A stretch of 64,000 nucleotides of DNA, taken from assembly GCF_000353285.1 (NCBI RefSeq), contig NZ_KB731324.1, forward strand, positions 1,382,577 to 1,446,576. Reading direction: 5' to 3'. The number at the start of each line of letters is the position of its first letter. The first letter of the stretch is position 1. The notes beneath the pieces were generated by a model. The model saw only the letters and a list, made by a program, of their open reading frames with translations, did not search any database and was not told the DNA's origin. Shown here one piece after another: positions 1 through 64,000 of this stretch. The position numbers and the translations under genes are program-made. Source of the DNA: Leptolyngbya boryana PCC 6306 (GTDB taxonomy: Bacteria > Cyanobacteriota > Cyanobacteriia > Leptolyngbyales > Leptolyngbyaceae).

Positions 1-2296
1 TGCGATTTTGGTCGGTGCAGACAACCCCTTCGCAAAAAGCATCACGATTACCCAATTTGCCAAAATGTTTCGCGGCGAAATCAAAAATTGGTCAGAAGTG
101 GGTGGATCTTCTGCCCCAGTGAAGTTTGTAGATCGACCGGATTCTAGCGACACCCGCGAAGCGTTCAAAAGCTATCCTGTCTTCAGACAAGGGAATTTTG
201 CAACAGGCGCAACGGTTGAGAAACTGAACGAAGATACGACGAAAGCAGTTGTCTCTAGACTGGGCAACACTGGTATCGGCTACGTGACGGCGAATCAAAC
301 GAAAGGTTTGGCGGGCGCGAAGGCAATAGCCTTGGATAATGTCGCCCCAACTGATCCTCGCTATCCCTTCTCGCAAGCGCTTTACTACGTTTATAAAGGT
401 GAACCGAACGATGCCGTGAAAGCCTTTTTAGGATTTGCGACGGCTCCAGTCGGACAAAAAACGCTCACCCAATCCGGAGTCGCGGATGCGATCGCGCTGA
501 GTGCTGCCGCTCCAGCTTCAGGCAAGAAAGTAGAGGCTAAACCTGAGGCAAAAGCACCGACCAAAGCAGGTACAGACGATAAAAAAGCCCCAGTTGCAAC
601 TGAAAAGAACGCAGCAGGCACAGCGGGAACCACAGCTACCTCTCCAAGCGGCAATAACGCTCAAGATGGAACCTCGCAAACTGGAGACGGCAATCCTTTA
701 GCATTCTTGTTCCCAAGTAGCGATACAGCCGGGGCGAATGGCGCAGGAGCAGGCACAGGGGGCTTACCGAACTGGCTCTGGTGGCTCCTCCCAATTGGTT
801 CTGGTGCAACCCTGCTCTGGATGCTCGCTCGCAGTCGTCGCGGTCCAGTCGATGCAGGTGCAACAGGTAGCTTTAATGCTCCTGGCTATGCCGCCGGAGA
901 TTTACCAGAACGCGACGATACGTTCAGCGCCCCTTATGTAGAAGGTGGGTTTGATCCGCTCCACGGCGATCGCAATGGCTCCGCAGCGGTTGATGCCCCT
1001 GAATTCGGGACTGGGCTAGGTGTCGATGCCAATGCAGACGCAAATTTCGTCGGAGATGCGACTCGGGCAGGTCAAGATGGATTCGGGGATTGGGGCAATC
1101 TTGGAGGCGCTGCGATCGCGGGAGGAACTGCGATCGCGGGAGGAACTGCGATCGCGGGAGGCGCCGCCGCTTGGTCAACCTTTGGTAATCGGGGTCAGCA
1201 GAGCCGAGTCGTGCTCAAATCGCGTAGCCCTCAAGAAGTTGAGGCATTTTGGGATCTTCCGAGCGAGGAGCGTCAGGCAATGCGTCAGCAGGGGGGCGAG
1301 AAGCTAGCGCTCCGGCTGTACGATGTCACCGATATCGACTTGGAAAATCAGCCTGCTCACAGTGTTCAACAATTTGATTGTGATGAATTAACCCAACGTC
1401 AACGCTTGCCGATCGCACTCCCTGATCGCGATTATCTCGCTGAAATTGGCTATCTCACTCCAGAAGGTCAATGGTTGGGATTAGCTCGATCGACCCATGT
1501 ACGCGTTCCGGCAACTTCGAGTTCTAATTTCCTGGGCAATATAGCGAACGCGGGTAGTACAGCAGTGGCAGGCGGAGCCGCAGCTGCAACAGGTGCAGTC
1601 GATTCTGCAAAATCTTTCTTGTCAGGCGATCGCGATGATGCGTCTACTGAATTGCCTGAAGCAGAACCTTCTAACTCGCCGAATTGGTTCCAACGAATTA
1701 CGAATCGAGCCGGGGAGACTGCTAGCGATACTGCTCAAACGGGGGTGAATACTTTTGCAGGAGGCGCAGCAACTGCAGGAGCCGCAGCAGCCGGAGCAGG
1801 AGCCGCAGCTTGGTCATTCTTATCGGGTCAACGCAAAGACTCGCAAGACGCTGCTGTCACTGAACCGAATCAGTTTGTCACGGGCGAGACAGCGATCGAT
1901 TCCTATGAATTTGATCCCGATCTCGTGGATACCAATGTGTTTGTCTCAGGTGAACCGAATTCATTCACGACAAGCATCAGTGAAGGGCGTTTGGTGTTGA
2001 CTCCTCGAAATTCTCGATGGGCTTATGCGTCCTGGGATATTCCTCGATCGTTGCGTTCTCGACTGGATATCAGTTCTGGTGAGAATCTGGTCTTGCGGCT
2101 GTACGATGTGACAGATGCAGGAACGCAATTGCCTGCTCGCTATGAGGAACATGACATCGACGATATGGCATTGAGCTGTGATGTGCCGATTTCGCAAGGC
2201 GATCGCACTTATATGGCTGAGATTGGCTATGTGAATGCAAATCAGGAGTGGACGAGTCTGGTGCGATCGCTGCCAGCGTATGTTCCAGAAAATTAG
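1..2296 (+). CDS. PstS-like substrate-binding / double DUF4912 membrane protein (5' partial)
   Basis: The reading frame is open from the window edge, so the true start and any signal peptide are missing. The first 155 residues resemble the C-terminal half of a PstS-type phosphate-binding protein. An Ala/Lys/Thr-rich linker follows, then a membrane segment around residues 254-274 (NWLWWLLPIGSGATLLW) closed by a basic stop-transfer cluster. After it come two DUF4912 domains (about 395-500 and 655-760), each with an LRLYDVTD core and a D-R-x-Y-x-AEIGY end, separated by Ala/Gly-rich spacers. The binding domain would lie outside and the DUF4912 pair inside, which suggests signalling, but the role is unknown. 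The domain assignments are by family resemblance. Confidence 0.8.
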   Translation, partial: AILVGADNPFAKSITITQFAKMFRGEIKNWSEVGGSSAPVKFVDRPDSSDTREAFKSYPVFRQGNFATGATVEKLNEDTTKAVVSRLGNTGIGYVTANQTKGLAGAKAIALDNVAPTDPRYPFSQALYYVYKGEPNDAVKAFLGFATAPVGQKTLTQSGVADAIALSAAAPASGKKVEAKPEAKAPTKAGTDDKKAPVATEKNAAGTAGTTATSPSGNNAQDGTSQTGDGNPLAFLFPSSDTAGANGAGAGTGGLPNWLWWLLPIGSGATLLWMLARSRRGPVDAGATGSFNAPGYAAGDLPERDDTFSAPYVEGGFDPLHGDRNGSAAVDAPEFGTGLGVDANADANFVGDATRAGQDGFGDWGNLGGAAIAGGTAIAGGTAIAGGAAAWSTFGNRGQQSRVVLKSRSPQEVEAFWDLPSEERQAMRQQGGEKLALRLYDVTDIDLENQPAHSVQQFDCDELTQRQRLPIALPDRDYLAEIGYLTPEGQWLGLARSTHVRVPATSSSNFLGNIANAGSTAVAGGAAAATGAVDSAKSFLSGDRDDASTELPEAEPSNSPNWFQRITNRAGETASDTAQTGVNTFAGGAATAGAAAAGAGAAAWSFLSGQRKDSQDAAVTEPNQFVTGETAIDSYEFDPDLVDTNVFVSGEPNSFTTSISEGRLVLTPRNSRWAYASWDIPRSLRSRLDISSGENLVLRLYDVTDAGTQLPARYEEHDIDDMALSCDVPISQGDRTYMAEIGYVNANQEWTSLVRSLPAYVPEN
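1111..1164 (+). repeat. Three tandem 18-bp repeats built on HIP1
   Basis: The unit GCGATCGCGGGAGGAACT occurs three times in tandem inside the DUF4912 gene, the last copy diverging at its end, and encodes Ala-Ile-Ala-Gly-Gly-Thr. Each copy contains the cyanobacterial HIP1 octamer GCGATCGC. It lies in a spacer, so unit number could vary without frameshift. Confidence 0.85.
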
Positions 2297-2402
2297 GGAG
2301 ATAGGGGGATAGAGAGATATCTCCACTCCCCCGCCTTCCAACTGATTCTGCAAAAACAGATGTAGCATGGAAAAGCGACTTCTTCCCAGGCTTCTCTAAC
2401 GT

Positions 2403-4208
2403 ATGCGTGACTTTCTGAAACACACCCTCGCCACTGTACTTGGTTTGTTTATTTTTCTAGGTATCAGCGTGGGTGGGCTTTTACTGCTACTCATCTCGAT
2501 TTCGATGATGGCGGCTCGTGATTCGGCTCCGACGGTGCGAGACAAATCTGTCTTAGTGTTTGATCTTTCGCAGACAATTACGGATGCGCCTGCTAGTGCT
2601 AGTACTCGGGATGTTCTCAATGATGCGATCGCTGGAAATCGTCCCAATGTGATTGGGTTGCGATCGGTGTTAGATGCGATCCATGAGGCAGCAAAAGACG
2701 ATCGGATTGTCGGGCTATATCTGAATGGGGGCAACAATCCGAATACGACAGGTTATGCAACGTTAAGAGAAGTCCGTTCCGCTCTAGAGCGCTTCAAACA
2801 GAGCGGCAAACGAATCTATGCGTATGATGTCGATTGGCAGGAACGCGAATATTATTTAGGCTCTACCGCAGATACGATCGCCATGAATCCGATCGGTGGG
2901 CTGGAAATGAATGGATTAAGTTCTGAGGGCGTGTTTTTTGCTCAGGCTCTCCAACGGTTTGGGGTGGGTGTGCAGGTGACGCGGGTCGGTAAATATAAAT
3001 CGGCGGTTGAGCCATTTTTGCAGAATCGTCGCAGTCCGGCAGATCGCCAACAAACTCAGAAGCTATTAAGTGACATTTGGACTGAGATCTTAGGTACAAC
3101 GAGCAAAGCTAGAAAGCTGACTCCTCGACAACTGCAAGCAATCACAAATCGCGCCGGGCTGTTAGACCCTCAAGAAGCCGTCAAACAGAAATTAGTCGAT
3201 CGAGTCGCGTATTTCGATGAAGTGATTGCAGACCTGAAGAAGATTACGGGTCAAGACGATGATACCAAGTCGTTTCGACAAATTAGCGTAAGAAATTATG
3301 CACGAGTTGCAGAGAGCAACCGCAATGATCGATCCAGTCGCAATCAAATCGCCGTTGTTTATGCTGAAGGCGAAATTGTCAATGGGCAAGGTGCGACTGG
3401 GCAAATCGGAGGCGATCGCTTAGCGAGACAACTGCGAGAATTACGGTTAGATGACGATGTGAAAGCTGTCGTGCTGAGAGTCAATAGTCCAGGTGGCAGT
3501 GCGACCGCTTCAGAGATTATTCAGCGTGAGGCAATTTTGACCAATCAGGTCAAACCTGTGATTGTTTCGATGGGCAATGTTGCCGCATCGGGTGGATATT
3601 GGATTTCTACCTATGCGAGTGAGATTTTTGCAGAGCCAACGACGATTACAGGGTCGATTGGCGTTTTTGGCAGAATTCTCAATGTGCAGCAACTTGCGAA
3701 TCGCAATGGAATTACTTGGGATGTCGTCAAAACGGGTCGATTTGCGGATGCTCAAACCGTTTCTCGTCCGAAAACCCCTCAAGAGCTAGCCCTGATTCAA
3801 AAGAGTGTCGATCGTATTTATGATCAGTTTCTCACCAAGGTTTCAGCTTCTCGCAAGTTGCAAAAGTCCAAGGTGGCAGAAATTGCTCAAGGTCGGGTTT
3901 GGTCAGGGATTCAGGCGAAGCAATTGGGCTTAGTTGATCAATTGGGTGGGTTGCAAGACGCAATTCGAGCCGCAGCCGAGCGAGCCAACCTTGGGGAAGA
4001 TTGGCAAATTGAAGAATTTCCAAAACCGCGATCGTTTGAAGAGCGCTTGCTCGAAAGTTTGATGGGTTCGAGCATTGAAGAATCTACCGCGATCGATCCG
4101 CTCACCAGCGAGATGAAAAAGTTCCAAGCCGAGCTAGAAAGCCTGAAATCGATGAATGATCCTCAAAACGTTTACTTGCGATTACCCGTGGATTTATTCA
4201 TCAAATAA
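2403..4208 (+). CDS. sppA: Signal peptide peptidase SppA (67K type)
   Basis: This is a membrane-anchored serine protease that cleaves leftover signal peptides; in cyanobacteria SppA is also linked to light acclimation. At 601 residues it has the double-length form. A hydrophobic anchor covers about residues 8-38. The catalytic lysine lies in the N-terminal half in YKSAVEPF near residue 199, and the nucleophile serine in NVAASGGYW near residue 396. RVNSPGGSA marks the second repeat. The ATG at 2403 gives the anchor at the right distance. It belongs to the chromosomal flank, not the mobile element. Confidence 0.95.
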   Translation: MRDFLKHTLATVLGLFIFLGISVGGLLLLLISISMMAARDSAPTVRDKSVLVFDLSQTITDAPASASTRDVLNDAIAGNRPNVIGLRSVLDAIHEAAKDDRIVGLYLNGGNNPNTTGYATLREVRSALERFKQSGKRIYAYDVDWQEREYYLGSTADTIAMNPIGGLEMNGLSSEGVFFAQALQRFGVGVQVTRVGKYKSAVEPFLQNRRSPADRQQTQKLLSDIWTEILGTTSKARKLTPRQLQAITNRAGLLDPQEAVKQKLVDRVAYFDEVIADLKKITGQDDDTKSFRQISVRNYARVAESNRNDRSSRNQIAVVYAEGEIVNGQGATGQIGGDRLARQLRELRLDDDVKAVVLRVNSPGGSATASEIIQREAILTNQVKPVIVSMGNVAASGGYWISTYASEIFAEPTTITGSIGVFGRILNVQQLANRNGITWDVVKTGRFADAQTVSRPKTPQELALIQKSVDRIYDQFLTKVSASRKLQKSKVAEIAQGRVWSGIQAKQLGLVDQLGGLQDAIRAAAERANLGEDWQIEEFPKPRSFEERLLESLMGSSIEESTAIDPLTSEMKKFQAELESLKSMNDPQNVYLRLPVDLFIK

Positions 4209-4216
4209 ATCTGAAA

Positions 4217-4245
4217 TAAAAAAGTCAGAGCATTCGTGCTCTGAC
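4217..4245 (-). terminator. Rho-independent terminator of the 4277-4492 gene
   Basis: GTCAGAGC and GCTCTGAC form an 8-bp stem with a 6-nt loop. On the minus strand it is followed directly by six T, so it ends the leftward gene; no T run follows on the plus strand. Confidence 0.85.
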
Positions 4246-4276
4246 TACATTGAAGCGTTTATCGATGGAAGCCCAG

Positions 4277-4492
4277 TTAGAAAAACATTTGCCGAGAAGC
4301 GAACTTCTCAAAATCTGCTTGGGTTTGATGGAGTAACTGCTCCCGATGATCCGGAGTGTTGGTCAGTCGGGGAACGAGATTCCGAGCTTGTAACGCCATA
4401 TGAAGTTGAAGATGAGCGACGTATTCACTGAAGTCCTCTTGAGCAGCGACTTGAGAGGGCAAGTGTGCCGATTGCTGAGTGCGCGAATCCAA
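4277..4492 (-). CDS. Small conserved cyanobacterial hypothetical protein
   Basis: This is a 71-residue soluble protein with a mostly helical, Gln/His-rich sequence (for example YVAHLQLHMALQARN) and no recognised domain. A perfect terminator lies just past its stop, which supports it as a real leftward gene. It converges on sppA and diverges from tRNA-Val. The function is unknown. Confidence 0.65.
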   Translation of the reverse strand: MDSRTQQSAHLPSQVAAQEDFSEYVAHLQLHMALQARNLVPRLTNTPDHREQLLHQTQADFEKFASRQMFF

Positions 4493-4627
4493 AACGTATT
4501 CTCCCTATCAAACTCACGACAGATGTTTAGCTTACAAACTGATTATTCCAGCAAGTCCCCAAATTGCGCCATACTTCTTTAAAGTTGTTTACGTTTCACA
4601 TTGGATTTGCGGATAAAAAATTAGGAC

Positions 4628-4656
4628 TAGACAAGCCGAGAGAAGTTTGCTACTGT
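4628..4656 (+). promoter_or_regulatory. Sigma70-type promoter of tRNA-Val
   Basis: TAGACA (4628-4633), a 17-bp spacer and TACTGT (4651-4656) stand 10 bp upstream of the mature tRNA 5' end. Confidence 0.75.
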
Positions 4657-4666
4657 AAATAACTGC

Positions 4667-4738
4667 GGGCGATTAACTCAGTGGTAGAGTGCATCCTTGA
4701 CAGGGATGAAGTCACTGGTTCGAATCCAGTATCGCCCA
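4667..4738 (+). tRNA. tRNA-Val (GAC)
   Basis: The acceptor arms GGGCGAT and ATCGCCC pair fully. The anticodon arm is CATCC-TTGACAG-GGATG, giving anticodon GAC (Val). The T arm is CTGGT-TCGAATC-C with the standard TTCGAAT loop. CCA is not encoded. An integrase gene starts 154 bp downstream, so the 3' half is the likely attachment site. Confidence 0.97.
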
Positions 4739-4891
4739 TATCCCTTGAAAACACTGTGATTCAGACACCTCAGCACTTTGACGGTTGCTGATTTGTGTTT
4801 TTAGAGGATTTTCACTGCGGCAGTAGACGGCAGGAAATGGCACAAAACGGCATAAAATTACTGAAATTGAGTACGAATTGAGTACTGAAAA
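4739..4891 (+). other. tRNA-integrase junction with short direct repeats (possible arm sites)
   Basis: No gene is seen here. AATTGAGTAC occurs twice, 11 bp apart (4865 and 4876), immediately before the integrase start. Three CGGCA words at 10-20 bp spacing precede it. Repeats on helical phase beside an integrase gene resemble integrase arm-binding sites, but this is inference. The core attachment site should be the tRNA 3' end just to the left. Confidence 0.4.
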
Positions 4892-5956
4892 ATGCCGCGA
4901 AATTCAAAGGGAACGGTTGCGATCGAGAAGATTGGAAATCGCTTTCGCCTGCGGTGGCGATGGGACGGCAAGCAAGAGACACTCGCGATCGGCCCTGCAA
5001 CAAAATCGTATGAGATTTTGGCAAAGAAAGTCGCCCATCAGATTGAGCATGACATTTTTGTCGGAACTTACGATCGCACAAAAGCCCGCTACGGAAAAGA
5101 GCAGCCGAAGAAGTCGATTTTAGATGTTTGGGACGAATTCACCGCAGCTCGCCAGATGGCGCATGACGTGAAATACAAAAATGTGCGATCGCATTTGAGC
5201 CGATGGGAGCGAACTGTGGTCGAAGATGTTGATTCGCTGGACGCGAAGAATTTTTTAGACGAGATTGGAGGAAAAGCGTCAACGCGGCGATCGTATTTGA
5301 ATCTACTGATTGCCTGTTGGGAGTGGCTTAACGTCGAGGAAAATCCTTGGAAAACAGTAAAGTTGCCGAAGGCAGAATCGCCCAGCCCTGACCCGTTCTC
5401 TCAAGAGGAGGTCGATAAGATTCTGAAGCAGTTCGAGGGCAGTTATTACCTGAATTTCGTCAAGGGATTGCTCGGCACGGGTACGCGCCCCAATGAACTG
5501 ACTCCGGTGACTTGGGGCGATGTGAGATGGCAACAGAGACATCTCTGCATTGACAAATCTTGGGATAATCGCCGCCATCAAATCAAGACCACAAAGACGG
5601 GCAAAACTCGCACCGTGCCACTCTCTGAAGCGATGGTGAAATTCTTGCAGAAAATAAAACCCCAGAACACGATCGAGGATGATTTAATTTTTCCGGCTCC
5701 GATGGGCGGCTACATCGATACGGATAATTTTCGGGAGCGACACTGGAAACCTTCACTACTTGCCGCTGGCGTGCGATATCGCTCCACTTACAAAAATCGC
5801 CATTCAGTTTGGAGTCATGCGATCGCGCTCGGAATGCCGATCGCAGAAGCCGCGAAATACGCGGGCAATTCCCCGAAAACAATGGTTCAGCACTACCTTG
5901 GATCAGTGAGTAAGTCTCAGATGCCTGATTTGTTAGGGGGAGAGGATTTAGAATAG
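4892..5956 (+). CDS. int: Tyrosine recombinase / phage integrase
   Basis: This 354-residue site-specific recombinase would integrate the element at the neighbouring tRNA-Val. An N-terminal SAM-like core-binding region spans about 75-150 and the catalytic domain 165-345. Catalytic residues visible are R199 (GTGTRPNEL), a Lys in TTKTGKTRTV, R303-H304 in YKNRHSVWSH and the nucleophile Y335 in VQHYLG. The usual first His of the HxxR box is Tyr (Y300), and the usual His/Trp before the nucleophile is Asn (N326); both substitutions occur in some phage integrases. It reads away from the tRNA into the element. Confidence 0.93.
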   Translation: MPRNSKGTVAIEKIGNRFRLRWRWDGKQETLAIGPATKSYEILAKKVAHQIEHDIFVGTYDRTKARYGKEQPKKSILDVWDEFTAARQMAHDVKYKNVRSHLSRWERTVVEDVDSLDAKNFLDEIGGKASTRRSYLNLLIACWEWLNVEENPWKTVKLPKAESPSPDPFSQEEVDKILKQFEGSYYLNFVKGLLGTGTRPNELTPVTWGDVRWQQRHLCIDKSWDNRRHQIKTTKTGKTRTVPLSEAMVKFLQKIKPQNTIEDDLIFPAPMGGYIDTDNFRERHWKPSLLAAGVRYRSTYKNRHSVWSHAIALGMPIAEAAKYAGNSPKTMVQHYLGSVSKSQMPDLLGGEDLE

Positions 5957-5990
5957 TTGGGCGATCGCGTTTAACTAATCACAGCAAAAG

Positions 5991-6218
5991 ATGCAAAACT
6001 TTCCTAAACCCGGATCGGTTTGGTTCAACAACCGACAACAGAAAAACTATATCGTTCTTGGTGTTGTTTCTCCCTGTGCTGAAATCGATGATTGGGAAGT
6101 GCTATATCGAGATGAAGATTGGGCAGAAGGACAGTACAGACGCAGACCGCTTGACGAATGGCATGGAACAAATCGAGACGGGCTACCTAGATTTGTTGTC
6201 GTGACGCAGGCGCAATGA
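5991..6218 (+). CDS. DUF1653-like small protein
   Basis: This is a 75-residue soluble protein. PGSVWFNNRQQKNYIVLG near the start, a central LYRDEDWAEGQ and a final RRPLDEW...RF follow the plan of DUF1653 domains (G-x-Y...V..Y......W.RPL..F). Such genes are common phage passengers of unknown role. It lies 34 bp after the integrase and may be cotranscribed. Confidence 0.55.
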   Translation: MQNFPKPGSVWFNNRQQKNYIVLGVVSPCAEIDDWEVLYRDEDWAEGQYRRRPLDEWHGTNRDGLPRFVVVTQAQ

Positions 6219-6343
6219 TGTAGGAATAGCGATCGCATTTAGGAAAGTGGCGGGAAAATACAACCGCACAAATTAAGCTTTACAACAAGCGGAAGCTTTA
6301 TAGGGTGGTAGTCTTGCAGGCGCACAAATTCTTTGTGTAACCA

Positions 6344-6378
6344 GTCTCCTTACATTGTGAGGAGTTATGTGAGGAGAC
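6344..6378 (+). promoter_or_regulatory. Mutually exclusive hairpins over two Shine-Dalgarno-like sites
   Basis: CTCCT (6346-6350) can pair with AGGAG at 6360-6364. The longer GTCTCCT (6344-6350) can instead pair with AGGAGAC at 6372-6378, the ribosome-binding site of the small gene at 6381. The same anti-SD strand therefore has two competing partners. A further hairpin CACAAA-TTC-TTTGTG lies at 6323-6337. The pairing is read directly; a regulatory role is inferred. Confidence 0.45.
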
Positions 6379-6380
6379 AC

Positions 6381-6488
6381 ATGCTTAGGCAATTTCTTCA
6401 ATGTCTGTCCTATCAAGTTTGGTGGATTCGGAATAATTGGGAGCTTGCGATCGTCCTGTTTATTCTGTACATTTACATCCTGTCTTAG
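6381..6488 (+). CDS. Small single-span membrane protein (35 aa)
   Basis: This 35-codon reading frame is headed by a strong site (GAGGAG, 5 nt before ATG). The C-terminal half is a hydrophobic segment (LAIVLFILYIYIL) after a Trp-rich start. The next gene begins 4 bp after its stop without its own ribosome-binding site, which suggests translational coupling. No homolog is recognised. Confidence 0.45.
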   Translation: MLRQFLQCLSYQVWWIRNNWELAIVLFILYIYILS

Positions 6489-6492
6489 TCAC

Positions 6493-6657
6493 ATGCACTG
6501 GAAACAAGCCAAGTTTGGAACAGCAGTAAAGATTAAGGGCGTAACTCATTACCGTGGTCATGTGTACCGATGCGGGATATTGAGACGTAAGGCACTGGTG
6601 AATGTGAATGGATGGTATGAATGGTTTCCACTATCCGACCTAGAGAAGCTGAATTAG
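6493..6657 (+). CDS. Small hypothetical protein
   Basis: A 54-residue basic protein begins at the ATG that follows the 35-codon gene; the frame extends further upstream but would overlap that gene. It contains HYRGHVYRCGILRRKALVNV and an acidic C-terminus. The size and strand layout suggest a compact beta domain. The function is unknown. Confidence 0.45.
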   Translation: MHWKQAKFGTAVKIKGVTHYRGHVYRCGILRRKALVNVNGWYEWFPLSDLEKLN

Positions 6658-6805
6658 CGATCGCACGGCTCTACCTCAGAGCAAGCCGGATCAGTCTTAG
6701 CTTCGTTAGCGTGTCCCGCGCACAGTCCAACCACACCCCATGGGTACATCGCCCAATATTCGATTTTGCGATCGCACCCGCAACGATCGCACTCATCTTC
6801 CCGTT

Positions 6806-7117
6806 CTAACCTCTCAGCCATCGCTTAACATCCTTGTTTTGCACTTCTGTTAGTCCGCGCGTTTCGATGTAGCGCTCAACTCGTTCTCTAATCCAAAGAC
6901 GCGATCGATTACTTCCAGTAAAATGCGCGCCCTGGACTAACTCACCATCGGAGATGAGTTTTCGCAACTGTCGATCGCTGCATCGCAATAGCTCACAAAC
7001 CTCGGCATCGCTGATGTACTGCGATGTAGAGCTAGCACCATCGATCAGCACGCCCAATCGCCTTGTAAGTGCAGCATCAACAATCCGTTCAATTTCGATT
7101 CGTTGTTCTGGGGTCAT
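6806..7117 (-). CDS. Excisionase-like helix-turn-helix protein
   Basis: At 103 residues, it has an N-terminal helix followed by a winged-helix excisionase/MerR-type domain (ISDAEVCELLRCSDRQLRKL, then a basic RSRLWIRERVE recognition segment). Such proteins bend att DNA or repress promoters. The start ATG at 7117 overlaps the upstream TGA as ATGA. It is the last gene of the leftward early operon and the closest to the integrase, which fits an Xis role. Confidence 0.6.
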   Translation of the reverse strand: MTPEQRIEIERIVDAALTRRLGVLIDGASSTSQYISDAEVCELLRCSDRQLRKLISDGELVQGAHFTGSNRSRLWIRERVERYIETRGLTEVQNKDVKRWLRG

Positions 7118-7722
7118 GGCTGTTCCTGAATCCAATCGCGAAATTCTGACCAAAGCCTGATATCGCAGTCCATTCCGATGCTGCTGTAGTCTCCACTCTT
7201 TTCAGCCTGTTTGAATGCGTAGTGGATATCCTTAGCGATATCCACGCGATCGTTCTCAGAGATAAACTGCCAGTGTCGCTTAGCGAATGCAACGATCGTA
7301 GATGGCATGTAGGTTTTGCGCCCCATGCAGTATCGCAGGGCACAGACAACCGTTGCGCCGAAGTCTGGATCAGAGCCAATCTCCTTCGGTGGGGTTGCTC
7401 CAAGTTTGCGAAAAGCTCTAATCAGCACGTCAATCATGAAGATTGCGGTTCGACAGCGATCTTGAGCCTCACGATCGGCTTGGATACACACTCTCGCGAG
7501 ATACCACTTTGCTTTTTCTAGATCTTCGATCGCGCTTCCTTTCTGTCCGCATCGCCAGAGATACTTGACTGCATTACCCAGGTTAAACCCGAAGTTCAGT
7601 TGCTCGATCGCGTCGATACACTCACCTTCTAGCTGCTCAGGCGTTACCCCCAGAACCATTAATGTATTGCAGCACTGACGCGATGCACCTTGATAGTGCG
7701 GGGGATGATCAATTTTCTGCAT
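7114..7722 (-). CDS. DUF3310 phage protein with C-terminal phage domain
   Basis: This 202-residue protein has an N-terminal DUF3310 module, recognisable from HPPHYQG, ECIDAIEQLNFGFNLGNAVKYLWR, GQKG and DLEKAKWYL, usually linked to nucleotide metabolism in phages. The second half carries RYCMGRKTYMPSTIV, a motif seen in phage proteins of unknown function. It is ATGA-coupled to the gene downstream. Confidence 0.8.
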   Translation of the reverse strand: MQKIDHPPHYQGASRQCCNTLMVLGVTPEQLEGECIDAIEQLNFGFNLGNAVKYLWRCGQKGSAIEDLEKAKWYLARVCIQADREAQDRCRTAIFMIDVLIRAFRKLGATPPKEIGSDPDFGATVVCALRYCMGRKTYMPSTIVAFAKRHWQFISENDRVDIAKDIHYAFKQAEKSGDYSSIGMDCDIRLWSEFRDWIQEQP

Positions 7723-7879
7723 TTGATTGCTCCATGCTATTGATACTGTTAACTAACTGCCACCAAGAAGTGCTACAAAGCTTCTCCCAACAGAGTTGAC
7801 AGTGAAGACCGTCTAGACCGTCTGCGACTTCGCCGCATTCGCATTGTGTAGGGGGTAATGAATGATTAATCGTCTGCAT
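7709..7879 (-). CDS. Small zinc-ribbon-like protein
   Basis: This 56-residue protein carries QCECGEVADGLDGLHCQLC, a compact Cys4-type zinc-binding pattern. The ATG at 7879 has GGAG 11 nt upstream. The frame is open further upstream, but only this start has a ribosome-binding site. It overlaps the next gene by 14 bp. Confidence 0.6.
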   Translation of the reverse strand: MQTINHSLPPTQCECGEVADGLDGLHCQLCWEKLCSTSWWQLVNSINSMEQSNAEN

Positions 7880-8057
7880 TCGTTTTCTCCTCTGCTGGTA
7901 GTAGCTGACCGTGTAATGGACAGTCGGAGTTGAAAACGAAGAGTCCGGGCTGCATGAAATATCCCTTGCCGTGACTATTATCGAGCACGGGACATCGGCA
8001 GCCAAGATTTAGGGCTTCATTGCTTCCTGGATTGGGTGTAGGTCGATCGTTGCTCAT
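7866..8057 (-). CDS. Conserved small phage protein (Cys/His-rich)
   Basis: This 63-residue protein has the pattern NPGSNEALNLGCRCPVLDN, then FVFNSDCPLHG. This arrangement recurs in many phage small proteins of unknown function. Two cysteines plus CPLH could bind a metal. It overlaps the zinc-ribbon gene downstream by 14 bp. Confidence 0.7.
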   Translation of the reverse strand: MSNDRPTPNPGSNEALNLGCRCPVLDNSHGKGYFMQPGLFVFNSDCPLHGQLLPAEEKTNADD

Positions 8058-8059
8058 TG

Positions 8060-8713
8060 CTACCTCTTTGTATGAACTAATGCTTGTCGAATCGTGAGGC
8101 TAACTCTGCCTGCTTTGTCGAGGTTGAGATCGATCGGGCGAGTATCAGGCAAAATTTTATGAACTTCGTGCCACGCTAGGCGCGATCGACCACTCATGAT
8201 CAGCACATCGCCGCTTCTTAGCTCTAACTCGTGAGATCCTGAAACCTGCTTTTCGTCATTTAGTCGGAAGATTGCGCTATCCCCGATCGAGAAAGTTACG
8301 ATCGGGCTTCCAACTGCGATCAGATCCGGATGCTCAGATTTGTCCTGATGCCAACCTAGACTGGAATCAGGCGGAAACCAGTTGACGATGCCCGTGTCAG
8401 GTTCGTAAGGGTGATAGCTGATTCGAGCATCTAGCAACGCTTTTCGCGTGATATCAATCACTTCTTGCGGTAAAGGTCGGTATGGCTCTTGTATGAAATA
8501 AAGATAGGGCTTCCAAGCATAGCCCAAGCAGGCTATTGGGTGCTTCATTGGTGTTCCGTTAGGCATTTCTGGGGTGTACCATCGCCCATCCGTTGCAACG
8601 CGAATCAGATTGAGCAGTGCATTTTGCTGAGGAATGGTGAGCCAGTTCGGGATATGCACGGTTCCTGGTAGAGGTGAAGTCACTTCACGCGGCATCAAAT
8701 CAAGCTGATTCAT
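8060..8713 (-). CDS. alkB: AlkB-type 2-oxoglutarate/Fe(II) dioxygenase
   Basis: A 217-residue AlkB homolog, predicted to remove methyl groups from alkylated bases by oxidation. Iron ligands are H122 and D124 (LGWHQDKSE) and H182 in GRSRLAWHEVH. The 2-oxoglutarate-binding arginines R203 and R209 are in RVSLTIRQ. The start at 8713 overlaps the upstream TGA as ATGA. The N-terminus MNQLDLM resembles a sliding-clamp-binding peptide. In a phage that also encodes two DNA methyltransferases it may tune base methylation or repair phage DNA. Confidence 0.9.
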   Translation of the reverse strand: MNQLDLMPREVTSPLPGTVHIPNWLTIPQQNALLNLIRVATDGRWYTPEMPNGTPMKHPIACLGYAWKPYLYFIQEPYRPLPQEVIDITRKALLDARISYHPYEPDTGIVNWFPPDSSLGWHQDKSEHPDLIAVGSPIVTFSIGDSAIFRLNDEKQVSGSHELELRSGDVLIMSGRSRLAWHEVHKILPDTRPIDLNLDKAGRVSLTIRQALVHTKR

Positions 8714-9069
8714 TGATTTGCCTCCAAACACACCACATAGGCATTAAGAAGCGCGATCGCTAATTCTTGGTTGCGATACTCCAGATAGTTCTCGAAAGTC
8801 ATATTGCTTAGTGCTGACGAAGGCACAACTTTTGCGCTCCATCCAGCCGCTGAGTTAAAGATTTTGCATCGCCAGTCTCGATTGTCGATCGATGCTTGCA
8901 CCGCTCTTTGCAATGCGGCTGCATCGTAAGCACCAAGCTCGATTGAAACCGCGCTGAAGTTGATAATCCAAGGATTCAGAAATACGTTGAGCAGTTCAGC
9001 GCTGTTCGGGTAAATCTCGCACCGATCTGGCTCTAGTTCTGCCCACTTCCTGAGTAATTCAACAATCAC
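8710..9069 (-). CDS. Hypothetical protein
   Basis: A 119-residue protein with no recognised motif. The middle has DAAALQRAVQASIDNRDW and the C-terminus LEYRNQELAIALLNAYVVC. Coupled at both ends in the early operon by 4-bp overlaps. Confidence 0.6.
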   Translation of the reverse strand: MIVELLRKWAELEPDRCEIYPNSAELLNVFLNPWIINFSAVSIELGAYDAAALQRAVQASIDNRDWRCKIFNSAAGWSAKVVPSSALSNMTFENYLEYRNQELAIALLNAYVVCLEANQ

Positions 9070-9800
9070 TTTGTCACCTCCTCAATCCTTGAGAAACTCA
9101 CAACCCATACCCACGGATTGCTAGACCACGGATGCTTTGCCCCGTTAATCGAATCCCAGAGCTTTTCAAATGCTGGAGCTGGGCGAAGGCTCCACCCATC
9201 GTTCCAATCGAATGGTGGAACACCTTCGGCTTTGGCATCCTCTTCAGATATGTCCTGTAATCGCTCGATTCGGATGTTGGTAATTTCGAGTGTGATACGT
9301 GACGCTGCACGAGGCATAAAGATAGACGCTCTCCACTTCAGTGGCTTTTCTAAAATGAAGTCACCAGAATCAGTTGTAGGATTACCAGCGCCAACACACT
9401 CACGAGACATTTTTGCCCATACAACCTCTGCATCATCTCCCCATACGTCAGAGGGGTTTATTTCTTTTACGTCATCACCTTCCTTGTATTGGATCATCAT
9501 CCATTCAAAATCACTTCCCCAACTACGAGGTCGCCACGTCTCCCTCACCCAAAGACGATCGCCCTTAGAACCGTATGGGCAGTAATCAAAAATTTGATGT
9601 AGGCAGCTATCCGTAAGCGGAATAACTCTATCTTTCTTCGGCTCCCACACTAACTGTCCATTACCGATAGGTTGTCCATTACCCAGCAGCCCTAATCGCG
9701 GCTGCGGTTTAACAATCCGTCGCGTTTGTGTTTTCGAGCCGCTCAAAATTGCTCGAACCATTTCACCACTAAACAGAATGGGTCTTTCAAGTGCTGGCAT
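9066..9800 (-). CDS. ASCH-domain phage protein
   Basis: A 244-residue member of a phage family with an ASCH-like (PUA-related, RNA-binding) fold. Hallmarks are FSGEMVRAILSGSKTQTRR, GDRLWVRETW, SRITLEITNIRIERLQDI-SEEDA and NPWVWVVSF. The start ATG at 9800 shares its A with the upstream stop (TGATG); the GTG one codon earlier is less likely. The exact role is unknown. Confidence 0.85.
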   Translation of the reverse strand: MPALERPILFSGEMVRAILSGSKTQTRRIVKPQPRLGLLGNGQPIGNGQLVWEPKKDRVIPLTDSCLHQIFDYCPYGSKGDRLWVRETWRPRSWGSDFEWMMIQYKEGDDVKEINPSDVWGDDAEVVWAKMSRECVGAGNPTTDSGDFILEKPLKWRASIFMPRAASRITLEITNIRIERLQDISEEDAKAEGVPPFDWNDGWSLRPAPAFEKLWDSINGAKHPWSSNPWVWVVSFSRIEEVTK

Positions 9801-10075
9801 CACTCCACCTCCTCAATCCAAATCCGAATCTCAGACGCGCAATCCAACTCATTTGCGTCGATTTGCCGCGAGACACATCGATAAACTATCTCGCCTTTGA
9901 GTCGAACAAAATCCCCAGCAACAGGAATTGCGAAGTACGGAAAGTAGAATTCTCCGATAAATCGATCTTCTGGTAATTGATTGACTGCGATCGCGACTTT
10001 TAGCAACTGATCAATGTGGCGTAATCCGCTATCCATTGAGGATGCGATGTGTTCACCATGTCTTAGAGTGCTCAT
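9800..10075 (-). CDS. Hypothetical protein
   Basis: A 91-residue protein starting at the ATGA overlap with the gene before it. It has a helical N-terminus (SGLRHIDQLLKVAIAVNQL) and an acidic end. The middle, FAIPVAGDFVRLKGEIVYR, looks like a small beta barrel. No family is recognised. Confidence 0.6.
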   Translation of the reverse strand: MSTLRHGEHIASSMDSGLRHIDQLLKVAIAVNQLPEDRFIGEFYFPYFAIPVAGDFVRLKGEIVYRCVSRQIDANELDCASEIRIWIEEVE

Positions 10076-10437
10076 TGTCTTACCTCTACAGGAATTCCGC
10101 ATCTTTCAGAGATACCTGCTAACACTTGCAATCGATCGCCGCTCTTAAACTTCAGCCGATCCATTTCAGCAATCAGCTTCTCAACTTCTCGATCGAGCAT
10201 CTCGCTTTGTTCTTCAGTGATAGTGACGGCAGGGATAAGATAGCGCTTAGTTTCGGTACTGCGGGCTATCGTGACTGCGAAGGGCTTGCTTTGAACAACA
10301 CCTTTTGCAGGTGCTTTGAGCATTTTGACGAAGGCTAAGACTTCGGCTTCTAAATGCTTCGGAACTACGACTTTTGCGATTTCAGGAGTAGGTTTCGGTG
10401 CTTCTGGCAGGTCAAATAGTGCAAGCTGGTTAGTCAT
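10072..10437 (-). CDS. Hypothetical protein with N-terminal sliding-clamp-binding motif
   Basis: A 121-residue protein starting MTNQLALFDLPE. QLALF fits the bacterial beta-clamp-binding pentapeptide (QLxLF) closely. A Pro-rich linker and a helical, acidic C-terminal half follow. The start at 10437 is supported by GGAGG at proper distance. It may be recruited to the replication clamp or compete for it. Confidence 0.65.
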   Translation of the reverse strand: MTNQLALFDLPEAPKPTPEIAKVVVPKHLEAEVLAFVKMLKAPAKGVVQSKPFAVTIARSTETKRYLIPAVTITEEQSEMLDREVEKLIAEMDRLKFKSGDRLQVLAGISERCGIPVEVRQ

Positions 10438-10549
10438 AGCGATCGCGCCTCCGTTGATCGTCTTTTTCCAATTCACGATCGACCGATAGAAGGAGTCGAG
10501 CGATCGCTATGATGCTGAGAATTACGAGAAACAGAATGATGAAGTTCAC
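10430..10549 (-). CDS. Small single-span membrane protein (39 aa)
   Basis: A 39-codon gene starting at GTG that overlaps the upstream TGA as GTGA; its stop overlaps the start of the next gene. Residues 3-21 are a hydrophobic span (FIILFLVILSIIAIARLLL), then a highly charged tail (RELEKDDQRRRDRYD) predicted to stay in the cytoplasm. The coupling on both sides and clean membrane profile argue that it is real. Role unknown. Confidence 0.6.
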   Translation of the reverse strand: MNFIILFLVILSIIAIARLLLSVDRELEKDDQRRRDRYD

Positions 10550-10791
10550 GATTGCGCCTCCCCTGAAACCCGAAATTTTGGGGCATAAGCCCAAACCGTG
10601 ATAGGTAAGGAATAGTCGATTAGCTCTACATTTTTGCCTTGGTGTAACATCTGAGCGAAACCACTGTGAAAATCCTTATCCACTCTTAAAAGAACGGGAA
10701 GCAGACGACCGGGAGAAAAAGCAACAATGAAACTCCCTTGAGCTGGTGTTTCACTACCTAACTTCCACTCTTCGGTAAGCTCTAGGTTCAT
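10546..10791 (-). CDS. Hypothetical protein, weakly DUF551-like
   Basis: An 81-residue protein; FHSGFAQMLHQGKN and ITVWAYAPKF recall the W-x-P-L-P type endings of phage DUF551 proteins, but the match is weak. It overlaps neighbours at both ends by 4 bp. Confidence 0.5.
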   Translation of the reverse strand: MNLELTEEWKLGSETPAQGSFIVAFSPGRLLPVLLRVDKDFHSGFAQMLHQGKNVELIDYSLPITVWAYAPKFRVSGEAQS

Positions 10792-11327
10792 TGCGATTCG
10801 CCCTCCTCGGCATCAAAATCAACTGGTGTCCAGAGCGTTTCGACTCCGCGCATTTCTCGAAATTCCTGAATAATTGCGTCAATCATTGCGGGTTCTAGCT
10901 GCATTTCTTCCAGCAGAAAGCCGCACAGAAACGCCTCGGCTTCGACAGAGAACGCCATTTCGATGAGTTTTGCTCCGTGATGCTTCACGGTATCTGGTCG
11001 TAAGTGCTCACCTCCGATGCTAAGTGTCGTGCTCGGAAGCTTTGAGCTTTCGCGCTTTTGTCGAAACAGTCGCAGCAGTACCATCGCTTCTTCAATCGAC
11101 CGACCGAGTTTTGTTGTTGCCCATTCAACAATCTGAGCATCGATCGTCGCGACAGTAGCGGCGCAAATAATTCCGACTGCATGAGCGATCGCTTCGTCTG
11201 GGGTGAGCTTTCCTGATTCTTTACCCCACCGCAACGTGACATAGGGAGAGCGATCTTGATGAGAAACGATCGACTCAATCAGTAGGTCATCGTTGCGCTG
11301 TTCTTTGCCGAATCCTTTTCCGCTCAT
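10788..11327 (-). CDS. Hypothetical helical protein
   Basis: A 179-residue, mainly helical protein. ATGA overlap fixes the start at 11327, shorter than the maximal frame. Contains LTPDEAIAHAVGIICAATVATIDAQIVEW and a final acidic tail. No recognised domain. Confidence 0.6.
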   Translation of the reverse strand: MSGKGFGKEQRNDDLLIESIVSHQDRSPYVTLRWGKESGKLTPDEAIAHAVGIICAATVATIDAQIVEWATTKLGRSIEEAMVLLRLFRQKRESSKLPSTTLSIGGEHLRPDTVKHHGAKLIEMAFSVEAEAFLCGFLLEEMQLEPAMIDAIIQEFREMRGVETLWTPVDFDAEEGESQ

Positions 11328-11860
11328 GATTCTTCCTCGATCGCGATTAATGTTCCGTCGATGTCCCATCGAACATTCGGATAGTTTGAATGGCTGGTAA
11401 GTTTGCCGCGATAGGGACAATCAAAATCGCAGTCCTCTGAGCCTGCATAATTGCAACCAAATCCCGGAACAAAGCCGCAGTCGAATTCCTCTTCGCCTTC
11501 ACCTGGCTCGAATTCGTCTTCCGGGCTTCCTACATCGGTTAGCATCGCCATCATTTTTGGATCGATCGTTGTAAACGAGCTAAACCATGCGCACTTGAGC
11601 GGCAAGCCTTCTCGGATGTAGACGATCGTTTCCTCAACTGATTCTGATTCAGGTTTCCATTGCTCGTAAAGCATCTCAGCCAATCCCTGAATCTGCTCGT
11701 CTGTGAGGAATTGAGCGTCCACCACGTAACAAAATGGCATTCCTTCTTCGCGTGGGATAATCGGAATCGGAGAGACGATCGGGACTTTGCGATCGGGGAA
11801 CAGATGATTGAAGGGTGTTTTCGCGCTGAGTGTCGCCCAGGTCTTGAATTCTTGGGTCAC
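11324..11860 (-). CDS. Hypothetical Cys-rich protein
   Basis: A 178-residue protein beginning at a GTGA overlap. The C-terminal third has four or five cysteines (FDCGFVPGFGCNYAG, EDCDFDCPYRG) that could bind a metal. The middle is acidic. No family is recognised. Confidence 0.6.
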   Translation of the reverse strand: MTQEFKTWATLSAKTPFNHLFPDRKVPIVSPIPIIPREEGMPFCYVVDAQFLTDEQIQGLAEMLYEQWKPESESVEETIVYIREGLPLKCAWFSSFTTIDPKMMAMLTDVGSPEDEFEPGEGEEEFDCGFVPGFGCNYAGSEDCDFDCPYRGKLTSHSNYPNVRWDIDGTLIAIEEES

Positions 11861-12498
11861 GCTGCTACCTCCTGATGCAAAGTCAAAATCTGCTCGTATC
11901 CTGCTGCATTGCGCTTTGCGACTTCAATTTTTTGCTGCAATCCAGCGATTTCAAGTTCAAGCCGATCGACTTCTGCAATCCAGTGATTTCGATGCTCATG
12001 CAAGAACTCGATCGCGACTTCACTGCTGATTGGCTGTGTTTCTGGGGGATTCGATCGCAGTGCTTCGAGTTCTTCTTTCAGTTCCTTGTTCTGACGCTCT
12101 AGTACGGCGTTTGCGCGTTGCAGTGAGTTGATTTGCTGCTTCATTTTCCAAGCTTCTGGCTCTTCTGTTGTGACTGCTGCTTCTGGCTCCATTCCTTCCA
12201 CTTCCTTTGGAATAACTTTCCCGCGAAACTTCCAGGCTTCTTGTTCTTCTGTCGTGACTGTTGCTTCTGGCTCCATCGCTTTCATCTCCTCTTTTGGAAC
12301 GATTTTTCCGCGAAACTTTGCTCCGTCAAATCCGCTTTCTGAACTGGCTTGCTTGGCTCGATCGAGTAAGTCGGGTGTGCGGTATAGCAGGTTTTGATCA
12401 ATACCTGAAACCTTGACGATCTGATTGACTGAGAACGGTTTATTGAGCGCGGTTAGTTCGTCGATCGCGCTTTCGAGAATTGAAGAATACTCAGACAT
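11857..12498 (-). CDS. Coiled-coil protein with internal 28-residue duplication
   Basis: A 213-residue protein. The N-terminus (about 1-45) looks like a small HTH (KPFSVNQIVKVSGI). Two near-identical copies of a 28-29-residue unit beginning KFRGK follow, then a coiled coil (about 118-150) and a last helical hairpin. The DNA repeat is visible at about 12160-12320. DUF6262/TnpC-like organisation is possible but unproven. Confidence 0.6.
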   Translation of the reverse strand: MSEYSSILESAIDELTALNKPFSVNQIVKVSGIDQNLLYRTPDLLDRAKQASSESGFDGAKFRGKIVPKEEMKAMEPEATVTTEEQEAWKFRGKVIPKEVEGMEPEAAVTTEEPEAWKMKQQINSLQRANAVLERQNKELKEELEALRSNPPETQPISSEVAIEFLHEHRNHWIAEVDRLELEIAGLQQKIEVAKRNAAGYEQILTLHQEVAA

Positions 12499-13141
12499 CG
12501 CCTAACCTCCGCTTAATTGATTCGATTTGCTTGGTTAGCTTGTCGTGCTGCTTGCGATTTGCATATAGCGCTCTTGCTGCAAGGTGTTTGGGTGAATTTT
12601 CCTTGCCGATGTATTTCGTCTTGAGTTTTGCTGATGGATTCCGCTGACTCGCGAAAGTCGGAGTGCTAGCGACCCATTTCGCTTGTCGCCAGTTTCGTTT
12701 GTGGACTTTCTCGACTTCGATCCATGTGCCTGGTTCAGCGAGTCCAGCGCGGATTAAGCGATCGCATTCTTGCTCTAAAACTGCGAGCTGATCATGCAAA
12801 TCAATCAAACGATTCACGGGCATCTGAGTGCTATGAGTGCGATCGTTCAACTTGTACTCGACCGTAACCGTTCCCGAAATGTGGCAGGGTGCGCGGTGAA
12901 TTTCAGGTGTGCGATCTGCGATCGAGCTTGCAGCCACTTGTGTAGTGCCTTGCACAATCCGCCCGCAGATCTCCGAGCCGTTACTATGCTTGAATTTAAC
13001 TGTCTTTCCCCCAGAACATTGTGAGCTATCCCCCAGAACGCGATCGAGGTCGAATTCAAGTGCTTCAAAGCTTGTTTGATGTTCTGAGGGAGAAGCTTTG
13101 AGGTCGTTTCGGGGCGGGGTGATTGTCGCTTGCATCGTCAT
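12491..13141 (-). CDS. Hypothetical basic protein
   Basis: About 216 residues from the ATG that follows the upstream TAG by 2 bp. The C-terminal part (KLKTKYIGKENS, then a basic helix) resembles a motif (KxKYIGK) found in several cyanobacterial proteins of unknown function. Two copies of the GTTCTGGGGG word fall in different codon frames here (13009 and 13031). Confidence 0.55.
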   Translation of the reverse strand: MTMQATITPPRNDLKASPSEHQTSFEALEFDLDRVLGDSSQCSGGKTVKFKHSNGSEICGRIVQGTTQVAASSIADRTPEIHRAPCHISGTVTVEYKLNDRTHSTQMPVNRLIDLHDQLAVLEQECDRLIRAGLAEPGTWIEVEKVHKRNWRQAKWVASTPTFASQRNPSAKLKTKYIGKENSPKHLAARALYANRKQHDKLTKQIESIKRRLGDV

Positions 13142-13143
13142 GT

Positions 13144-13533
13144 CTAAGCACTCCATAACGTGTATTTGTGTGTGGATGGGCAATAGCTTGAAATCTTGGT
13201 TTGCTGCCCGTCTCGGATCAGTACATGAGCGATTCCCGTGTATTGATAGGTTCTGAAAGTTAATGCCTCTAACCAAACCAGATTTTCTGGCTCCAGGAAT
13301 GCCGATCGACGACTGCCGTGATCAAACGCAATCACCGAGTGGATGATCGGTGGGTATTCCTGCTCTTCCTGGTAATCCAGGTAAATTGCGACTCCTTCTA
13401 ACCATCCTTTGATTTCCACTGGAAGAACCGCTTTGAGCGTTCTTAGCCGAAGCTTTGCGGTATCGCCAGGCGAATCAATCATGCTTCGAGCAATGCTTGC
13501 CCTTAGCTCCTGCTGCAAGTCAAGTTCTGCCAT
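13144..13533 (-). CDS. Hypothetical protein
   Basis: A 129-residue protein with a helical N-terminus (LDLQQELRASIARSMI) and a beta-rich rest. No family recognised. It overlaps the small membrane gene upstream by 14 bp. Confidence 0.6.
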   Translation of the reverse strand: MAELDLQQELRASIARSMIDSPGDTAKLRLRTLKAVLPVEIKGWLEGVAIYLDYQEEQEYPPIIHSVIAFDHGSRRSAFLEPENLVWLEALTFRTYQYTGIAHVLIRDGQQTKISSYCPSTHKYTLWSA

Positions 13534-13666
13534 GCTCTCTCTCCCATGTTTGCTCTAGTTGCTTTCGAGCTTTTTCTATTCCCTGCTGTTGGTAGTACTC
13601 CAGCACGTTGAACCCCACTGCCAGTGAGAGCGAGAAAACAGTAAGAAGAATCAAAATCTCAAACAT
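13520..13666 (-). CDS. Small single-span membrane protein (48 aa)
   Basis: A 48-codon gene: ATG at 13666 with GGAGG 6 nt upstream, ending 14 bp inside the next gene. Residues 2-20 form a membrane span (FEILILLTVFSLSLAVGFN), followed by a Gln/Glu/Lys-rich helix. It overlaps the preceding gene by 16 bp. Hydrophobic start plus charged tail is the same plan as the 39-aa gene at 10430. Function unknown; a holin or superinfection role cannot be told from sequence. Confidence 0.6.
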   Translation of the reverse strand: MFEILILLTVFSLSLAVGFNVLEYYQQQGIEKARKQLEQTWEREHGRT

Positions 13667-14391
13667 TGCGCCTCCCAAGCATCAAAGATTTGCCGATAGA
13701 ATTCGGCGATTTCGCGGGTTAGTCGATCGCTCTCTCGCTTCACCCACCTCGATCGAGCTTCAATCACGTCGAGGTAGGTCATGTTTGAATATCTCGGTAT
13801 TTGTTGAGGGAGATTGCACCCGCTAAATCGCTCTTGCATCTGCTTGGCATGTCGAATCTTTGTCTCTAGCCAACGAACGGAAGCTGGTTTCGTTCGTTGA
13901 TCGAGGATGTTTTCCGAACTCACTAAGATTTGCACCTGCGTGTGAGGTAAGGGATCTCGCACAATGCGATCGACCATCCAGCCGTTATTAAGCTTTGAAG
14001 AAACTGCCCACCATTGGTCGGGATAGCCCGCGACTAATACCCTGTCCCCGATTTCCACCTCGATGAGCGTCTTCGGTGCTAATTCCACAGCTTGAGATGG
14101 GCGCTCAGATTCAGGAACAGGTTCAAGCTGCTCGATGCTCATTCCCCAGTTCTTGCCGTCGATCGTGACCGTGACGGCTGACTCTGTGAGGAAGTTCAAG
14201 ATCGTGCCTGTCTTTCCAATCAAGTCTTCGGGCAGGCATCCGACCGATACGACTCGTACTGATTGAGCGATCGCGAGATGGATTGCAGATGTCGATGGCT
14301 TCGACATATTTTCAGAACGTGTCGATGATTCGGGATTTTTTCGACATATCGGCTCGTCTACTACTGGGGTATCGAAGAGACTAAGCTGCAT
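13651..14391 (-). CDS. Hypothetical protein with N-terminal QLSLF clamp-binding motif
   Basis: A 246-residue protein beginning MQLSLFDTP; QLSLF is the textbook beta-clamp-binding pentapeptide. After a linker come two small beta modules (about 60-110, LIGKTGTILNFL; about 125-170, IGDRVLVAGYPDQWWAV) of KOW/SH3-like character, then a basic helical C-terminus. It starts 11 bp inside the methyltransferase gene. Confidence 0.65.
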   Translation of the reverse strand: MQLSLFDTPVVDEPICRKNPESSTRSENMSKPSTSAIHLAIAQSVRVVSVGCLPEDLIGKTGTILNFLTESAVTVTIDGKNWGMSIEQLEPVPESERPSQAVELAPKTLIEVEIGDRVLVAGYPDQWWAVSSKLNNGWMVDRIVRDPLPHTQVQILVSSENILDQRTKPASVRWLETKIRHAKQMQERFSGCNLPQQIPRYSNMTYLDVIEARSRWVKRESDRLTREIAEFYRQIFDAWEAQCLRF

Positions 14392-15151
14392 ACCATTCAC
14401 CTCCAGGTACGAATAGAGCAACCTTCAAAACCGTTTCAGCCATGACCGGCGGAACTGAGTTTCCTAGTGCGTGAAGTCGGAATCTGTCCATTTCGGAGGG
14501 AAGCCCATCAACCATTCGACGAATTCCGGGTGGGGGAAATGCGAAAACTCTGCTGCTGTGACCTCTAACAAATTCGACCCCATCTGCCCGTCTTTTAGGA
14601 ATCTGCGCTTGTACCTCTTGGCGAGAGAATCGACGGAGAACTTGAGTCTGATTGAGTCTGAGGCGGTTGGCGTAGCCCACAAGGAAACACCGATTTCTGA
14701 GATGCCAGAGTCCACAATCTTTAGCTGATAGGTCAATGCGGTACGCTTTGAAATCGCGCTTTTCCAGTTCTCGTCGAGCAGTTTCATCCCATCGTCGGTT
14801 TTGTGTTGGGGGTACGTTTTCAAGGACGACGATTTCGGGTTGGGCTTCTTCGAGGATACGGAACACCTCGTAGAGAAGCCCCGATCTTTTACCTTGCAAG
14901 CCTTTACCTTTGGGATTAGCGGTGCTGTTGTCTTGACAGGGATATCCGGCGGTAATGATGCCGAAAATTCCAGTTCGAGTTGCGAATGTTCGAGCATCGT
15001 CGTGAATTGGAATTTCTGGGAAATGCTTCTGAAGCACGGTTTGACAATGGCGATCGCGCTCCACAAACTGTTTTGTGTTGATGTTGAGTGAGCGAGCAGC
15101 TAAGGTGAAACCGCCGATTCCCGAAAATAAATCGAGGTGATTAAGCTGCAT
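14381..15151 (-). CDS. dcm: C5-cytosine DNA methyltransferase
   Basis: At 256 residues this is a compact phage-type enzyme. Motif I is DLFSGIGGF (7-15), motif IV AGYPCQDNS with catalytic C72, motif VI ENVPP (111-115), motif VIII near HLRNRCFLVGY and motif X LGNSVPP near 232-238. The target-recognition region is short. It probably protects phage DNA from host restriction. A second long frame inside the gene carries another methylase-like motif set (next entry). Confidence 0.92.
   Translation of the reverse strand: MQLNHLDLFSGIGGFTLAARSLNINTKQFVERDRHCQTVLQKHFPEIPIHDDARTFATRTGIFGIITAGYPCQDNSTANPKGKGLQGKRSGLLYEVFRILEEAQPEIVVLENVPPTQNRRWDETARRELEKRDFKAYRIDLSAKDCGLWHLRNRCFLVGYANRLRLNQTQVLRRFSRQEVQAQIPKRRADGVEFVRGHSSRVFAFPPPGIRRMVDGLPSEMDRFRLHALGNSVPPVMAETVLKVALFVPGGEWYAA
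14464..15066 (-). CDS. Possible overprinted gene inside dcm with WLMGFP motif
   Basis: A second frame of about 200 codons lies wholly within dcm on the same strand. Its C-terminal third reads ...LWATPTASD..., NLLEV, HPEFVEWLMGFPPKWT and then stops. PTPTASD and VEWLMGFPxGWT are the hallmark motifs of a phage methylase C-terminal family. The start codon is not evident and the N-terminal part is unlike known proteins. It could be a relic or a translated overlap. Confidence 0.35.
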   Translation of the reverse strand: MWSAIAIVKPCFRSISQKFQFTTMLEHSQLELEFSASLPPDIPVKTTAPLIPKVKACKVKDRGFSTRCSVSSKKPNPKSSSLKTYPQHKTDDGMKLLDENWKSAISKRTALTYQLKIVDSGISEIGVSLWATPTASDSIRLKFSVDSLAKRYKRRFLKDGQMGSNLLEVTAAEFSHFPHPEFVEWLMGFPPKWTDSDFTH

Positions 15152-15947
15152 CGCTCACCTCCTTCGCGGGCGGCAAGTAAAACACCCAAGGAACCGACTC
15201 ACCGAACTCTAGGCAAAAGTACTTTCTTGCCCAAATCTCGGACATAGTTTTATTTGGAGCGATCGCGATGAGATGTTCTCGATATCTTTGGCGAGTCTCT
15301 GCGATACTGATTCCACTGCCTAATAGCGGCGGATAGACGCAGTTCAAGAACCATCCGGGCATCGGTTCGCAGTACTCGCGGGTGAAGTTCTCAATGCAGG
15401 TCGAATAGTTTAATCCGTATCGATTCGCATTGTTGTATTGATGTGCTGGATTGATTAATCCGCGATCGCACATTGCTTTCCACTGCTTACGGAAAATCCC
15501 TTCCCACTTTTGAAGATTTTCGAGTAGGTAAGCATCCCATCGTTCTGAACTACCGGATTGCTTGTGCAGCATCGTGTTCAGTAGGTCATACGCCCGCTTG
15601 ATTTCGATAAATTGAGCATCTTCGCCGCCCACATCGGAGTGAGTTGCTTTTGCGGCTGTACGATAGCAAGTCTTCAGGTCTAGTAAGTCGAAGTTCTCAG
15701 GCAGATTGAGCAGTGCGATCGCATCCTGGACGCTCATCGCTTTTTCAGTTGCCTTGACAATGCAATATTGCCAGAACACTACGCCGGACGTGTTGAGCAG
15801 GTTATCGAGTCCGATTTTCTCGATCGCGACTCGCTCCGGAGCAACTTCAAACCATTTACAGACAAGTTTTTTCGCTTGGGCTTTGGTTTTGGCTTCCCCC
15901 AGAACGCGATCAGGATAGTCTTCGGGACGAGCAAGGATGGGAAACAC
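15141..15947 (-). CDS. J-domain-like protein
   Basis: A 268-residue protein. Residues about 85-130 follow the J-domain plan (LKTCYRTAAKATHSDVGG, then IKRAYDLLN), with HSD in place of the HPD needed to stimulate Hsp70. The rest is unlike known proteins, with an aromatic-rich C-terminus. GTG start, TAGTG overlap with the gene before it. May be a degenerate co-chaperone for replication or assembly. Confidence 0.7.
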   Translation of the reverse strand: MFPILARPEDYPDRVLGEAKTKAQAKKLVCKWFEVAPERVAIEKIGLDNLLNTSGVVFWQYCIVKATEKAMSVQDAIALLNLPENFDLLDLKTCYRTAAKATHSDVGGEDAQFIEIKRAYDLLNTMLHKQSGSSERWDAYLLENLQKWEGIFRKQWKAMCDRGLINPAHQYNNANRYGLNYSTCIENFTREYCEPMPGWFLNCVYPPLLGSGISIAETRQRYREHLIAIAPNKTMSEIWARKYFCLEFGESVPWVFYLPPAKEVSDAA

Positions 15948-16159
15948 TAGCTTGCCTCCATCAAGTCATCGGGGATTTTGAACAGCGAATCGAGATAGAT
16001 ACGCGAGATTGCTCGATCGCTTTGCTGATTTTCAGTGCGGTTTTGTAGCAGGAACAGTGATACGGCTGAGTCAAAAACTCGCTTTCTATCCCAGTCCGAT
16101 CGCAGAGCTAGAAACGCCTCGATTCCTGCTTCTAGCTCTGGGGAAAGTGCGTCGATCAT
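15947..16159 (-). CDS. DUF2811-like protein
   Basis: A 70-residue protein with the plan ...IEAFLALRSDWDRKRVFDSAVSLFLLQN...ISRIYLDSLF, typical of the cyanobacterial DUF2811 family. Function unknown. ATGA-coupled to the small gene upstream. Confidence 0.75.
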   Translation of the reverse strand: MIDALSPELEAGIEAFLALRSDWDRKRVFDSAVSLFLLQNRTENQQSDRAISRIYLDSLFKIPDDLMEAS

Positions 16160-16296
16160 GATGCTTGCTTCCTCCGGAATGGAACGATTTTGCCGTTGCG
16201 AAGTTGCTTTCTAAGCTCGCGGATTTCTTCTACAGCGCTCTTGTCTCGGCAATAGCGCAAAGGTTGACGCTTGGGGAGTTGGGGAAGTTGGATCAT
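16156..16296 (-). CDS. Small basic protein (46 aa)
   Basis: A 46-codon gene coupled by ATGA at both ends (start at 16296 over the upstream TGA; its own TGA over the next ATG). Contains PKRQPLRYC, AVEEIRELRKQLRNGKI and a basic tail. Perfect coupling on both sides argues strongly that it is translated. Function unknown. Confidence 0.65.
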   Translation of the reverse strand: MIQLPQLPKRQPLRYCRDKSAVEEIRELRKQLRNGKIVPFRRKQAS

Positions 16297-16655
16297 GCTG
16301 CTAACTCGCTCCAATCAATCTCTGTCGTTTGAACAGCTTGAATTGTGACGGTTGCTTGCCGCTTGAGTTCGGCGATCGTTGCTTGCTTCTCCAGATCGGA
16401 AAGACTGACGATGCAGGAATGATGAAACCAGCTATTTTCCTCAAAGCTCGTTTCATAGTGCAATTCGCTACCTAGCAATCGAGCGCGAAGTAAGAACACG
16501 TTTTCACCGCATTCGAGCTTTGCTTCTTGCGAAACAATGTTCAGGATGCTGGATTCACTCAATTCATGGTGCTTGCGGAACTCGTTCAATGCTTCTTCTG
16601 CTGTGTCTGCATGGAGCAGAGCGTAAGTGTTGCATCCCTTAATTTCGTAAAGCAT
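16293..16655 (-). CDS. Hypothetical protein
   Basis: A 120-residue protein starting at 16655 behind an AAAGGA site; the maximal frame would run far into the upstream gene. The N-terminal half (YALLHADTAEEALNEFRKHH) suggests an alpha-beta fold. No family recognised. Confidence 0.6.
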   Translation of the reverse strand: MLYEIKGCNTYALLHADTAEEALNEFRKHHELSESSILNIVSQEAKLECGENVFLLRARLLGSELHYETSFEENSWFHHSCIVSLSDLEKQATIAELKRQATVTIQAVQTTEIDWSELAA

Positions 16656-17247
16656 GGTTGGGTATCCTTTGGTGAGATTTAGTTTGCTGAGTGTTCGGGG
16701 GTAAGGTCTTGCTCCCGAACATTTTTTGAGACAAGTCAATAGGGTTGCCGAAGTCATCGGTGAGGATTTCGATGTCTTCTCGGCTCATTGCTTCTGCGAT
16801 CGCGATTCTTCGAGTCGCCGGATCTTTGAGCCATTGCCGCAAGCGATCGAGGTCGAAAACTGTTCCCGCAATGCATTCTTCTGCGGTCGGAATTGGCATT
16901 GGTTTGGCGATTTGGGGTGTCGCCGCTTTCAGCATCTGCTGAATCCGCTTGATCGCGGCTCTTGCCTCGGCTTGCTGTTCTGGGGGGAGTTCCTCGATCG
17001 TCGGTGGTAGTTGTTCTGGGGGTGAGGGATGCGATCGGCGAAGCGCGTGAACCGCGTCAACGAAATCTTTTGGCGCAGGGAATTTGCCCTCAAAAAAGAA
17101 CTGTTCCGCTACTTGCACAAATTCTTCGGTGGTCATTCGCTCTGCGATCGCGGTGTAGAACTTTCGGTAGGTTTCAGAACCGAAATTTTTGCTGTGTTGG
17201 TCACAGAGAGCGTTGAAATGCTCTCCAAACAGGTCTTTGTCAATCAT
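16639..17247 (-). CDS. Probable replicative helicase loader-like protein
   Basis: A 202-residue protein. The first 65 residues (FGEHFNALCDQHSKNFG, then MTTEEFVQVAEQFFFEGKFPAP) resemble the N-terminal helical domain of phage helicase loaders, where FP-x-P is common. A Pro-rich linker follows. Gene order, directly after a winged-helix replication protein, fits. Evidence is moderate. Confidence 0.5.
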   Translation of the reverse strand: MIDKDLFGEHFNALCDQHSKNFGSETYRKFYTAIAERMTTEEFVQVAEQFFFEGKFPAPKDFVDAVHALRRSHPSPPEQLPPTIEELPPEQQAEARAAIKRIQQMLKAATPQIAKPMPIPTAEECIAGTVFDLDRLRQWLKDPATRRIAIAEAMSREDIEILTDDFGNPIDLSQKMFGSKTLPPNTQQTKSHQRIPNHALRN

Positions 17248-17254
17248 GGCTACC

Positions 17255-18343
17255 TCAAAGGTTTTTTAACGCTTCTGTGATCAGCGTTTTTCGCTCCGTA
17301 GACCGCCGATCGAGAGGGGGAGTAGTGTGAATATCCATTTCGCCGCGTTGGACGGCTTGATAGTCATTCCAGAGTCCTTCCAGCTTCAAAATGCCGTCCT
17401 CTGACCTCTGGCAGTTGAGAACATAGCTTCGCCCCTTGATTCGGGGGTGCATATCGTTTTTTGGAAGCTGATTGCCAACAAACTCAGCAAATTCAGGCAG
17501 CGGTTGCCGATCTTCGCCCTCCCAGAGGTAGCGATGCGTGAACTGCCGATCGAAGCGCTCGACTGAACTAAATTGTGATGACGAAAAATCGCGCCGCGCG
17601 CTGGAAAATTGATCCTCACCCGTCGATCGCTCGGTTGCGACTTGTTGTTCAAGGTTTGGAACCGTAGCGAGGATCTCGATTCGATCAGAATCTTTCCCGC
17701 TGACCGGATCTTTCTCCCCCTCTCTTCCGTCGATCGTGTTTGAGGGGGTAGGGGGAGAGATCTGATCCTTAGCTGAAGAAAGATCTGAAGAAAGATCTGA
17801 AAAAGAGTTGAGAGGTTCCCGAAACTCTTGCGTAGCTTCCGTTTCAGGGATCGTTTGTGCGGCATCCTGCACTGGGTGTGCGGCATCCTGCACTGGGTGT
17901 GCGGCATCCTGCACTGGGTGTGCGGCATCCTGCACTGGGTGTGCGGCATCCTGCACTGGGTGTGCGGCATCCTGCACTGGGTGTGCGGCATCCTGCACTG
18001 GGTGTGCGGCATCCTGCACTGGGTGTGCGGCATCCTGCACAGTTGTGCGGGAATTTTCAGCGGCATCAATGATTCGCAATTCGACTGCGCCAAGGATGTT
18101 TTCTTCAAGAACACCGTCCGCGATTAGAGCTGCTTTCGCGTCGTAAAATGTTCGTCGCTTGATCTTCCAGCGATCGCAAAACTCGGTTATGTTGTCGATT
18201 CGATACCACCAGCCTTCTTTCCTCAATGCCAGCAAGAGGTGATAGAGATAGCCCGTTGGTGTGTAGTACTTCTTGCCTTCTTTAGTCCAGTTCTTGAAGA
18301 CCTGTTGCGAAGTTAAGCGAGCATGAGGTTCTTTGCGGCTCAC
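17255..18343 (-). CDS. Winged-helix replication protein with (QDAAHPV)n repeat
   Basis: A 362-residue protein. The N-terminal 90 residues form a winged helix typical of phage and plasmid replication proteins ([38 protein letters not shown]). Then come eight perfect heptads QDAAHPV plus a partial ninth, a Ser-rich low-complexity linker, and a C-terminal domain ([14 protein letters not shown], then [13 protein letters not shown]). GTG start with GGAGG 7 nt upstream. Likely initiator or primosome protein; the candidate origin lies just upstream. Confidence 0.65.
17856..18041 (-). repeat. 21-bp tandem repeat, nearly nine units
   Basis: Nearly nine units of a 21-bp sequence (plus strand TGTGCGGCATCCTGCACTGGG), almost without mismatch, lie inside the replication gene and encode QDAAHPV. 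The near identity implies recent expansion. The unit length keeps the frame whatever the copy number. Confidence 0.97.
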
Positions 18344-18775
18344 CTTGCACCTCCGAAGTCCGATCGCAAATTGATACTAAGCACGATCGACGAAACAAAT
18401 CGCGCAAACTCAATCAGTACCAATGCTCTAGAGGGATCGCCGAAGTTGCGGCTAGGTCGAACCTGAAAAAATTGAGTGCAAAAATCTACCGAAAGGCGTA
18501 TCCCTGATACCCTTTCGCTTTTCGAGGTGGATCGCATATATTAGAGTTAATCCGCAAATTTACGGATCTGATTGAGTGAACAGTTGATTAGCGAGCAGTT
18601 GACAAGTGAATGGTTGATTGATTTGTTGGTTGATTGGTTGACGCAGATTTACGGGCGAATTAGCGGACAAAACAAAACAAGTCGTCTGAGCCTGGTTAGC
18701 TCCCAGGAAGGACAAAAATGAACAATCTACCGAACGTGCCGTGTATCTGTGCTAGAGATGTGCGGCATTGTTCTT
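18344..18775. other. Non-coding region with iteron-like repeats; candidate replication origin
   Basis: This 432-bp stretch has no convincing long gene. GTTGA-type words occur at 18583, 18598, 18613, 18629 and 18637 in the same orientation (spacings 15, 15, 16, 8). An inverted repeat TCCGCAAATTTACGGA sits at 18551-18566. Low GC and a position directly upstream of the replication protein fit an iteron origin. A 28-codon rightward frame at 18718-18804 has a ribosome-binding site (AGGAAGG) but no other support. A 65-codon leftward frame (18340-18537) lacks one. Confidence 0.45.
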
Positions 18776-19093
18776 TTAGGCAGATTTCGAGGCGGGGTTG
18801 AAGTATTCAGTTAGCGCCTGAACCACGATCGCGGCTGGATAAACTTTGCGCGTTGCCGCTTCTAAGCGAATTTTGCTGTCTACGTCATCGGGAATCGAAA
18901 ACCACGCGGTTCGACCCCCTTGGCGAAAATAAGGCTCTAGATTTTGCGATCGCAATCTAAAATATTGCTCGATCGCTTCGACCAGAATATCGGACTGAAT
19001 GCGTTGGGTTCGATCTACCTCCCGCTCAAGCGTGCTGATGAGCGCGGGAGGCAATCGAAACCCTTTAATCACGTTGCCGAGCTTTGCAGGCAT
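18776..19093 (-). CDS. Ribbon-helix-helix-like DNA-binding protein
   Basis: About 105 residues starting at MPAKLGN. Two similar halves, each a short strand with two helices (GFRLPPALISTLEREVD...; WFSIPDDVDSKIRLEAATR...), look like tandem ribbon-helix-helix units. It probably represses its own divergent promoter region. Confidence 0.55.
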   Translation of the reverse strand: MPAKLGNVIKGFRLPPALISTLEREVDRTQRIQSDILVEAIEQYFRLRSQNLEPYFRQGGRTAWFSIPDDVDSKIRLEAATRKVYPAAIVVQALTEYFNPASKSA

Positions 19094-19148
19094 GGTTGAC
19101 TTCTCAGGACTCAATTTGATTACAGAGTGATTATGCAGGTAAATCGTG

Positions 19149-19209
19149 TGACCGTCAAGTGGTCAATTTGATGACTACATGAAATTCAATATTGCTGATT
19201 TCGTGGTCA
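19149..19209. promoter_or_regulatory. Operator-like GGTCA repeats between divergent regulators
   Basis: TGACC-gtcaagt-GGTCA forms an inverted repeat (19149-19165). More half sites follow (TGAC at 19172, GGTCA at 19205). The site lies between the leftward ribbon-helix-helix gene and the rightward HTH gene, so either could bind it. Confidence 0.5.
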
Positions 19210-19251
19210 TTAGTTTTCGGCTAATGTGATGCCGACGCAAGCTAGAAAGTT

Positions 19252-19614
19252 ATGGACGAAAATTATCGCGATCGCTTAATCGAGCTATTGCGAAAGATGC
19301 GCGGAGAGTCGGGATCAGAGCAGGTGATATCTTGGCGAACACTGGCGCGCAACCTGGATATTCCGCAATCGACGCTGCAATCGTATGTCGCGGGGGACAA
19401 ACTTCCAGAAATTGAGCAGCGCGAAAAGATCGCCAAAGGGTTGAAATGGACACGCGAAGAATTAGATGCGTATCTGGAAGATCGCATCCTGGAACCAACA
19501 AAATCAATCGACGAAATTTGCCGGGAGATCAGAACTGTTCGCGATATCGACGATTTAGAGCGAATCGCTAGGGTCACTCTCGCCCAGTTGACTCGAATGG
19601 CTAAAAGTCTGTAA
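19252..19614 (+). CDS. XRE-family transcriptional regulator
   Basis: 120 residues; a lambda-repressor-type HTH covers about 25-75 (WRTLARNLDIPQSTLQSYVAG, PEIEQREKIAKGL), followed by a helical C-terminal part. It runs against the surrounding leftward operon, so it is a candidate second regulator of the early region. Confidence 0.75.
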   Translation: MDENYRDRLIELLRKMRGESGSEQVISWRTLARNLDIPQSTLQSYVAGDKLPEIEQREKIAKGLKWTREELDAYLEDRILEPTKSIDEICREIRTVRDIDDLERIARVTLAQLTRMAKSL

Positions 19615-19794
19615 TGCCTGCTCTGTGGCTTGCTCCAGTAGCGTAGTCAACCTATCTTCTTTGCGATCGCTAACTGAGGCGTGATTATCTGCAATCTCGG
19701 CTAGGCGGTCTAAAACTTCTGCGAAGCCGTGTCGCTCAACTAGCTGCATCAGCGTAGATCTAAGAGTTTGGTTTTGCATTGCCTGTGATGTCAT
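19555..19794 (-). CDS. Small helical hypothetical protein
   Basis: 79 residues; LMQLVERHGFAEVLDRLAEIA resembles short phage and plasmid proteins that have the G-F-x-x-V-L-x-x-L-A pattern. It overlaps the 3' end of the rightward XRE gene by 60 bp on the opposite strand. Confidence 0.5.
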   Translation of the reverse strand: MTSQAMQNQTLRSTLMQLVERHGFAEVLDRLAEIADNHASVSDRKEDRLTTLLEQATEQALQTFSHSSQLGESDPSDSL

Positions 19795-19837
19795 TTCATT
19801 GTTGAAAGTTTAGTACTTTTGTTCGTGGTTTGCATGT

Positions 19838-20635
19838 TCACGACCATTCATTTTGTTCGGGTGCGGAGTGAATTGGAGCGGCTTGCGAGTTATACAGTGC
19901 GGCTTTCGATTTATCCTGCAAGAGCTTGCAAAGTTCGTCGTATTTCGCGATCGTAATCTCAGTTGACGAAGTGAAGTTGTGTTCCGAGAGAAGTTTTTTC
20001 GCGGCTCCGTCTGTCCAGCCGTTATTTTTGGCGATCGTGTAGAACCGGGTGCGCTGTGCTGCGGTGATGATTTTGGGGGTGTTTCCGTTGATTGTCCCCC
20101 CGAACGGTTTGGGCGGTGGCTTTGGTGTTGTTCTGGGGGTGGAACCGTTGGCGATCTGCTGATTGTTGCGATAGTGCGTTGCTGCACGTCCATTGCCGCC
20201 TTTCTGCATGTAGCGGACAAAGTTCTCTTTCGTGTCCTTATCGGCTTGCTCATCCAAGTATCGGGCGATGCCATGAAGCTCGCAGCTATTCTTGAAAGCG
20301 TCGGCGGTAGCGCGTTCTCCAGCCGACCCGCGCGCCATATTTTTGCCCGCGTTACTGATCAATTTGAGCGGTGCATAGCCCGGCGCTTCACGGCTCACCC
20401 CGCAAATGGTGATCTTGCATCGAATGCAAATTTCTTCTTCGATAACGATCGGGTCAGAGTACTCAACCTCCCAATCTGGGCAGACCTCATCTAAGCGATC
20501 GCGGATTTTTTGCCATTTTACGAAATACCAAATCGCCTTAGTTCCAGGCAATTCGCGCTCGTCGTGGTCTTCTGGGGGAAACCAAGCCTTGAGCTTTGGT
20601 TGAATTTCTTTGAATCTTTCGAGGTCGATCGTCAT
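19838..20635 (-). CDS. Rad52/22-family single-strand annealing protein
   Basis: 265 residues. The N-terminal 130 residues match the Rad52-like annealing core: TKAIWYFVKWQKIRDRLDEV, a basic middle, then GSAGERATADAFKNSCELHGIARYL. A Pro-rich linker and a C-terminal helical domain (ITAAQRTRFYTIAKNNGW) follow. It anneals complementary strands in phage recombination. No partner exonuclease is visible nearby. Confidence 0.8.
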   Translation of the reverse strand: MTIDLERFKEIQPKLKAWFPPEDHDERELPGTKAIWYFVKWQKIRDRLDEVCPDWEVEYSDPIVIEEEICIRCKITICGVSREAPGYAPLKLISNAGKNMARGSAGERATADAFKNSCELHGIARYLDEQADKDTKENFVRYMQKGGNGRAATHYRNNQQIANGSTPRTTPKPPPKPFGGTINGNTPKIITAAQRTRFYTIAKNNGWTDGAAKKLLSEHNFTSSTEITIAKYDELCKLLQDKSKAALYNSQAAPIHSAPEQNEWS

Positions 20636-20639
20636 TTTT

Positions 20640-20909
20640 TTACTCCTTTACAGGTTCGTCGATCATTTGCATTTGCAGGAGCAATCCTTCGATCGCTTTC
20701 TGAGCCAAGTCGATAATCTTGCGTTCATCGTCATGAAACCCTTGTCGCATGGCAATCTTGACTAATGCTTGCCACATTTGTTTTACGTCGGCGGTTTCAA
20801 GAGCCTGCTTTGCTGTGCTGGCTAACTGCTTTTCCTCAGTGAAGAATGCAGGGTGTGTACTGATTTCGAGCAAGGCTCTGTAGATGATCTGAAACTGTTC
20901 TGTCAGCAT
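20640..20909 (-). CDS. Hypothetical helical protein
   Basis: 89 residues, all helical, acidic. Contains QIIYRALLEISTHPAFF and a C-terminal Met/Leu-rich helix. Upstream neighbour of the annealing protein; no family recognised. Confidence 0.55.
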   Translation of the reverse strand: MLTEQFQIIYRALLEISTHPAFFTEEKQLASTAKQALETADVKQMWQALVKIAMRQGFHDDERKIIDLAQKAIEGLLLQMQMIDEPVKE

Positions 20910-20940
20910 GTTGATGTCTCGGTTTGAGTGTTTGGGGACT

Positions 20941-21600
20941 TCATGATTCTGGGGACTCGCGATTGATTTCGCTCAGTCGATCGTAGATTGGGGCTGAGTT
21001 CTGGATGTTGCGATAGGTACGGCTTCCGGGTTGCATCAGGTAGCGCAGTTCAGCGCGGTTTGCGGCTTGAACATCTGGGGGCAGATCAGAGGAATGCAGA
21101 ATTTCGTTCGGGGGTAACGCTTTTCGCTGTTCTGGGGTGCGATCTGCGAGGGCTTGGAGAATTTCGGATTTAAAGCGATCGAGGTCTTGGCGATAGTCAG
21201 GGGCTTTCCATCCAGTAATGCTCTGAACCCAAGACTCAAGACCCATCTCAGCGAATTTTGTCAGACTGAAAATTGCCTCTTTCTTGCCTTTGCTGGCATA
21301 GTGGCTGATTACCGTGATGCAAAATTTTGAACGGTAAATTTTGAGATTTCCCGCTTCTATGCCGTTGACGGTAGCACGATCGTCATTACGCAAAAGGGTG
21401 TAGCTTGCTTCCGTAAAGGCTTTCAGCGCATCTGGAGCCTCAGAAGTTACAAGGGTGTTTCCGAGTCGAGAAACCGTGGAAGGACTGACACCGCAAAGCT
21501 TTGCGAGTCCCGACAGGCTAATACCACTTTCACCTGTTGTCTCAATTGTGTAAAACTCAACTCCGTTCTGTTCGGTCTTCAAAAGTGCGATCGCGCTCAT
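20941..21600 (-). CDS. HTH protein, possible antirepressor
   Basis: About 219 residues starting behind GAGGAG at 21600. The N-terminus has an HTH (GISLSGLAKLCGVSPSTVSRL). The middle (RSKFCITVISHYASKGKK, then FAEMGLESWVQSITGW) is shared by cyanobacterial phage-like proteins that resemble antirepressors. Second or third gene after the early promoter, which fits a regulator. Confidence 0.6.
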   Translation of the reverse strand: MSAIALLKTEQNGVEFYTIETTGESGISLSGLAKLCGVSPSTVSRLGNTLVTSEAPDALKAFTEASYTLLRNDDRATVNGIEAGNLKIYRSKFCITVISHYASKGKKEAIFSLTKFAEMGLESWVQSITGWKAPDYRQDLDRFKSEILQALADRTPEQRKALPPNEILHSSDLPPDVQAANRAELRYLMQPGSRTYRNIQNSAPIYDRLSEINRESPES

Positions 21601-21622
21601 GATTTCTCCTCGTTCGTTTGAT

Positions 21623-22474
21623 TTAGTGATTTCTCCACGGGAATCGGCTAGCGTCCCTGCTCTCAGCAATGAAGCGGTGGGAATCGTTTTCGGTATCAAT
21701 GGTTAGTCGAATCTCATCTGGATCAAGGTCAGGATTGCGATCGCAAGAAACTGATCTCCAGCCTCCCTCTTCCATGACTCGCCAGTTTTGACACTCGGAA
21801 TAGAGACTCGCCTCTGTCGCCGCATTCAACAGGCTCAAAACTTCGCTCAACCCAACAGGCTCATAAGTCTTGTCATCACCAGTTGCGTCTTTATACAAGG
21901 CGTATCGATCTTGCTGTGCGGGCATAACATCTAAAAACAACTGAACGACCTTCTTTGCCGAATCAGCAATTCTTGACAGGTCTTCAGGAAGTTGAAGTAA
22001 CTGATCGTTGAAATCAACAACTGTGACGTAATGCCCTAGCAAGCCTGTTTCACGCTCTCCGACGATGCCGGAAATTTGCTTTTCTTGCTGCAATAGCTGG
22101 ACATGATCGCGAATCTGGTGATAGAGCATTATCGAAGCCATTCCTTCAGGCTTGATGAAAGAACCAAGTTTCTGATACCATCCAGCGCCTTCCTGAACCT
22201 CTTCGGGTGCGTCTAGTGCCCAACCCTTTGGATCTGCCGCAAACCGTCGCAAAAAGTTTTTAGCAAAATCGCCAGCATCCAAACCAGCTAAGCCATAGTA
22301 AATTTCTTCATCTTTGAGAAGCTCAATTTTGACTCGCTTTCGTCCGCTGCTAGTACCGCAAAACATTGCGCTAGACAAAAGTTCAGATAGTCCTTTAGGC
22401 GTGTAGAGGTCTGGATATACCTGCTCGACTTTTGCGATCGCCCATCTAAATCTTTCTGGAATAACTTCGTGCAT
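21623..22474 (-). CDS. Hypothetical protein, first gene of the leftward early operon
   Basis: 283 residues with AAGGAAG before ATG. No recognised motif. It is acidic and mixed alpha-beta. It is the first gene behind the strong early promoter, a place where phages often carry host-takeover proteins. Confidence 0.6.
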   Translation of the reverse strand: MHEVIPERFRWAIAKVEQVYPDLYTPKGLSELLSSAMFCGTSSGRKRVKIELLKDEEIYYGLAGLDAGDFAKNFLRRFAADPKGWALDAPEEVQEGAGWYQKLGSFIKPEGMASIMLYHQIRDHVQLLQQEKQISGIVGERETGLLGHYVTVVDFNDQLLQLPEDLSRIADSAKKVVQLFLDVMPAQQDRYALYKDATGDDKTYEPVGLSEVLSLLNAATEASLYSECQNWRVMEEGGWRSVSCDRNPDLDPDEIRLTIDTENDSHRFIAESRDASRFPWRNH

Positions 22475-22516
22475 AATTCCGTGATCTTCCTTTGTTCTGG
22501 GGTATGATTTCCTAAA

Positions 22517-22544
22517 TTTATATCGCTCAAAGCGATATTGTCAA
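22517..22544 (-). promoter_or_regulatory. Early leftward promoter with operator in the spacer
   Basis: On the minus strand the -35 is a perfect TTGACA (22544-22539), the spacer 16 bp and the -10 TATAAA (22522-22517). The spacer is almost filled by a perfect inverted repeat ATATCGCT-caa-AGCGATAT (22520-22538). A repressor bound there would block the operon, as in lysogeny switches. Confidence 0.85.
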
Positions 22545-22554
22545 CGCTTAAAAC

Positions 22555-22567
22555 GACATATTATGTC
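22555..22567. promoter_or_regulatory. Second operator-like inverted repeat
   Basis: GACATA-T-TATGTC, a perfect 6-bp inverted repeat with a 1-bp centre, lies 10 bp upstream of the leftward -35. It differs in sequence from the spacer operator, so a second regulator may bind here. Confidence 0.55.
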
Positions 22568-22601
22568 TTGCCAGCTCAATTAATAGCTGTTAGGTTGATA
22601 T

Positions 22602-22637
22602 TTGTATCGGTGTAAAGACTGTTTTATAGTGCGGAGG
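22602..22637 (+). promoter_or_regulatory. Rightward promoter and ribosome-binding site of the repressor gene
   Basis: TTGTAT (22602-22607), a 17-bp spacer and TATAGT (22625-22630) precede GGAGG at 22633-22637. It diverges from the early promoter. Confidence 0.6.
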
Positions 22638-22644
22638 TTGCTTT

Positions 22645-22890
22645 ATGCCTGGAATTGTGCCAACAAAATGGAAGCTCGCGGAAGTGTTAGCCAGACACAA
22701 AATCAAGAACAAAGAATTGGCGGAGCGTCTCGGCGTTCGACCGAACACAATCAGCGATTTAAAGCGAGCTGATTCGATGCCCCGAATTGATGGCAAAAAA
22801 CTGGATGAGCTAGCGGCTGCGATTACCGCTCTGTCGAAAATTGGAGGGACGGTGCGAGGAATCGATCTGCTTGAAGACAGAGAGGAATGA
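22645..22890 (+). CDS. Cro/CI-type HTH regulator
   Basis: 81 residues: a single HTH (VLARHKIKNKELAERLGVRPNTISDL) with short flanks, too short to have a LexA-like cleavage domain. Divergent from the early operon and separated from it by two perfect operators, so it is the best candidate for the lysogeny repressor or Cro equivalent. Confidence 0.8.
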   Translation: MPGIVPTKWKLAEVLARHKIKNKELAERLGVRPNTISDLKRADSMPRIDGKKLDELAAAITALSKIGGTVRGIDLLEDREE

Positions 22891-22902
22891 AACCTACACA
22901 AC

Positions 22903-22933
22903 AAAAAAGACGGTACGAGTGATTCGTACCGTC
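22903..22933 (-). terminator. Terminator of the partition operon
   Basis: A perfect 10-bp stem GACGGTACGA / TCGTACCGTC with a 5-nt loop is followed on the minus strand by six T. Confidence 0.9.
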
Positions 22934-22954
22934 TGACAGCTTGCCGATAAACCC

Positions 22955-23491
22955 CTATAAGCTCAAGTACTCCGAGAGTAACGGGAGCTTAGTTTTCCCT
23001 ACTCCACATCGCAGCTTTGTAAGAAAAGCAAGGTTCTTCGGTTGGTTCATCTTACGATGCTCACAGATTGCTCTCGCAATTAACGCCGAATTCAGCTTGC
23101 TCAGAGACGGATTGCGCGATCGCGCAATTTCTAGAACTTCTACGATCGACTTCTCAGAAGCAGCAAGAACATTGATTTGAATGGATTGCCCAGTTTCGAT
23201 TTGCATCTGAGCGTGCATTGCGTCATCTGCCACAATGCACCAAACGAAATCGAGTTTAGCCAGCCGCGCTGCTTCGAGGATTTGAGTATTGATCGTCGCT
23301 TGGTATTTGTCTTCTCCCAACAGCTTCACCACAACTGGAAGTAAGTTCTTACCCGTGGCTTGCAATTGAACTGAGATTGCTTGAATGACGATCGAGGGTA
23401 AGTCGGACTTACCTTTGATAAATTTGACGGGAACGCGAATCAGTTCGCCGAGAGGAATCGCGATCGAGGGGTCATCGAGTACAAAAGTCAT
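22955..23491 (-). CDS. ParB-like partition protein
   Basis: 178 residues starting 3 bp after the parA stop. VKFIKGKSDLPSI and LLGEDKYQATINTQILEAARLAKLDFVWCIV resemble the N-terminal ParB/Srx-type fold of plasmid proteins. The C-terminal basic segment may bind DNA. Assigned mostly from position in the operon. Confidence 0.55.
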   Translation of the reverse strand: MTFVLDDPSIAIPLGELIRVPVKFIKGKSDLPSIVIQAISVQLQATGKNLLPVVVKLLGEDKYQATINTQILEAARLAKLDFVWCIVADDAMHAQMQIETGQSIQINVLAASEKSIVEVLEIARSRNPSLSKLNSALIARAICEHRKMNQPKNLAFLTKLRCGVGKTKLPLLSEYLSL

Positions 23492-23493
23492 GA

Positions 23494-24936
23494 TTAACGA
23501 TCCGTGAAGTTGTGGGACAAGAAGACTTTGTTAACAAGCTGGGTGTAGCAATTGGTGATGGGTGAGTTCTGCCAACAGACTACAGGCATATGCTTGAATT
23601 CGGCGGCTGTTATCTGTGTATAAGTATGTAGCCGCTCCTTGTATCGCTTACCCGTAAAGCCACGCTTTTGTAGTTCTGGCTCGATCGTGTTTTTGATCAA
23701 GTTGTCAGAATTGGTAGGGCAGTTACTATATACAATCCCCAGACTCCACGGTGCTAGATGCAAGCGTTCACCCCTAGCTCTCAATTCCCGCATAGAGGGA
23801 ATTGCCAACTGATCTACTTCGATCGCGTGGTGTAGCGCTTTTTCGCTTAGATTTGAGGGAATCAAGACAGTATCGCAAGTAAAAAGCACCGCCTTGCTCA
23901 GCGCGTCGATACTAGGTGATACATCGATCAAAATGTAGTCGTAATCCTGCTTCAAACAATGAACGATCTGCTTAAAAACAGGCTCAAATCGCACATTCGT
24001 CGATTTTTCGATTTGATTCTTGGCTTGACCACGATCGCGAGAATTTTCAAGATGTTCTCTAGAAGCTGAAAGAACATGCAGCTCAAAGGACTGTCCATCA
24101 CTTGTAGGGAAACTTTTTTCCTGAATTGCACCATGCAAGATGCTTTTCATGGCATCGAATTCGCGCAACTCGAATTTATTAGTGCATGAGCTAAGGTAGT
24201 CGGGGAAAGACGCAGGCTCTAGTCCTAGTCCCCTTGTCAAGTCGTTTTGAGGATCTAAGTCAACCAACAGAACCTTTTTTCCTGCCAATGCTAAGGTTGC
24301 GCCAATATTGAGTGTGTTCGTTGTCTTTGCAACGCCACCCTTTCGATTCCAAACTGTTGTAACTAGGGCGGGCTGAGGATTGCCCAGGCAGTATCCTAGT
24401 TGCCGCATCAATTCAGGAATGCTGGTTTTAGTCATTCGTTGTATTGGTGTGAGCGGGAAGATTAAGCCGTCAACCCGTCGCCATAACTGGAAGAAGTCAC
24501 CATTACATACCAAGCCATAAGGCGCGAGATACTGAGGCTTGACCAAATTGATATTGAGATACTGCTGAATCCCATTACTAATGTAGCCAACCGCCTCTTT
24601 GTAGTATGAGCTTTGCTGACAAGCACCGACGAAGTCTGCGCTTGAAGCATTTGCTAAGGCTGGATGACGCTTTTTATTCTCAATGACTAAAACCGGGGGT
24701 TGATTCAGGTCTTGGTAAATTAGTGCGTCGGGTATTAGTCCAGATTCCCCAGTGTTTGCAATGTTGGATGAAACAATTTGATGAGGCTTGAAACCAAGGG
24801 CAGCAATCATTGGAAACACCAGCGCGTTTTCAACTTGCCTCTCCGAGGCTTTATCGGAAAGCCCTGCCCAATCCTCAATAATTTTTCTCTGAGCCGCGGT
24901 CGGTTTAGTTTTGGTGTTCGGGGCGGATGCCACCAT
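23494..24936 (-). CDS. parA: HsdR-N-like nuclease domain fused to ParA ATPase
   Basis: 480 residues. The first 180 resemble the N-terminal nuclease domain of type I restriction subunits: ENALVFPMIAALGF, then PD at 69-70 and E86-x-K88 (VLVIENKKR) of a PD-(D/E)xK site, then CQQSSYYK. The rest is a ParA/MinD ATPase: deviant Walker A KGGVAKTT (199-206), Walker A' LLVDLDPQ (D226), and DYILIDVSPS as Walker B. ParA segregates plasmids or phage-plasmids. The added domain could be a catalytically active nuclease or a DNA-binding relic. Confidence 0.85.
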   Translation of the reverse strand: MVASAPNTKTKPTAAQRKIIEDWAGLSDKASERQVENALVFPMIAALGFKPHQIVSSNIANTGESGLIPDALIYQDLNQPPVLVIENKKRHPALANASSADFVGACQQSSYYKEAVGYISNGIQQYLNINLVKPQYLAPYGLVCNGDFFQLWRRVDGLIFPLTPIQRMTKTSIPELMRQLGYCLGNPQPALVTTVWNRKGGVAKTTNTLNIGATLALAGKKVLLVDLDPQNDLTRGLGLEPASFPDYLSSCTNKFELREFDAMKSILHGAIQEKSFPTSDGQSFELHVLSASREHLENSRDRGQAKNQIEKSTNVRFEPVFKQIVHCLKQDYDYILIDVSPSIDALSKAVLFTCDTVLIPSNLSEKALHHAIEVDQLAIPSMRELRARGERLHLAPWSLGIVYSNCPTNSDNLIKNTIEPELQKRGFTGKRYKERLHTYTQITAAEFKHMPVVCWQNSPITNCYTQLVNKVFLSHNFTDR

Positions 24937-24970
24937 GATGATCCCTCGATAACGACGATGAGATCAAAGT

Positions 24971-24988
24971 GCCCTCATAAATCAGGGC
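24971..24988. repeat. Inverted repeat upstream of parA
   Basis: GCCCT-cataaatc-AGGGC lies 35 bp upstream of the parA start. It could be an operator or centromere-like site for ParA/ParB. Only one copy is seen, so confidence is low. Confidence 0.3.
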
Positions 24989-25077
24989 TTCCAACAGAAT
25001 TATTCTCTTTCTGTGAAGGTTGTTTGCTGAGGAGAATTCGTAAGATACGATCGATTCAGGCAAGCTGAGGCAACCCC

Positions 25078-25605
25078 ATGACCACACTTCTCCATCACTG
25101 GACGATCGAGGACTACCACCGCATTGTTGAGTCAGGAGTTCTCGCTCAAGCCAACTGCGAACTGATTCGAGGAACGATCGTTGATATGCCGCCTGAAGGC
25201 CCCGAACATGCCGATTTATGTGAAACCTCTGCCCGTTATCTAGAGCGGCTATTTGGTGAAGGATGGCAGTCTCGGCAGGGAAAACCGATTACTCTAACTG
25301 ATTCAGAGCCACAGCCCGATATTGCGATCGTGCGCGAGCAGTCTTATCGCCAACGCCACCCAATTCCTGAAGACATTCGATTGGTTATAGAGTATGCCTA
25401 CAGCACTCAAACGCAGGATACAAGCGTAAAGCGAGATGTCTACGCTGAAGCCGGGATTTCAGATTATCTCGTGATCGACCTGAAGCGATCAAGGGTGTTT
25501 CACTACTCGAATCCGGTGAATGGGCAATACTCGGAACAGATATTGACAAGTGGCTTGATTCAGGTTGATGCAATCTCGATCGAGGTGTCCCGGCTGCTGA
25601 GCTAA
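25078..25605 (+). CDS. Uma2-family (DUF820) putative nuclease
   Basis: 175 residues. Typical Uma2 order: YHRIVESGVLAQANCELIRG, then PQPDIAIV and VIEYAYSTQTQDTSVKRDVYAEAGI, a PD-(D/E)xK-type core where the usual E-V-S after E is Y-A-Y. These genes are extremely numerous in cyanobacteria, with unknown function. Confidence 0.9.
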   Translation: MTTLLHHWTIEDYHRIVESGVLAQANCELIRGTIVDMPPEGPEHADLCETSARYLERLFGEGWQSRQGKPITLTDSEPQPDIAIVREQSYRQRHPIPEDIRLVIEYAYSTQTQDTSVKRDVYAEAGISDYLVIDLKRSRVFHYSNPVNGQYSEQILTSGLIQVDAISIEVSRLLS

Positions 25606-25635
25606 GACCCGAAATAATGAGGGTACACTGAGCGA

Positions 25636-25663
25636 GGATCGTCCGCGCCGAAGACGGAATGCC
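25636..25663 (+). promoter_or_regulatory. Late leader element, copy 1
   Basis: Reading with the gene: GGATCG-TCCG-CGCC-gaaga-CGGA-ATGCC. TCCG can pair with CGGA. It ends 18 nt before the ATG at 25682 and no Shine-Dalgarno sequence lies between. It is the only copy on the plus strand and it points toward a SAP-domain gene, as four other copies do. In this copy both hairpin arms are changed together (T and A in place of C and G). Confidence 0.85.
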
Positions 25664-25681
25664 AAGACATTATCCCCCCTC

Positions 25682-26419
25682 ATGGCAATCGTTAAAGATC
25701 TTCGCCTCCAAGCCAAAGCCAGAAAAATTAAAGGCTGGAGCCGGATGAATAAAGCTCAGTTGATGTCTGCGCTGGGCGTGACCGAACAGCCCGTAAAGAA
25801 ATCTGCTTCACTTGGAGACGCACGGGCGCGGGCGACCGCGAAAAAGTCAGGATTCGCTAAGTCGTATGCTGCTCAGAAACTGGCTGAGAAGTTAGGGGGA
25901 GAGCATCACAAGGAAGCGATCGTTAAAACAATTTCAATCGCACTCAAGAATGCTGAGAGACTAAAGCGAAGCAAACTCACGCCTGAAGAGAAAAGAGATG
26001 CTGCGGTGAGTGCGATTAAGAGCTATGCACAAAAGCAACGAAACCAAGCAAAAGCTGAAGCAAAGGGCGAAAGTCGCACCGATGTGCTTAGAGCAAAATA
26101 CGGGGATTCAACGAATCAAGCAGTGCTACAACGATATCGCGAGATGTCGCCTGCTCAACGACGCAAGCATGAAGGATTGATCGACAATCTAGAACGCGGA
26201 GCTTCGATCGATCATGACGCACGAACGACAGGTAGTAATTATATTGGCGCGGCAGGGCTAAGAGGCGAAAGACCAAAAAGCTCTGCTCAAAAGTCACTCG
26301 ATCGCTACAGAGCGAAAAAACGCAATCGAGCAATGTCGCCTGAAGAAAAGCGGACTCGGCGGCAGAGTCGGCGCGAGAATCGAAAGGAGGGAAGAGCACT
26401 CGACGGCTTTAGGTTCTAG
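25682..26419 (+). CDS. SAP-domain late protein A
   Basis: 245 residues, very basic. Residues 3-32 are a SAP/Rho-N-like helical domain (LRLQAKARKIKGWSRMNKAQ then LMSALGV). Residues about 45-120 hold the second domain shared by this set (DARARATAKKSG, SYAAQKLAEKLGG, LTPEEKRDAAVSAI). The C-terminus is Arg/Ser-rich and probably disordered. Headed by leader copy 1. Probably a DNA-binding virion or assembly protein. Confidence 0.7.
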   Translation: MAIVKDLRLQAKARKIKGWSRMNKAQLMSALGVTEQPVKKSASLGDARARATAKKSGFAKSYAAQKLAEKLGGEHHKEAIVKTISIALKNAERLKRSKLTPEEKRDAAVSAIKSYAQKQRNQAKAEAKGESRTDVLRAKYGDSTNQAVLQRYREMSPAQRRKHEGLIDNLERGASIDHDARTTGSNYIGAAGLRGERPKSSAQKSLDRYRAKKRNRAMSPEEKRTRRQSRRENRKEGRALDGFRF

Positions 26420-26438
26420 CAGTCTCGCGGGTTGTACG

Positions 26439-26744
26439 CTAAAGAAGATCCCCTTCTTCAAGTCCAGGAACCTCGTAGCTTTCCACAATGTTTTTGCCCT
26501 TGAGGATCGTCACTTCGTAGAACGAGGGTAGATCGTGAAGGGCAGAATCGATATCGATCGCGGTCGTACTGTCAAGGTAGATCGAATGACCAAACGCGCC
26601 CGACGATCGCGAGAGATCCTGTTTTAGGCACTCAATTAGATCGGCATCTCCTTTGAATTGGACGGCTTCGGCTTCATTACCATTCTCAACATCAAGACTC
26701 AGTTCTGCTGTTACACCGATGCTTTCAACTTGCCAAACAATCAT
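26439..26744 (-). CDS. Conserved acidic phage protein
   Basis: 101 residues, strongly acidic. The middle (FKGDADLIECLKQDLSRSSG, FGHSIYLDSTTAIDI) resembles a small protein found next to phage head genes. ATGA-coupled to the metallopeptidase gene before it, so the two products are likely made together. Function unknown. Confidence 0.65.
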   Translation of the reverse strand: MIVWQVESIGVTAELSLDVENGNEAEAVQFKGDADLIECLKQDLSRSSGAFGHSIYLDSTTAIDIDSALHDLPSFYEVTILKGKNIVESYEVPGLEEGDLL

Positions 26745-28201
26745 GATTTTTTCCGTTTACGCATGATTCCTAGAGTGAACATAAAATGCTCTGGATCTTG
26801 CAAATAGAACTCCACCATTTTTTCAGGTGAGGCAAAGCGCTCGACACCCATTGAAACGACTTCGGTTGTCGGCATTGGCTTACCCGTCTTGGGATTCAAG
26901 TAAACCTTTCCAACATAGGGCTTGAGAAAATGATCGGGAACCGCAATCTCGTTATCTTTGTAGCCTGAGTTGCCTGTGAGTTCCGAGAGTTTTTGAAGCT
27001 TGCCCGTTGCGCGACGCTTGATCCAGTCGAGTGCGGCTTTACCGACATTTGGATCTTCTGCCTCTAAATGGTGTGCCATTTCGTGAAACATGATGTCCCG
27101 CGTTGGATTCGCGCCGATGTTCACGGCTTGCCGCTTAATATTGGCATAGGCGCGATCGTCGTCTCTGGTAAATGATTTTAATGTTGATTCACCGCCACCA
27201 CCCGTAATCAAGTGGTACTCCATCGCATCGCGTCGCAACTCTTTAGCTGACTTTCCGTTCGCCGCTGCTGCATCAATTTCGATGCTATTGGCAAATCTTG
27301 TCGCTGCTTTTCTTTGTTCAGGAGAAGACTCAAGCAGGGAGTCTCTGAATTTCGCCATTGATCGGATTAACGCCTGGTCGTATTCTTGTTGTGCTTTTCT
27401 ACGGTCGCGAAGCGCTCTTCCTCGTTCCGCGAGATCCGCTGAAAGCTGCTGTCCCGACTGCCTCAGTTTTGCGGCGTGAGATAGAATTTGCTCTAATTGC
27501 TGATGTGTTTGAACGATTTTATCGACATTCTTGCGGCGCAGTTGAAGCGCTCGATCTAGTTCGGGTGGGAAAATTGACTTGGCATCTTCGATGTAGTCTT
27601 GAGATGTTTTCGGTTTCGATTCAGCCTGCTTCACTTTATCAATCTGAGCAGGTGCTATCTTCACCCGTCGCTGTTGTTCAGGGGTGGGTGAGGCTTCTTG
27701 TTGCTTTAGCTTTTCTAGTTGATCGAGGATCGCATTGATCCGCTGGTGCTGCTCTGAAGTCAAAGCAGGTTGAGTGCGTTTCGCTTTGGCTTCAGGCGCA
27801 AGCTTGTCTCCGCCAATCTGTTTCGCGGATTGCTTCACCGCCTCGATCGCCGCTTGGCGCAATGCTTTTTCGGTTGGCTTGATGCCCTGCTGTTTTAGCT
27901 CCTTGCGTTTTTGATTTAAAGCAGCTTGAATGTCGGACTTAAGCTGTTTGTGAATTTCTTTGGCATCACCACCAAACCGTTTCGCGAGTCTATCTGCAAT
28001 CAAGCTCGAAGTTTTAGCGGTTTGGAATTTGACAGCAGGCTTCGGTTTAAATCCTTGCGCGGTCTGCGTTGACGAAATCCCTAAGAATTGCTCAATCTGT
28101 GCCCTGGATTTACCGTAAGGGTTAAATTTCTTGCCCTTCGGTAATTGAGCGTTTTTCTCTTTAACTTTGACGCGAAGCTCTGATAGGGTTAGTCCAGCCA
28201 C
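26741..28201 (-). CDS. SAP-domain late protein B with metallopeptidase-like C-terminus
   Basis: 486 residues, GTG start. N-terminal SAP-like domain (LSELRVKVKEKNAQL...SRAQIEQFLGI), then the helical domain shared by the set (LIADRLAKRFGGDAKEIHKQ), a long coiled coil (about 100-300), and a zincin-like domain with HEMAHH (H373, E374, H377) and, downstream, KPYVGKVYLN and TTEVVSMGVERF (E447 could be the third ligand). The same C-terminal domain occurs in phage minor head proteins. Probably packaged with the head. Headed by leader copy 2. Confidence 0.75.
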   Translation of the reverse strand: MAGLTLSELRVKVKEKNAQLPKGKKFNPYGKSRAQIEQFLGISSTQTAQGFKPKPAVKFQTAKTSSLIADRLAKRFGGDAKEIHKQLKSDIQAALNQKRKELKQQGIKPTEKALRQAAIEAVKQSAKQIGGDKLAPEAKAKRTQPALTSEQHQRINAILDQLEKLKQQEASPTPEQQRRVKIAPAQIDKVKQAESKPKTSQDYIEDAKSIFPPELDRALQLRRKNVDKIVQTHQQLEQILSHAAKLRQSGQQLSADLAERGRALRDRRKAQQEYDQALIRSMAKFRDSLLESSPEQRKAATRFANSIEIDAAAANGKSAKELRRDAMEYHLITGGGGESTLKSFTRDDDRAYANIKRQAVNIGANPTRDIMFHEMAHHLEAEDPNVGKAALDWIKRRATGKLQKLSELTGNSGYKDNEIAVPDHFLKPYVGKVYLNPKTGKPMPTTEVVSMGVERFASPEKMVEFYLQDPEHFMFTLGIMRKRKKS

Positions 28202-28220
28202 AAGACACGAGCAGTACTGA

Positions 28221-28250
28221 TCGCATTCCGTCTTCAGGCGCGGACGTTCC
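28221..28250 (-). promoter_or_regulatory. Late leader element, copy 2
   Basis: Gene sense: GGAACG-TCCG-CGCC-tgaaga-CGGA-ATGCG, ending 20 nt before the GTG at 28201. The TCCG/CGGA pair is again jointly changed relative to most copies. No Shine-Dalgarno sequence follows. Confidence 0.85.
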
Positions 28251-28277
28251 TAAGAGCTAGATTACCCTCACCATTCA

Positions 28278-28466
28278 CTAAATCTCGGCTTCAGCCTGCT
28301 CTTTCTGTGCTGCATCCGCGATCGCATTTCTCAGCCAGTCTGACTTATTCGGAAGCGATCGCACATAGGCATCTAGATCTTTTGGCAGAACGACCGAAAT
28401 CGGCTTGTCCGCTAAAGGCTCGTCTCGTGTGGATTGAAAGCGCGTCAAATAATCGGATCGAGTCAT
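28278..28466 (-). CDS. Ribbon-helix-helix-like small protein
   Basis: 62 residues, ATGA-coupled to the HicB-like gene. DKPISVVLPKDLDAYVRSLP then SDWLRNAIADAA fits a ribbon-helix-helix DNA-binding unit of the kind used by antitoxins. No toxin is seen beside it. Confidence 0.6.
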   Translation of the reverse strand: MTRSDYLTRFQSTRDEPLADKPISVVLPKDLDAYVRSLPNKSDWLRNAIADAAQKEQAEAEI

Positions 28467-28666
28467 GATTCTGCCACAAACGCGATCGTGTCTGGAGTCG
28501 CTTCACCGTGTTCGATCTGATCGGCAATGACCCGTAATGCTAGGGCTTTCGCTTTCAAAGTCGCATCGTTACTACTCGTACCATAAGCGAGAACGCCGGG
28601 AAGCTCGGTTACTTCCGCAATCCATCGCTCATCTGTTTCTTGGTCAAGCTCGATCTTAAAATTCAT
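28463..28666 (-). CDS. HicB-like antitoxin-type protein
   Basis: 67 residues starting at MNFKIEL behind GGAG. WIAEVTELPGVLAYGTS and the following helix (KAKALALRVIADQIEHGE) match the HicB/DUF1902 partial RNase-H fold. A HicA toxin gene is missing, so this may be an orphan regulator. Confidence 0.75.
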   Translation of the reverse strand: MNFKIELDQETDERWIAEVTELPGVLAYGTSSNDATLKAKALALRVIADQIEHGEATPDTIAFVAES

Positions 28667-28814
28667 AAACCTCTCGCTCCTCCTAACACGAGGATAACAG
28701 CAGATCATTAATCATCGAATTTGACTCCAAAATCGATACCCAAAGCCTTCTCGATTTTTCTCAAACTGACAGTTAATTTGGGCAACCTGAAGATAGTTTT
28801 TCCAGGTCTAAAAC

Positions 28815-29243
28815 ATGAAAAGAATTGCGGCTACGCTTCTCACGCTCTCGTCTTTGCTTTGTGTTGCCCCTGCCAAAGCAGTTGGCTGCGAGAACTCCCT
28901 GTCGTTCGTAATCTTATCGTCGGGTGAATGTCAAGTTTTGTCAGGCGATAAGCCCGTGAAACCTGTAAAGTCAATTCCGTTCTCATTCACTCGTGTCCGA
29001 CTTAAGGGGGCTGATAACCCTAACCTCTTGATAGTTGCGGGTCAAATCACCAATCAAGGCGATAAGGTCTATCGGAACGTACTAATCACTGTTCAGATTG
29101 GCGCAAATCGTCTCGAAGAAGTCTTGATTCCAGGCCTGATCAGCCCAGGGCAGACTCGGAAATTTGAATCTTTCATCGAGCGGGATCGAACCTCGGTTCG
29201 GAATCCTGTCTATGTTCAAGAGGTAAAGTATTCGGAGCGCTAA
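28815..29243 (+). CDS. Secreted FxLYD-like protein
   Basis: 142 residues with a clear Sec signal peptide (basic start, hydrophobic core, cleavage near AKA-VG at 22). The mature part has a beta-sandwich plan (LLIVAGQITNQGDKVYRNV, then PGQTRKFE) typical of FxLYD-like domains. One disulfide is possible (two Cys). Probably a morphogenic or chromosomal-type accessory gene; role unknown. Confidence 0.7.
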   Translation: MKRIAATLLTLSSLLCVAPAKAVGCENSLSFVILSSGECQVLSGDKPVKPVKSIPFSFTRVRLKGADNPNLLIVAGQITNQGDKVYRNVLITVQIGANRLEEVLIPGLISPGQTRKFESFIERDRTSVRNPVYVQEVKYSER

Positions 29244-29382
29244 CCAGTGAGTGATACGACTGTTGTCCAAAAAAACTGGGAACACTGCGGGCTAGTCGCG
29301 ATGCCGCTAGTTCAGATTGGAGTTCTCGTTTAGGGAGCTATTCGGAACGAGTATTAGGGCGACTTTTCCAGGAGAACCTATG

Positions 29383-29413
29383 AGCGATCGTGCGAAAGTG
29401 CGATCGCTTTTTT
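29383..29413 (+). terminator. HIP1-containing terminator
   Basis: AGCGATCG and CGATCGCT form an 8-bp stem with a 10-nt loop, then six T. It lies 140 bp past the secreted gene on the plus strand. Confidence 0.75.
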
Positions 29414-29615
29414 ACTGGTCAGATTGCTCCTGCCTTTTATATTCCGCCAAGCGCTCTTTAACACCCAAATCTTCTAAGCGATGCCGCAGTAGCCTGTTTA
29501 CTGCCTTATTCGAGCTTTCATCAGCAATTTCTTGGGCATAGAAATCTAACATTTCCGCTACATCAGGATCGAACCGAATTGTTCGATTAACAGTCTCTTT
29601 CTTCTTACGGGGCAT
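29412..29615 (-). CDS. Ribbon-helix-helix repressor
   Basis: 67 residues starting at MPRKKKE. NRTIRFDPDVAEMLDFYAQE and SNKAVNRLLRHRLEDLG are the strand and two helices of a CopG/ParG-type protein. Upstream lie three copies of ACCA-NNN-TGGT, the likely operators; it may control the divergent gene at 29923. Confidence 0.75.
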   Translation of the reverse strand: MPRKKKETVNRTIRFDPDVAEMLDFYAQEIADESSNKAVNRLLRHRLEDLGVKERLAEYKRQEQSDQ

Positions 29616-29661
29616 ATCGGAGCAGATCATCGCTTTGCCTCTTAATTTTGCATGAAATAGT

Positions 29662-29852
29662 ACCAACCTGGTATCAATCCTATTCGCTAACCTACTTAAA
29701 TACAACCATAATGGTATCAGTTTGGTTTATATATCGGTTTGCGATCATTTTGACTTTAACTTGCGAATTAAAAGGCTTTTAGCTTCAAAATCCGAATATG
29801 ACAGATAGTTTTTATTGATATCTAAATGGTTGCAAAATGATACCACTATGGT
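29662..29852. promoter_or_regulatory. Three ACCA-NNN-TGGT operator sites between divergent genes
   Basis: ACCAACCTGGT (29662-29672), ACCATAATGGT (29705-29715) and ACCACTATGGT (29842-29852) share an inverted repeat with a 3-bp centre. They lie in the 307-bp AT-rich gap between the ribbon-helix-helix gene and the gene at 29923. Nothing else is seen in that gap. Confidence 0.6.
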
Positions 29853-29922
29853 TATATTAGATTCATCAGGCGGAACACCACACCGAATTAAAACCCGCCA
29901 CAAGAATTTTGGAGTCTTAATT

Positions 29923-30441
29923 ATGTTGAATCTCGAAACCATCACCACCGCAACGATCGCTCAACTCCGTGACTTCTGCAAATCGAACAACGTTGCCGTA
30001 TTAGGTGATCTGCGCCTCAAAGCAACCTGGTTCGATGCTGCCTATCAACTCCTCAAGGCTCAAGCCGTTGCAGCCGCTCAAGCTGTAACTTCCCCAGAAG
30101 CACGCGCACTCTACAAATCTGCGTTTCGTTTCGTTTGCAAAACCATTGTCGTTCTTTGCCTCGCTGCGATCGTGCTTGGAATACTCACACGCGAACTGTG
30201 CGAGATGTTCTGGGGGTGGCTGAACGTACAGCTTGAACCGTCCCCCAGAACAGTCGCGATCAAAATCTTTGGGCGAATTGTCACGCGCTCAGTTTTTGCG
30301 GCTGCACGATGCAAGTCGAAAGCTCAAATTTTGCTCGATCGGGCAATGCTGCAAGTTCAATCCGCTCGCTCTGCGGTGATTTGGAATGCCTTGCAGGTTA
30401 AATATCGTGCGCTGAATGCTCGCGCTGCATTACTGCACTAA
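29923..30441 (+). CDS. SAP-like membrane protein
   Basis: 172 residues. The N-terminal 45 residues resemble a SAP/Rho-N helical domain (IAQLRDFCKSNNVAVLGDLR, then WFDAAYQLL). A membrane span follows near 70-90 (FVCKTIVVLCLAAIVLGIL). The C-terminus is basic and helical. It lacks the late leader. A GTTCTGGGGG and its complement CCCCCAGAAC (30207 and 30243) form a 10-bp inverted repeat in the gene. Confidence 0.6.
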   Translation: MLNLETITTATIAQLRDFCKSNNVAVLGDLRLKATWFDAAYQLLKAQAVAAAQAVTSPEARALYKSAFRFVCKTIVVLCLAAIVLGILTRELCEMFWGWLNVQLEPSPRTVAIKIFGRIVTRSVFAAARCKSKAQILLDRAMLQVQSARSAVIWNALQVKYRALNARAALLH

Positions 30442-30490
30442 GTTTCCCGTCCGATGGCATGACGACGCTAAAAGCCTTGCCAAATCAAAA

Positions 30491-30530
30491 CCCGCCTTGC
30501 TTTCAACTTCCAGGTCTGGAGCAAGACGGG
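30491..30530 (+). promoter_or_regulatory. Leader hairpin before the 30561 gene
   Basis: CCCGCCTTGCT pairs with AGCAAGACGGG, with one mismatch and an 18-nt loop, 30 bp before the gene. No T run follows, so it is a leader structure rather than a terminator. Role unknown. Confidence 0.45.
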
Positions 30531-30560
30531 AGCCAACCCTACTAAAGGTTTGAAACTATA

Positions 30561-31016
30561 ATGACACAACTTCTAAATCCTGCCGACTATTCCGAGATCA
30601 AGCACCTCGAAGTCGATCTCCGTTTCAGCACTGAAGAGCTTGAGAATATTCTCTACGGCTCCAACTGTCCCCAGAAGAATCGCACCTTTCCCCGCAATCC
30701 TTCACCCGATGAACTTCGCAACAAGGGTTATCAAGACGGATTTCGCGGTGTCAATTCTCAGTCGTTCTGTGACAACCCGTTTTACGACGAAGGCTGGAAA
30801 CTTGGCTACGCCGATCGCAAGAAAAAGCAAATCCTCGATCGAGGTTTGGTCGTCATTCTGCAATTGACTGACATCGATAATGCGATCGCTCAACAAGACG
30901 ACTGGGCAACCCGCGCTCAAGACGGAGAAGTGGTCGAACTCACCTTCATGACCGACTTCAGAGAATATTGGCTCTGTGCAAGTCAGTCGTTCGTCGATCG
31001 CGTTCTTCAGTTCTAA
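30561..31016 (+). CDS. Hypothetical protein
   Basis: 151 residues. The middle carries GYQDGFRGVNSQSF and GWKLGYADRKKK, two G-x-x-D/L-G-F/Y repeats. The C-terminus is beta-rich with FREYWLC. No family recognised. Confidence 0.6.
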   Translation: MTQLLNPADYSEIKHLEVDLRFSTEELENILYGSNCPQKNRTFPRNPSPDELRNKGYQDGFRGVNSQSFCDNPFYDEGWKLGYADRKKKQILDRGLVVILQLTDIDNAIAQQDDWATRAQDGEVVELTFMTDFREYWLCASQSFVDRVLQF

Positions 31017-31051
31017 ATCCGCAACCGTTGCGGAAATTCATCGCTGCGTAC

Positions 31052-31076
31052 AGGCAGATCCCGAATCTGCCTTTCC
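31052..31076 (+). terminator. Terminator after the 30561 gene
   Basis: AGGCAGAT-cccga-ATCTGCCT followed by TTCCTTCT. A second perfect hairpin (TCCGCAAC-C-GTTGCGGA) lies 30 bp before it. Confidence 0.65.
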
Positions 31077-31100
31077 TTCTCTACACTCAGGACTTGTCAC

Positions 31101-31409
31101 ATGAAATCTCAAGTTTTATCGATCGCTGCTTCTGTTGCTTTAATGCTCGCTGCTTCCGTTCCTTCTGCGATCGCTTCAACTCGGCTAGTCGAACGCACTA
31201 CCGTCGTTGCCGCAAGCAATCAGGTTGAGGCTGAGAAAAAATGTCTTGCATTCGCTGCAAAACACAGGAACCTAACGTTTCGCGAGGTTTTCCAATTAAC
31301 CGTTCGTAATAGCTGGGAATGCAGCTATCTGTACCGGGTGGAACTCGTCTACCCGAAGCGCAAAAGTGCCCCAAAGCAGTCGCTCTGGGAAGTCGCCAAT
31401 TCTCGCTAA
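31101..31409 (+). CDS. Small secreted protein
   Basis: 102 residues with a Sec signal peptide (SIAASVALMLAASVPSAIA, cleavage near residue 25). The mature part has two Cys. Its C-terminal plan (C..A...R.....V......W.C.Y) recalls the end of the secreted protein at 57228. Role unknown. Confidence 0.65.
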   Translation: MKSQVLSIAASVALMLAASVPSAIASTRLVERTTVVAASNQVEAEKKCLAFAAKHRNLTFREVFQLTVRNSWECSYLYRVELVYPKRKSAPKQSLWEVANSR

Positions 31410-31462
31410 TTTCCATCGCCAGTTGTGTTGTTCCTGCTCCGCATCTACTCAGGAAGCTAGCC

Positions 31463-31555
31463 ATGTCATTTGAACCTCAAATCGAAGAACTCGCAGAAGC
31501 CGCTCTCGAAGCCGCTGGACTAACAAAATCAGATGTTGAAGAAGAAGACGAATAA
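31463..31555 (+). CDS. Tiny acidic protein (30 aa)
   Basis: 30 codons behind AGGAAG. Mostly Glu/Ala, forming one predicted helix (EELAEAALEAAGL) with a DVEEEDE tail. Fits between two genes with good ribosome-binding site spacing. Function unknown; a DNA mimic is possible from the charge. Confidence 0.5.
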   Translation: MSFEPQIEELAEAALEAAGLTKSDVEEEDE

Positions 31556-31608
31556 CGGTCGGTCGTGTCGTTCCCCGCAAATCATCTACTTTTCAAAGGA
31601 AACAAACC

Positions 31609-32109
31609 ATGACCACGATCGCTGAACTTCAAGAACAAGTCGCTACACTCAAACAGACCTTAGAAAAGTATCGCGTCTGCCCTGTATACAATGTTTTGAC
31701 TCGCCCCGCGCTCGAAGAAGCGTGGTCAGAGCAGAAAAAGATCCCTGGACTCGCGATAGGATTTCTCGACATCGATGATCTCAAGCGTATGAACGATGAG
31801 CTAGGTCAACACGAGTCGAGCCGTAGAATCGCAGAAGCCTTCGCAATGGCAAGAGAGAGCGAGGTTATTGGCAGGTTCTATAGCGGTGATGAAGTCGCGA
31901 TTTTGGCTCCTGCCAGCGAAATCCTCAAGCCATGCGAACGAATCTTGAACGCACTGAAAGAGCGCGGATTGTCCGCCACGATCGTGATCGTCCCCTACAA
32001 AGGGGAAGAGTCGCTGTCTGAAGCAACCAAGGAAGCGAATGACCTGAATCAAGCCTGCAAGCGAGTGCTTAAGGGCAAAATCTACAATTTCTTATCTCAG
32101 ATTGTCTAG
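31609..32109 (+). CDS. GGDEF-like nucleotide cyclase domain protein
   Basis: 166 residues: an N-terminal coiled coil (about 3-22) and a GGDEF-type domain. GFLDIDDLKRMNDELG holds the first metal-binding Asp (D54), and FYSGDEVAIL (90-99) replaces the first Gly of GGDEF by Ser while keeping D94 and E95. The I-site (RxxD) is not evident. It could make a cyclic dinucleotide or be a degenerate sensor. Start ATG is behind AAAGGAA. Confidence 0.75.
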   Translation: MTTIAELQEQVATLKQTLEKYRVCPVYNVLTRPALEEAWSEQKKIPGLAIGFLDIDDLKRMNDELGQHESSRRIAEAFAMARESEVIGRFYSGDEVAILAPASEILKPCERILNALKERGLSATIVIVPYKGEESLSEATKEANDLNQACKRVLKGKIYNFLSQIV

Positions 32110-32120
32110 CTCGATTAGCG

Positions 32121-32149
32121 CGATCGATGATCTTCGGATTCGTCGATCG
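32121..32149 (+). repeat. UUCG-tetraloop hairpin repeat, copy 1
   Basis: CGATCGATGATC-TTCG-GATTCGTCGATCG folds as 7 bp, a small internal loop, 4 bp and a UUCG tetraloop. It starts 11 bp after the GGDEF gene stop. Same structure at 32370 and 32793. Confidence 0.8.
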
Positions 32150-32177
32150 CTCCCACCTCAACGAACAAGCGATAGCA

Positions 32178-32378
32178 ATGGCAAATAAACCCCAGTACAA
32201 CAAAGAGCTACAAAACATTGTGGCGATCGCTCTGCTCAATGCGGACGGATACATCTACGAAGGATGCGATTTGCATCAATCGGAATCACCCAGATCTAAG
32301 GACTACCTTCGAAAAGCAAAAGCAGTCATCGAGCGTATGTCAAAAGCTGGCTACAAGATTCGCGAACCTGATCGATGA
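32178..32378 (+). CDS. Small hypothetical protein
   Basis: 66 residues from ATG at 32178 (MANKPQYNKEL). A longer start would begin inside the hairpin repeat and is rejected. The protein is helical and basic. Its last codons and stop form part of the second hairpin repeat. Confidence 0.5.
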   Translation: MANKPQYNKELQNIVAIALLNADGYIYEGCDLHQSESPRSKDYLRKAKAVIERMSKAGYKIREPDR

Positions 32379-32397
32379 TCTTCGGATTCGTCGATCG
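32370..32397 (+). repeat. UUCG-tetraloop hairpin repeat, copy 2
   Basis: Same sequence as copy 1 from GATCGATGATC through TCGATCG. The stop codon of the gene before it (TGA at 32376-32378) lies within the 5' arm. Confidence 0.8.
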
Positions 32398-32432
32398 CTT
32401 CTCCATTCACCGAATTAATTTCACTCAAGACA

Positions 32433-32780
32433 ATGCACAATCCTTATAGCGATCTAAGCAGCGACCCAGTCGAGCGAGCAAAAAGCCTGTTCGTGCATTA
32501 TTTCCAGATATCGAACAACGGGCAACTTAACTCCGACAATGTAGCTGAAATTGCAAGTGCAGTTGACGCGGTTATTGATGCAGTGATTGAACAGTTGCCC
32601 GACAGTCGCATCAAGCGATTAGAGGCACAATTGGCTAGCCTTTCTCGCTCACACAAAGAAGCGCTAGGCAAGCTAGAGAAAGCAAACCTGGCACTGATCG
32701 GCAGTCTAAGTGAGCTGCCACCAGAAAGCGTTGAAGTCATTGATCAGCTCACTGAGGAAATCAGTGATTTTCTGTCTTAG
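32433..32780 (+). CDS. Hypothetical helical protein
   Basis: 115 residues, helical with a coiled-coil segment at about 65-95 (RIKRLEAQLASLSRSHKEAL). Acidic. Flanked by hairpin repeats on both sides. Role unknown. Confidence 0.55.
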   Translation: MHNPYSDLSSDPVERAKSLFVHYFQISNNGQLNSDNVAEIASAVDAVIDAVIEQLPDSRIKRLEAQLASLSRSHKEALGKLEKANLALIGSLSELPPESVEVIDQLTEEISDFLS

Positions 32781-32792
32781 CAACACAATCGT

Positions 32793-32821
32793 CGATCGAT
32801 GATCTTCGGGTCCGTCGATCG
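32793..32821 (+). repeat. UUCG-tetraloop hairpin repeat, copy 3
   Basis: The apical stem here is GATC-TTCG-GGTC instead of GATC-TTCG-GATT. The two changes keep all pairs (GU becomes GC, UA becomes UG), which supports RNA structure. Further hairpins follow in the 125 bp before the next gene (CTCGTTA/TAACGAG at 32840-32870). Confidence 0.8.
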
Positions 32822-32947
32822 CCCTTTTCACTTATCACCTCGTTAGTCAAATTACGACTAAATAACGAGCCTCTTTACTGGCAAAGGATTCAGCCGTTTT
32901 TAACTCTTCCAATCACCCCTCAGGCAAATAACAGTTAAATAGCTGTC

Positions 32948-33535
32948 ATGCAAACCATTGATCACCTCAACCCATCTGTCCGGCAGCAATATCTCTATTT
33001 GCTGAGCCAGTACGGCAAGCAATCCGCCGAAAACTATCTGCAGGTCGTGAGCAACAGCAAGCCCAACATCCAAAAGCTACCAAAACCCCGAATCGATCAT
33101 TGGTACAAGAAACGCCACAAACATCGCCAAGCCGAGTTGCAAGAATATCTTGACGAGCAGTGGAAAGCGCGACTCAATGTCGTTCTCAAGCCAGGTAAGT
33201 GGTATTCGTATCGCCAAATTAGCGATCGATTAAACGAAACCGAAGGTAGTCATCCCAATCCTGCTGAATTGCGCGATCGCGTAGGCAGACTCGCCAAAAT
33301 CGGCTGGCTCAAGGAAATCAGACCGGGCAACTACAAAATGTTTTCAATTCCAAAGCCGTTTGAGGTTGGCGATCGAGTGATCGAATTCTTCGGCAATCGC
33401 AAGCTGCAACGGCATGGCGAAATCATCGAATTTCGAGAGATTGCCCAAGCAGGCGGAGGAGAAGCGCCCGTGGTTCGATTTGATAACGGTGCGGAAAACT
33501 TCTCTAGTTCTGAGTTTCTAGTTCACGAATTCTGA
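32948..33535 (+). CDS. Winged-helix/KOW-like hypothetical protein
   Basis: 195 residues. The N-terminal half is basic and helical. The middle (VLKPGKWYSYRQISDRL, then LRDRVGRLAKIGWLKEI) looks like a winged helix, and the C-terminal third (FEVGDRVIEFFG, RHGEIIEFRE, PVVRFDNG) like a KOW/SH3 barrel. May bind nucleic acid. Confidence 0.55.
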   Translation: MQTIDHLNPSVRQQYLYLLSQYGKQSAENYLQVVSNSKPNIQKLPKPRIDHWYKKRHKHRQAELQEYLDEQWKARLNVVLKPGKWYSYRQISDRLNETEGSHPNPAELRDRVGRLAKIGWLKEIRPGNYKMFSIPKPFEVGDRVIEFFGNRKLQRHGEIIEFREIAQAGGGEAPVVRFDNGAENFSSSEFLVHEF

Positions 33536-33562
33536 AAACCACAAAATCAAAGGAGCATGATT

Positions 33563-33796
33563 ATGTCAACTTCTGAATCCCCTATCGGCAAACCTGGTGA
33601 ACTGAAAGAAGAGTTCTACGACGAAGCTTGTAGGTTAACTGGCATGACTGACCCGTTTACCGACGATAACGGTAACGCCAAAGCTTACCGACCTGGCTCC
33701 GACGAACCTGAATCTTTGACCCGTGCCTATAACCAATACGTGCAACGCACCCACGGCAGTAAAGGATGGGATTCCGATTACGACCCAGAACAATAG
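33563..33796 (+). CDS. Small acidic hypothetical protein
   Basis: 77 residues starting at the second in-frame ATG behind AAAGGAG. Acidic, probably disordered (TDPFTDDNGNAKAYRPGSDE). Role unknown. Confidence 0.55.
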   Translation: MSTSESPIGKPGELKEEFYDEACRLTGMTDPFTDDNGNAKAYRPGSDEPESLTRAYNQYVQRTHGSKGWDSDYDPEQ

Positions 33797-33870
33797 TGCG
33801 GTTATTCGACTTATCAAAAAGCCCGATCGACAATTTATCGATCGTATCCCTCCAAGCCCACCACAACGCC

Positions 33871-34227
33871 ATGAACCGACATAGAATAACGCAGGTTACG
33901 ATTCTCTCTGCCCTGCAAAAACTCAAAACAATGGACGCTTGGACATTCTGCGATCGCTGGTTCGGCATCGATCAACTTCCCCCACACGAACAAGAAGCAG
34001 CTAGAAACAAGCGCGGCTATCGTGCCCAATGCGTCCGGGTTGTGGCAGCCGTATTGGGACTGCAAGAATCAACAGTTGATGAATGGGGGACAAAGCTAGA
34101 GCGAATGCCCGAAAATCCACACCAAAGAGCGCTCGCCTATGCAGATGTGATTCGTCAGCAAATTCAAGCTACGCAGTCAACCGAGCTACTAGAGCTATAT
34201 CTGAAACACACTAATCCCGAAAATTAA
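33871..34227 (+). CDS. Hypothetical protein
   Basis: 118 residues starting at MNRHRIT. Contains MDAWTFCDRWFGIDQLPP and a helix-rich rest (CVRVVAAVLGLQESTVDEWG), which might be an HTH. Followed by a strong terminator. Confidence 0.55.
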   Translation: MNRHRITQVTILSALQKLKTMDAWTFCDRWFGIDQLPPHEQEAARNKRGYRAQCVRVVAAVLGLQESTVDEWGTKLERMPENPHQRALAYADVIRQQIQATQSTELLELYLKHTNPEN

Positions 34228-34259
34228 TACTCGGTAGTTCCGGGTAAAAGTTGGTTTTT

Positions 34260-34286
34260 AGCCGTCCAAAATGGTGGGCGGTTTTT
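34260..34286 (+). terminator. Rho-independent terminator
   Basis: CCGTCC pairs with GGGCGG around an 8-nt loop, followed by seven T. Confidence 0.8.
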
Positions 34287-34341
34287 TATTGTTCTATTAG
34301 CACGCATTCGCACGGGGTCGCATGACCTCGCATGGCAAAGC

Positions 34342-35001
34342 ATGACAGAGCAAAAATCCCAGTTCGGAAACTCACAATTCAAGATTGGCATGAATGGACG
34401 TAGCGCCCAAATCGCCAGCACGCTTGCACAACAGTTCGGAGTCGATCCCAATCTGATTGGGCTTGCCACTCCTGAACTCTCAAACGAGCTTCGCATTAGA
34501 GCAAACAACATGCGCCAGCAAGTTGAAATCTCAAAAGCTGTCGTCGAATCCATCAAAATGATTGCAGAATGCCAAGCGCAAATCGAGGCACTTCGCAAAG
34601 AGGCAATCGAAGCAACGATGCAGCGACGGCAAGAAATTGAAAAGATGTCGTCACAGCTAGAAATCGCGATCGAGAAACACGAGCAGACACTGAAGAAAAT
34701 TCAGCAAGACACAACCCACGGCGTTCGACTTGCACAACGTAAAGGCTCGCTTGATCTCAAGGCTGGAACAAACAAATTCAAACTGGAACTTCAGGCAATG
34801 CGGAAAGTTGCGATCGCGAAAATGCGTGTTGATCGCGAGATTTCCAAGCAGAAAGTTTCGGCAGATGTTGAGCGCATCAAGCAGCAGCCAGAGGAAGCGA
34901 AAGCAAAATCTGAAGATCGTCGTGACTTTGCCAACTTCATTAACGGCAGAACCACAAGCTACACCCCAAAAGCCGCATCATCTAGAGCCATCTTTAACTG
35001 A
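34342..35001 (+). CDS. Coiled-coil hypothetical protein
   Basis: 219 residues; a long coiled coil covers about 60-190 with many charged residues. The N-terminus (IASTLAQQFGVDPNLIG) is conserved-looking. No membrane span. It precedes a run of membrane genes and may be a scaffold for them. Confidence 0.6.
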   Translation: MTEQKSQFGNSQFKIGMNGRSAQIASTLAQQFGVDPNLIGLATPELSNELRIRANNMRQQVEISKAVVESIKMIAECQAQIEALRKEAIEATMQRRQEIEKMSSQLEIAIEKHEQTLKKIQQDTTHGVRLAQRKGSLDLKAGTNKFKLELQAMRKVAIAKMRVDREISKQKVSADVERIKQQPEEAKAKSEDRRDFANFINGRTTSYTPKAASSRAIFN

Positions 35002-35050
35002 GGACTGATCGATGCGCTGGTTCACGTTCAACTGTAGGAGACATTTACCT

Positions 35051-35299
35051 GTGAGACTCAAAATCGAATTAACCGTAGATGAAATCAAAGAAGCGTTGAA
35101 GCGTTACGTTGCCGACAAAATCACGATCGCTGAGTATCGCCCAGGCGATGTGCAGTTTATTTACGACGGTCAGGAAGATCCAGACGAATACGTTGCCCAA
35201 ACAATTGATGGAGCATTCGTAGTTTTGGAGCACTCAAAACTTAAGTTACTGCCATCTTCAGAAGAAGTGCTGGCTCCTGAAGGATGGAGGTCTGTTTAG
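35051..35299 (+). CDS. Small hypothetical protein
   Basis: 82 residues from GTG at 35051, with GGAG 12 nt upstream; earlier ATG lacks a site. LTVDEIKEALKRYVADKI suggests a helical start, then a small beta part. Overlaps the next start as TAGTG. Confidence 0.5.
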   Translation: MRLKIELTVDEIKEALKRYVADKITIAEYRPGDVQFIYDGQEDPDEYVAQTIDGAFVVLEHSKLKLLPSSEEVLAPEGWRSV

Positions 35300-35778
35300 T
35301 GCTTGACAATGACGACTACAACGATCCGCCTTTCTACTATGATCCTCGCGCATTCAGGACGGGCAATTCGTTCTTAGTACCCGGTGGCGATTGGGAAGTT
35401 GAAAACACTTCAACTCCTCAGACTTTCTTTTCGATGTTTCGAGGAGTTTCGAGAATCTGTCTGTATCTCTCGATCGGACTGTTCTCAACCTTTGCGGCTC
35501 GGCTGTTTGGGTTGCTACCGGGATATTTAATTTTGGTCGCACTTGCGATCGCAGGGTGCATTATCTACATCTCCCTCAGTCGAAACACCTCAGAACGCAT
35601 CTTTGCCGCAATTGTGATGGTGAGTGCGATTCTCGGCATTGTTGGCGGATCGTGGGATGCCATTTATGCAACATTCGCCACATCCAGCGGGCAAAAACTC
35701 GGCTTACAAATCTCGATCGTCAGTGCCGTTCTCTCTGGCACAGTCGGTCTGACCTTACTGTTTCGGAGACGGCGATAA
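35299..35778 (+). CDS. Membrane protein with four predicted spans
   Basis: 159 residues, GTG start. An acidic soluble N-terminus (about 1-50) leads into four hydrophobic segments, closing with a basic RRRR tail. It abuts the ATPase gene directly. Confidence 0.6.
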   Translation: MLDNDDYNDPPFYYDPRAFRTGNSFLVPGGDWEVENTSTPQTFFSMFRGVSRICLYLSIGLFSTFAARLFGLLPGYLILVALAIAGCIIYISLSRNTSERIFAAIVMVSAILGIVGGSWDAIYATFATSSGQKLGLQISIVSAVLSGTVGLTLLFRRRR

Positions 35779-37119
35779 ATGTTAGCTCCTCAAGTTCCTC
35801 AAAACATCCGCACTCAAGCAAATGGCGACAGACTTCGGCGTTGGCATGTGATTGCGGCATTTGTGATTGGACTGCTCGGCATTTTAGGCGGAGTTGGTTC
35901 ACTATCGAGCCAGGAAAAATCGAAAGGAATGCTGTTTGCCTCAATGTTTTGTTCTGGGGTTAGCGTTGGAGCATTTGCCCTAGCGATCGCAGCTTCCCAG
36001 GAAGTTGAGAAAGCCGAGAAAATTGAGGAGCGATTTCGCCAGCAAGAAGAAGATGCCGCATTCTTACAAAATCAAGCGATTACTCAAGCGAACGTCCAGC
36101 GATTACAGCTACGTGAAGGAGCAAAATTACAAGTCGATGAACTGATTGCAGAAGATGATGCTCGGAAATATTACGCCGATCATCTCGGAGTTGATCCAGC
36201 CGATATCTATGACGCTGAGATTGACGAGTCGGAAGAAGTTGATTACGAAGAGGCTACGCTGAAAGCAGAGCCGAAGCAAGTCGAAACAAAGCCTGTCGAA
36301 ACCGCTCCCGCTCCAACTGAACCCGTTACTGTCCAACCGACTCCGATTGCTTCTCAGCCTGGATTGTGTCAGGCACTCGATGAAATTGTCGTGACTGACA
36401 TTTCGACCGTGTTTGCTTCTGCAACTGGCACGGGCAAGAGTGTGAGCGAGGCTTATATTCTCGATCGTTTATTTGCTCGTCATCCTCAGATTGAAGCGTG
36501 GGTGATTGCTCAAAAAAATGATTCGTTCTGTGGATTGCGGGAAAAGCATCGCACATCGCTATTCGATCCAATCGAGCCGATTGCCTCATTTGGTGCGATC
36601 GATGAAGTCTACGGCATTTTCAACAAGCGTCGTCAGATGCCCGAATCTGCCCGGTCTGTCTTCAAATCTCAGCCTGTCCGATTAATTCTGTCCGATTGGC
36701 ACTCCATCTGGGACACAGTGAAGGATGAGAAGTGGTACAAGTCCAACTACGCCAAGAAGCTCTCAACGCTTGTCACAGTGGGCAGAGAAATGAACGTCTG
36801 CTTAATCGTAGACACCCAGAGCTACAACGTTGCATCACTGGGGATTACCGAAGATGCCAACATCCGAAGCAATCTCAACATTCTGTGCCAAGGCTATAGC
36901 TGGATTGACGAAGAAGGACGGCAGCGCGGTGACTGGAATATGATCACCAACCTGCTGAAGAACCGCTATCTTGTCCCCACGAATAGCGATCGATTACTGG
37001 AAGAACTTGAACAACTCAAGAAACAATCAGTCGAACAGAAAACACCAGTGATATTCAGTTCGATTGGAAATAAGTTACAGCTTTTGCCGAATCTGACCGC
37101 CTTCAAATCCCAGAAGTAG
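35779..37119 (+). CDS. Membrane-anchored FtsK/HerA-like ATPase
   Basis: 446 residues. Two spans near 24-43 and 50-72, then a coiled coil, an acidic Pro-rich linker and a RecA-type ATPase (from about 200). Walker A is SATGTGKS, Walker B-like RLILSDWHSIW. TVGREMNVCLIVDTQSYNV would be the sensor region. The plan (two spans plus ATPase) is that of VirD4/FtsK-type DNA pumps. No relaxase or type IV secretion gene is in the window, so the substrate is unknown. Confidence 0.7.
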   Translation: MLAPQVPQNIRTQANGDRLRRWHVIAAFVIGLLGILGGVGSLSSQEKSKGMLFASMFCSGVSVGAFALAIAASQEVEKAEKIEERFRQQEEDAAFLQNQAITQANVQRLQLREGAKLQVDELIAEDDARKYYADHLGVDPADIYDAEIDESEEVDYEEATLKAEPKQVETKPVETAPAPTEPVTVQPTPIASQPGLCQALDEIVVTDISTVFASATGTGKSVSEAYILDRLFARHPQIEAWVIAQKNDSFCGLREKHRTSLFDPIEPIASFGAIDEVYGIFNKRRQMPESARSVFKSQPVRLILSDWHSIWDTVKDEKWYKSNYAKKLSTLVTVGREMNVCLIVDTQSYNVASLGITEDANIRSNLNILCQGYSWIDEEGRQRGDWNMITNLLKNRYLVPTNSDRLLEELEQLKKQSVEQKTPVIFSSIGNKLQLLPNLTAFKSQK

Positions 37120-37136
37120 AACGTCATTCTACTTTT
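37114..37136 (+). terminator. Terminator overlapping the ATPase stop
   Basis: AAGTAGAA-cgtca-TTCTACTT, an 8-bp perfect stem that contains the TAG stop, followed by TT. The short T run makes it weak. Confidence 0.5.
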
Positions 37137-37247
37137 CCTGACCTCAAATCGTTAAAACCCTTGAGCTTGAATCGTTATGTCAAATTATCGAGTCACGATC
37201 TCATTCTACTTTTGCTCTCGGTTGCGCTGGAATTGATTGCTTTCATC

Positions 37248-37291
37248 TAGAACGCACTAGAACGCTTTCACCCCTAGAACGATTAGAACGC
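37248..37291 (+). repeat. Four TAGAACG repeats before the 37298 gene
   Basis: TAGAACG starts at 37248, 37258, 37275 and 37284 (spacings 10, 17, 9). TCATTCTACTTTT also occurs twice (37124 and 37200). Repeats directly before a start codon suggest a protein-binding leader or operator. Confidence 0.5.
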
Positions 37292-37297
37292 CCTCGA

Positions 37298-37687
37298 ATG
37301 TTTAGACGCAAGCCAAAAGACCCTTTGCCACATTTGCCACCTGTTTCGACGGTGGATATAGAAGATTTCACGCAGTTTACCCGGCGCGAAATTGCCGAGA
37401 TGTTTGGCAATATCGATCCCTCGATCGTTTCCAAAGACTGCGCGGTGCTCGGCATCAAACCCTATGAAAAAGTCCCAAAATCCGACATCTGGAGTTTGTA
37501 CGTGATGCAGTGCTTTCGCCGCGTCAAGCCGTTCGGACATCGTAAAGAGTTGGTTGATTTATGCCTAACTCAAGGCGATGAAGCGGCGCTGGTATACGTT
37601 CAGTTAGCGGGTGGATCTCGTGAAGACTGCGATCTCTTAATCGAAAATTTCATCGCCCAAAAACAAACTAAACCTTTGATCGCGTAG
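37298..37687 (+). CDS. Hypothetical protein with HTH-like middle
   Basis: 129 residues. FTRREIAEMFGNIDPSIVSKD may be an HTH. The C-terminal half is helical. It may bind the TAGAACG repeats in front of it. Confidence 0.5.
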   Translation: MFRRKPKDPLPHLPPVSTVDIEDFTQFTRREIAEMFGNIDPSIVSKDCAVLGIKPYEKVPKSDIWSLYVMQCFRRVKPFGHRKELVDLCLTQGDEAALVYVQLAGGSREDCDLLIENFIAQKQTKPLIA

Positions 37688-37697
37688 GAGAAATTGA

Positions 37698-38006
37698 ATG
37701 TCTGAATTAGTTAAAACCCAACAAAACAAACCTGTTAAGAAACGCACTCCCAAAACTTTACCGACTGAAGTTGCTGAAGTTCCTGAAATCCAGTCTGAAG
37801 AGGGTACGCTTTCGGACGTGGCAATCATGGCAGCGGATGCCGAGTTTGCTACCGCAGTTCAAGCTTATGACAATCGCTATGCCGAGAATCTGAAACGATT
37901 CGGACTTCACGTTCGCAATCGCCAGAAACAAGTAGTTAGTGGTTTCAAAGAGCAAATCCAAAATTCTTACGGCATTGACGAGGCTGCAATCTATGGCGAT
38001 GACTGA
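37698..38006 (+). CDS. Hypothetical protein
   Basis: 102 residues: a basic, Pro-rich N-terminus (KPVKKRTPKTLPTEV) and a helical C-terminus with an acidic end. Follows its neighbour by 10 bp. Confidence 0.55.
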   Translation: MSELVKTQQNKPVKKRTPKTLPTEVAEVPEIQSEEGTLSDVAIMAADAEFATAVQAYDNRYAENLKRFGLHVRNRQKQVVSGFKEQIQNSYGIDEAAIYGDD

Positions 38007-38016
38007 GAGGCAGGTA

Positions 38017-38286
38017 ATGCAGGTCGAATTCACTCTTTCTGAAGATGGGCGATTGTTTTATCGCGGCTGCTCTGATCCTGAAATCATCTACGAGCTGTCA
38101 TGCCGTGCAGCAGAGCAAGCAAGAGCCTACCAAAAGTTTCAGACTCGGCAAGACCCGATCGCACTCTGCTTAGTTGGGCTTGCCGCTTCAATTCTGCTTG
38201 CACTGGCTTATCAAATTGTGAGCCGACCCGCTCCGGAGTACACCCCACGCTATCAAAACTATGCAGCGCCAAATCGCATCCTCTAA
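38017..38286 (+). CDS. Single-span membrane protein
   Basis: About 89 residues from the ATG at 38017 behind GAGG; earlier ATG codons at 37993 and 37999 overlap the previous gene. A soluble N-terminus, then one span (IALCLVGLAASILLALAYQIV). Part of a string of small membrane genes. Confidence 0.55.
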   Translation: MQVEFTLSEDGRLFYRGCSDPEIIYELSCRAAEQARAYQKFQTRQDPIALCLVGLAASILLALAYQIVSRPAPEYTPRYQNYAAPNRIL

Positions 38287-38614
38287 GTCGCCCGCTCGAT
38301 ATCATGGATCGCCGTTACCGACCTATCGTTATGAGCCTTGTTATCGAATGGCGTGGAACCTAAATCAAATCCCTCGCAAGGCAAAGCGAATTGCCTTAGA
38401 AGTCAGTGCGATCGCCGCATTGTCATTCACGCTTGCGACCGTTCTTGCCGCCAACAGTGACGATTTACGCAACTATCGCGCTTACTTTCTTTCAACCGCT
38501 AAAGATTGTGCAATCGTCTCTGTGGTCGGCTTCGGTCTGTATCGCATTCTCGGTGCAATGTATGGAAAACCTCAAGCAAAATCTAGAGATTCCGACTCTG
38601 GACATTGGAATTAG
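38261..38614 (+). CDS. Two-span membrane protein
   Basis: 117 residues, overlapping the previous gene by 26 bp. Two spans at about 48-63 and 80-100, basic N-terminus. Function unknown. Confidence 0.5.
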   Translation: MQRQIASSKSPARYHGSPLPTYRYEPCYRMAWNLNQIPRKAKRIALEVSAIAALSFTLATVLAANSDDLRNYRAYFLSTAKDCAIVSVVGFGLYRILGAMYGKPQAKSRDSDSGHWN

Positions 38615-38936
38615 TCAGGATCTCGAACTTGGGAAAATGGTTGCTGATGCCAAAGTCGCAGCAATGCGGCAAGGATTCGACGATCGCTATTCTCAAGGTG
38701 TGACTGGGTTCTTTACGGCTCAATGCTCAACCGAGGCAGATCACGCTGTTGGAGTGTATGCGGCTGCTCTGAGACTGGAAGAACGGAGACAGACTTTGAT
38801 CACGATCTCTATTCAGACGGGATTATTTAGCATCGTTTCTGGCTGTACGGCTCTGCTTGTTGGATTCAGTCCGGTTCAATCCGCGATCGTGGTTTTCCCT
38901 TCAACCATTGCTGCAATCTGTGTTTCAAAACGATGA
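38562..38936 (+). CDS. Two-span membrane protein
   Basis: 124 residues from the ATG at 38562, overlapping the previous gene by 53 bp. Soluble N-terminal 80 residues, then two spans (ISIQTGLFSIVSGCTALLVG and AIVVFPSTIAAICV). ATGA-coupled to the next gene. Confidence 0.55.
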   Translation: MENLKQNLEIPTLDIGISQDLELGKMVADAKVAAMRQGFDDRYSQGVTGFFTAQCSTEADHAVGVYAAALRLEERRQTLITISIQTGLFSIVSGCTALLVGFSPVQSAIVVFPSTIAAICVSKR

Positions 38937-39322
38937 ATCAATACTCAAGCTATATCAACTCGCAAGAATGGCGATCGAAGCATCCAATCTGGCTTAGGCA
39001 GGCACATAATACTTGCTCAATGCTGCCCTGGCTCTACATCGGCAAAGTGAAAGGCAAGCATCACGCCTACAACATGCACCATACGCACTATCGCAATTTG
39101 GGGCGTGAGCAACTTTGGATCGATGTTGTGCCACTGTCCAAATTTGCTCACGACTGGATCATTCACGGGATTTTGAGTGGTTTCAAACGTCCATCGCAGC
39201 AACGAAACTATCCCAACATGCCGCAGCGAGTTGCTCACGCTTGGTGTCGATTGCCGTTGCTGCTGAAGTGGATTGCTATTTGCGCGATCGTGCTTCTGTT
39301 TGGAATCTCTGTGTTTCTTTAG
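38933..39322 (+). CDS. HNH-like protein with C-terminal membrane span
   Basis: 129 residues. HHTHYRNLGREQLWIDVVPL then FAHDWIIHG follows the HNH endonuclease plan (H-H...Y...G.E...D..PL...H...H) but lacks the zinc cysteines. A span follows (LLKWIAICAIVLLFGISVF). A membrane-tethered nuclease-like protein is unusual. Confidence 0.55.
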   Translation: MNQYSSYINSQEWRSKHPIWLRQAHNTCSMLPWLYIGKVKGKHHAYNMHHTHYRNLGREQLWIDVVPLSKFAHDWIIHGILSGFKRPSQQRNYPNMPQRVAHAWCRLPLLLKWIAICAIVLLFGISVFL

Positions 39323-39624
39323 CGCGATCGCTGTGCCCAAACTCTCAGCTTTTCCAAGTCCAATCGCCCCAAAAAATCAAGCAACTCTTCCTGCATCAAT
39401 GCTAGATACAGCGCATGACAAAGCGATTCAACGTATGAATCTCTCCAAATCCGCGAAATATCCGTCTCTAGCGGTACTTCCAGCCTGCGAAAATTGCGGA
39501 TAAATGCTGCTAATTGTGCGATCGGCTGCTCTCCACACAGCGCCACTGCTTTAATAATTTCAACCAAGACATCATCAGAAAAGTCTCCCGGTGTGACAGC
39601 CAGGAGCGAAACTGTTTCGGGCAT
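39319..39624 (-). CDS. Helical hypothetical protein
   Basis: 101 residues, helical (VEIIKAVALCGEQPIAQLAAFI). It converges with the rightward membrane genes (4-bp overlap of ends) and diverges from the gene at 39722. No family recognised. Confidence 0.5.
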   Translation of the reverse strand: MPETVSLLAVTPGDFSDDVLVEIIKAVALCGEQPIAQLAAFIRNFRRLEVPLETDISRIWRDSYVESLCHALYLALMQEELLDFLGRLDLEKLRVWAQRSR

Positions 39625-39721
39625 CTCTACTACTCATCGTCGATCGGAACTCCAAAGAAATTTTTTAAATATTTTTCGAGAGGTTGCCCAAAATCGAGTG
39701 AATCACACATCTGTGCAGCAG

Positions 39722-40378
39722 ATGAGGGGCTTGCGATCGAGTCGAGTAGGCAATGCGATTCAGGGAATTCTTGAGTATCGGATTCTATTATTGCGGATGT
39801 TTGAGCGGATTTCCACGGACGATCGTCGAATTTTTGATACGGTTGGTTTCAAACTATTACGCAGAGAGTTGCCTTGCCTCGATCGCGCAGATCTTTGCCG
39901 CATCGAACAGACTCTGATGATTTTTGTCGATACCGAAATCGGGCTAGATTCGGCAGAAATCGAGCAAATTTGGCTAAAAACAGGCTGTACGATCGCGCAA
40001 GTCTGGATTGGCGATGTATTATCAGAGACGATCGCTACTCAACCTGTGTCTATGCCAGTCGCAACAGAAACTCAAGTCTCCGCTAAACCCGCTCGATCCG
40101 CTACACCGAAAACCGCTCCAAAGTCGCCCGAATTGATCAGCATCGACGAACTCTCTACCCAGATTAGTTCCGTTACTGGGAGAGATGCCAAAACTGTTCG
40201 GACTGAAATCATGGCAATGAATCCAACGATTTATGTCGATGCCAGCACTGCTACAGCCGCGATCGACAATTCGATCAAAGCGTTAGAAGCAATGCGATCG
40301 CGCTTCAATGTATCGAAAGCTCCAACGCGCACTACAGCGAAGAAACCTGCTGCGAAACGCGGGTCGAAAAAAGTCTAA
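39722..40378 (+). CDS. Hypothetical protein
   Basis: 218 residues taking the ATG at 39722; the frame is open much further upstream but runs over the divergent gene. A helical N-terminal domain (FERISTDDRRIFDTVGFKLLR), a Pro/Ala/Thr linker, a second helical domain (ISIDELSTQISSVTG) and a Lys-rich tail. The end is marked by a terminator shared with the virion block. Confidence 0.5.
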   Translation: MRGLRSSRVGNAIQGILEYRILLLRMFERISTDDRRIFDTVGFKLLRRELPCLDRADLCRIEQTLMIFVDTEIGLDSAEIEQIWLKTGCTIAQVWIGDVLSETIATQPVSMPVATETQVSAKPARSATPKTAPKSPELISIDELSTQISSVTGRDAKTVRTEIMAMNPTIYVDASTATAAIDNSIKALEAMRSRFNVSKAPTRTTAKKPAAKRGSKKV

Positions 40379-40403
40379 GTTTGCTTGTCGCAAAGTAGAA
40401 GCT

Positions 40404-40428
40404 CAGCCGCTTGCGAGGGCGGCTTTTT
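40404..40428 (+). terminator. Terminator between converging modules
   Basis: AGCCGC-ttgcgagg-GCGGCT followed by six T on the plus strand. Confidence 0.8.
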
Positions 40429-40434
40429 TGTCGG

Positions 40435-40812
40435 TTACTCAGGAATACCAGCTATTGAGCGGCTTCTAGAAACAGGGCGATAACTTCCACTTGCCCCGGC
40501 ATAGGTGATTGTTTCACTGATTGAAGATCCAACCGTTGTTGACGAATATGTGATCTCGGTTAGCCTTTCGTCGGCGGTTCCTGCGTCAGCATAGACATAA
40601 ACAATTCCCAGATCATTAGCATTCATGATCTGAGTGTAGGTTGTTTCTGTGCTTCCGCCTCCCCCACCAGGACTACCACCCTGCTCGATCGCGCTTTGCA
40701 TCTCAACCAAGGCTTGGATCGACAAACTAACCAGTGCGCCGATGTCGTTGACACTGAGATTGCCAAGCTGCTTATGAACTTGCTCTATTTGTTCTGGGGT
40801 AGGAAGTGCCAT
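40435..40812 (-). CDS. Phage structural protein, possible head decoration
   Basis: 125 residues. A helical N-terminus (TPEQIEQVHKQLGNLSVNDI) leads through a Gly linker (GGSPGGGGGS) into a beta-rich domain (YADAGTADERLTEITYSST). Such fibre- or decoration-like plans occur next to connector genes. TAATG overlap with the gene before it. Last gene of the virion block. Confidence 0.55.
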   Translation of the reverse strand: MALPTPEQIEQVHKQLGNLSVNDIGALVSLSIQALVEMQSAIEQGGSPGGGGGSTETTYTQIMNANDLGIVYVYADAGTADERLTEITYSSTTVGSSISETITYAGASGSYRPVSRSRSIAGIPE

Positions 40813-41177
40813 TAGCCTAATCTCAAAGAATTACAGGAACGATCGCCAGCACGAATGCTGGTGTAGGGAAACAAAGCTTTTTGCAGAGTGCGAATCGATT
40901 TTTGGTAGCGCAGTGAGTAGCCGTCACGATCGATGTTCGACGGATCTAAATCGAGGTCAGAGTACTTCTGCAAGATTTCTCCCACTCGCTGCACCATTGT
41001 TTCGTCAGAATCAATGAGATCGATAGCTGCTAAAAGGCGCGTCTGCAATTCCACAAACGCCTCCGCGATCATCGGAACGGTGCGCGTATAAACATCGCCC
41101 GCGATCGCGGTTTGGTTGCTGTATGGGATGCCGTAAATCTCATGCAGCAAATGTTTGTGTTGATCAGATAGCGGCAT
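40812..41177 (-). CDS. Phage connector-region hypothetical protein
   Basis: 121 residues, helical. The place after the coat gene and overlapping two neighbours fits a head-completion or head-tail connector protein. Contains YSLRYQKSIRTLQKAL. Family not recognised. Confidence 0.5.
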   Translation of the reverse strand: MPLSDQHKHLLHEIYGIPYSNQTAIAGDVYTRTVPMIAEAFVELQTRLLAAIDLIDSDETMVQRVGEILQKYSDLDLDPSNIDRDGYSLRYQKSIRTLQKALFPYTSIRAGDRSCNSLRLG

Positions 41178-41541
41178 CGAAACTCACTTTGGGTTCGAGT
41201 TGGATGCGATCGAGTTCAGGGAATCTCTCGCACAGATCCTCGATCGACGAGTAAGGACGTGCGGCAATCACTTTTTTAGCGATCGCGGTTGTTATTCCCG
41301 GTAACTTCGACAACTGAGCAAGGCTTGCTGTGTTGACGTTGATTCGGGCATCGATTTGTTCTGGGGGAACGACCGGAACAGGTTGAACTGTGGTCGATAT
41401 CGGGATCTGCTTGTTTGGAACAGATAAGACATCAGGCGCAGTCTCGCGATAGCCATCTTTCAGGCATCGTCTAACTTCGGTCGGAGGAATCGATCTCGGT
41501 TCCCAGTTCGGCGGAGCGTAAAGAATTGGCATGATGAGCAT
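41164..41541 (-). CDS. Helix-hairpin-helix protein in the connector region
   Basis: 125 residues. The C-terminal half is a ComEA-like HhH motif (INVNTASLAQLSKLPGIT, then AIAKKVIAARPY and SIEDLCERFP), which binds DNA without sequence specificity. A DNA-binding motif at the portal or neck would be notable. Confidence 0.7.
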   Translation of the reverse strand: MLIMPILYAPPNWEPRSIPPTEVRRCLKDGYRETAPDVLSVPNKQIPISTTVQPVPVVPPEQIDARINVNTASLAQLSKLPGITTAIAKKVIAARPYSSIEDLCERFPELDRIQLEPKVSFDAAI

Positions 41542-41546
41542 GTGAT

Positions 41547-41584
41547 AAAAGAGGAAATCCCGCGCAGGATGAGAACTGCGCGGG
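41547..41584 (-). terminator. Terminator after the coat gene
   Basis: CCCGCGCA and TGCGCGGG form an 8-bp stem with a 10-nt loop; on the minus strand TTTCCTCTTTT follows. It would lower expression of the downstream connector genes relative to coat. Confidence 0.75.
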
Positions 41585-41593
41585 TTGAGCTAA

Positions 41594-42919
41594 CTAGCGA
41601 GACAACATCAACACGCCTTGGCGGTAGTCGGTGAACTTCGCACCCGTGAGGAAGCTGTACCGACGAGACGACTTGAACTTGTTGATTTGGTAGTTGCCCG
41701 TCCAGATTTGCAATGCCAATCCGGTATCGTCATCGGCTGCGGTGACAACTTGAGCACCCGCATTTTCTTCCGGTGGCATCATCTGGCGCGCGGAACGAAT
41801 CAAGGCTTGCTTCTTGTAGCCGACGTTGATCGAGCCAACACGAGGAATCGAGAACTTATCAGTCGAGGTGCTGATATCCGAGGTCGTGAGCTGCGTTCCA
41901 TCTGGAGCGAACGGAACCAAGGTGACAGTCTTGCTTCCGGTATTGACGCGAAGCACAACGCCGTAAGCGGTTGCCGCGCCAGAGTCGGGACCAATCCGCG
42001 CAATTTGACCGACCGCGACGTTTTGTAGTCCGGTGCAGGTCAACACGAAATCGATCGCGCCTAGATAGGTTGTGGTTGCGTAATCCGCTTTCACAAAGTC
42101 GGTATTGTTCGACATAGAAGCGATCGCCAAGGAAGCTTGCGCGCTGCTTGCGGTATCGAGATCCGCGACACCCATCTGAGTGCCATCGGTCTTGATGATG
42201 TTCGAACCGCCCACATTGAAGCCCATGCGCTGAACGAATTGCCCGATCGGCAAACCACGCTGTAACAATGCTGCAACTTGCGACTGAGCGTAAACCATAC
42301 CCGCATCCACGGGGGTTTGTTCGCCGATGTAGTCGCCTTTCGCGCGAGTTGCCAGAATCGCGTAGAGTTCACCGGGAGGGGTGTTCTCTTCTTCCAAGCA
42401 AACGGAACCATTCACGAGCAAGTCTTGGTCGAACTTGCCAAGCTTGCCAGGTGCGGTATCGGCAGTCGCAACAATCCGAATCGGCATATCCACGCCGTAT
42501 CGCACTTGTCCGGTCGATGCGTGAGTCGGAGTGCGAAGTTTCGAGTAGAGGTAGCGCTCAAACGCAGTCGCGATCGAGTACGCCATCGACGGACCCGTTT
42601 CGTTAATGTACTGCTGAATCTTCACATCGCTGTGATAAACCGGAATTGCGTTGGTGAATAGCTTTTCGAGCTTCGTGTCACCCGTGACGTATCCGGGTTC
42701 GGTTTCATTTGCCCCAGAACCAGTGCGCGGATCGTAATCTTCAGCCTCAGTAATGCGGATGCGACGAAACTTCACCGTGTCGCCCATCTCGAAAGCACCT
42801 TCTTCGTAGCCACCTAAAGAGGCTTGAGTGAAGACGGACATCAGGAACAATTGCTGTAGGGCATCAGCCGCCACAGCCTTTTCGACCATTAAAGCATCGG
42901 GTCCAAACGTAACAGCCAT
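41594..42919 (-). CDS. Major capsid protein, P22 coat-like
   Basis: 441 residues, the P22 gp5 size. N-terminal helices, then GDTVKFRRI and a long PGYVTGDTKLEKLFTNAIPV region typical of the HK97 fold N-arm and E-loop; FERYLYSKL marks a P-domain helix. A central insertion (about 260-380) would be the extra domain. The C-terminus runs to YRQGVLMLSR. It follows a scaffold-like gene and is headed by a leader element. Confidence 0.8.
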   Translation of the reverse strand: MAVTFGPDALMVEKAVAADALQQLFLMSVFTQASLGGYEEGAFEMGDTVKFRRIRITEAEDYDPRTGSGANETEPGYVTGDTKLEKLFTNAIPVYHSDVKIQQYINETGPSMAYSIATAFERYLYSKLRTPTHASTGQVRYGVDMPIRIVATADTAPGKLGKFDQDLLVNGSVCLEEENTPPGELYAILATRAKGDYIGEQTPVDAGMVYAQSQVAALLQRGLPIGQFVQRMGFNVGGSNIIKTDGTQMGVADLDTASSAQASLAIASMSNNTDFVKADYATTTYLGAIDFVLTCTGLQNVAVGQIARIGPDSGAATAYGVVLRVNTGSKTVTLVPFAPDGTQLTTSDISTSTDKFSIPRVGSINVGYKKQALIRSARQMMPPEENAGAQVVTAADDDTGLALQIWTGNYQINKFKSSRRYSFLTGAKFTDYRQGVLMLSR

Positions 42920-42940
42920 AAACAGAGTTGGAATAAATTC

Positions 42941-42967
42941 GCATCCCGTCTATGGCGCGGGCGTTCC
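42941..42967 (-). promoter_or_regulatory. Late leader element, copy 3 (coat gene)
   Basis: Gene sense: GGAACG-CCCG-CGCC-ataga-CGGG-ATGCG, ending 20 nt before the ATG at 42919. Shortest loop of the set. No Shine-Dalgarno sequence before the most highly expressed virion gene. Confidence 0.88.
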
Positions 42968-42978
42968 AAGCTTTTTCG

Positions 42979-43716
42979 CTATTTCGCAGACTGCACTTGA
43001 GCAAGTTCTTTCAAGTAGCCGTCGCGATCGGTTTTCATCGCTTCACCGGGGTCAACCGTCGATTTGCCGTCACGATCGAAGTATTTAAAGCCGTTGCCAA
43101 GCGATACGGTACTCCCTTGCGTTGCGCCTGTCCCCGTGCCCCCGCGAGCCGTTGCCATATAGGCATAGTCGCCAGAGAGGAAGGTATCGATCGATTCGTT
43201 TAAAGGCTTGTAGATATCGCCGTACTCGTCTTTACCTTTGACTACGTACTGCCCATCGCGTTCGACGAGATGCCCATCTGCTTCGAGTAGCTTCAGCAGT
43301 GCTTCTGGCTTCACAATTCTGCCGGATTCCTGCAGGACATTTAGAGCGCTCGATCGCATGCTGGAGAGTTGGCGATCGCGTTCGGCTTGCTCGCGGGCTT
43401 CGCGATCCTGCTGAGACTGACGTTTGATGATATCTAGTTCGCGCTTTAACGCTGCGACTTCTGGATCAGGACTCGCCGTGCCTTCGTAGTCGTCCTCATC
43501 GTTTTCATCCTCGAATTCGTCCTCATCGTCCTCACCCTCGAATTCTTCGGCATCGGCGATCAGTTCATCCAGGAAGCTTGCAGAGGATCCCTGGATCGAT
43601 TCCTGCATCACTTCAAAGCGGCGATCGATTTTGCTGGTGATTTCAGGGATTAACTCTCCCAGTGTGTCTTTGATGATGTTGCGAATCTGTTCTTCGGTCA
43701 GAAATTGATCTTCCAC
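42979..43716 (-). CDS. Scaffold-like protein
   Basis: 245 residues, GTG start. Helical N-terminus, a very acidic middle (ADAEEFEGEDDEDEFEDEND), a coiled coil (LKRELDIIKRQSQQDREARE) and a C-terminal tail with Gly repeats. Composition and position before the coat gene are those of a capsid scaffold. Confidence 0.75.
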   Translation of the reverse strand: MEDQFLTEEQIRNIIKDTLGELIPEITSKIDRRFEVMQESIQGSSASFLDELIADAEEFEGEDDEDEFEDENDEDDYEGTASPDPEVAALKRELDIIKRQSQQDREAREQAERDRQLSSMRSSALNVLQESGRIVKPEALLKLLEADGHLVERDGQYVVKGKDEYGDIYKPLNESIDTFLSGDYAYMATARGGTGTGATQGSTVSLGNGFKYFDRDGKSTVDPGEAMKTDRDGYLKELAQVQSAK

Positions 43717-43737
43717 GGGGCAAGGGCAGTGACATCA

Positions 43738-43766
43738 GGCATCCCGTCTTGAGGCGCGGGCGTTCC
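43738..43766 (-). promoter_or_regulatory. Late leader element, copy 4 (scaffold gene)
   Basis: Gene sense: GGAACG-CCCG-CGCC-tcaaga-CGGG-ATGCC, ending 21 nt before the GTG at 43716. No Shine-Dalgarno sequence follows. Confidence 0.85.
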
Positions 43767-43773
43767 TTTGGGG

Positions 43774-44109
43774 CTAAAGTTTGGCTTTGAGCGATCGATA
43801 CTCGGTGCGGTTGGCTTCGATACTGGGTGCGAGGTCAGACCGAACGCGATCGACAATCCGCGTTTTAATCGCCTCGCTCACGTCCAGCGGAAATCCGATC
43901 GCTTCTAGTTCTTCAGCAACCGATTTGGCAATCAGGCGGGGAAATTCGCGCAAAATCCGCGTTCCGACTCCTGAGATTGCTACATCTAAGCGGGCTTGAG
44001 TGACCAGATCTTTCAAGACTCGATCGAGTTCACGCGCGATCGTTTCCCGAACGAATTGTTGGGTGGCGTACTGTACGGCTTGTTTCGGACGTTCCAGGGC
44101 ACTGGACAT
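43774..44109 (-). CDS. Hypothetical helical phage protein
   Basis: 111 residues, helical, basic and acidic mixed (RETIARELDRVLKDLVTQ). Lies between portal and scaffold without a leader of its own. Function unknown. Confidence 0.55.
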   Translation of the reverse strand: MSSALERPKQAVQYATQQFVRETIARELDRVLKDLVTQARLDVAISGVGTRILREFPRLIAKSVAEELEAIGFPLDVSEAIKTRIVDRVRSDLAPSIEANRTEYRSLKAKL

Positions 44110-44153
44110 TTGCAGATATTAGATTGAAACTACTTTCAAAATTCCCACAGTTG

Positions 44154-45791
44154 CTACAGATTCAACGATTTCAGCAGTTCCGGATCGTTTAGGGCATCTT
44201 CAGCAATGGCTTCGTCGCTATCTGGATCTGGTGCGTCTTGTTCTGGGGGTGAGCCTGCCACAGTTGGATCGGCTTCTCCTTCAGTCGGTTCAGGCTTAGC
44301 CGACTCAATCTCTTCCAGGATTTTCTTGAGTGTGGCTGAGTCGAATTCTTTCTGCTTAGCAACCTCACGAGCAAATGCTTTTTGTAGCTCCTTGGTGAAG
44401 GCTTCAGATGGAATTCCAACTTGAGCGATCGCGCCGTATTCGGTTGCTTCTCCCTGCAAATCGGTGCGATCGAAGTCCGACATGCCCTCTACGATCCAGT
44501 TCACAGCTTCATCGTGCGCGATCGCGGCAACATCCAGAACGCCCTTAGCGAGGTCTTTGACCATTGAGCCATAGAGCGTGAGCAAGATTTCTTCGGGCTT
44601 CTTGGCTTGCCTGAGTGTTTCCCCACTTGCCGCGCCCGCTGCGTCTTGGGCAGAAATAGCAATTTGCTGCACGGTTTTATCGATGTCCTGCTCGACGGTG
44701 CTGCGATACTCCATTGAGGTACTAAAACTCGCTCCCGGTCGCTCTGTCCAGCCGATCGACTCTTTCTGAGAGGGGTCTAAATGGATAAAGTAGCCGTTCC
44801 CGAATTTGTCGTTTCGAGAGTTGAAGTCCTCGATATCCTCCGATTCGATCGTGGGCATCGCGTAATTGGTGCTGACCAGACCCCATTCCAGCGAAGCGGT
44901 TTGATTGTAGTGACTGCACTGCGGATCAAATAGCTGATCTGCCAGCCATAGTGCGGGTGGAAGGGTAAGAGTAACGATCGGGAACTTGAACTGTCCGCGA
45001 ACATTGAAAATTGGACGTTCTTCTAAGCCGTTCACTGATGCAATTTCGATGTTCTTTTCATCCAGCCGTTCAAGGTTTGATTCGATGCCTTTATCGAAGT
45101 CCTCGCCTTTCCCTTTGGACTTGATGACATAGCGGCTTGCAACGATCGAGCCATCAGGACGGCGCTGATAGATGGTGAAATCGTGCATCGCAACTGGATC
45201 ACTATCCCAAGTGTCCCGCATCCAGCTAAATCGATGCAGTTTGGCAAATTTGAAGCCGTTGCGATCGGTTTCCCAGTCCCACAACTGCGATCGCGGAACC
45301 AGTAACACGTATGGCTCATCCTCCCTCGCTGATTTTTGCTGCTTTTTATTGATGGATTCGGTGGCGATAGCAGTATCGATTTGCGCGATCGCTTTTTGTT
45401 GGGCTAAGGCTTGCAGTATTGCTGCTTTGAGGAAGGCATCGAATGTCGCTTTACCGTCATCGTCGGTTTGTGGGAGTAATGCACCCCCTGGGAAGAAGGT
45501 TTCCTCCCAGAATTTATCTTTGCTGCCCTCGAACTGCAATGGAGCCGCGAAGAGTTGCGACACGAATCGGTTTGCAATGGGACTGATTTTATTGAAGTAG
45601 CGAGCGACTTTAATCCGCTCCTTGATTACACCATCAGGACGGCGATCGGGATTGGCGAGAATCTTCTGCTTGATTTCAGGCGTGAGCTTGCTTCCACCAT
45701 CCATCAATGCCTGTAGGAGTTCCCAATATTCGGACTTTTCGCGGTGCGTTGGGTGGCGACGAGCAAGCTGCTTAAGTGTGGGGGTTGCCAT
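44154..45791 (-). CDS. Portal protein
   Basis: 545 residues. ARYFNKISPIANRFVSQLFA, the clip/wing-like SLEWGLVSTNYAMPTIE, and a long C-terminal helix region ending in an acidic, Pro-rich tail match portals of the SPP1/DUF4055 type. It lies between terminase and scaffold and has its own leader. Confidence 0.8.
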   Translation of the reverse strand: MATPTLKQLARRHPTHREKSEYWELLQALMDGGSKLTPEIKQKILANPDRRPDGVIKERIKVARYFNKISPIANRFVSQLFAAPLQFEGSKDKFWEETFFPGGALLPQTDDDGKATFDAFLKAAILQALAQQKAIAQIDTAIATESINKKQQKSAREDEPYVLLVPRSQLWDWETDRNGFKFAKLHRFSWMRDTWDSDPVAMHDFTIYQRRPDGSIVASRYVIKSKGKGEDFDKGIESNLERLDEKNIEIASVNGLEERPIFNVRGQFKFPIVTLTLPPALWLADQLFDPQCSHYNQTASLEWGLVSTNYAMPTIESEDIEDFNSRNDKFGNGYFIHLDPSQKESIGWTERPGASFSTSMEYRSTVEQDIDKTVQQIAISAQDAAGAASGETLRQAKKPEEILLTLYGSMVKDLAKGVLDVAAIAHDEAVNWIVEGMSDFDRTDLQGEATEYGAIAQVGIPSEAFTKELQKAFAREVAKQKEFDSATLKKILEEIESAKPEPTEGEADPTVAGSPPEQDAPDPDSDEAIAEDALNDPELLKSLNL

Positions 45792-45811
45792 GTTCTGGGG
45801 GACAAGTCAGA

Positions 45812-45841
45812 GGCATCCCGCCTATCCGGCGCGGGCGTTCC
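45812..45841 (-). promoter_or_regulatory. Late leader element, copy 5 (portal gene)
   Basis: Gene sense: GGAACG-CCCGC-gccggatag-GCGGG-ATGCC; here the stem gains a fifth pair (C-G) by a change on the 3' side. Ends 20 nt before ATG; the spacer has CCCCCAGAAC. Preceded by a palindromic terminator. Confidence 0.88.
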
Positions 45842-45842
45842 G

Positions 45843-45862
45843 AAAAAGACTACTAGTCTTTT
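45843..45862 (-). terminator. Palindromic terminator before the portal leader
   Basis: AAAAGACTA-G-TAGTCTTTTT on the minus strand, containing the stop of SAP protein C. Leader copy 5 begins at once after the T run, so transcription may restart or resume there. Confidence 0.75.
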
Positions 45863-46878
45863 GGTTTACGCTTCGATTTTCCGATAGGCACAACATTGTT
45901 CGTTACGGCGTGAGGAGCAAGTAAGCTAGTCAGGATATCGTCATAAGACAGCCCCTCTTGCCGCATTGCTCTCACACGGGGATTTCTTGTGTCACGATGC
46001 CCCATCATAATCCGTTCAGCGATTTTGTAGCCTTTAGGGTCTTTCGTCTTCAGGCGATCTAGCATCGCATTGAGATTGCGATCGCTTCCTGACTTACCTA
46101 TGCCCTTCCCTTCTGCTTGCTTTTCTAGCCGCCCGATCGCTGCGTCCATTCCCTCTGTGATTCGCTTTCCTTCAGCCAGTGAGCTGTCTAGTTTCATTTC
46201 AGCTTTTCGGACACGGCGATCAGCTTTGGTTGATTTACCTTTACCCCCACCGTCGATCGCTTTCAGTTGCTTCGCCTCTTTGCTCTCGGTTGACGCTGTT
46301 TCCTTCTTCTCGCTGTGCTTTGGTAGTCCGCGATCGTTGTCCTTCTTAGCGCTTTTACCACCATCTACCGCTGTGAGATTGGGGCGATCCGCTTTCTTTT
46401 GTGCGATCGTCTGCTGTCGCTTCATCTGAGCTAGAAACTGCTTTTTCTCTTTCTCGCGCTGTTCTGGACTCATCCCCTGAGTAAGCGGAATATTTTTCCC
46501 GCTGGCTTTGCGCTGTTCATCTGCGACTTGTCGAATTGCTTTGGCGGCGGCTGCTCGCTTCTCTTGCGGTGTGAGTTTATCGCCCTTCACTTTTTCTGCG
46601 GCTCTGAGATTCTTAGAGACTCGCTTCAAAACTTCTTTTTTAACCGCGGCTGCTTTCTCGGCATCGCCGCCCGCTAATTTTGCAGAGAGTTTATCTGCCG
46701 CATAAGTTTTGGCAACGCCCGATCGTTGCGCTGTCGATCGCGCCCGTGCATCGCCTTTTGGTCTTGCAGTCTTCTCACTCACGCCCAATGCTGACATGAG
46801 TTGAGGTTTGTTCATTCGGGAATACCCTTTGATTTTGCGGGCTTTTGCCTGAGTTCGGAGATCCTTGAGGGTTGCCAT
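45853..46878 (-). CDS. SAP-domain late protein C
   Basis: 341 residues, start at MATLKDL (46878); an upstream ATG falls inside the leader. SAP-like domain 4-34 (LRTQAKARKIKGYSRMNKPQ), shared helical domain about 45-125 (KTYAADKLSAKLAGGDAEKA), then a Lys-rich, low-complexity middle and a conserved-looking end (LDRLKTKDPKGYKIAERI). Probably a DNA-binding internal virion protein. Confidence 0.7.
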   Translation of the reverse strand: MATLKDLRTQAKARKIKGYSRMNKPQLMSALGVSEKTARPKGDARARSTAQRSGVAKTYAADKLSAKLAGGDAEKAAAVKKEVLKRVSKNLRAAEKVKGDKLTPQEKRAAAAKAIRQVADEQRKASGKNIPLTQGMSPEQREKEKKQFLAQMKRQQTIAQKKADRPNLTAVDGGKSAKKDNDRGLPKHSEKKETASTESKEAKQLKAIDGGGKGKSTKADRRVRKAEMKLDSSLAEGKRITEGMDAAIGRLEKQAEGKGIGKSGSDRNLNAMLDRLKTKDPKGYKIAERIMMGHRDTRNPRVRAMRQEGLSYDDILTSLLAPHAVTNNVVPIGKSKRKPKD

Positions 46879-46901
46879 TGATAGAAGATTAGAAACGAAC
46901 T

Positions 46902-46932
46902 GGCATCCCATCTTGTGCGGCGTGGGCGATCC
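46902..46932 (-). promoter_or_regulatory. Late leader element, copy 6 (SAP protein C)
   Basis: Gene sense: GGATCG-CCCA-CGCC-gcacaaga-TGGG-ATGCC. The fourth pair is A-T instead of G-C, changed on both arms, the strongest single sign of pairing. Ends 23 nt before ATG. Confidence 0.88.
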
Positions 46933-46940
46933 GTGAGGTA

Positions 46941-48302
46941 CTAAGATTCAAGCTTCTGTTTCAGCGATTGATACGCTTCCTGCACTCGGCGGAACTCAGC
47001 AGGTGAACCACCGCGATCGGGGTGGGCTTTTGCCGCTGCTTTACGGTAGGCTTTTTTGAGTTCAGTAGCATTCGGTTTTTTCTTTAATCCGAGTGCCTTC
47101 ATTGAATTTACTGTTTCATCACCTGCGCGTCCTTCATGGATTGCTTTTAAATGATCGCGCAAGATTTCGGTCGATCGTTCTTCGATCAATTGCTTTTGCT
47201 TGGTTTTGCTACGAGTTTGAGCTTGAGCAGATTGGCTTACGGTAAAGCCTGTACCCTTCCCGCCTTCAACATGACGCATTACAGCTTCAACATCGCTTCT
47301 ATCAGCTTTGTCTAAACCTCTTGCGGCAAAGCTTCTGTTTTGAGCCAGAGTTTCTTTCATCACTTGCTCAGCATCTTTATCAACATTTTTCAACCGTTTT
47401 GAGAAAAGCTCAACATCGCCATTCGCCTGCTCTATAGCTTTATTAAGTTTTTTGATTTTCTTTTCTTTAGAATCAGGAGACATCCGCGAACTAGCTTTTG
47501 TTTTAGCAATCTCTTGGGTAGCGTTCTCGATTGTGCGTTTTGCGTCGTTTACATAATGCTCATATGTTCTTTTGTATGCCGCAGCGTTAGATCCAGCATA
47601 CTTTTTAGCAATCTGGTCGTCGGTTAAAGTTCGAGCCTCTTTTTCAGCCTCTTTTTTAGCTTTTGCAATTTCAGCGGGGGTTGCTTCTCTGGAGTGAGAT
47701 CCCAAATTAAGCTTTCTATTGACAATAGCTTCAACAGTTCCCGCATGGTGTGCTTTTTTCAACTCTCGCGCACGATACTCTTTCGCGAATGCCTTCACAT
47801 CATCATCACTAGGATTTGCGGAAGCATACTTATCCTCTAAGGTTTGCTTTCCACTTTTCGCCTTCTTGCGTTTCTGTTGAGCCTGAGTCATTTTGCCGCC
47901 AGTCGGGACGATCGCCCTACCTTTCGCCGCATGGCGCATTGCTTTCACTTCGCCGGAAATTGCCTTCACTGCTGCCTTACGCTTTTCCTGAACCGTGAGC
48001 TTGCGTCCTAGAGCCTTTTCCTGAGCCTTGAGTTCTTTAGCGACGGATTTGATCAGTCTTGCCTTAATTTCAGCCCGCTTTCCCTCGTTTCCTGCACCGA
48101 ATTTTTCTGCTAACTTGTCCGCCGCATAAGTTTTAGCGACTCCCGATTTTTGTGCGGTGGCGCGAGCGCGAGCATCACCTTTCGGGCGCGCTGATTTTTC
48201 GCTGACTCCCAAGGCTGACATCAATTGAGCCTTGTTCATTTTTGAGTAGCCTTTGATTTTGCGGGCTTTGGCTTGAGAGCGAAGCTGTTGAACGGTTGCC
48301 AT
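46941..48302 (-). CDS. SAP-domain late protein D with C-terminal J domain
   Basis: 453 residues. SAP-like domain 4-34 and the shared helical domain (KTYAADKLAEKFGAGNEGKR, LTVQEKRKAAVKAI) match protein C closely. A long coiled region follows. The last 55 residues are a J domain with an intact HPD (AHPDRGGSPAEFRRVQEAY). It would recruit host DnaK, perhaps to the head or to the genome after injection. Confidence 0.78.
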   Translation of the reverse strand: MATVQQLRSQAKARKIKGYSKMNKAQLMSALGVSEKSARPKGDARARATAQKSGVAKTYAADKLAEKFGAGNEGKRAEIKARLIKSVAKELKAQEKALGRKLTVQEKRKAAVKAISGEVKAMRHAAKGRAIVPTGGKMTQAQQKRKKAKSGKQTLEDKYASANPSDDDVKAFAKEYRARELKKAHHAGTVEAIVNRKLNLGSHSREATPAEIAKAKKEAEKEARTLTDDQIAKKYAGSNAAAYKRTYEHYVNDAKRTIENATQEIAKTKASSRMSPDSKEKKIKKLNKAIEQANGDVELFSKRLKNVDKDAEQVMKETLAQNRSFAARGLDKADRSDVEAVMRHVEGGKGTGFTVSQSAQAQTRSKTKQKQLIEERSTEILRDHLKAIHEGRAGDETVNSMKALGLKKKPNATELKKAYRKAAAKAHPDRGGSPAEFRRVQEAYQSLKQKLES

Positions 48303-48323
48303 CGACGGGGGCGAGTGAGTTGT

Positions 48324-48353
48324 GGCATTCCGTCTATCTGGCGCGGACAGTCC
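48324..48353 (-). promoter_or_regulatory. Late leader element, copy 7 (SAP protein D)
   Basis: Gene sense: GGACTG-TCCG-CGCC-agataga-CGGA-ATGCC, 21 nt before ATG. Upstream, GGGCATCCT (48361-48369) can pair with AGGACTGTCC, an alternative hairpin that would open the first. Confidence 0.88.
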
Positions 48354-48372
48354 TACGGTTCAGGATGCCCGA

Positions 48373-50511
48373 TTAAGAGAGTCCTGCGACGGGTTTCTGG
48401 GTTTGCTGTTTGCGAGATCGCCCTTGCTGGCGGTATGGGAACAAGTCATGAACCAAGTACCCGTAGGCATCGCTAATATGACTCAGCCGCGCATCACGCT
48501 TTTTATCGATCTTTCCATCTGGTGTCCACTGCACATTTTCAAAGTCCTGAACTAAGCGATCGCACTTCTCCACTAGCACAAACGCTCGATCACTCATAAA
48601 CAGATAGTTCACCGAGATTACTCGCTCTTGTTCTGGGGGATTCGCATCTTTATAGCGCTTGCGGCATTGCGACTTGAGTTCCAATCGTCGCATCGTTGCC
48701 CAGAAAATATCCCAGTTACTTTGAGTACTGTTCGCGGTTTGGTTGCGTCCCGTCGCATCTCCGTGAACGTGAATCGTGTTTCGATGCCCTAATGACTTAA
48801 TCCAGCTCCCGACCGCTTCTGTGAGCCTAAACGTATCTGAATTGTCGAGATACCATTCTGCGATCGCGAAAACTTCATTGCCTCGCACCTGAGCAGCAAC
48901 GGCACACGCAGGGCTTCTGTTCCAGTCAAAGCTAATGTGCAGGTCAAGATTCGGATCATAGCTAAAGTCGATCGCGTCTTGCCCTCTCAGTCCGTGCGTT
49001 GCTCGATTGAACTTCTCGTAAGGTCGATTCGTTTGGCGCAGCGCCAAGTAAATCAGGGCTTGAGTTAAGGCTCCGGTCTGATCCTCAGATTCGGCGTTGG
49101 GGAAGTCTTCGAGTTCTTTCTTCAGTCCACTGACCCATAGAGCCTCACTTTCCGGTGGGATAAAGACTTTTCCTAGCTTGAAAAGTCCTGTAACAGCTTG
49201 AGCTTTTCCGCCTTCGGTATCGCCATTAAAATCGGTTGCCGTGATGGTAATTGGGCAGTCTGACGACAGGTTTTCTAGGATTGCTTTGCCGTTTTTCTTG
49301 GCTTCAATGAATAGCTCATGAATAGTGATTCCGAGTTTTGCCCACTTCTCGGTGAGATCTGAGATCGCATCTTTGGTATCGAGAAACGATAAGCGATCGC
49401 GCACTTGATCAAGCAGATAGTAACTTCCACCGCTGCGCCCCCACACTTGCAGCGTCACATAGCTTGAAGCTGAGACTTCTTTGAATTTGGAATTGAGGGA
49501 GATGATGACACGATCGAACTTGCGAGGGAGCAACACCCAGTAGTGGAACCAGTCCTGATTGAAAAGGTTTCCGCCTTCACGGCTTGGACTGCATTGAAAC
49601 AAGCTTGACCAATCGTAGGGACCAACTGAAGCCTTGATGCGTTCAAGTTCTTCCAGTGGGTATTTGCCTTCCCAAAGTGCCTCGCCGGGTTGTCTTGGAT
49701 CGTCGGGGTGAAGGTCATCAGTCGCGATCGCGGGAAATTTTACGACTGTCCATTGATCGGCTTTGGGGTTTTCCCTTGCGACTTTTAGTAGCCTTCCAGC
49801 GATGTCATCATGATGCCACGGTGTCATGACCAAAATGATCTTTGCACCCTTCTCCGCTCTAGTTCTAAACGTGGATGTGTACCACTCCCAAATTCCATCT
49901 CTTACTGTTTTTGATTCCGCCTCTTCCCTGTTTTTAAAAACGTCATCCAGAATACCCAAATCGAAGCCCATCCCGGTAATTCCTCCCCCGACCCCAGCGC
50001 TTCGATACCCACCTTGATGCCCTACAATCTCAAAGATTTCGGAGTTTCGTAGATAGCTTCCCTTTGCATCAGAAGAAACATTTTTACTGTTGAGTGTCGT
50101 ATCCGGGAAAAGCTCTCGATAGGTAGGGGTATCAATAATTCGTTGTACGTCCCGGTTTAATCGACTACCAAGATCGGCAGAATAAGAACACGCAATAATT
50201 CGGGTATCGGGGTTCTGACCGAGCGCAAAGGCAGGTAAACGGCGAGATACAGCTTCCGATTTTCCGTGCCGAGGAGGAACGAGGATCATTAAGCGATCGC
50301 ATTCTCCCCGCAGTGCTTTTTCAATCCAATAGCAAAATCTCTGGTGATGCCAGTTCACTTCATAGCTTGGTAGGGTGTAGCAAGTGAAATCAAGCAGTGA
50401 TTGACGCGCTCTAGCTTTGGCTTCCGCTTTGGGATCGTCAAGGCGAATCTTGCCCTTATCTCGATCTCGTTCCCAGTCCTTCTTTGCTTGCAGTAGTCCA
50501 GCAAGATTCAC
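48373..50511 (-). CDS. terL: Large terminase with two tandem nuclease domains
   Basis: 712 residues against the usual 450-550. ATPase: Walker A VPPRHGKSE (78-86), Walker B LGILDD (185-190). First nuclease domain 333-490: RVIISLNSKFKE has Asn at 340 where Asp is usual, FIEAKKNG keeps E403, and ESEDQTGAL has Gly at 480 in place of the last Asp. Second RNase-H-like domain 523-695: SFDWN (D529), HGDATGR (D585) and SHISDAYGYL (D681) are all present. GTG start overlapping the SAP gene stop. The second domain probably does the cutting. Confidence 0.9.
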   Translation of the reverse strand: MNLAGLLQAKKDWERDRDKGKIRLDDPKAEAKARARQSLLDFTCYTLPSYEVNWHHQRFCYWIEKALRGECDRLMILVPPRHGKSEAVSRRLPAFALGQNPDTRIIACSYSADLGSRLNRDVQRIIDTPTYRELFPDTTLNSKNVSSDAKGSYLRNSEIFEIVGHQGGYRSAGVGGGITGMGFDLGILDDVFKNREEAESKTVRDGIWEWYTSTFRTRAEKGAKIILVMTPWHHDDIAGRLLKVARENPKADQWTVVKFPAIATDDLHPDDPRQPGEALWEGKYPLEELERIKASVGPYDWSSLFQCSPSREGGNLFNQDWFHYWVLLPRKFDRVIISLNSKFKEVSASSYVTLQVWGRSGGSYYLLDQVRDRLSFLDTKDAISDLTEKWAKLGITIHELFIEAKKNGKAILENLSSDCPITITATDFNGDTEGGKAQAVTGLFKLGKVFIPPESEALWVSGLKKELEDFPNAESEDQTGALTQALIYLALRQTNRPYEKFNRATHGLRGQDAIDFSYDPNLDLHISFDWNRSPACAVAAQVRGNEVFAIAEWYLDNSDTFRLTEAVGSWIKSLGHRNTIHVHGDATGRNQTANSTQSNWDIFWATMRRLELKSQCRKRYKDANPPEQERVISVNYLFMSDRAFVLVEKCDRLVQDFENVQWTPDGKIDKKRDARLSHISDAYGYLVHDLFPYRQQGRSRKQQTQKPVAGLS

Positions 50512-51380
50512 GATTTCTTACCTCTAGGTTTTCTAGATCGAGGTTTGCTAATATTCCCGCCATCAACTACACCTAAGTGCTTTTTACCCTTGGCTTTAGC
50601 CCTCACTTCGCCCATTGTCGAATTGACGAATTCTTTTGCCTTGCGGTGGGCATCAAGCGAAGTCGTGCCGTCATCGTACTTCGCCCCGATCGCTTGCGCT
50701 TGGTCAAACAACTCTTTCAGGCTTGGTTCCTTTGCTCTGCCACCGTTGATCGTGCTAAGTCCACGCTTTCTTGCTTTAGCGGTTGTCATTGATGCGACTT
50801 TTTGAGCGTCAGCACCTTTTTGAATGTCATCAAGTTCCGCGATCGCGCCGAGTCCAACCTGCTCTTGTTGAGCCAGCCTCTCTAAGTCGCGAACCTTGAT
50901 CTTTCCGACTGAGCCTTTCATGGCTTGCCTTAATTCTTTTTTGCTGAGTTTCTCAACCTCTGGATCTAAGTCACGAACCTTGAGTTTCCACATCGGATCG
51001 TCTGCGGCGATTCCACCTCGCTTTTTCCTCCCCTTCGATTCAGGCTTACCCGCTTTGATTGCCTGAACTTCCTTCTGGATTGCTTTAATGGCAATTTGCC
51101 GCTTCTGCTCTTGCGATAAGTCTCCACCCGATGCTTTCAGCTCACGCGAAATCGCCCGTGTCAGCCGACCCTTGATAATGGCGCGTTGCGTTGCGTTGCC
51201 TTTCGAGAGATGCTTACTTTGAGCCTCGATCGCTTTCGACTTGCCAGAACTAAGTTTATGTTGCTTCAAGTCCTCACTCATACCCAGAGCGGAGAGATAT
51301 TGAGCCTTAGTTTTGAGTTTGGAACGATTCGGAATTTTGCGATCGCGGGCAAGTTTACGGAGTTCGACGAGAGTTGCCAT
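50508..51380 (-). CDS. SAP-domain late protein E
   Basis: 290 residues. SAP-like domain 4-34 (LRKLARDRKIPNRSKLKTKA), then the shared helical region (RAIIKGRLTRAISRELKAS, LSQEQKRQIAIKAIQ) in more diverged form, two copies of a KVRDL motif and a Lys/Arg-rich tail. Translationally coupled to terminase (GTGA), so its amount is tied to that of the packaging motor. Confidence 0.7.
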   Translation of the reverse strand: MATLVELRKLARDRKIPNRSKLKTKAQYLSALGMSEDLKQHKLSSGKSKAIEAQSKHLSKGNATQRAIIKGRLTRAISRELKASGGDLSQEQKRQIAIKAIQKEVQAIKAGKPESKGRKKRGGIAADDPMWKLKVRDLDPEVEKLSKKELRQAMKGSVGKIKVRDLERLAQQEQVGLGAIAELDDIQKGADAQKVASMTTAKARKRGLSTINGGRAKEPSLKELFDQAQAIGAKYDDGTTSLDAHRKAKEFVNSTMGEVRAKAKGKKHLGVVDGGNISKPRSRKPRGKKS

Positions 51381-51398
51381 GTTCTGGGGCGGGTCATA

Positions 51399-51428
51399 GG
51401 CATCCCGTCTATCCGGCGCGGGCGATCC
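51399..51428 (-). promoter_or_regulatory. Late leader element, copy 8 (SAP protein E / terminase)
   Basis: Gene sense: GGATCG-CCCG-CGCC-ggataga-CGGG-ATGCC, 18 nt before ATG. Upstream GGGCATCCT (51436-51444) pairs with AGGAT(C)GCCC, 9 bp with one bulge, as an alternative fold. Confidence 0.88.
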
Positions 51429-51448
51429 TGATTGCTAGGATGCCCAAT

Positions 51449-54400
51449 CTAGTTTTTTGCGAGTCGAGCCACGTCGTACAACACGTTCAACACATCCTGC
51501 TTGACTTTCGACTTCATCTGTCCTGACTGAATATCTTCACCCGTGAAGTGGTTTGTGATCGAGTTGGTCTGGTTAATCGGTTGAGCAGACGCATTCGACA
51601 ATCCCTCCATTGCTCCTTTGATATCACTCAATAGCTGAATCACTTGTCCATCTCCCCCCAGAACAGTACTACTCTGAGCAGGAAGGTTCCGCTGAACGGG
51701 TGCAACGGTCGAAACCCCCCCAGAACCGCCCACCACTTGATTAATTTGCGCTTGAATCGCCTCACGCCGTCCTGAGAACTGCTCAAATGTTGGGATCGTA
51801 GACTGCGGAACGACGATCGCCGTCGAGTCATCTGCGGCATTACGAGCTTTTTGCAAGAATTCTGCGGCAAGTACTCGATCGTCGCTCTTTGTCCGCGTGA
51901 TTTGGGCAAGGCTCGATCGTGCTTGGTCGGTTTGGAGTTCTTGACGATACTGAAGCCCTCGCCGGCGAGCATTATCGAGCGCTCCTTGTTGCCGTTCTTG
52001 CTCGTCTAAGAGCAGTCCTTGATACTGCGTTCCGACTGCGCGATCGCTTGCTGCCTGTACTGCCAACTCCTTCGCCCTTAGTTCTGCTGGAGTCGTTTTC
52101 TTATCTGCTCGCGCTTTTTCTAGTTCAGCCTGTGCCGTTGCTACATCTGCCTTGGCTTTCGATTGCTCAATCCGATTCTGAATCTGCTCTCGCAGTAGCA
52201 TCGCTTGATTTCTCTGGATCTCCAATTCCAGTGATTGACGCTCTAAGGCTTGCTCACGAGCTAAGAATGCGAGCCGCGATCGTGCCGCTTCTTCCTGAAT
52301 TCGACGCTTGCGAGATTCGGACGTGGTGAGTGATTCAGCGAGTTGATATTGCCCGCTCACATATCCCGAAATTGCCGACTGTAGATCTTTCTGGGCGTTT
52401 AGTAATGTGTTTTGACGCTCGATCGCTTTTACTTTGTAGTCCTGCGCCATTGCGGACTGTTGTAAAAGCTGCTGTTCCTGGGTGAAATTATTGATCGTTA
52501 CTTTGAGTTGCTGATCAATCCGATCTTGAATGACACGAGTTCGAGCTTCTTCGAGTGCGTATTCGTTCTTGAGGGTTTGCAAAGTTAAGTCAGCAGTCCG
52601 TTGCCTCGATGCCCGAATTTTCGCTTGTCTCGCCTCTTCCTTCACTGGATCAGAAAGTTTTGGCAGGGCTTCAAGTGCCTTGACCTTCTCTTGCTCTAGC
52701 CGCAGTTCCTCGCGGGTTGTGGCTTGCTTGGCTTGCAGGTTCAATTCGTTCGCTTCAACTTCTCGAATCTGGCGAGCATTGAGCAGCTTCTGTGTTTCGA
52801 TGTCACGCGACGTTTCCGCCATTTTCGCGACATCAAGGGCTTTTTTCTGGGCGCGATCGAGAATTGCAATTTTCTCGTTTTCGTACTTCTCGATCGCATC
52901 TACCCGCTTCTTCTGAATTTCGGCTTCACGCGCGGCGAGGGCTTCCATCCCTTCTTTGTCGTCCTTACTCAGACGCGCCCGCTCCTGTTGAATCGTTTCG
53001 GCTTCAACATTGAGCCGATCCATCGTCAATTTGAACGACTCATCGTTGAATTGCTGCTCAGAAACAAGACCTTGAGCGCGCTTCCCTTCGAGAATCTTCT
53101 GCTGTTCGTCAAAGTCTTGCAGTCGTCGATTAAAGTTCTCTTCCTGTTGTTTACGAGTGTTCTTGCCAATTTCGGCTTCGGTTTGCGAGAGCTGCTGACG
53201 TAGTTTTTTCGCGCGGTCTGATTCATTTGCTCCACCTTGAGCCAGTTCTCTTTGCAGTTCAGCATTGAGAAACTCTCGCTGTTTTTCAAGCTCAGAGCGC
53301 TTGAGTTCAGTGAGTCGCTTCGAGGCTTCTTGCTGGCTAATGTAGCCTTCGCCTAACTGTTCCTCAATCTCTAGCTGTTGCCTCTTAATTCCGTCGATTT
53401 CTTCTTGGTTCGCGGACTGAGCGAGATCAGCGATCGCTTTCTTTGCCGACTGTTGCAGAGAGAATTCAAGCTTTGTATTGTCTGCGAGTGCTTGTAAGCG
53501 CTTCTGCCCCTCTGCCTCGGTAATCGCTCCTGACTGTACCTGCTGATTGGTCAGATCGATCAGTTCTTTAGCAGCGGCTTTGAATCGTTCGGGATCGCCA
53601 CTACCTTGTTCAACAATGACTCGCTGAGCATTGTTGACCTTCTTCTCTAGCTGCTCATAAGTGTTACCAAGTCGATCAAGCTCCTTAGCCTGAAACGTAG
53701 TTTGATCAGCCGCACCTTTCGCGGCATCAGCAGTCTGATTAAACGCTTTGTTAAAGTTCTCTGCCCCTTTCGAGAAACTATTGCCTGTAAGCTTGTCGAG
53801 TTCTTTTAGTAGTGCGGTGATGACTTTGCCGATCGGGGAATTAGCGACTTCTTTTGAGATCAATTGAAGCGATGTGATCGCGGCTTTTCCGAAATTATTG
53901 GCAACCGTCATCGCTCCCCCGAACAGGTTAGCGAAGAACTTGCCGATCGGCTCTAGCGCTTTGATAGCCGCTTGCGCTGCCCCTCCGATTTGACTACCCA
54001 AGAAATTTAAGAAGGGTTGAATTGCGGCAATAGAAGCTGAGATGAATCGTTCAACATCAGCGATCGCATTTGTCCAGCCGTCCCCGAATTGATTGAAAAA
54101 GCCTTGAATCTGTAGAGCGATTCCTGCGATTGCATCTCGAACAGGCTGAGTTGCTCGAAATGCTTGCATGAACAGTCCTAAGATCGAGTCTAGAACCTGA
54201 AAGATGATGCTAAATGCCTGGATTGCAGGTGTAAGGGCGACTCCTAAAAGGGTAATTACTGGACTGAGTGTTGCTGCGACTACTTCACCAAGTTTGAGAA
54301 CGGTCTGAAAGACTGCATTAAATCCAGGCGCGATCGCTTGGGCGAGTCCTGCTACGACTCCGAAAATCGGTTTAAGATTCTGTGCGATGCTCTGACCGGA

Positions 54401-55417
54401 TAGCAAGGATTCATCAACTACGCTTTTGAAGAAACCGATCACCGCTTCACGGTTTGCTTTGATGTATTTGAATCCCGCATCGAGAGCGTTGATAACTGGC
54501 TGTAGTAATGGCTTCCCAACTTCACGACCTAAGATTTCAAATGCGTCTTGAATGTTGGATGAGATCCCTTCAATTGATTGCGCTGCGATCGCATTGCCCG
54601 CGACAAACGTTTCAAGTCGCTTATTAATCTCGTCAACTAAGGTTCCTTGAGCTTTCCATTTGTTGATCTGCTCATTCGTGATATTGAGGTTTTTCGCTAG
54701 CATCGAATTCTGATCCACGGATGAGCGGAGGATCGAATTCACCTCTTGCGCTGCTTGGCTTAGCGGTAGCCCGATCACCTTCAGGGAAGCCGCCCATCCT
54801 TTCGTGAGACTAGTTGCTGCCTGAATGGGACCAGGGAACTGCTTCGACTGATTGTTGAGTTGCGAGGCATTCTGCAACGTGATTTGAAACAGTTCGTTAA
54901 CTTGTGCAGAAGTAACACCGACGAGATCTTCTGTCTCTTTCTCAATCTGCTTTAACGCCGCTTCAAGTTGTGGTCGCGTCGATTTAATCTTCTCGGTCGG
55001 ATCTTTGATCTCAACACCATTCTTAAAAATCCGCGTTGCCGATGCGAGGTTCGTCTGAGAGCTAAGTAACTGAGCATTCAATCGCTCATTCGAGCCGATC
55101 AGGAACTCGTAAGCTGGACGTGCAGCCGCCATCATCGTTTGAACAGACTGCGTAATCTGGTTAAAGCCAAACGAAACGGCGGTGAGTGGTGAGAATAGAC
55201 CAGAGATAGCGCCAACAGCATCACCGATGCCAGACTTCATCCCACCGAATACAGCGCTTGCAGCCTTGCCGAGGCTACCTAAATTGCCTTCTAATCCCGC
55301 AAAACTAACCCCGCGATTGACTTGCGATTGAGTCGCACCGATTTCTTGATTGATCTTCTGAAGGGTAGGAGTAACTTGATCAATCAGTTTGAGAATGAGT
55401 TGGATCGGATCTGCCAC
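51449..55417 (-). CDS. Tail tape measure protein
   Basis: 1322 residues. N-terminal helical start (DPIQLILKLIDQVTPTLQKI), hydrophobic segments at about 340-530 (for example VVAATLSPVITLLGVALTP), and then more than 500 residues of charged coiled coil. The end (TNSITNHFTGEDI) is typical of tape measures. The length predicts a tail of roughly 190-200 nm using 0.15 nm per residue. No lysozyme or peptidase domain is seen in it. Confidence 0.9.
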   Translation of the reverse strand: MADPIQLILKLIDQVTPTLQKINQEIGATQSQVNRGVSFAGLEGNLGSLGKAASAVFGGMKSGIGDAVGAISGLFSPLTAVSFGFNQITQSVQTMMAAARPAYEFLIGSNERLNAQLLSSQTNLASATRIFKNGVEIKDPTEKIKSTRPQLEAALKQIEKETEDLVGVTSAQVNELFQITLQNASQLNNQSKQFPGPIQAATSLTKGWAASLKVIGLPLSQAAQEVNSILRSSVDQNSMLAKNLNITNEQINKWKAQGTLVDEINKRLETFVAGNAIAAQSIEGISSNIQDAFEILGREVGKPLLQPVINALDAGFKYIKANREAVIGFFKSVVDESLLSGQSIAQNLKPIFGVVAGLAQAIAPGFNAVFQTVLKLGEVVAATLSPVITLLGVALTPAIQAFSIIFQVLDSILGLFMQAFRATQPVRDAIAGIALQIQGFFNQFGDGWTNAIADVERFISASIAAIQPFLNFLGSQIGGAAQAAIKALEPIGKFFANLFGGAMTVANNFGKAAITSLQLISKEVANSPIGKVITALLKELDKLTGNSFSKGAENFNKAFNQTADAAKGAADQTTFQAKELDRLGNTYEQLEKKVNNAQRVIVEQGSGDPERFKAAAKELIDLTNQQVQSGAITEAEGQKRLQALADNTKLEFSLQQSAKKAIADLAQSANQEEIDGIKRQQLEIEEQLGEGYISQQEASKRLTELKRSELEKQREFLNAELQRELAQGGANESDRAKKLRQQLSQTEAEIGKNTRKQQEENFNRRLQDFDEQQKILEGKRAQGLVSEQQFNDESFKLTMDRLNVEAETIQQERARLSKDDKEGMEALAAREAEIQKKRVDAIEKYENEKIAILDRAQKKALDVAKMAETSRDIETQKLLNARQIREVEANELNLQAKQATTREELRLEQEKVKALEALPKLSDPVKEEARQAKIRASRQRTADLTLQTLKNEYALEEARTRVIQDRIDQQLKVTINNFTQEQQLLQQSAMAQDYKVKAIERQNTLLNAQKDLQSAISGYVSGQYQLAESLTTSESRKRRIQEEAARSRLAFLAREQALERQSLELEIQRNQAMLLREQIQNRIEQSKAKADVATAQAELEKARADKKTTPAELRAKELAVQAASDRAVGTQYQGLLLDEQERQQGALDNARRRGLQYRQELQTDQARSSLAQITRTKSDDRVLAAEFLQKARNAADDSTAIVVPQSTIPTFEQFSGRREAIQAQINQVVGGSGGVSTVAPVQRNLPAQSSTVLGGDGQVIQLLSDIKGAMEGLSNASAQPINQTNSITNHFTGEDIQSGQMKSKVKQDVLNVLYDVARLAKN

Positions 55418-55436
55418 GGGTCAAAACGGTAAGGGC

Positions 55437-55466
55437 GCATCCCGTCTTGTGTGGCGCGGGCGATCC
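55437..55466 (-). promoter_or_regulatory. Late leader element, copy 9 (tape measure)
   Basis: Gene sense: GGATCG-CCCG-CGCC-acacaaga-CGGG-ATGCG, 18 nt before the GTG at 55417. Its first base is the last base of the endonuclease stop codon. Confidence 0.88.
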
Positions 55467-56842
55467 TAGTCCTCAGAGTTCCCTAACCTCTGCTTCTCGC
55501 ATTGAACACAGCCGCGACTCGATCGATATCTCAGTCCATAACCCGACAGATTGTATTCATGCCCTCTTCTGCAAACATCTCCAATTCGATAAGGGGTTCC
55601 ATCAAGATCAGGAAAGAGTTTCGATGTTAATTCCAGCCAATACGCGACCGGAACCATTGGTTTCTTAACGCCTTGACATTCCTGTCCGCACTTGACGCAA
55701 CTCCCATGCCCTACACGCCTGAGTGATTGTCCTGTCCCCTGATAATCGTGACCACGTTTGCACAATCGACCGAGATAGACTCTAGACGGATCGAAGGTGT
55801 GAACCATCACAGGCGTTCTCAGTTCTTCAAGTCTTTGCTGTTTGAGATCAAAGTTCGCTTGCACCTTATCCCACTTTCGCCGCATTCCAGGGATATCAAG
55901 CCTTAAAATCTCCTTGGCTAACAGTTCGGCGCGGTAGTCTCCAATCATGTAGTTGTAGATTTTGCCCTTCTGGATCAATTGTGCAAGCGGTCGCTTCTTG
56001 GTCCGCCATTCATCGGTATACTGCGGTGCAACCTCATCGCAAACAGATTTAATCCAAGATAAGCACTCCAGTGTTCCGCAGAACGTAAAATTCATGCGCC
56101 CATTTTTCCGGATATGAACGCATCCATCGCCATCCAAGAAGCCTTTGATATAAGCAAGTGAGCAATCTAGATTGAGGTTGTTCGGCGGTTTCAGTGTCAA
56201 GCTTTTGCGGGGCGTAATGTTGAAGTGTTTTTCGAGATCAGGAAACCATTCCTGAGTACAACTAATTGACAGTACAGATTCGGGTCTTGCTCTTAATCGC
56301 CTTCCATCTGCCATTTTGCGATCCCTCGCCTTCCTGATTGCAACATCCCCAGTAAACTCAACATCTTTGGCAAACTGCTCTAAGAGATATCCATCAGATT
56401 CGGTCAAGCTGATCATTAAAACCTTGGTAGAGCAGTCATCACGATCGGTAACGCATCCGTCCGCCGCAATCAATCCCGCCCAGTACGAATTTAGGATGTT
56501 TGGCTGAGCAAAAAACTGGCGGTTCGCAGAGTGCTTGCAAGCCCATCGCTCCCCGGAAACCCCTATCTCGCAAATTCTTTTCTGAATTGCCGCAAGCGTC
56601 CTCCCCGACAACATCCTCTTGATTTGAGTTGCTGTTTTGTGAGGGAAGTTGTCACGCAGAATCTGATCTTCCTGCTCAGTCCAGTAGTTCTTATCTGGGA
56701 GTAATCCAACCTTAAAGGCTCTCAGGTGAACCCCTTTCACTGTTCTATGTGGCAGCAGTGCTGCTACCTCCTCGATCGACATCTTGCCGCAGTTGTCCCG
56801 CAAGACTTGCATCTCCCATCCTTCCCAAAGCTTTCCGCCCAT
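55466..56842 (-). CDS. LAGLIDADG-type homing endonuclease with zinc-ribbon repeats
   Basis: 458 residues from the ATG at 56842; a longer TTG start at 56902 would overlap the -35 box. N-terminal Myb/SANT-like repeats (KMSIEEVAALLPHRTVKGVH; ATQIKRMLSGRTLAAIQKRI). Two LAGLIDADG helices: YWAGLIAADGCV and YIKGFLDGDGCV. The C-terminus has two C-x-x-G-H...C-x-x-C ribbons (LCKRGHDY...CVKC; VCRRGHEY...CVQC). A free-standing selfish gene between tail chaperone and tape measure, with its own promoter and no late leader. Confidence 0.85.
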   Translation of the reverse strand: MGGKLWEGWEMQVLRDNCGKMSIEEVAALLPHRTVKGVHLRAFKVGLLPDKNYWTEQEDQILRDNFPHKTATQIKRMLSGRTLAAIQKRICEIGVSGERWACKHSANRQFFAQPNILNSYWAGLIAADGCVTDRDDCSTKVLMISLTESDGYLLEQFAKDVEFTGDVAIRKARDRKMADGRRLRARPESVLSISCTQEWFPDLEKHFNITPRKSLTLKPPNNLNLDCSLAYIKGFLDGDGCVHIRKNGRMNFTFCGTLECLSWIKSVCDEVAPQYTDEWRTKKRPLAQLIQKGKIYNYMIGDYRAELLAKEILRLDIPGMRRKWDKVQANFDLKQQRLEELRTPVMVHTFDPSRVYLGRLCKRGHDYQGTGQSLRRVGHGSCVKCGQECQGVKKPMVPVAYWLELTSKLFPDLDGTPYRIGDVCRRGHEYNLSGYGLRYRSSRGCVQCEKQRLGNSED

Positions 56843-56873
56843 CGCAACGCCTAGATTATCGAAACACTGCCTT

Positions 56874-56902
56874 ATTTTATCCAAATATTTGGGGTTTACC
56901 AA
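56874..56902 (-). promoter_or_regulatory. Promoter of the homing endonuclease with palindromic operator
   Basis: Minus strand TTGGTA (56902-56897), 17-bp spacer, TAAAAT (56879-56874). The spacer holds the perfect palindrome CCAAATATTTGG (56881-56892). Another inverted repeat, GGGTTT-accaatt-AAACCC, overlaps the -35. The divergent XRE gene is the likely repressor. Confidence 0.65.
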
Positions 56903-57001
56903 TTAAACCCGAATTATGTGCTAGTTTTGGTTAAAGCATTAAAACAGTTGGGGTAGTCCAAGGAGCGTAGTATGTTAACCACTGGTGTTCAAGTGGTTGC
57001 G

Positions 57002-57235
57002 ATGAAACTTTCTTTTTCTCAATGGCTTAAATTGCGTCGTGATATTGCAGGTGTAACTCAGGCTCAAATTGCACAAGAGTTAAAGGTTAGACCGCAAACG
57101 ATCAGCAATTGGGAGAAAGGCGTTTCTAATCCCAGTCTCGATCCGGATCAGACACTCAAACTTTGCTTGTTGCTCAAGATTACCCTCGAAGATTTGGCAA
57201 AAGGTTTCAGAGGAGAAATCACACTTGATGATTAG
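57002..57235 (+). CDS. XRE-family regulator
   Basis: 77 residues starting at MKLSFSQ. HTH: DIAGVTQAQIAQELKVRPQT, then ISNWEKG, the standard XRE recognition helix. Divergent from the endonuclease. It is read against the virion block and should control its own cargo operon of three genes. Confidence 0.8.
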   Translation: MKLSFSQWLKLRRDIAGVTQAQIAQELKVRPQTISNWEKGVSNPSLDPDQTLKLCLLLKITLEDLAKGFRGEITLDD

Positions 57236-57641
57236 AAGCAAAGGAAAAATCGCGATCGCATTAACCCTCTCACTTAGTGCGGTCACATTTCAGCCGAGGG
57301 AAGCAAGATCAAACCCCGCTTTAGTTGCTCCTGCGGCGTGTGCCACGGGGGTTGGATGCGTTCTTGTTGGTGTTGCGGTAGTTGGAGGTCTTGCCTATTA
57401 TGTTTGGCAGGGCAACAACCCCAAATCGCAGCGTCACTACGATCGGATTGAAGATCCGGAGGAAGAAGCTCGGTATCTGGGTGGACCACATGAAACGGAA
57501 CCTGTGATCGCTGGAACAATTAAGGACGCAAGAAGAAAGTGCGAACAACTTGCTAGAGGTCGCAGAATCAAGGAAGTTCGATGGTTTCAGGGTAATCGAT
57601 GGGATTGTGTTTTCTATACAGGAGGGCAAAATGAACGCTAG
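57228..57641 (+). CDS. Small membrane or secreted protein
   Basis: 137 residues. A signal-like N-terminus (KIAIALTLSLSAVTFQP), a second hydrophobic stretch (CATGVGCVLVGVAVVGGLAYYVW) and a soluble tail with two Cys. The tail resembles that of the secreted protein at 31101. Overlaps the XRE gene end by 8 bp. Confidence 0.6.
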   Translation: MIRSKGKIAIALTLSLSAVTFQPREARSNPALVAPAACATGVGCVLVGVAVVGGLAYYVWQGNNPKSQRHYDRIEDPEEEARYLGGPHETEPVIAGTIKDARRKCEQLARGRRIKEVRWFQGNRWDCVFYTGGQNER

Positions 57642-57996
57642 TCAACTTCACCCACTACAAGTTTCTGTACATGACTGGACGATTCCAGGCACACCTGTTT
57701 GGACGGATGCCCAAGGGTTTCTTTGTCCTGAACTAGAATCACCCAAGCCCGGTCAAACTGTGATCTATGTGGACTATGAGAAGGATTCAGAAGATGCGCT
57801 TATTCAGGCTGATGTTGAATTGGCGATCGATGCTCTAGGATATCCAGCCGGATCAAGATGGATTGGTCGAAGCTCGCATGATGTCGATAACGTCGTTTCG
57901 TATGTTGGCATGTTTCCGACTGACCAAGTTGAACAGCACCTAGATAAACTCAGTAAGGTGATTCCGATATCGTTTCTGGTTTGTCTAAACGGCTAA
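57631..57996 (+). CDS. Hypothetical protein
   Basis: 121 residues, GGAGG before ATG. Acidic alpha-beta protein (VIYVDYEKDSEDALIQADVE). Third gene of a small rightward operon inserted in the virion block. Role unknown; superinfection immunity is possible from context only. Confidence 0.55.
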   Translation: MNASQLHPLQVSVHDWTIPGTPVWTDAQGFLCPELESPKPGQTVIYVDYEKDSEDALIQADVELAIDALGYPAGSRWIGRSSHDVDNVVSYVGMFPTDQVEQHLDKLSKVIPISFLVCLNG

Positions 57997-58016
57997 CGCC
58001 ATCGTAAAGTCTTCTC

Positions 58017-58043
58017 CCTGCCTCATTCTTGAGGCAGGTTTTT
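58017..58043 (+). terminator. Terminator of the rightward cargo operon
   Basis: CCTGCCTCA-ttct-TGAGGCAGG, a 9-bp perfect stem, followed by five T. Confidence 0.9.
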
Positions 58044-58051
58044 AATGCCCA

Positions 58052-58086
58052 CAAAAAAGCGACTCACGGGATTTTCCGCAAGTCGC
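58052..58086 (-). terminator. Terminator of the tail-tube operon
   Basis: GCGACT and AGTCGC close a stem with an inner CGGG/CCCG-like pairing; six T follow on the minus strand. It separates the tail-tube genes from the endonuclease cargo. Confidence 0.8.
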
Positions 58087-58107
58087 AGTGCTGGTCTCTA
58101 TCCCGAT

Positions 58108-58500
58108 TCACCGCCGTCTGCGGGGTTGCTGAAATCCTTGATTCGGTTTTACTGGCTTCGACTGACCATATAGCGCCTTTCCTGCCTCAGTCGTAATCGT
58201 TGTCAAGTCCGCGATCGACATTCCCACCCCAAACGATGGGCGCTTCGTCGGATGGTCAAACCATGCCAGATCCTCGCTGATTGCCGGAAATAGCGACACC
58301 AAACCGTAAGCCAATCGCTTGATATAGTCTGGATCGCCTAAATTTTTCATGATGTTTCGAGCCAGCCTCGGATCGTTGAGATCCGGCATTGCTCCGTCAT
58401 TTCCTAGCAGCACCGAAGCAAGAGGCATGTAACCTGTATCGTTCAGGCTATTCGTTTCTAGAACTGTTCCATTTGAGAGTGTGACTTTGAGGGCTGCCAT
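58108..58500 (-). CDS. Probable tail assembly protein
   Basis: 130 residues. Position (second gene after the tail tube, overlapping TGATG with the first) fits the second tail assembly chaperone. The C-terminus is basic (QQPRRRR). Contains NIMKNLGDPDYIKRLAYGL. No sequence match claimed. Confidence 0.5.
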   Translation of the reverse strand: MAALKVTLSNGTVLETNSLNDTGYMPLASVLLGNDGAMPDLNDPRLARNIMKNLGDPDYIKRLAYGLVSLFPAISEDLAWFDHPTKRPSFGVGMSIADLTTITTEAGKALYGQSKPVKPNQGFQQPRRRR

Positions 58501-59129
58501 CAGAAAAATACTCCGCCTGCTTGGGCTAACTGTGCTTCTATCGTTTCTCGATTCTTCTCGAAAAGTTCCCGATCGCGCTGCTGTTGTAACTCTTTCAGTG
58601 CTTCCTCGCCCCGTGTCAGATTCTGAGTTTGAGCCAGGATATTGATTAAATCCGATCTGGAATACTGCCGAGTTAATGTGATCGCGCTTTCCTTAAAGCA
58701 CATCTGCAACGCTGCAACTAAATCCGCGTCATCATCCCCGCTGGTCAAATAAACCTGATCCGAGGGCGATTCAGTCGGAAGTTGATAACCCATGAGCTTT
58801 TCAAGCCCCGATAAGTCGGGCACTTGCTGTTCTGGGGTTAGGGGATGATTAACAATGCCTTCGCAGATGAAGAAGCGATGCCGATCGACCGATTGAAGTT
58901 CGCTTGGGTCAAGGTTTGGCTTCAATCGGCTGGCAACCTCCTCATACAGATATCTGAACTCCTCGAACAGCACTAAGTCTGTCCGTGAGTCGTAATAGCC
59001 ATGAAAATCTTGCACCTGCTGTAATAGCTCCGAGTGATAGGCTCTAATCTCATGCGATCGAGCAAACACCGGAGCCATTACAAACAAGACGCGCCCATTC
59101 GATAGCTGAAGTCGAAAGGATGCTTTCAT
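58500..59129 (-). CDS. Probable tail assembly chaperone
   Basis: 209 residues. It follows the tail tube by 0 bp and precedes a second small gene that overlaps by 1 bp, the usual place of tail assembly chaperones. Helical C-terminus (LKELQQQRDRELFEKNRET). Assignment by context. Confidence 0.5.
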   Translation of the reverse strand: MKASFRLQLSNGRVLFVMAPVFARSHEIRAYHSELLQQVQDFHGYYDSRTDLVLFEEFRYLYEEVASRLKPNLDPSELQSVDRHRFFICEGIVNHPLTPEQQVPDLSGLEKLMGYQLPTESPSDQVYLTSGDDDADLVAALQMCFKESAITLTRQYSRSDLINILAQTQNLTRGEEALKELQQQRDRELFEKNRETIEAQLAQAGGVFF

Positions 59130-59948
59130 CTAGCAGGCATTGAGCAGAGAAGTATCTACAATGTCAAATCCCAATCCAGAAGCGCTCTGAGGGCTTTGCA
59201 GAATCGTCAGCTTGATCGTCCGTTCCGAGGTATCTGCCAGCGGTGCGCTTTCAGTCCGAGAACACGACCAGATCGAAACCAAGCGAGCCTTGTTATCGAA
59301 CGATACGCCTTGAGCGAAGATGCTGACGAGTCCTAGCGGTTCTGCCGTGACGATCGTTGCATTCGACACGGAACAAGGAACCCAAGCTTGAATATCGACC
59401 GCTTTCGCTTCGAGTTCAGGGCTGAATGTGAATAGCATTCCTGCACCGATCGAGCACTCGTCATCTACCAAGGTGTCCGAAGCATCTTTGACCGTCACTT
59501 TCACGGCAAGCTTTGTGTCAGGATCAATGTAGGTCACGAGTGCTTTGCTTGTCGCCTCGGTTTGAGCCAGCACCGAATTGCCGATCGTGCCTGACGGACG
59601 CGCGCCAGGTGGGTCGGCTGAGTTGAATTCAGCAAATACCATCACTTCGGTTGCACCACTTGCCTGCGCCACGATTTTGCCGTGCATCAAGGCTTCAAGT
59701 TCCATCACGGCTCCCGAAAACTTGATTTCAACCTCTGGCTCTGAGCCTTCGGGGTAGGTCAGACCGATGACTTTCCGACCGTCGCAGGCTTTCACCATGC
59801 GCTTCTCGATTTGGTCATTTGGGTTAATGGTCATTTCTTCAGGCGGAGCCGCGATCGCGATCGGAACAAGGGTTGGAACGCCACCGACTCGCACTTGGCG
59901 GAAGATTCCACAGCGGGTGATGGTTCTGAAACACTGAATCAGAGACAT
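59130..59948 (-). CDS. Probable major tail tube protein
   Basis: 272 residues, beta-rich (EPEVEIKFSGAVMELEALMHGK; KLAVKVTVKDASDTLVD). First gene of the tail block, headed by leader copy 10 and followed by chaperone-like genes and tape measure, as for tail tubes. Family-level identity not proven. Confidence 0.65.
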   Translation of the reverse strand: MSLIQCFRTITRCGIFRQVRVGGVPTLVPIAIAAPPEEMTINPNDQIEKRMVKACDGRKVIGLTYPEGSEPEVEIKFSGAVMELEALMHGKIVAQASGATEVMVFAEFNSADPPGARPSGTIGNSVLAQTEATSKALVTYIDPDTKLAVKVTVKDASDTLVDDECSIGAGMLFTFSPELEAKAVDIQAWVPCSVSNATIVTAEPLGLVSIFAQGVSFDNKARLVSIWSCSRTESAPLADTSERTIKLTILQSPQSASGLGFDIVDTSLLNAC

Positions 59949-59971
59949 TTAAATTGAACGGGGAAACTGTA

Positions 59972-60000
59972 GCATCCCGTCTGTGTGGCGCGGGCGTTCC
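59972..60000 (-). promoter_or_regulatory. Late leader element, copy 10 (tail tube)
   Basis: Gene sense: GGAACG-CCCG-CGCC-acacaga-CGGG-ATGCT, 22 nt before ATG. Upstream GGGCATTC (60015-60022) can pair with GGAACGCCC as an alternative fold, as in copies 7 and 8. Confidence 0.88.
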
Positions 60001-60132
60001 GATTGCTGTTTTCAGAATGCCCAAAGCACTGCATTGTGCAAATTCCCGTCTAATCTGTGACTCTTGAAAATTTGTATTATCAATAGTCTGATTCGGGAAG
60101 GCTTGAAATCATTAGCTTTCAGAACTTGCCCA

Positions 60133-60960
60133 ATGTTGCCCCTGAATCAGATTTTGCTCGGTGATGCGATCGAACAATTGAGAACTCTGCCTGATAACTC
60201 GATTGGTTGCTGTCTCACAAGCCCGATTTATTTCCAGAAATGCAATTATGAGCATGAAGGACAGTACGGGCATGAGCAGACGATCGCAGAATATCTCGAT
60301 CGAGTCGGGCTAGTCTTTGCCGAGGTCTATCGGGTTCTGGAGGTTGGGGCGGTTTGCTGGATCGTGATTGACGACACGATGAATAATTGCAGTCCAGTGC
60401 GCGGGAAGCATCAGCGGCGCAAGGCTGGAGAATACTCGCACCGCCGTCCAAGGCAGTCAGGTTATCTGGAGAAAGAGACGTTAGGGATTCCGTTTAAGCT
60501 TGTCGATCGCTTGCGGCAAATGGGCTGGATACACCGCAATACGTTGATTTGGGACAAGGGTACAAGCGGCGCGATCGCAAACTCTGATACTTCGGCAAAT
60601 CATCACGAGTACATTTTACAATTCGGCAAGTGGAAGAATCGATCTCGCCCCTACCTTAAATGCAAACCGATAAAATCGAGTGTTTTGCGCTTTTCACCGA
60701 CCTCAAACCCCGCACATCCGTGCCCCTATCCCCTAGAACTTGCTTTAACGCTAATCGATCACTCATTAGGCGATGCAGTTCTCGATCCTTTCATTGGTTC
60801 AGGGACGACGGCTCTAGCGGCTGCCCAGTTGGGTCGATCGTTTGTGGGGATTGAGTTAAACCCAGAATATCGGCAGATTGCCCTTGATCGGTTGCAAGCA
60901 GTGTCCACCCCGCTTGCCGTAGCCACTGGTACGTGCTCCACCCCTTCGATGCACCTTTAA
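60133..60960 (+). CDS. Beta-class DNA methyltransferase
   Basis: 275 residues from MLPLNQI; the upstream TTG-initiated extension is unlikely. Motif IV is LTSPIYF, where the second Pro of the usual SPPY is Ile; motif I FIGSGTTALAAA lies near the C-terminus and the order IV before I marks the beta class (N4-C or N6-A). The last 57 codons overlap an antisense gene. Together with Dcm and AlkB it points to heavily managed DNA methylation. Confidence 0.82.
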   Translation: MLPLNQILLGDAIEQLRTLPDNSIGCCLTSPIYFQKCNYEHEGQYGHEQTIAEYLDRVGLVFAEVYRVLEVGAVCWIVIDDTMNNCSPVRGKHQRRKAGEYSHRRPRQSGYLEKETLGIPFKLVDRLRQMGWIHRNTLIWDKGTSGAIANSDTSANHHEYILQFGKWKNRSRPYLKCKPIKSSVLRFSPTSNPAHPCPYPLELALTLIDHSLGDAVLDPFIGSGTTALAAAQLGRSFVGIELNPEYRQIALDRLQAVSTPLAVATGTCSTPSMHL

Positions 60961-61285
60961 TCTGCAAATCAGGCCGCCTGTACTGTGGAAACGATGTATA
61001 GACTCTCCAAGGATGATGCGATTTCTCGCGCAGGTGCAAGATTTTGCCCGCTTCCCCTTCCCTTAGAGCATCTCGCCGCCCTGGTTGTCGCAGCCACTGA
61101 TAGGTAGTCCATCCCTCCAGCGCACCTGGATGTGTAAGTTCTGACTGTCTGCACACCTTCAAGCGAAGGCGATCGTCCAAATCCCGCCACATCATTTCGC
61201 CCATCGCTTGATCCTCAACGCTGAGCAACGATAGCAGGGAATCTTGAGAACAGCGATCGTACAATTGCGCGATCGATTGCTTCAT
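60791..61285 (-). CDS. Protein with duplicated GW-TYQWLRQ motif
   Basis: 164 residues. Two copies of a roughly 20-residue unit: GALEGWTTYQWLRQPG and GASKGWSTYQWLRQAG, about 55 residues apart, visible at DNA level too. Overlaps the methyltransferase gene tail to tail by 170 bp. The duplication supports a real protein; function unknown. Confidence 0.55.
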   Translation of the reverse strand: MKQSIAQLYDRCSQDSLLSLLSVEDQAMGEMMWRDLDDRLRLKVCRQSELTHPGALEGWTTYQWLRQPGRRDALREGEAGKILHLREKSHHPWRVYTSFPQYRRPDLQIKGASKGWSTYQWLRQAGWTLLATDQGQSADILGLTQSPQTIDPTGQPLEPSSLNQ

Positions 61286-61298
61286 TTCCCTCGATCGT

Positions 61299-62285
61299 AT
61301 GTCCGATCTGATTCAATCCTCCAGCTTCGGTAGTTTCCGACTCATCGAAGAACGCGATCTACTGCAAGAATTGCTTGCCGATAAACGCAGTCCCGAAACC
61401 CGTCGAGCGTATGAGCGTTGTCTGAAAGATTTTTTCCGAGTTCTCAGCAATCAAGAGCCTTCCCCTCAACTGATCCGCGAATTCCTTGAATTGGAGCGAT
61501 TCACCGCGATTCAGTTGGTTTTGTCCTACAAAGCGCATCTGATTAGTAAGGGACTGGCAGAAGCGACGATTAATCAGCGCATTGCGGCGGTGAAATCTTT
61601 AGTAACTTATGCTCAAAAAGTTGGGAAATGCTTGTGGAGTCTAGAGGAAGTCCAAGGTCAAAAGATAAGGGCGTATCGCGACACCAGCGGGGTCGATCGC
61701 GATAATTACCTCAAGATTCTGAACTTACTCGATCGCTCTACACTCAAAGGATGTCGAGACTATGCACTGTTTCTGCTGCTCTGGTCAAACGTCCTGCGGC
61801 GCGGTGAAGTTAGCAAGATCAACTGCTCAGACTTCGATTCTGATTCTGGTTCACTCTGGATTTTAGGCAAGGGCAGAGGAAAACAGAAAGAGCGGGTCAC
61901 GCTCGATCGAAGTGTCACCGATGCGATCGCGGAATGGCTCGCACGGCGTGGGAAGGTCAAGCCAGATTCACCGCTATTCACCTCGATCAGTCGATCGTCT
62001 GCGGGGCATCGCCTCACTGGGGACGGCATTTACAAAATTGTGAGGGAAACGGCAGAGAAAGCGGGCATCAAGAAGATTCTTAGCCCTCACAGAATTCGGC
62101 ACTCAGGGATTACAGAAGCGCTAGAACTCACGAATGGCGATGTTCGTAAGGTTCAAAAGCTCTCTCGACATGCTTCGGTGAATACTGTCCTTCTCTATGA
62201 CGACTCTCGGAAGAATACTCAGGGTGAGATGAGCGAATTGCTTGCGCGATCGCTGAAAACTGGGCAAGACTCGACTTCGGCTTAA
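61299..62285 (+). CDS. Second tyrosine recombinase (XerC/D-like)
   Basis: 328 residues. Core-binding domain about 25-115. Catalytic set: R168 (NVLRRGEV), Lys in GKGRGKQKERV, H264 and R267 (SPHRIRHSG), H291 (LSRHAS) and Y300 (LLYDD); complete. Starts 13 bp from the divergent gene. A 13-bp perfect inverted repeat that could be its core site lies 380 bp downstream of the stop. Could resolve multimers of a circular form. Confidence 0.9.
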   Translation: MSDLIQSSSFGSFRLIEERDLLQELLADKRSPETRRAYERCLKDFFRVLSNQEPSPQLIREFLELERFTAIQLVLSYKAHLISKGLAEATINQRIAAVKSLVTYAQKVGKCLWSLEEVQGQKIRAYRDTSGVDRDNYLKILNLLDRSTLKGCRDYALFLLLWSNVLRRGEVSKINCSDFDSDSGSLWILGKGRGKQKERVTLDRSVTDAIAEWLARRGKVKPDSPLFTSISRSSAGHRLTGDGIYKIVRETAEKAGIKKILSPHRIRHSGITEALELTNGDVRKVQKLSRHASVNTVLLYDDSRKNTQGEMSELLARSLKTGQDSTSA

Positions 62286-62319
62286 TCGGCTATCATGCTT
62301 GGGTCGATCGAGGGCAGAT

Positions 62320-62655
62320 ATGCGAGACAACGATGAAATTATTCGGATTGCGGCTGAGATGCAATCGCAGATTCGAGACGGTTTGGTGAAATTGATTCAG
62401 AACGGCGCGCCGATCGGAGTCATGCACCCACTGATCGAAACTTTGGATCGGCTAGAACGAGTTCCGAGTGACTTGGCTGAGCCTCGGCACGGGGAGATCA
62501 GAGAGATTAGCCCTCCACATTTGGCGGAGTTCTATGTAGATCCGTGGCGGGAAAGAGCATTGCAGGCAGAGGCAGAATTGCAGCATCGCGTGGTGTTAGC
62601 AGCAGTCGGGCAACCGCCTGAATCATTAGCGATCGCTGAAGAAGTAGGACATTAA
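62320..62655 (+). CDS. Hypothetical protein
   Basis: 111 residues behind GAGG, helical (IIRIAAEMQSQIRDGLVKL). Follows the recombinase by 34 bp, probably in one operon. No family recognised. Confidence 0.55.
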   Translation: MRDNDEIIRIAAEMQSQIRDGLVKLIQNGAPIGVMHPLIETLDRLERVPSDLAEPRHGEIREISPPHLAEFYVDPWRERALQAEAELQHRVVLAAVGQPPESLAIAEEVGH

Positions 62656-62668
62656 AAGCCGAGTTGCA

Positions 62669-62698
62669 GATGTTACCGTAATTAGTTACGGTAACATC
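62669..62698. repeat. 13-bp perfect inverted repeat with TTAG centre
   Basis: GATGTTACCGTAA-ttag-TTACGGTAACATC lies between converging genes. No T run on either side, so it is a poor terminator. Read as 11-bp arms around 8 bp it has the geometry of a tyrosine recombinase core site. Confidence 0.6.
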
Positions 62699-62707
62699 CC
62701 TCAAAGC

Positions 62708-62896
62708 CTAGCCTAGCTTTGCTCTCACAAAGCAGTCTTTCGCTTCCAGAAGCTTTCGCATTCCTGTTGATTTTTCCGCTCCATCTGGAAGGGATTTGTC
62801 CATTAGTTCCGCTAGTTCTGCGATCGGCTTGCTCACTTCTTGTAGATGCGGCGGCAAGTGCTCGAACGTAAAATACTTGTCAACATTGGTCGGCAT
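62708..62896 (-). CDS. Small phage protein, possibly Acb2/Tad1-like hairpin
   Basis: 62 residues starting at MPTNVDK with GGAG 9 nt upstream. The pattern FEHLPPHLQEVSKPIAELA then GAEKSTGMRKLLEAKDCFVR is shared by many phage small proteins and has the two-helix plan (H-x-P-P...P...E-K...A/K...A) of the Acb2/Tad1 cyclic-nucleotide sponge hairpin. The link to that fold is inference. Confidence 0.6.
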   Translation of the reverse strand: MPTNVDKYFTFEHLPPHLQEVSKPIAELAELMDKSLPDGAEKSTGMRKLLEAKDCFVRAKLG

Positions 62897-62953
62897 AGCC
62901 ATAAACTCCGAGTGATGGGTACGATCCACATTCTTCCTGCACTGTTGCCGCCT

Positions 62954-63037
62954 GTTGCATGGTGAGAATCGAACTCACGTCCTCTGCCATCCACAGTATC
63001 TAATCCCTTTCGGGGAGAATCCCTGAGCTGCACACAA
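62954..63037 (-). tRNA. tRNA-like sequence, possibly degenerate
   Basis: The T arm is perfect (GTGAG-TTCGATT-CTCAC) and the 5' TTGTGTG can pair with CATGCAA with two wobbles. D and anticodon arms are irregular, and no clean anticodon is visible. Could be a decayed tRNA or att remnant. No other feature is seen in the 150 bp on either side except the HU promoter. Confidence 0.35.
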
Positions 63038-63170
63038 CAGATAATCAATGCCCAGTATCATTAATCTTTCGAGATGGTCTCTCGCTAGCAAAGAATTTGA
63101 TCCCTCCATCGTTCAGGAGCGCGGCTTGCCACTGGTGAAGAATGCGATCGCCCAAATATTCTAACCACGA

Positions 63171-63199
63171 TCGACATTTCCGAAGCACGGCACTATAAT
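63171..63199 (+). promoter_or_regulatory. Sigma70-type promoter of the HU gene
   Basis: TCGACA (63171-63176), 17-bp spacer, perfect TATAAT (63194-63199), 25 bp before ATG. Confidence 0.8.
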
Positions 63200-63224
63200 T
63201 CAGCGCAGAATTGGATTTCAACAA

Positions 63225-63500
63225 ATGAATCGAGCAGAATTGATTGATGCAATCTCAGCAAAAGTAGACGGGACAAAGAAAGATATTGACGCGATCGTGG
63301 GAGCAGCGATCGACACGATCGCGGGTGCTGTTGCCGATGGGGATAAGGTCACGATCGTTGGGTTTGGTACGTTTGAGGCGCGAGATAGACAAGCTCGTGA
63401 AGGTCGCAATCCGAAAACAGGCGAGGCACTGAAAATCCCTGCTACCCGCGTTCCTGCTTTCAGTGCTGGAAAAGCATTTAAAGAGCGAGTCGCGAACTAG
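63225..63500 (+). CDS. hup: HU-family nucleoid protein
   Basis: 91 residues, full HU length. MNRAELIDAISAKVDG start, GFGTFEARDRQAREGRNP with the DNA-binding arm, PATRVPAFSAGKAFKE end. Binds and bends DNA. Own strong promoter and terminator; may be chromosomal or belong to the element. Confidence 0.95.
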   Translation: MNRAELIDAISAKVDGTKKDIDAIVGAAIDTIAGAVADGDKVTIVGFGTFEARDRQAREGRNPKTGEALKIPATRVPAFSAGKAFKERVAN

Positions 63501-63534
63501 AATGACTCGAAAGGAGCTAAGCTCCCTTCCAACT

Positions 63535-63566
63535 GCGCGTTCTGGGGGATCAGGACGCGATTTTTT
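63535..63566 (+). terminator. Terminator after HU
   Basis: CGCGT and ACGCG pair around a 14-nt loop, followed by six T. The loop contains the GTTCTGGGGG word. Confidence 0.6.
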
Positions 63567-63681
63567 GCTTGATTTTTGGGAGTGCCCGATCGATACTGTA
63601 CGGGTTAATCCATGACGGATTCTCGACTTGGGAACAGTACGCCAATGTTTAAGCCTCTGCCCGTTGGGTGGGGGCTTTGCT

Positions 63682-64000
63682 CTAGCGATGCTCTCCACAC
63701 ATCGTTTTCCCGATCGCGACTTCTGCCACCATCGGCACAACAATATCACCGATCCACAAATGCCCTTGCTGCTTATTTGGCATCGTAATCGGCGCACGTT
63801 TGGTCGGATTAATCTCGGTTGGATAGCCTAGCTGCATCAAAATTCCCCGCTGATTAATCCTGTCTGGCACGGAAGGAATCAGCGATCGTACATCCGCCGT
63901 CAACTGAATCAAACCATCGCGGCATGAGCCAAACGACTCGTAAGACGAGACAATCCAGAAGTTGAACTTGATCGATTCGCGTTCGTTGCGCTCCTCTGGT
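63682..64000 (-). CDS. Unknown protein, 5' end outside the window
   Basis: The frame is open from the window edge leftward to the stop at 63682 (about 106 residues). Contains FNFWIVSSYESFGSCRD and PTKRAPITMPNKQQGHLWIG. No family recognised. Whether it is element or chromosome is unclear. Confidence 0.6.
   Translation of the reverse strand, partial: PEERNERESIKFNFWIVSSYESFGSCRDGLIQLTADVRSLIPSVPDRINQRGILMQLGYPTEINPTKRAPITMPNKQQGHLWIGDIVVPMVAEVAIGKTMCGEHR

What the first reader, a model, noticed from the sequence alone, without database searches (positions are those of the whole stretch)
25636..60000. Ten-copy structured leader element in front of the late gene blocks
Seen directly: ten copies of GGAnnG-YCCR-CGCC-(5-9 nt)-YGGR-ATGC at 25636(+), 28221, 42941, 43738, 45812, 46902, 48324, 51399, 55437 and 59972 (all minus except the first). 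Each ends 18-23 nt before an ATG or GTG. None of the ten spacers contains a Shine-Dalgarno core, whereas many early genes of the same element have GGAGG or GAGGAG. The arms co-vary: CCCG/CGGG, TCCG/CGGA (copies 1, 2, 7), CCCA/TGGG (copy 6), and an added pair in copy 5. Genes without a copy are mostly coupled to the gene in front by overlapping stop and start codons. Inference: an RNA hairpin that replaces the ribosome-binding site, or is the target of a phage translation or anti-termination factor, and that defines a late regulon. I know no described element of this form.
Basis: partly seen in the sequence, partly recalled or inferred. Interest (0 to 1): 0.93.

Follow-up and report, generated by a model that had tools for sequence, protein, structure and literature searches.

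The report
Structured RNA leader of late phage genes
A virus integrated in a cyanobacterium's chromosome carries a dozen copies of a small folded RNA signal just in front of its particle-building genes, mostly right behind what looks like a virus-specific start site for making the RNA, and it probably controls how those genes are turned into protein.

Summary
All ten copies are exact (10 found, 0.05 expected). The 7.26-Mb genome has 12, all in this prophage, plus a degenerate one. Related prophages in three other genomes, and one copy in a fourth, carry it, often before the same genes (capsid, tape measure). The YCCR/YGGR arms covary: in the strict search, which allows mismatched arms, 19 of 19 hits pair, and so do all copies of this prophage. 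Loop length varies. An RNA structure is well supported; a second helix, making a pseudoknot, is moderately supported.

First, 27 of 35 copies have GGGNANNNT upstream, mostly 6-8 nt before the core. The same motif occurs without a core 22-30 nt before other start codons more often than control motifs, so it is probably a separate phage promoter and the core the transcript's 5' leader. Second, in some leaders of relatives the GGGATGC strand can pair with GCATCCC at the start codon, but not in this prophage. Best reading: a post-transcriptional, probably translational, leader of late genes. Function untested. No Rfam match; none found in print.

The parts
25636..25662 (+). core element copy 1 (arms TCCG/CGGA), before Rho_N-like gene 25682-26419
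28223..28250 (-). core copy 2 (TCCG/CGGA), before gene 28201-26741
42941..42967 (-). core copy 3 (CCCG/CGGG), before major capsid protein 42919-41594; no promoter motif
43739..43766 (-). core copy 4 (CCCG/CGGG), before probable scaffold gene 43716-42979 (weak match); no promoter motif
45813..45841 (-). core copy 5 (CCCG/CGGG plus possible extra C-G pair), before portal 45791-44154; no promoter motif
46903..46932 (-). core copy 6 (CCCA/TGGG), before Rho_N gene, start 46878; no promoter motif
48325..48353 (-). core copy 7 (TCCG/CGGA), before Rho_N/DnaJ gene 48302-46941
51400..51428 (-). core copy 8 (CCCG/CGGG), before gene 51380-50508, which overlaps the terminase large subunit gene
55437..55466 (-). 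core copy 9 (CCCG/CGGG), before probable tape-measure gene 55417-51449 (by size and position)
59972..60000 (-). core copy 10 (CCCG/CGGG), before gene 59948-59130
25621..25631 (+). promoter-like motif GGGNANNNTRR of copy 1
28257..28267 (-). promoter-like motif of copy 2
48360..48370 (-). promoter-like motif of copy 7
51435..51445 (-). promoter-like motif of copy 8
55473..55483 (-). promoter-like motif of copy 9
60012..60022 (-). promoter-like motif of copy 10 (longer spacing, 13 nt)
28780..28790 (+). candidate promoter motif without core, 26 nt between its T and the start of ORF 28815
44136..44146 (-). candidate promoter motif without core, 28 nt between its T and the start of ORF 44109-43774
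24964..24974 (-). candidate promoter motif without core, 29 nt between its T and the start of ParA-like ORF 24936-23494

Best explanation
A cis-acting structured RNA leader of the late genes of a small family of cyanobacterial prophages. A phage-specific promoter (GGGNANNNT) starts the transcript at or next to the core; the core folds through the YCCR/YGGR helix, probably as an H-type pseudoknot with a short GG/CC helix; it ends about 20 nt before the start codon of messages that (in this prophage) have no Shine-Dalgarno sequence, and acts there after transcription, most likely on translation initiation and perhaps through a protein that reads the conserved unpaired bases. Shown by sequence: the element, its placement, the covariation of its arms, the promoter-like motif as a separate unit. 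Inferred: transcription start, pseudoknot, translational role, binding protein.
For: 12 exact copies in the genome, all in this prophage, reversed-pattern control 0. Copies before orthologous genes in related prophages. Strict search: 19 of 19 hits pair at both variable arm positions. Arms in 22 aligned copies: 88 of 88 cells paired, slid controls 19-51%. 35 curated copies: 135 of 140 cells, 0 of 20000 shuffles, also within genomes; the within-genome signal comes from this prophage (52 of 52; 1 of 5000 shuffles). GG/CC helix: 90 of 128 cells, reached by 110 of 20000 free and 182 of 20000 within-genome shuffles; both helices on A5 82.4% paired, slid controls 29-49%. Eight of 35 copies lack the promoter motif yet keep their place before a start codon, which favours action after transcription. 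No SD in 13 of 13.
Against: Free-energy folding gives the YCCR/YGGR helix little weight in presumed late transcripts: group means 0.01-0.22 in G000, G039, G017 and G124; only the single G007 copy is high, 0.97. It would need the pseudoknot, a protein or co-transcriptional folding. Five of 35 copies miss the fourth pair; within G039, G017 or G124 alone shuffles show no covariation. Three G017 copies lack GGA, CGCC and AG. The GG/CC helix rests partly on G124 copies whose junction I set by eye, and its outer A is mostly opposite G. The start region is no more open than in other genes. No expression data; no trans-acting factor found.
Confidence: 0.57

Rival explanations
1. A promoter-dependent RNA switch like that of some T4 late genes: read-through transcripts pair the promoter's GGGC with GYCC, leaving GGRATGC free to pair with the start region and hide it; transcripts begun at the late promoter lack GGGC, so YCCR takes that strand instead.
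For: A significant complement of the GGGATGC strand lies before the start codon in 6 of 9 G039, 3 of 8 G017 and 1 of 3 G124 leaders tested; in some it takes in an SD. GGGC-GYCC pairing is favoured in modelled read-through RNA of G039 and G017 promoter copies (means 0.85, 0.78). T4 precedent: passages of PMC2988022 and PMC3014915.
Against: Not in this prophage: 0 of 12, Fisher p 0.83. GGGC-GYCC is weaker in G000 (0.54) and G124 (0.08). Modelled access to the start hardly differs between late and read-through RNA in G000, G039 and G017 promoter copies (0.51/0.50, 0.34/0.34, 0.46/0.46); it falls in G124 (0.32 to 0.23) and in the one G007 copy (0.73 to 0.59). GGG does not vary with the arm.
Confidence: 0.2
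2. A DNA element: the whole thing is a promoter or operator for a phage transcription factor.
For: The upstream GGG motif looks like a promoter: 15 of 123 occurrences have a start codon 22-30 nt on, against a mean of 1.3% and a maximum of 3.8% for the 63 other triplets in place of GGG. In G017 terminator-like hairpins lie 26-51 nt upstream of three motif-core pairs.
Against: The motif is separable from the core. The core's loop varies from 7 to 12 nt in the long form and is 4 nt in the short form, unlike a site for a protein dimer; the arms covary; 8 of 35 copies lack the motif. Terminator-like sites in L248 are not clearly enriched (24 against 19.6, sd 5.1).
Confidence: 0.12
3. A put- or nut-like antitermination RNA (recalled systems) at the start of each late transcription unit.
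For: Structured RNA near the presumed 5' end; terminator-like hairpins before some G017 units.
Against: Placement close to start codons and copies without a promoter motif are not expected for antitermination; terminator-like sites in the window's late region are no more common than in shuffles (23 against 25.0).
Confidence: 0.07
4. A 5' mRNA stability structure that hides the transcript end.
For: The core begins about where the transcript should start: 7-8 nt after the motif's T in 17 of 27.
Against: Eight copies have no such promoter motif and still keep their distance to the start codon.
Confidence: 0.1

Closest known systems
[quoted passage not shown] passages seen)
   Same: A repeated phage-specific signal before the start codons of a set of genes, in part combined with an upstream promoter-like element; role unknown.
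   Different: SAS is a 13-bp sequence that contains an SD core, within a few nt of the start, in non-structural genes; its authors see little support for the ESAS repeats as RNA hairpins. Here the core is structured, lies about 20 nt away, heads structural genes, and this prophage's copies have no SD.
T4 late-gene leaders (e, soc, I-TevI; passages of PMC2988022, PMC3014915)
   Same: A late promoter beside an RNA structure near the start codon.
   Different: There a hairpin hides the SD or start in early transcripts; in this prophage neither SD nor hiding hairpin is found. Some leaders of relatives come nearer.
T4 gene 32 autoregulatory pseudoknot (mentioned in a passage of PMC3014915; details recalled)
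   Same: A pseudoknot upstream of a phage start codon.
   Different: One copy, for autoregulation; here a dozen copies head many genes and no binding protein is known.
Phage N4 virion RNA polymerase hairpin promoters (recalled)
   Same: Small hairpins as repeated phage signals.
   Different: Recalled as a 5-7 bp stem with a 3-nt loop in DNA; here 4 bp with a 7-12 nt loop in the long form.

Membership tests
SAS (cluster K mycobacteriophages) | GGGATAGGAGCCC with up to 2 mismatches, a few nt before starts | tested here: not met
   2 matches in the window at 52939 and 60720, 0.84 expected, 20 of 100 shuffles reach 2; neither is at an element
ESAS | 17-bp imperfect inverted repeats with SigA-like -35/-10 | not tested
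   No search for such repeats was made; the sigma-70-like sites listed for 40400-60100 lie at no element
T4 e/soc/I-TevI type leader | SD or start sequestered in a hairpin | tested here: not met
   In this prophage: SD in 0 of 13; significant complement before the start in 0 of 12. In relatives 6 of 9, 3 of 8 and 1 of 3 have such a complement
T4 e/soc/I-TevI type leader | Late promoter within the 5' strand of the structure | tested here: inconclusive
   The motif's GGGC can pair with GYCC but shows no covariation; no mapped transcript ends
Rfam 15 families | Covariance-model match at the gathering score | tested here: not met
   Only a tRNA at 4667-4738 in the window; none in L248, L250, L251, L322, L323
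H-type pseudoknot (structural class) | Two interleaved helices | tested here: inconclusive
   YCCR/YGGR helix strong, GG/CC helix moderate and partly dependent on by-eye junctions

The most novel reading that the evidence does not exclude
A phage late regulon defined at the level of translation: a pseudoknotted leader in a dozen copies stands in for the Shine-Dalgarno sequence and is switched on by a phage-encoded RNA-binding protein, with late promoter and leader arranged so that only transcripts begun at the late promoter are translated; each phage lineage keeps its own version of the arms.
Probability: 0.2. Interest if true: 0.9.

Novelty: new variant of a known kind. Interest (0 to 1): 0.72.

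Why it matters
Phages are known to time late genes by promoters, sigma factors and antitermination (recalled). A structured RNA repeated in front of many late genes, without an SD and mostly behind its own promoter type, would be a distributed control layer on translation. It would also give a handle on how cyanobacteria start translation on SD-less messages, and a multi-copy RNA family whose arms have changed together across several host genomes.

Tried and rejected
Similarity of the core to 16S rRNA: longest words shared with the host 16S are no longer than for shuffled cores (sense 7.14 against 7.27, antisense 7.06 against 7.20, over 35 cores).

I took them as chance. Only the 99 viral stretches were rescored: 50 rows at E<=0.5, best 30.9 bits in seven stretches with the same score; I did not inspect them. 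Narrower patterns gave 3 and 30 viral stretches, promoter-plus-core patterns 0 and 5; not inspected singly. So presence elsewhere in viral contigs is not excluded.

Portal: 4 of 58 genomes; G001 and G003, 24 and 23% identical, show no core at E<=10 in the 20 kb taken from each. Capsid by order: 3 of 42 genomes, and 1 of 36 in G124's order.

Class search (20 of 388 genomes at E<=0.05): hits below about 30 bits are probably chance, except the CRISPR-spacer hit in G009 and the weak G039 copy at C45:8986. G103 (L261, 34.2 bits) and G269 (L262, 32.6 bits) are single copies and undecided. L261 and the spacer L268 are rows of A5 and count; they are not among the 35 curated copies.

GGGC with GYCC as a conserved helix: GGG does not vary among the copies that have the motif, so covariation cannot test it.

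A trans-acting factor: 40 protein entries against Pfam (39 distinct, one from G017) and 40 against PHROGs gave no sigma factor, RNA polymerase or antiterminator. An HU-like protein (68% over 90 aa) and the integrase are shared with G124. Many ORFs were not scanned.

Biases: the 35 copies were chosen by hand from pattern, model and same-gene positions, and the model and two scripts reward paired arms; the three short G017 forms came from the promoter-motif list. The promoter motif was fixed after I had looked at copies and at G124 gene starts, so one search is not an independent test. In one search the start was set wrong in all three G124 leaders (6 too far, 2 short, 1 too far) and one G017 leader (1 short); one G000 (degenerate) and one G039 leader were left out. 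In one search the script chose doubtful starts for L250:8989 and L252:777. Two wrong starts were mended. MAFFT misplaced at least two rows of A5.
Full report
Observation. The first half of the element, GGANNGYCCRCGCC, occurs ten times exactly in the window, 0.05 expected, none of 100 shuffles reaching ten. With the second arm and ATGC the same ten places are found. The 7.26-Mb genome has twelve, all within C1:1408212-1459218, i.e. in and next to the window; the pattern read backwards has none. A degenerate thirteenth copy stands before a gene just outside the window (start at joined coordinate 66318) whose relative in G039 (44% identical) also has a copy. The window has 80 GCGATCGC sites, 2.9 expected; that this word marks cyanobacteria is recalled.

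Context. Genes with a copy include the major capsid protein and portal (PHROG matches), a probable scaffold gene (E 0.009, and its relatives' position), a probable tape measure (by size and position), and proteins that begin with a Rho_N-like stretch (two above and two below Pfam's cut-off). In this prophage the starts lie 19-24 nt after the core, 18 at the degenerate copy. SD core: 0 of 13 element genes, 12 of 33 hand-picked others; anti-SD energies p 0.002; start regions more C-rich (p 0.004) but no more open (p 0.77).

Relatives. Of 194 genomes searched, the window's own included, three have strict copies: G000 12, G039 6, G007 1. A model from 22 copies in 388 genomes of the class found 12 in G000, 10 in G039, 3 in G017, 1 in G007, and single or paired weaker hits in others, 20 of 388 genomes in all at E<=0.05. 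The capsid protein occurs in 4 of 388 genomes: G000, G017, G039, G124, the others 64, 57 and 51% identical to the window's. It has no match in 50,697 phage records. So this is a small family. Cores sit before the capsid and tape-measure genes in all four (the G039 tape-measure gene is cut by the contig and recognised by eye), before the 59130-type gene in three, and before the scaffold gene in two.

Covariation. Alignment of 22 copies: 88 of 88 cells paired, 15 double changes, slid controls 19-51%. Over 35 curated copies 135 of 140 cells pair; no shuffle of 20000 reaches this, free or within genomes. Taken alone, this prophage gives 52 of 52 (1 of 5000 shuffles as high), while G039, G017 and G124 alone give no signal (5000, 737 and 3343 of 5000). 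The fourth pair takes G-C, A-U, U-A and C-G; five copies miss it. A model hit in genome G009 lies in a spacer of a CRISPR array (repeats every 71-84 nt) and has arms CTCA/TGAG, a change on both sides of the second pair. Its E-value, 0.006 for one genome, is not significant over 388.

Pseudoknot. The GG at the 5' end can pair with the CC of CGCC, with YCCR between them: an H-type pseudoknot. Over 32 long-form copies 90 of 128 S1 cells pair, matched by 110 of 20000 free and 182 of 20000 within-genome shuffles. Two of three G124 copies have the third pair as C-G instead of G-C, but these are two of the three copies whose junction I set by eye; within genomes that position alone gives nothing (6618 of 20000). 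Both helices on A5: 82.4% paired, slid controls 28.7-49.0%. A register one base further out scores a little higher, 96 of 128, because the A opposite G drops out; the GG/CC core is common to both. Support is moderate.

Promoter motif. 27 of 35 copies have GGGNANNNT upstream; its T lies 6-8 nt before the core in 19 of 27. A similar motif (GGG, not G, A, three bases, T, two purines) has a start codon 22-30 nt on in 15 of 123 occurrences in the joined prophage sequences, against a mean of 1.3% and a maximum of 3.8% for the 63 other triplets in place of GGG; distances peak at about 24-31 and 48-59 nt. Its A and T fit positions 2 and 6 of a -10 box (recalled), which would put the transcript start at the core. 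Sigma-70-like sites are fewer than in shuffles in the window's late region (4 against 15.3) but not in L248 of G017 (13 against 14.5). I read the motif as a phage-specific promoter separate from the RNA element; no transcript data exist here.

Second partner. The GGGATGC strand has a significant complement before the start codon in 6 of 9 G039, 3 of 8 G017 and 1 of 3 G124 leaders tested, in 0 of 12 of this prophage, and p 0.07 in the one G007 copy (starts were set a few bases wrong in the three G124 and one G017 leader). Folding gives the YCCR/YGGR helix little weight in late RNA, group means 0.01-0.22, except the one G007 copy (0.97), and access to the start hardly differs between late and read-through RNA in G000, G039 and G017 promoter copies. 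That speaks against the simplest switch.

Literature. Closest in concept are the SAS/ESAS of cluster K mycobacteriophages (passages of PMC3203893, PMC11373665, PMC12699233) and T4 late leaders (passages of PMC2988022, PMC3014915). The listings of searches showed no paper that seemed to describe this element; I opened none of those papers, and the library lacks most subscription journals.

Verdict. A real, apparently undescribed structured RNA element of a small family of cyanobacterial prophages, most likely a post-transcriptional leader of late genes. Mechanism unproved.

Noticed in passing
window 25682-26419, 45853-46878, 46941-48302, 50508-51380; L254:5332-7089: Five proteins share a similar N-terminal stretch (Rho_N match in four, two of them below Pfam's cut-off; the one at 50508 by eye), each headed by a core element; one also carries a DnaJ domain.
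   Followed up: partly
L268:1490-1532 (genome G009): A CRISPR spacer that resembles the element with arms CTCA/TGAG, a possible sign of a further phage of this family.
   Followed up: partly
window 55466-56902: LAGLIDADG-like gene whose last base is the first base of core copy 9.
   Followed up: no
window 63225-63500: HU-like DNA-binding protein, 68% identical over 90 aa to one in the G124 contig.
   Followed up: no
L248 11696-11723, 13245-13272, 17056-17069 (-): In G017, terminator-like hairpins lie 26-51 nt upstream of three motif-core pairs, so these units look like terminator, promoter, leader, gene; such sites are not clearly enriched over shuffles there.
   Followed up: partly
G017 joined coordinates 80228(+), 81635(+), 60412(-): Short form of the element: GCCC, a short loop, GGGATGC, without GGA, CGCC and AG, behind the same promoter motif.
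   Followed up: partly
L254:13189-13218 and L257:709-735: Copies before short ORFs of 55 and 64 aa that look like small membrane proteins by eye.
   Followed up: no

Follow-up and report, generated by a model that had tools for sequence, protein, structure and literature searches.

The open reading frame at positions 48373 to 50511 (minus strand) of the window, the 64,000-nucleotide stretch of the Leptolyngbya boryana PCC 6306 genome analysed here, encodes a large terminase in which one ATPase domain is followed by two RNase-H-like terminase nucleases in tandem. The protein, of 712 amino acids, is chimeric, and from its residues the first nuclease (NUC1) is predicted to be catalytically inactive and the second (NUC2) to be intact. 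This build is apparent from Pfam and PHROG matches, from a predicted model and from a homologue in G017, which represents a different genus within the same cyanobacterial family. The gene begins with a GTG codon, its first four bases overlapping the end of the gene upstream, and the residues on which an earlier note, made from the sequence alone, had founded its proposal of an inactivated nuclease followed by an intact one (N340, G480, D529, D585 and D681) are all read in the translation. The parts of the gene are as follows:

50464-50511, minus: N-terminal leader, residues 1-16, like that of the B-type terminase L042 (AGLLQAKKDWER versus SGLIQVKQAWER; shuffle test)
49522-50409, minus: A-type ATPase domain, residues 35-330 (Terminase_6N, E 8.6e-25; PHROG 38, E 1e-99)
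49042-49521, minus: NUC1, putatively inactivated RNase-H-like terminase nuclease, residues 331-490 (Pfam, fold match and residue alignment)
49492-49494, minus: N340, at the first catalytic Asp (T4 D401); Tyr in G017 (alignment)
49303-49305, minus: E403, kept, equivalent to T4 E458 (alignment)
49081-49083, minus: D477, kept, equivalent to T4 D542 and P74-26 D429 (alignment)
49072-49074, minus: G480, where single-nuclease relatives have a near-invariant Asp; Gly in G017 as well
49021-49041, minus: NUC1-NUC2 junction, residues 491-497, with low pLDDT at 494-498
48376-49020, minus: NUC2, intact RNase-H-like nuclease of B-type terminases, residues 498-712 (identity to L008 and L042, D6E fold)
48925-48927, minus: D529, first catalytic Asp of NUC2, aligned with D6E
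48757-48759, minus: D585, second catalytic Asp of NUC2, aligned with D6E
48469-48471, minus: D681, third catalytic Asp of NUC2, aligned with D6E

Domain build and the two nuclease sites

The identity of the protein as a large terminase is supported from several sides. A Walker A motif (PPRHGKSE) and a Walker B motif (ILDD) can be read directly, Pfam Terminase_6N scores 88 bits on residues 75-322 against a cut-off of 22, as expected of a terminase ATPase, and the match to PHROG 38 spans residues 20-499. An RNase-H-like nuclease is found C-terminal to the ATPase not once but twice, as NUC1 and NUC2, and the gene lies in a packaging and head cluster with a portal and a major head protein. The full-length predicted model has a mean pLDDT of 82.7; its NUC2 half is poor, only two B-type rows having entered the alignment because MAFFT misplaced most B-type nuclease segments against the full protein, and NUC2 was folded separately. 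An intein or homing insertion was considered as the source of the extra length and discarded, as the additional 215 residues are the C-terminal nuclease and no internal insert is present.

NUC1 is the best match of Pfam Terminase_6C (residues 350-484 in a whole-protein search) and also falls within the PHROG 38 match. Residues 310-490 of the full-length model superpose on the nuclease of the phage G20c terminase with a Z score of 16.7 (3.0 Å over 163 residues), and most 10-residue blocks of the domain exceed a pLDDT of 80; a sequence search of the A-type alignment profile against solved structures gave no match. The metal-binding triad of the T4 nuclease consists of D401, E458 and D542 (PMC9958956), and in G20c the substitutions D294N, D347N and D429N gave the lowest activity, these residues being called indispensable (PMC5389553). 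Of the three T4 acids, the first is replaced in NUC1 by N340, at a position that is Asp in 204 of 204 gap-free rows among 213 distinct single-nuclease relatives, in agreement with the inactivation proposed in the earlier note; E403 and D477 are retained in both tandem proteins. Because N340 stands at the position whose G20c equivalent is called indispensable, NUC1 is predicted to be catalytically inactive, and the loss at 340 would alone be enough for this prediction; position 340 is equated with G20c D294 through their common role as first catalytic Asp, since P74-26 D294 falls in a local alignment gap. The proposal that G480 marks the loss of the last catalytic Asp held only in part. A Gly is indeed present where 210 of 212 of the same relatives have Asp, but the last catalytic Asp is D477, which is kept, and position 480 is an additional Asp, occupied by Met in T4 gp17 and P74-26 TerL when aligned with both. 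Asn or Tyr at 340 together with Gly at 480 is confined to the tandem pair (window and G017), in which position 476 is altered too (Glu and Val).

NUC2 is matched by PHROG 10250, a terminase family, over residues 498-701 (E 1e-11), and is 50% and 49% identical to the nucleases of the B-type terminases L008 and L042, respectively. Folded alone with 38 relatives, it gave a pLDDT of 92.7, and the model superposes on the D6E terminase nuclease with a Z score of 19.4 (2.2 Å over 167 residues). The three Asp residues named in the earlier note align with those of D6E, D529 and D585 being invariant and D681 nearly invariant in a 39-row alignment, so that NUC2 possesses the three catalytic Asp in an RNase-H fold that characterize D6E/SPP1-type nucleases and is likely to be active as a nuclease. 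Both regions, and not only one of them, thus have a nuclease fold.

A homologue, the prophage and the origin of the parts

A search for the same tandem arrangement, as the earlier note had recommended, was successful: the G017 homologue has 724 residues, is 55% identical end to end and has the same domain order, which eliminates an assembly error or chance fusion as the explanation. Between the two proteins, identity amounts to 60% in the ATPase, 52.5% in NUC1 and 51.3% in NUC2. At the codon level, third positions are 30-38% identical and first and second positions 62-76%, the corresponding figures for the comparison of NUC1 with NUC2 as regards constraint being 30-32% and 62-72%; dS is saturated between the pair, so that no dN/dS is given. 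Since NUC1 is as conserved as NUC2 while third codon positions are near saturation, selection appears, from these comparisons, to hold NUC1 about as firmly as NUC2, and NUC1 therefore presumably serves some purpose other than cutting. No third tandem of this kind came to light in larger cyanobacterial samples, and the two homologues found belong to one cyanobacterial family. In G017 the small terminase and the tandem terminase are separated by a truncated A-type terminase ATPase of 221 aa that carries an internal deletion (L007 3670-4335, G017:C86); at only 29% identity to the window ATPase it is no recent copy.

The genome carrying the window (G000; 7.26 Mb, 99.99% complete) harbors the terminase gene in a prophage at 40435-63797, which also encodes an integrase, a portal, a scaffold (weak match), a major head protein and a long tape-measure-like protein. 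The prophage may be in early decay, for ATPase residue 231 (49819-49821, minus strand), a nearly invariant Arg elsewhere, is Pro (TPWHHDD), whereas G017 keeps TRWHKDD. Features of the surroundings are:

61299-62285, plus: integrase
50508-51380, minus: 290-aa protein directly upstream of the terminase (4-base overlap, GTGA), kin to the downstream Rho_N proteins
46941-48302, minus: 453-aa Rho_N and DnaJ protein, whose counterpart adjoins the B-type terminase in L042
44154-45791, minus: portal (PHROG 145), 68.6% identical to the L042 portal and 65.1% to the G017 portal
42979-43716: scaffold, weak match
41594-42919, minus: major head protein (PHROG 283), 65% identical to that of G017

At least five window proteins share a related N-terminal region (45853-46911, 46941-48302, 50508-51380 and 26741-28201 on the minus strand, 25682-26419 on the plus strand); Rho_N is recognised in two of them, one ends in a DnaJ domain and several flank the terminase. 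Relatives of these proteins adjoin terminases in G017 and L042 too. In the prophage no gene could be recognised as a small terminase; in G017 such a gene closely precedes the terminase genes, whereas in the window the position directly upstream is taken by the 290-aa relative of the Rho_N proteins. A 478-aa LAGLIDADG/HNH-like endonuclease is encoded at 55466-56902 (minus strand), directly upstream of the tape-measure-like gene.

The two halves of the protein have different affinities. Over their whole length, residues 35-490 can be aligned with A-type terminases that have a single nuclease, and a tree of this part unites the two tandem proteins in one clade (SH-aLRT 100). NUC2 falls inside the B-type clade (99/92) and is a nuclease of the PHROG 10250 kind. 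B-type terminases consist of a different ATPase and one nuclease, and occur in cyanobacterial genomes (L008, L022) and on viral contigs (L042/L043); the profile of their ATPase (ATPB) had no match in the tandem proteins, whose ATPase is A-type. At the opposite end, the leader matches L042 best among 399 terminase N-termini, a score reached by 0 of 20000 shuffles for the window protein and by 1 of 20000 for the other tandem protein. The gene order in L042 is B-type terminase, Rho_N/DnaJ gene and portal, the same neighbors as those of the window gene, with portals 68.6% identical as listed. Because leader, NUC2, gene neighborhood and portal are all B-type, a whole A-type terminase, comprising ATPase and NUC1, probably took the place of the ATPase in a resident B-type terminase. 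The earlier note had instead envisaged a new domain appended at the C-terminus, which probably has to be turned around, in that ATPase and NUC1 would be the incoming part. The direction of the change rests largely on one related phage, L042/L043.

The later history may have been more complex. A tree of NUC2 joins the G017 domain to single-nuclease proteins, apart from the window NUC2 (98/91), and constraining the two tandem domains together was marginally rejected (AU p 0.040), which points either to an exchange after the fusion or to fusion on two occasions. The G017 portal is 73.5% identical to that of L042 and 65.1% to that of the window, and the portal tree supports no branching order among the three. 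The pattern fits a mobile ATPase-NUC1 cassette passed among related phages, with NUC2 remaining alongside the portal, three phages being too few as proof.

Working of the packaging motor

Cutting of DNA, contact with the portal and a part in translocation are all ascribed to the nuclease domain of terminases, and they are difficult to tell apart when one domain is responsible for all three. A conserved but apparently inactive nuclease beside an intact one would be a natural separation of cutting from the other roles of the nuclease domain. We lean, with reasonable though by no means full confidence, towards a motor in which an A-type terminase occupies the slot of the resident B-type ATPase, NUC2 cuts and docks on the portal, and NUC1 is conserved as a non-cutting domain. 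Here a complete A-type terminase would have recombined into the ATPase slot, with the resident leader and the resident C-terminal nuclease being retained; the ATPase would power packaging, NUC2 would make the initiation and termination cuts and, as the original partner of the resident portal, would most likely dock the motor on it. NUC1 would have lost its metal site and then have been conserved as a domain for coupling between ATPase and NUC2 and/or for holding on to DNA, in the manner of the vestigial nuclease of phi29 gp16, which is retained without cutting and for which coupling or DNA contact has been proposed (PMC7672431). The whole of this division of labor is inferred.

The assignment of the portal contact differs from that of the earlier note, in which the old nuclease was perhaps kept to touch the portal. 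NUC2 seems the better candidate for docking, because the resident portal accompanies the family of NUC2 and because, by analogy, the nuclease domain is on the portal side in HK97, T7 and T4; NUC1 would better suit a place inside the motor, as a spacer or for transmission. The nuclease ring of HK97 is situated immediately beneath the portal, and contracted subunits still touch DNA via the nuclease domain (PMC10359639); data for T7 and T4 likewise place this domain portal-side, in agreement with the HK97 orientation (PMC7617512), although the orientation of terminases on the portal has been debated (PMC7672431). A more speculative elaboration, which we regard as possible but on the doubtful side, is that of two stacked RNase-H rings, in which a non-cutting inner NUC1 ring would transmit force or grip DNA and a portal-docked NUC2 ring would cut, such fusions being recurrent and each keeping one working site.

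Other explanations must be weighed against the replacement of the resident ATPase and a conserved, non-cutting NUC1. It could be that the C-terminal nuclease is the newcomer, fused to an A-type terminase, after which selection on the first nuclease was relaxed. By itself the A-part makes up a complete terminase, with the fusion point past its normal C-terminus, and such an order can arise, since a viral terminase described below (L133) carries a foreign nuclease behind an intact A-type terminase. However, a C-terminal addition leaves the B-type leader at the opposite end unexplained, and the portal and neighboring genes match a B-type phage, so that we consider this course of events unlikely.

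Somewhat less probable still is that NUC1 is a functionless relic, hard to remove cleanly from within a protein, in what would be a messy recombinant of a decaying prophage. Fusion genes are a frequent product of phage recombination, and the unusual Pro at 231 and the lack of a recognised small terminase in the window would agree with such a picture; yet the NUC1 frame is open and predicted to be well folded, and the domain is conserved like NUC2 between two distant tandem proteins, an interval over which a useless domain should have decayed. We give very little credence to the idea that NUC1 keeps some metal-dependent or altered catalysis, such as nicking, by means of E403, D477 and other ligands, both nucleases then acting, perhaps at different steps. 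Both tandem proteins do retain the residues that correspond to T4 E458 and D542, but the Asp at 340 has been lost to two different residues (Asn and Tyr), the adjoining position 476 has changed as well (Glu and Val), and the first catalytic Asp of G20c has been called indispensable (PMC5389553).

Comparison with known terminases

No published terminase with two nuclease domains, described as tandem, second or duplicated, was found in a literature search that covered few subscription journals. In a phage collection searched by tblastn, which addresses only tandems visible to that method, none of 2626 matching records covered at least 80% of the window terminase; likewise, of two long viral terminases, L133 was covered to that extent by none of its 2677 matching records and L364 by none of its 2317. 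The full-length model matches other long viral terminases in BFVD over most of its length (A0A8S5VBB5, 672 aa; A0A8S5NZ96, 1161 aa; A0A0F6SJI3, 883 aa), which may be unrecognised tandems or contain inteins.

Like T4 gp17, P74-26/G20c TerL and HK97 gp2 (Terminase_6N and Terminase_6C; PHROG 38), the window protein has an ATPase followed by an RNase-H-like nuclease. Those terminases possess one intact nuclease, whereas in the window the first appears inactivated and a second stands behind it. With the B-type terminases L008, L042, L022 and L243, for which D6E TerL is the nearest solved structure, the protein shares NUC2 and the C-terminal tail, and with L042 also the N-terminal leader, the neighboring genes and the portal; in contrast to them, it has the A-type ATPase and NUC1 in place of an ATPase of another family. 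This suggests that ATPase and nuclease modules of different terminase families can join into one motor, the resident nuclease staying with the resident portal.

The closest parallel in build is L133 (IMGVR_UViG_3300009639_000001, IMG/VR; ORF 2884-4893), which in one open frame of 673 residues likewise combines an A-type ATPase, NUC1 and a second terminase nuclease. Its second nuclease is D6E-like (E 1.6e-22 to 5oe8) and, unlike NUC2 of the window, has all three Asp replaced (by Gly, Ser and Asn), while its NUC1 is intact. L133 is an independent fusion with, judged from these residues, the reverse pattern, an apparently working site coming first and an apparently dead nuclease being appended. 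Two unrelated fusions would thus each keep one apparently working site, at opposite ends, which with two cases is suggestive only. A further A-type terminase, L364 (IMGVR_UViG_3300044691_000458; ORF at 1444, 675 aa), has an intact nuclease and a 209-aa C-terminal extension (467-675) that matched no family and was left out of the tandem count; it might represent a further degenerate nuclease or a domain of a different kind. Pfam gave no match on the isolated nuclease segments of the window (NUC2), L133 and L364, for which PHROGs and fold comparison told more.

As regards the retention of an inactive domain, the nearest system is phi29, whose gp16 similarly keeps a dead RNase-H-like domain in the packaging motor (PMC7672431), the likeness of role being an analogy; NUC1 would be a further natural case, besides phi29, of a retained dead nuclease. 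The phi29 motor has no second nuclease, packages unit-length DNA without cutting and attaches to the procapsid via pRNA (PMC7672431). The window terminase has NUC2 with its catalytic residues intact, and this argues against unit-length packaging of the phi29 type.
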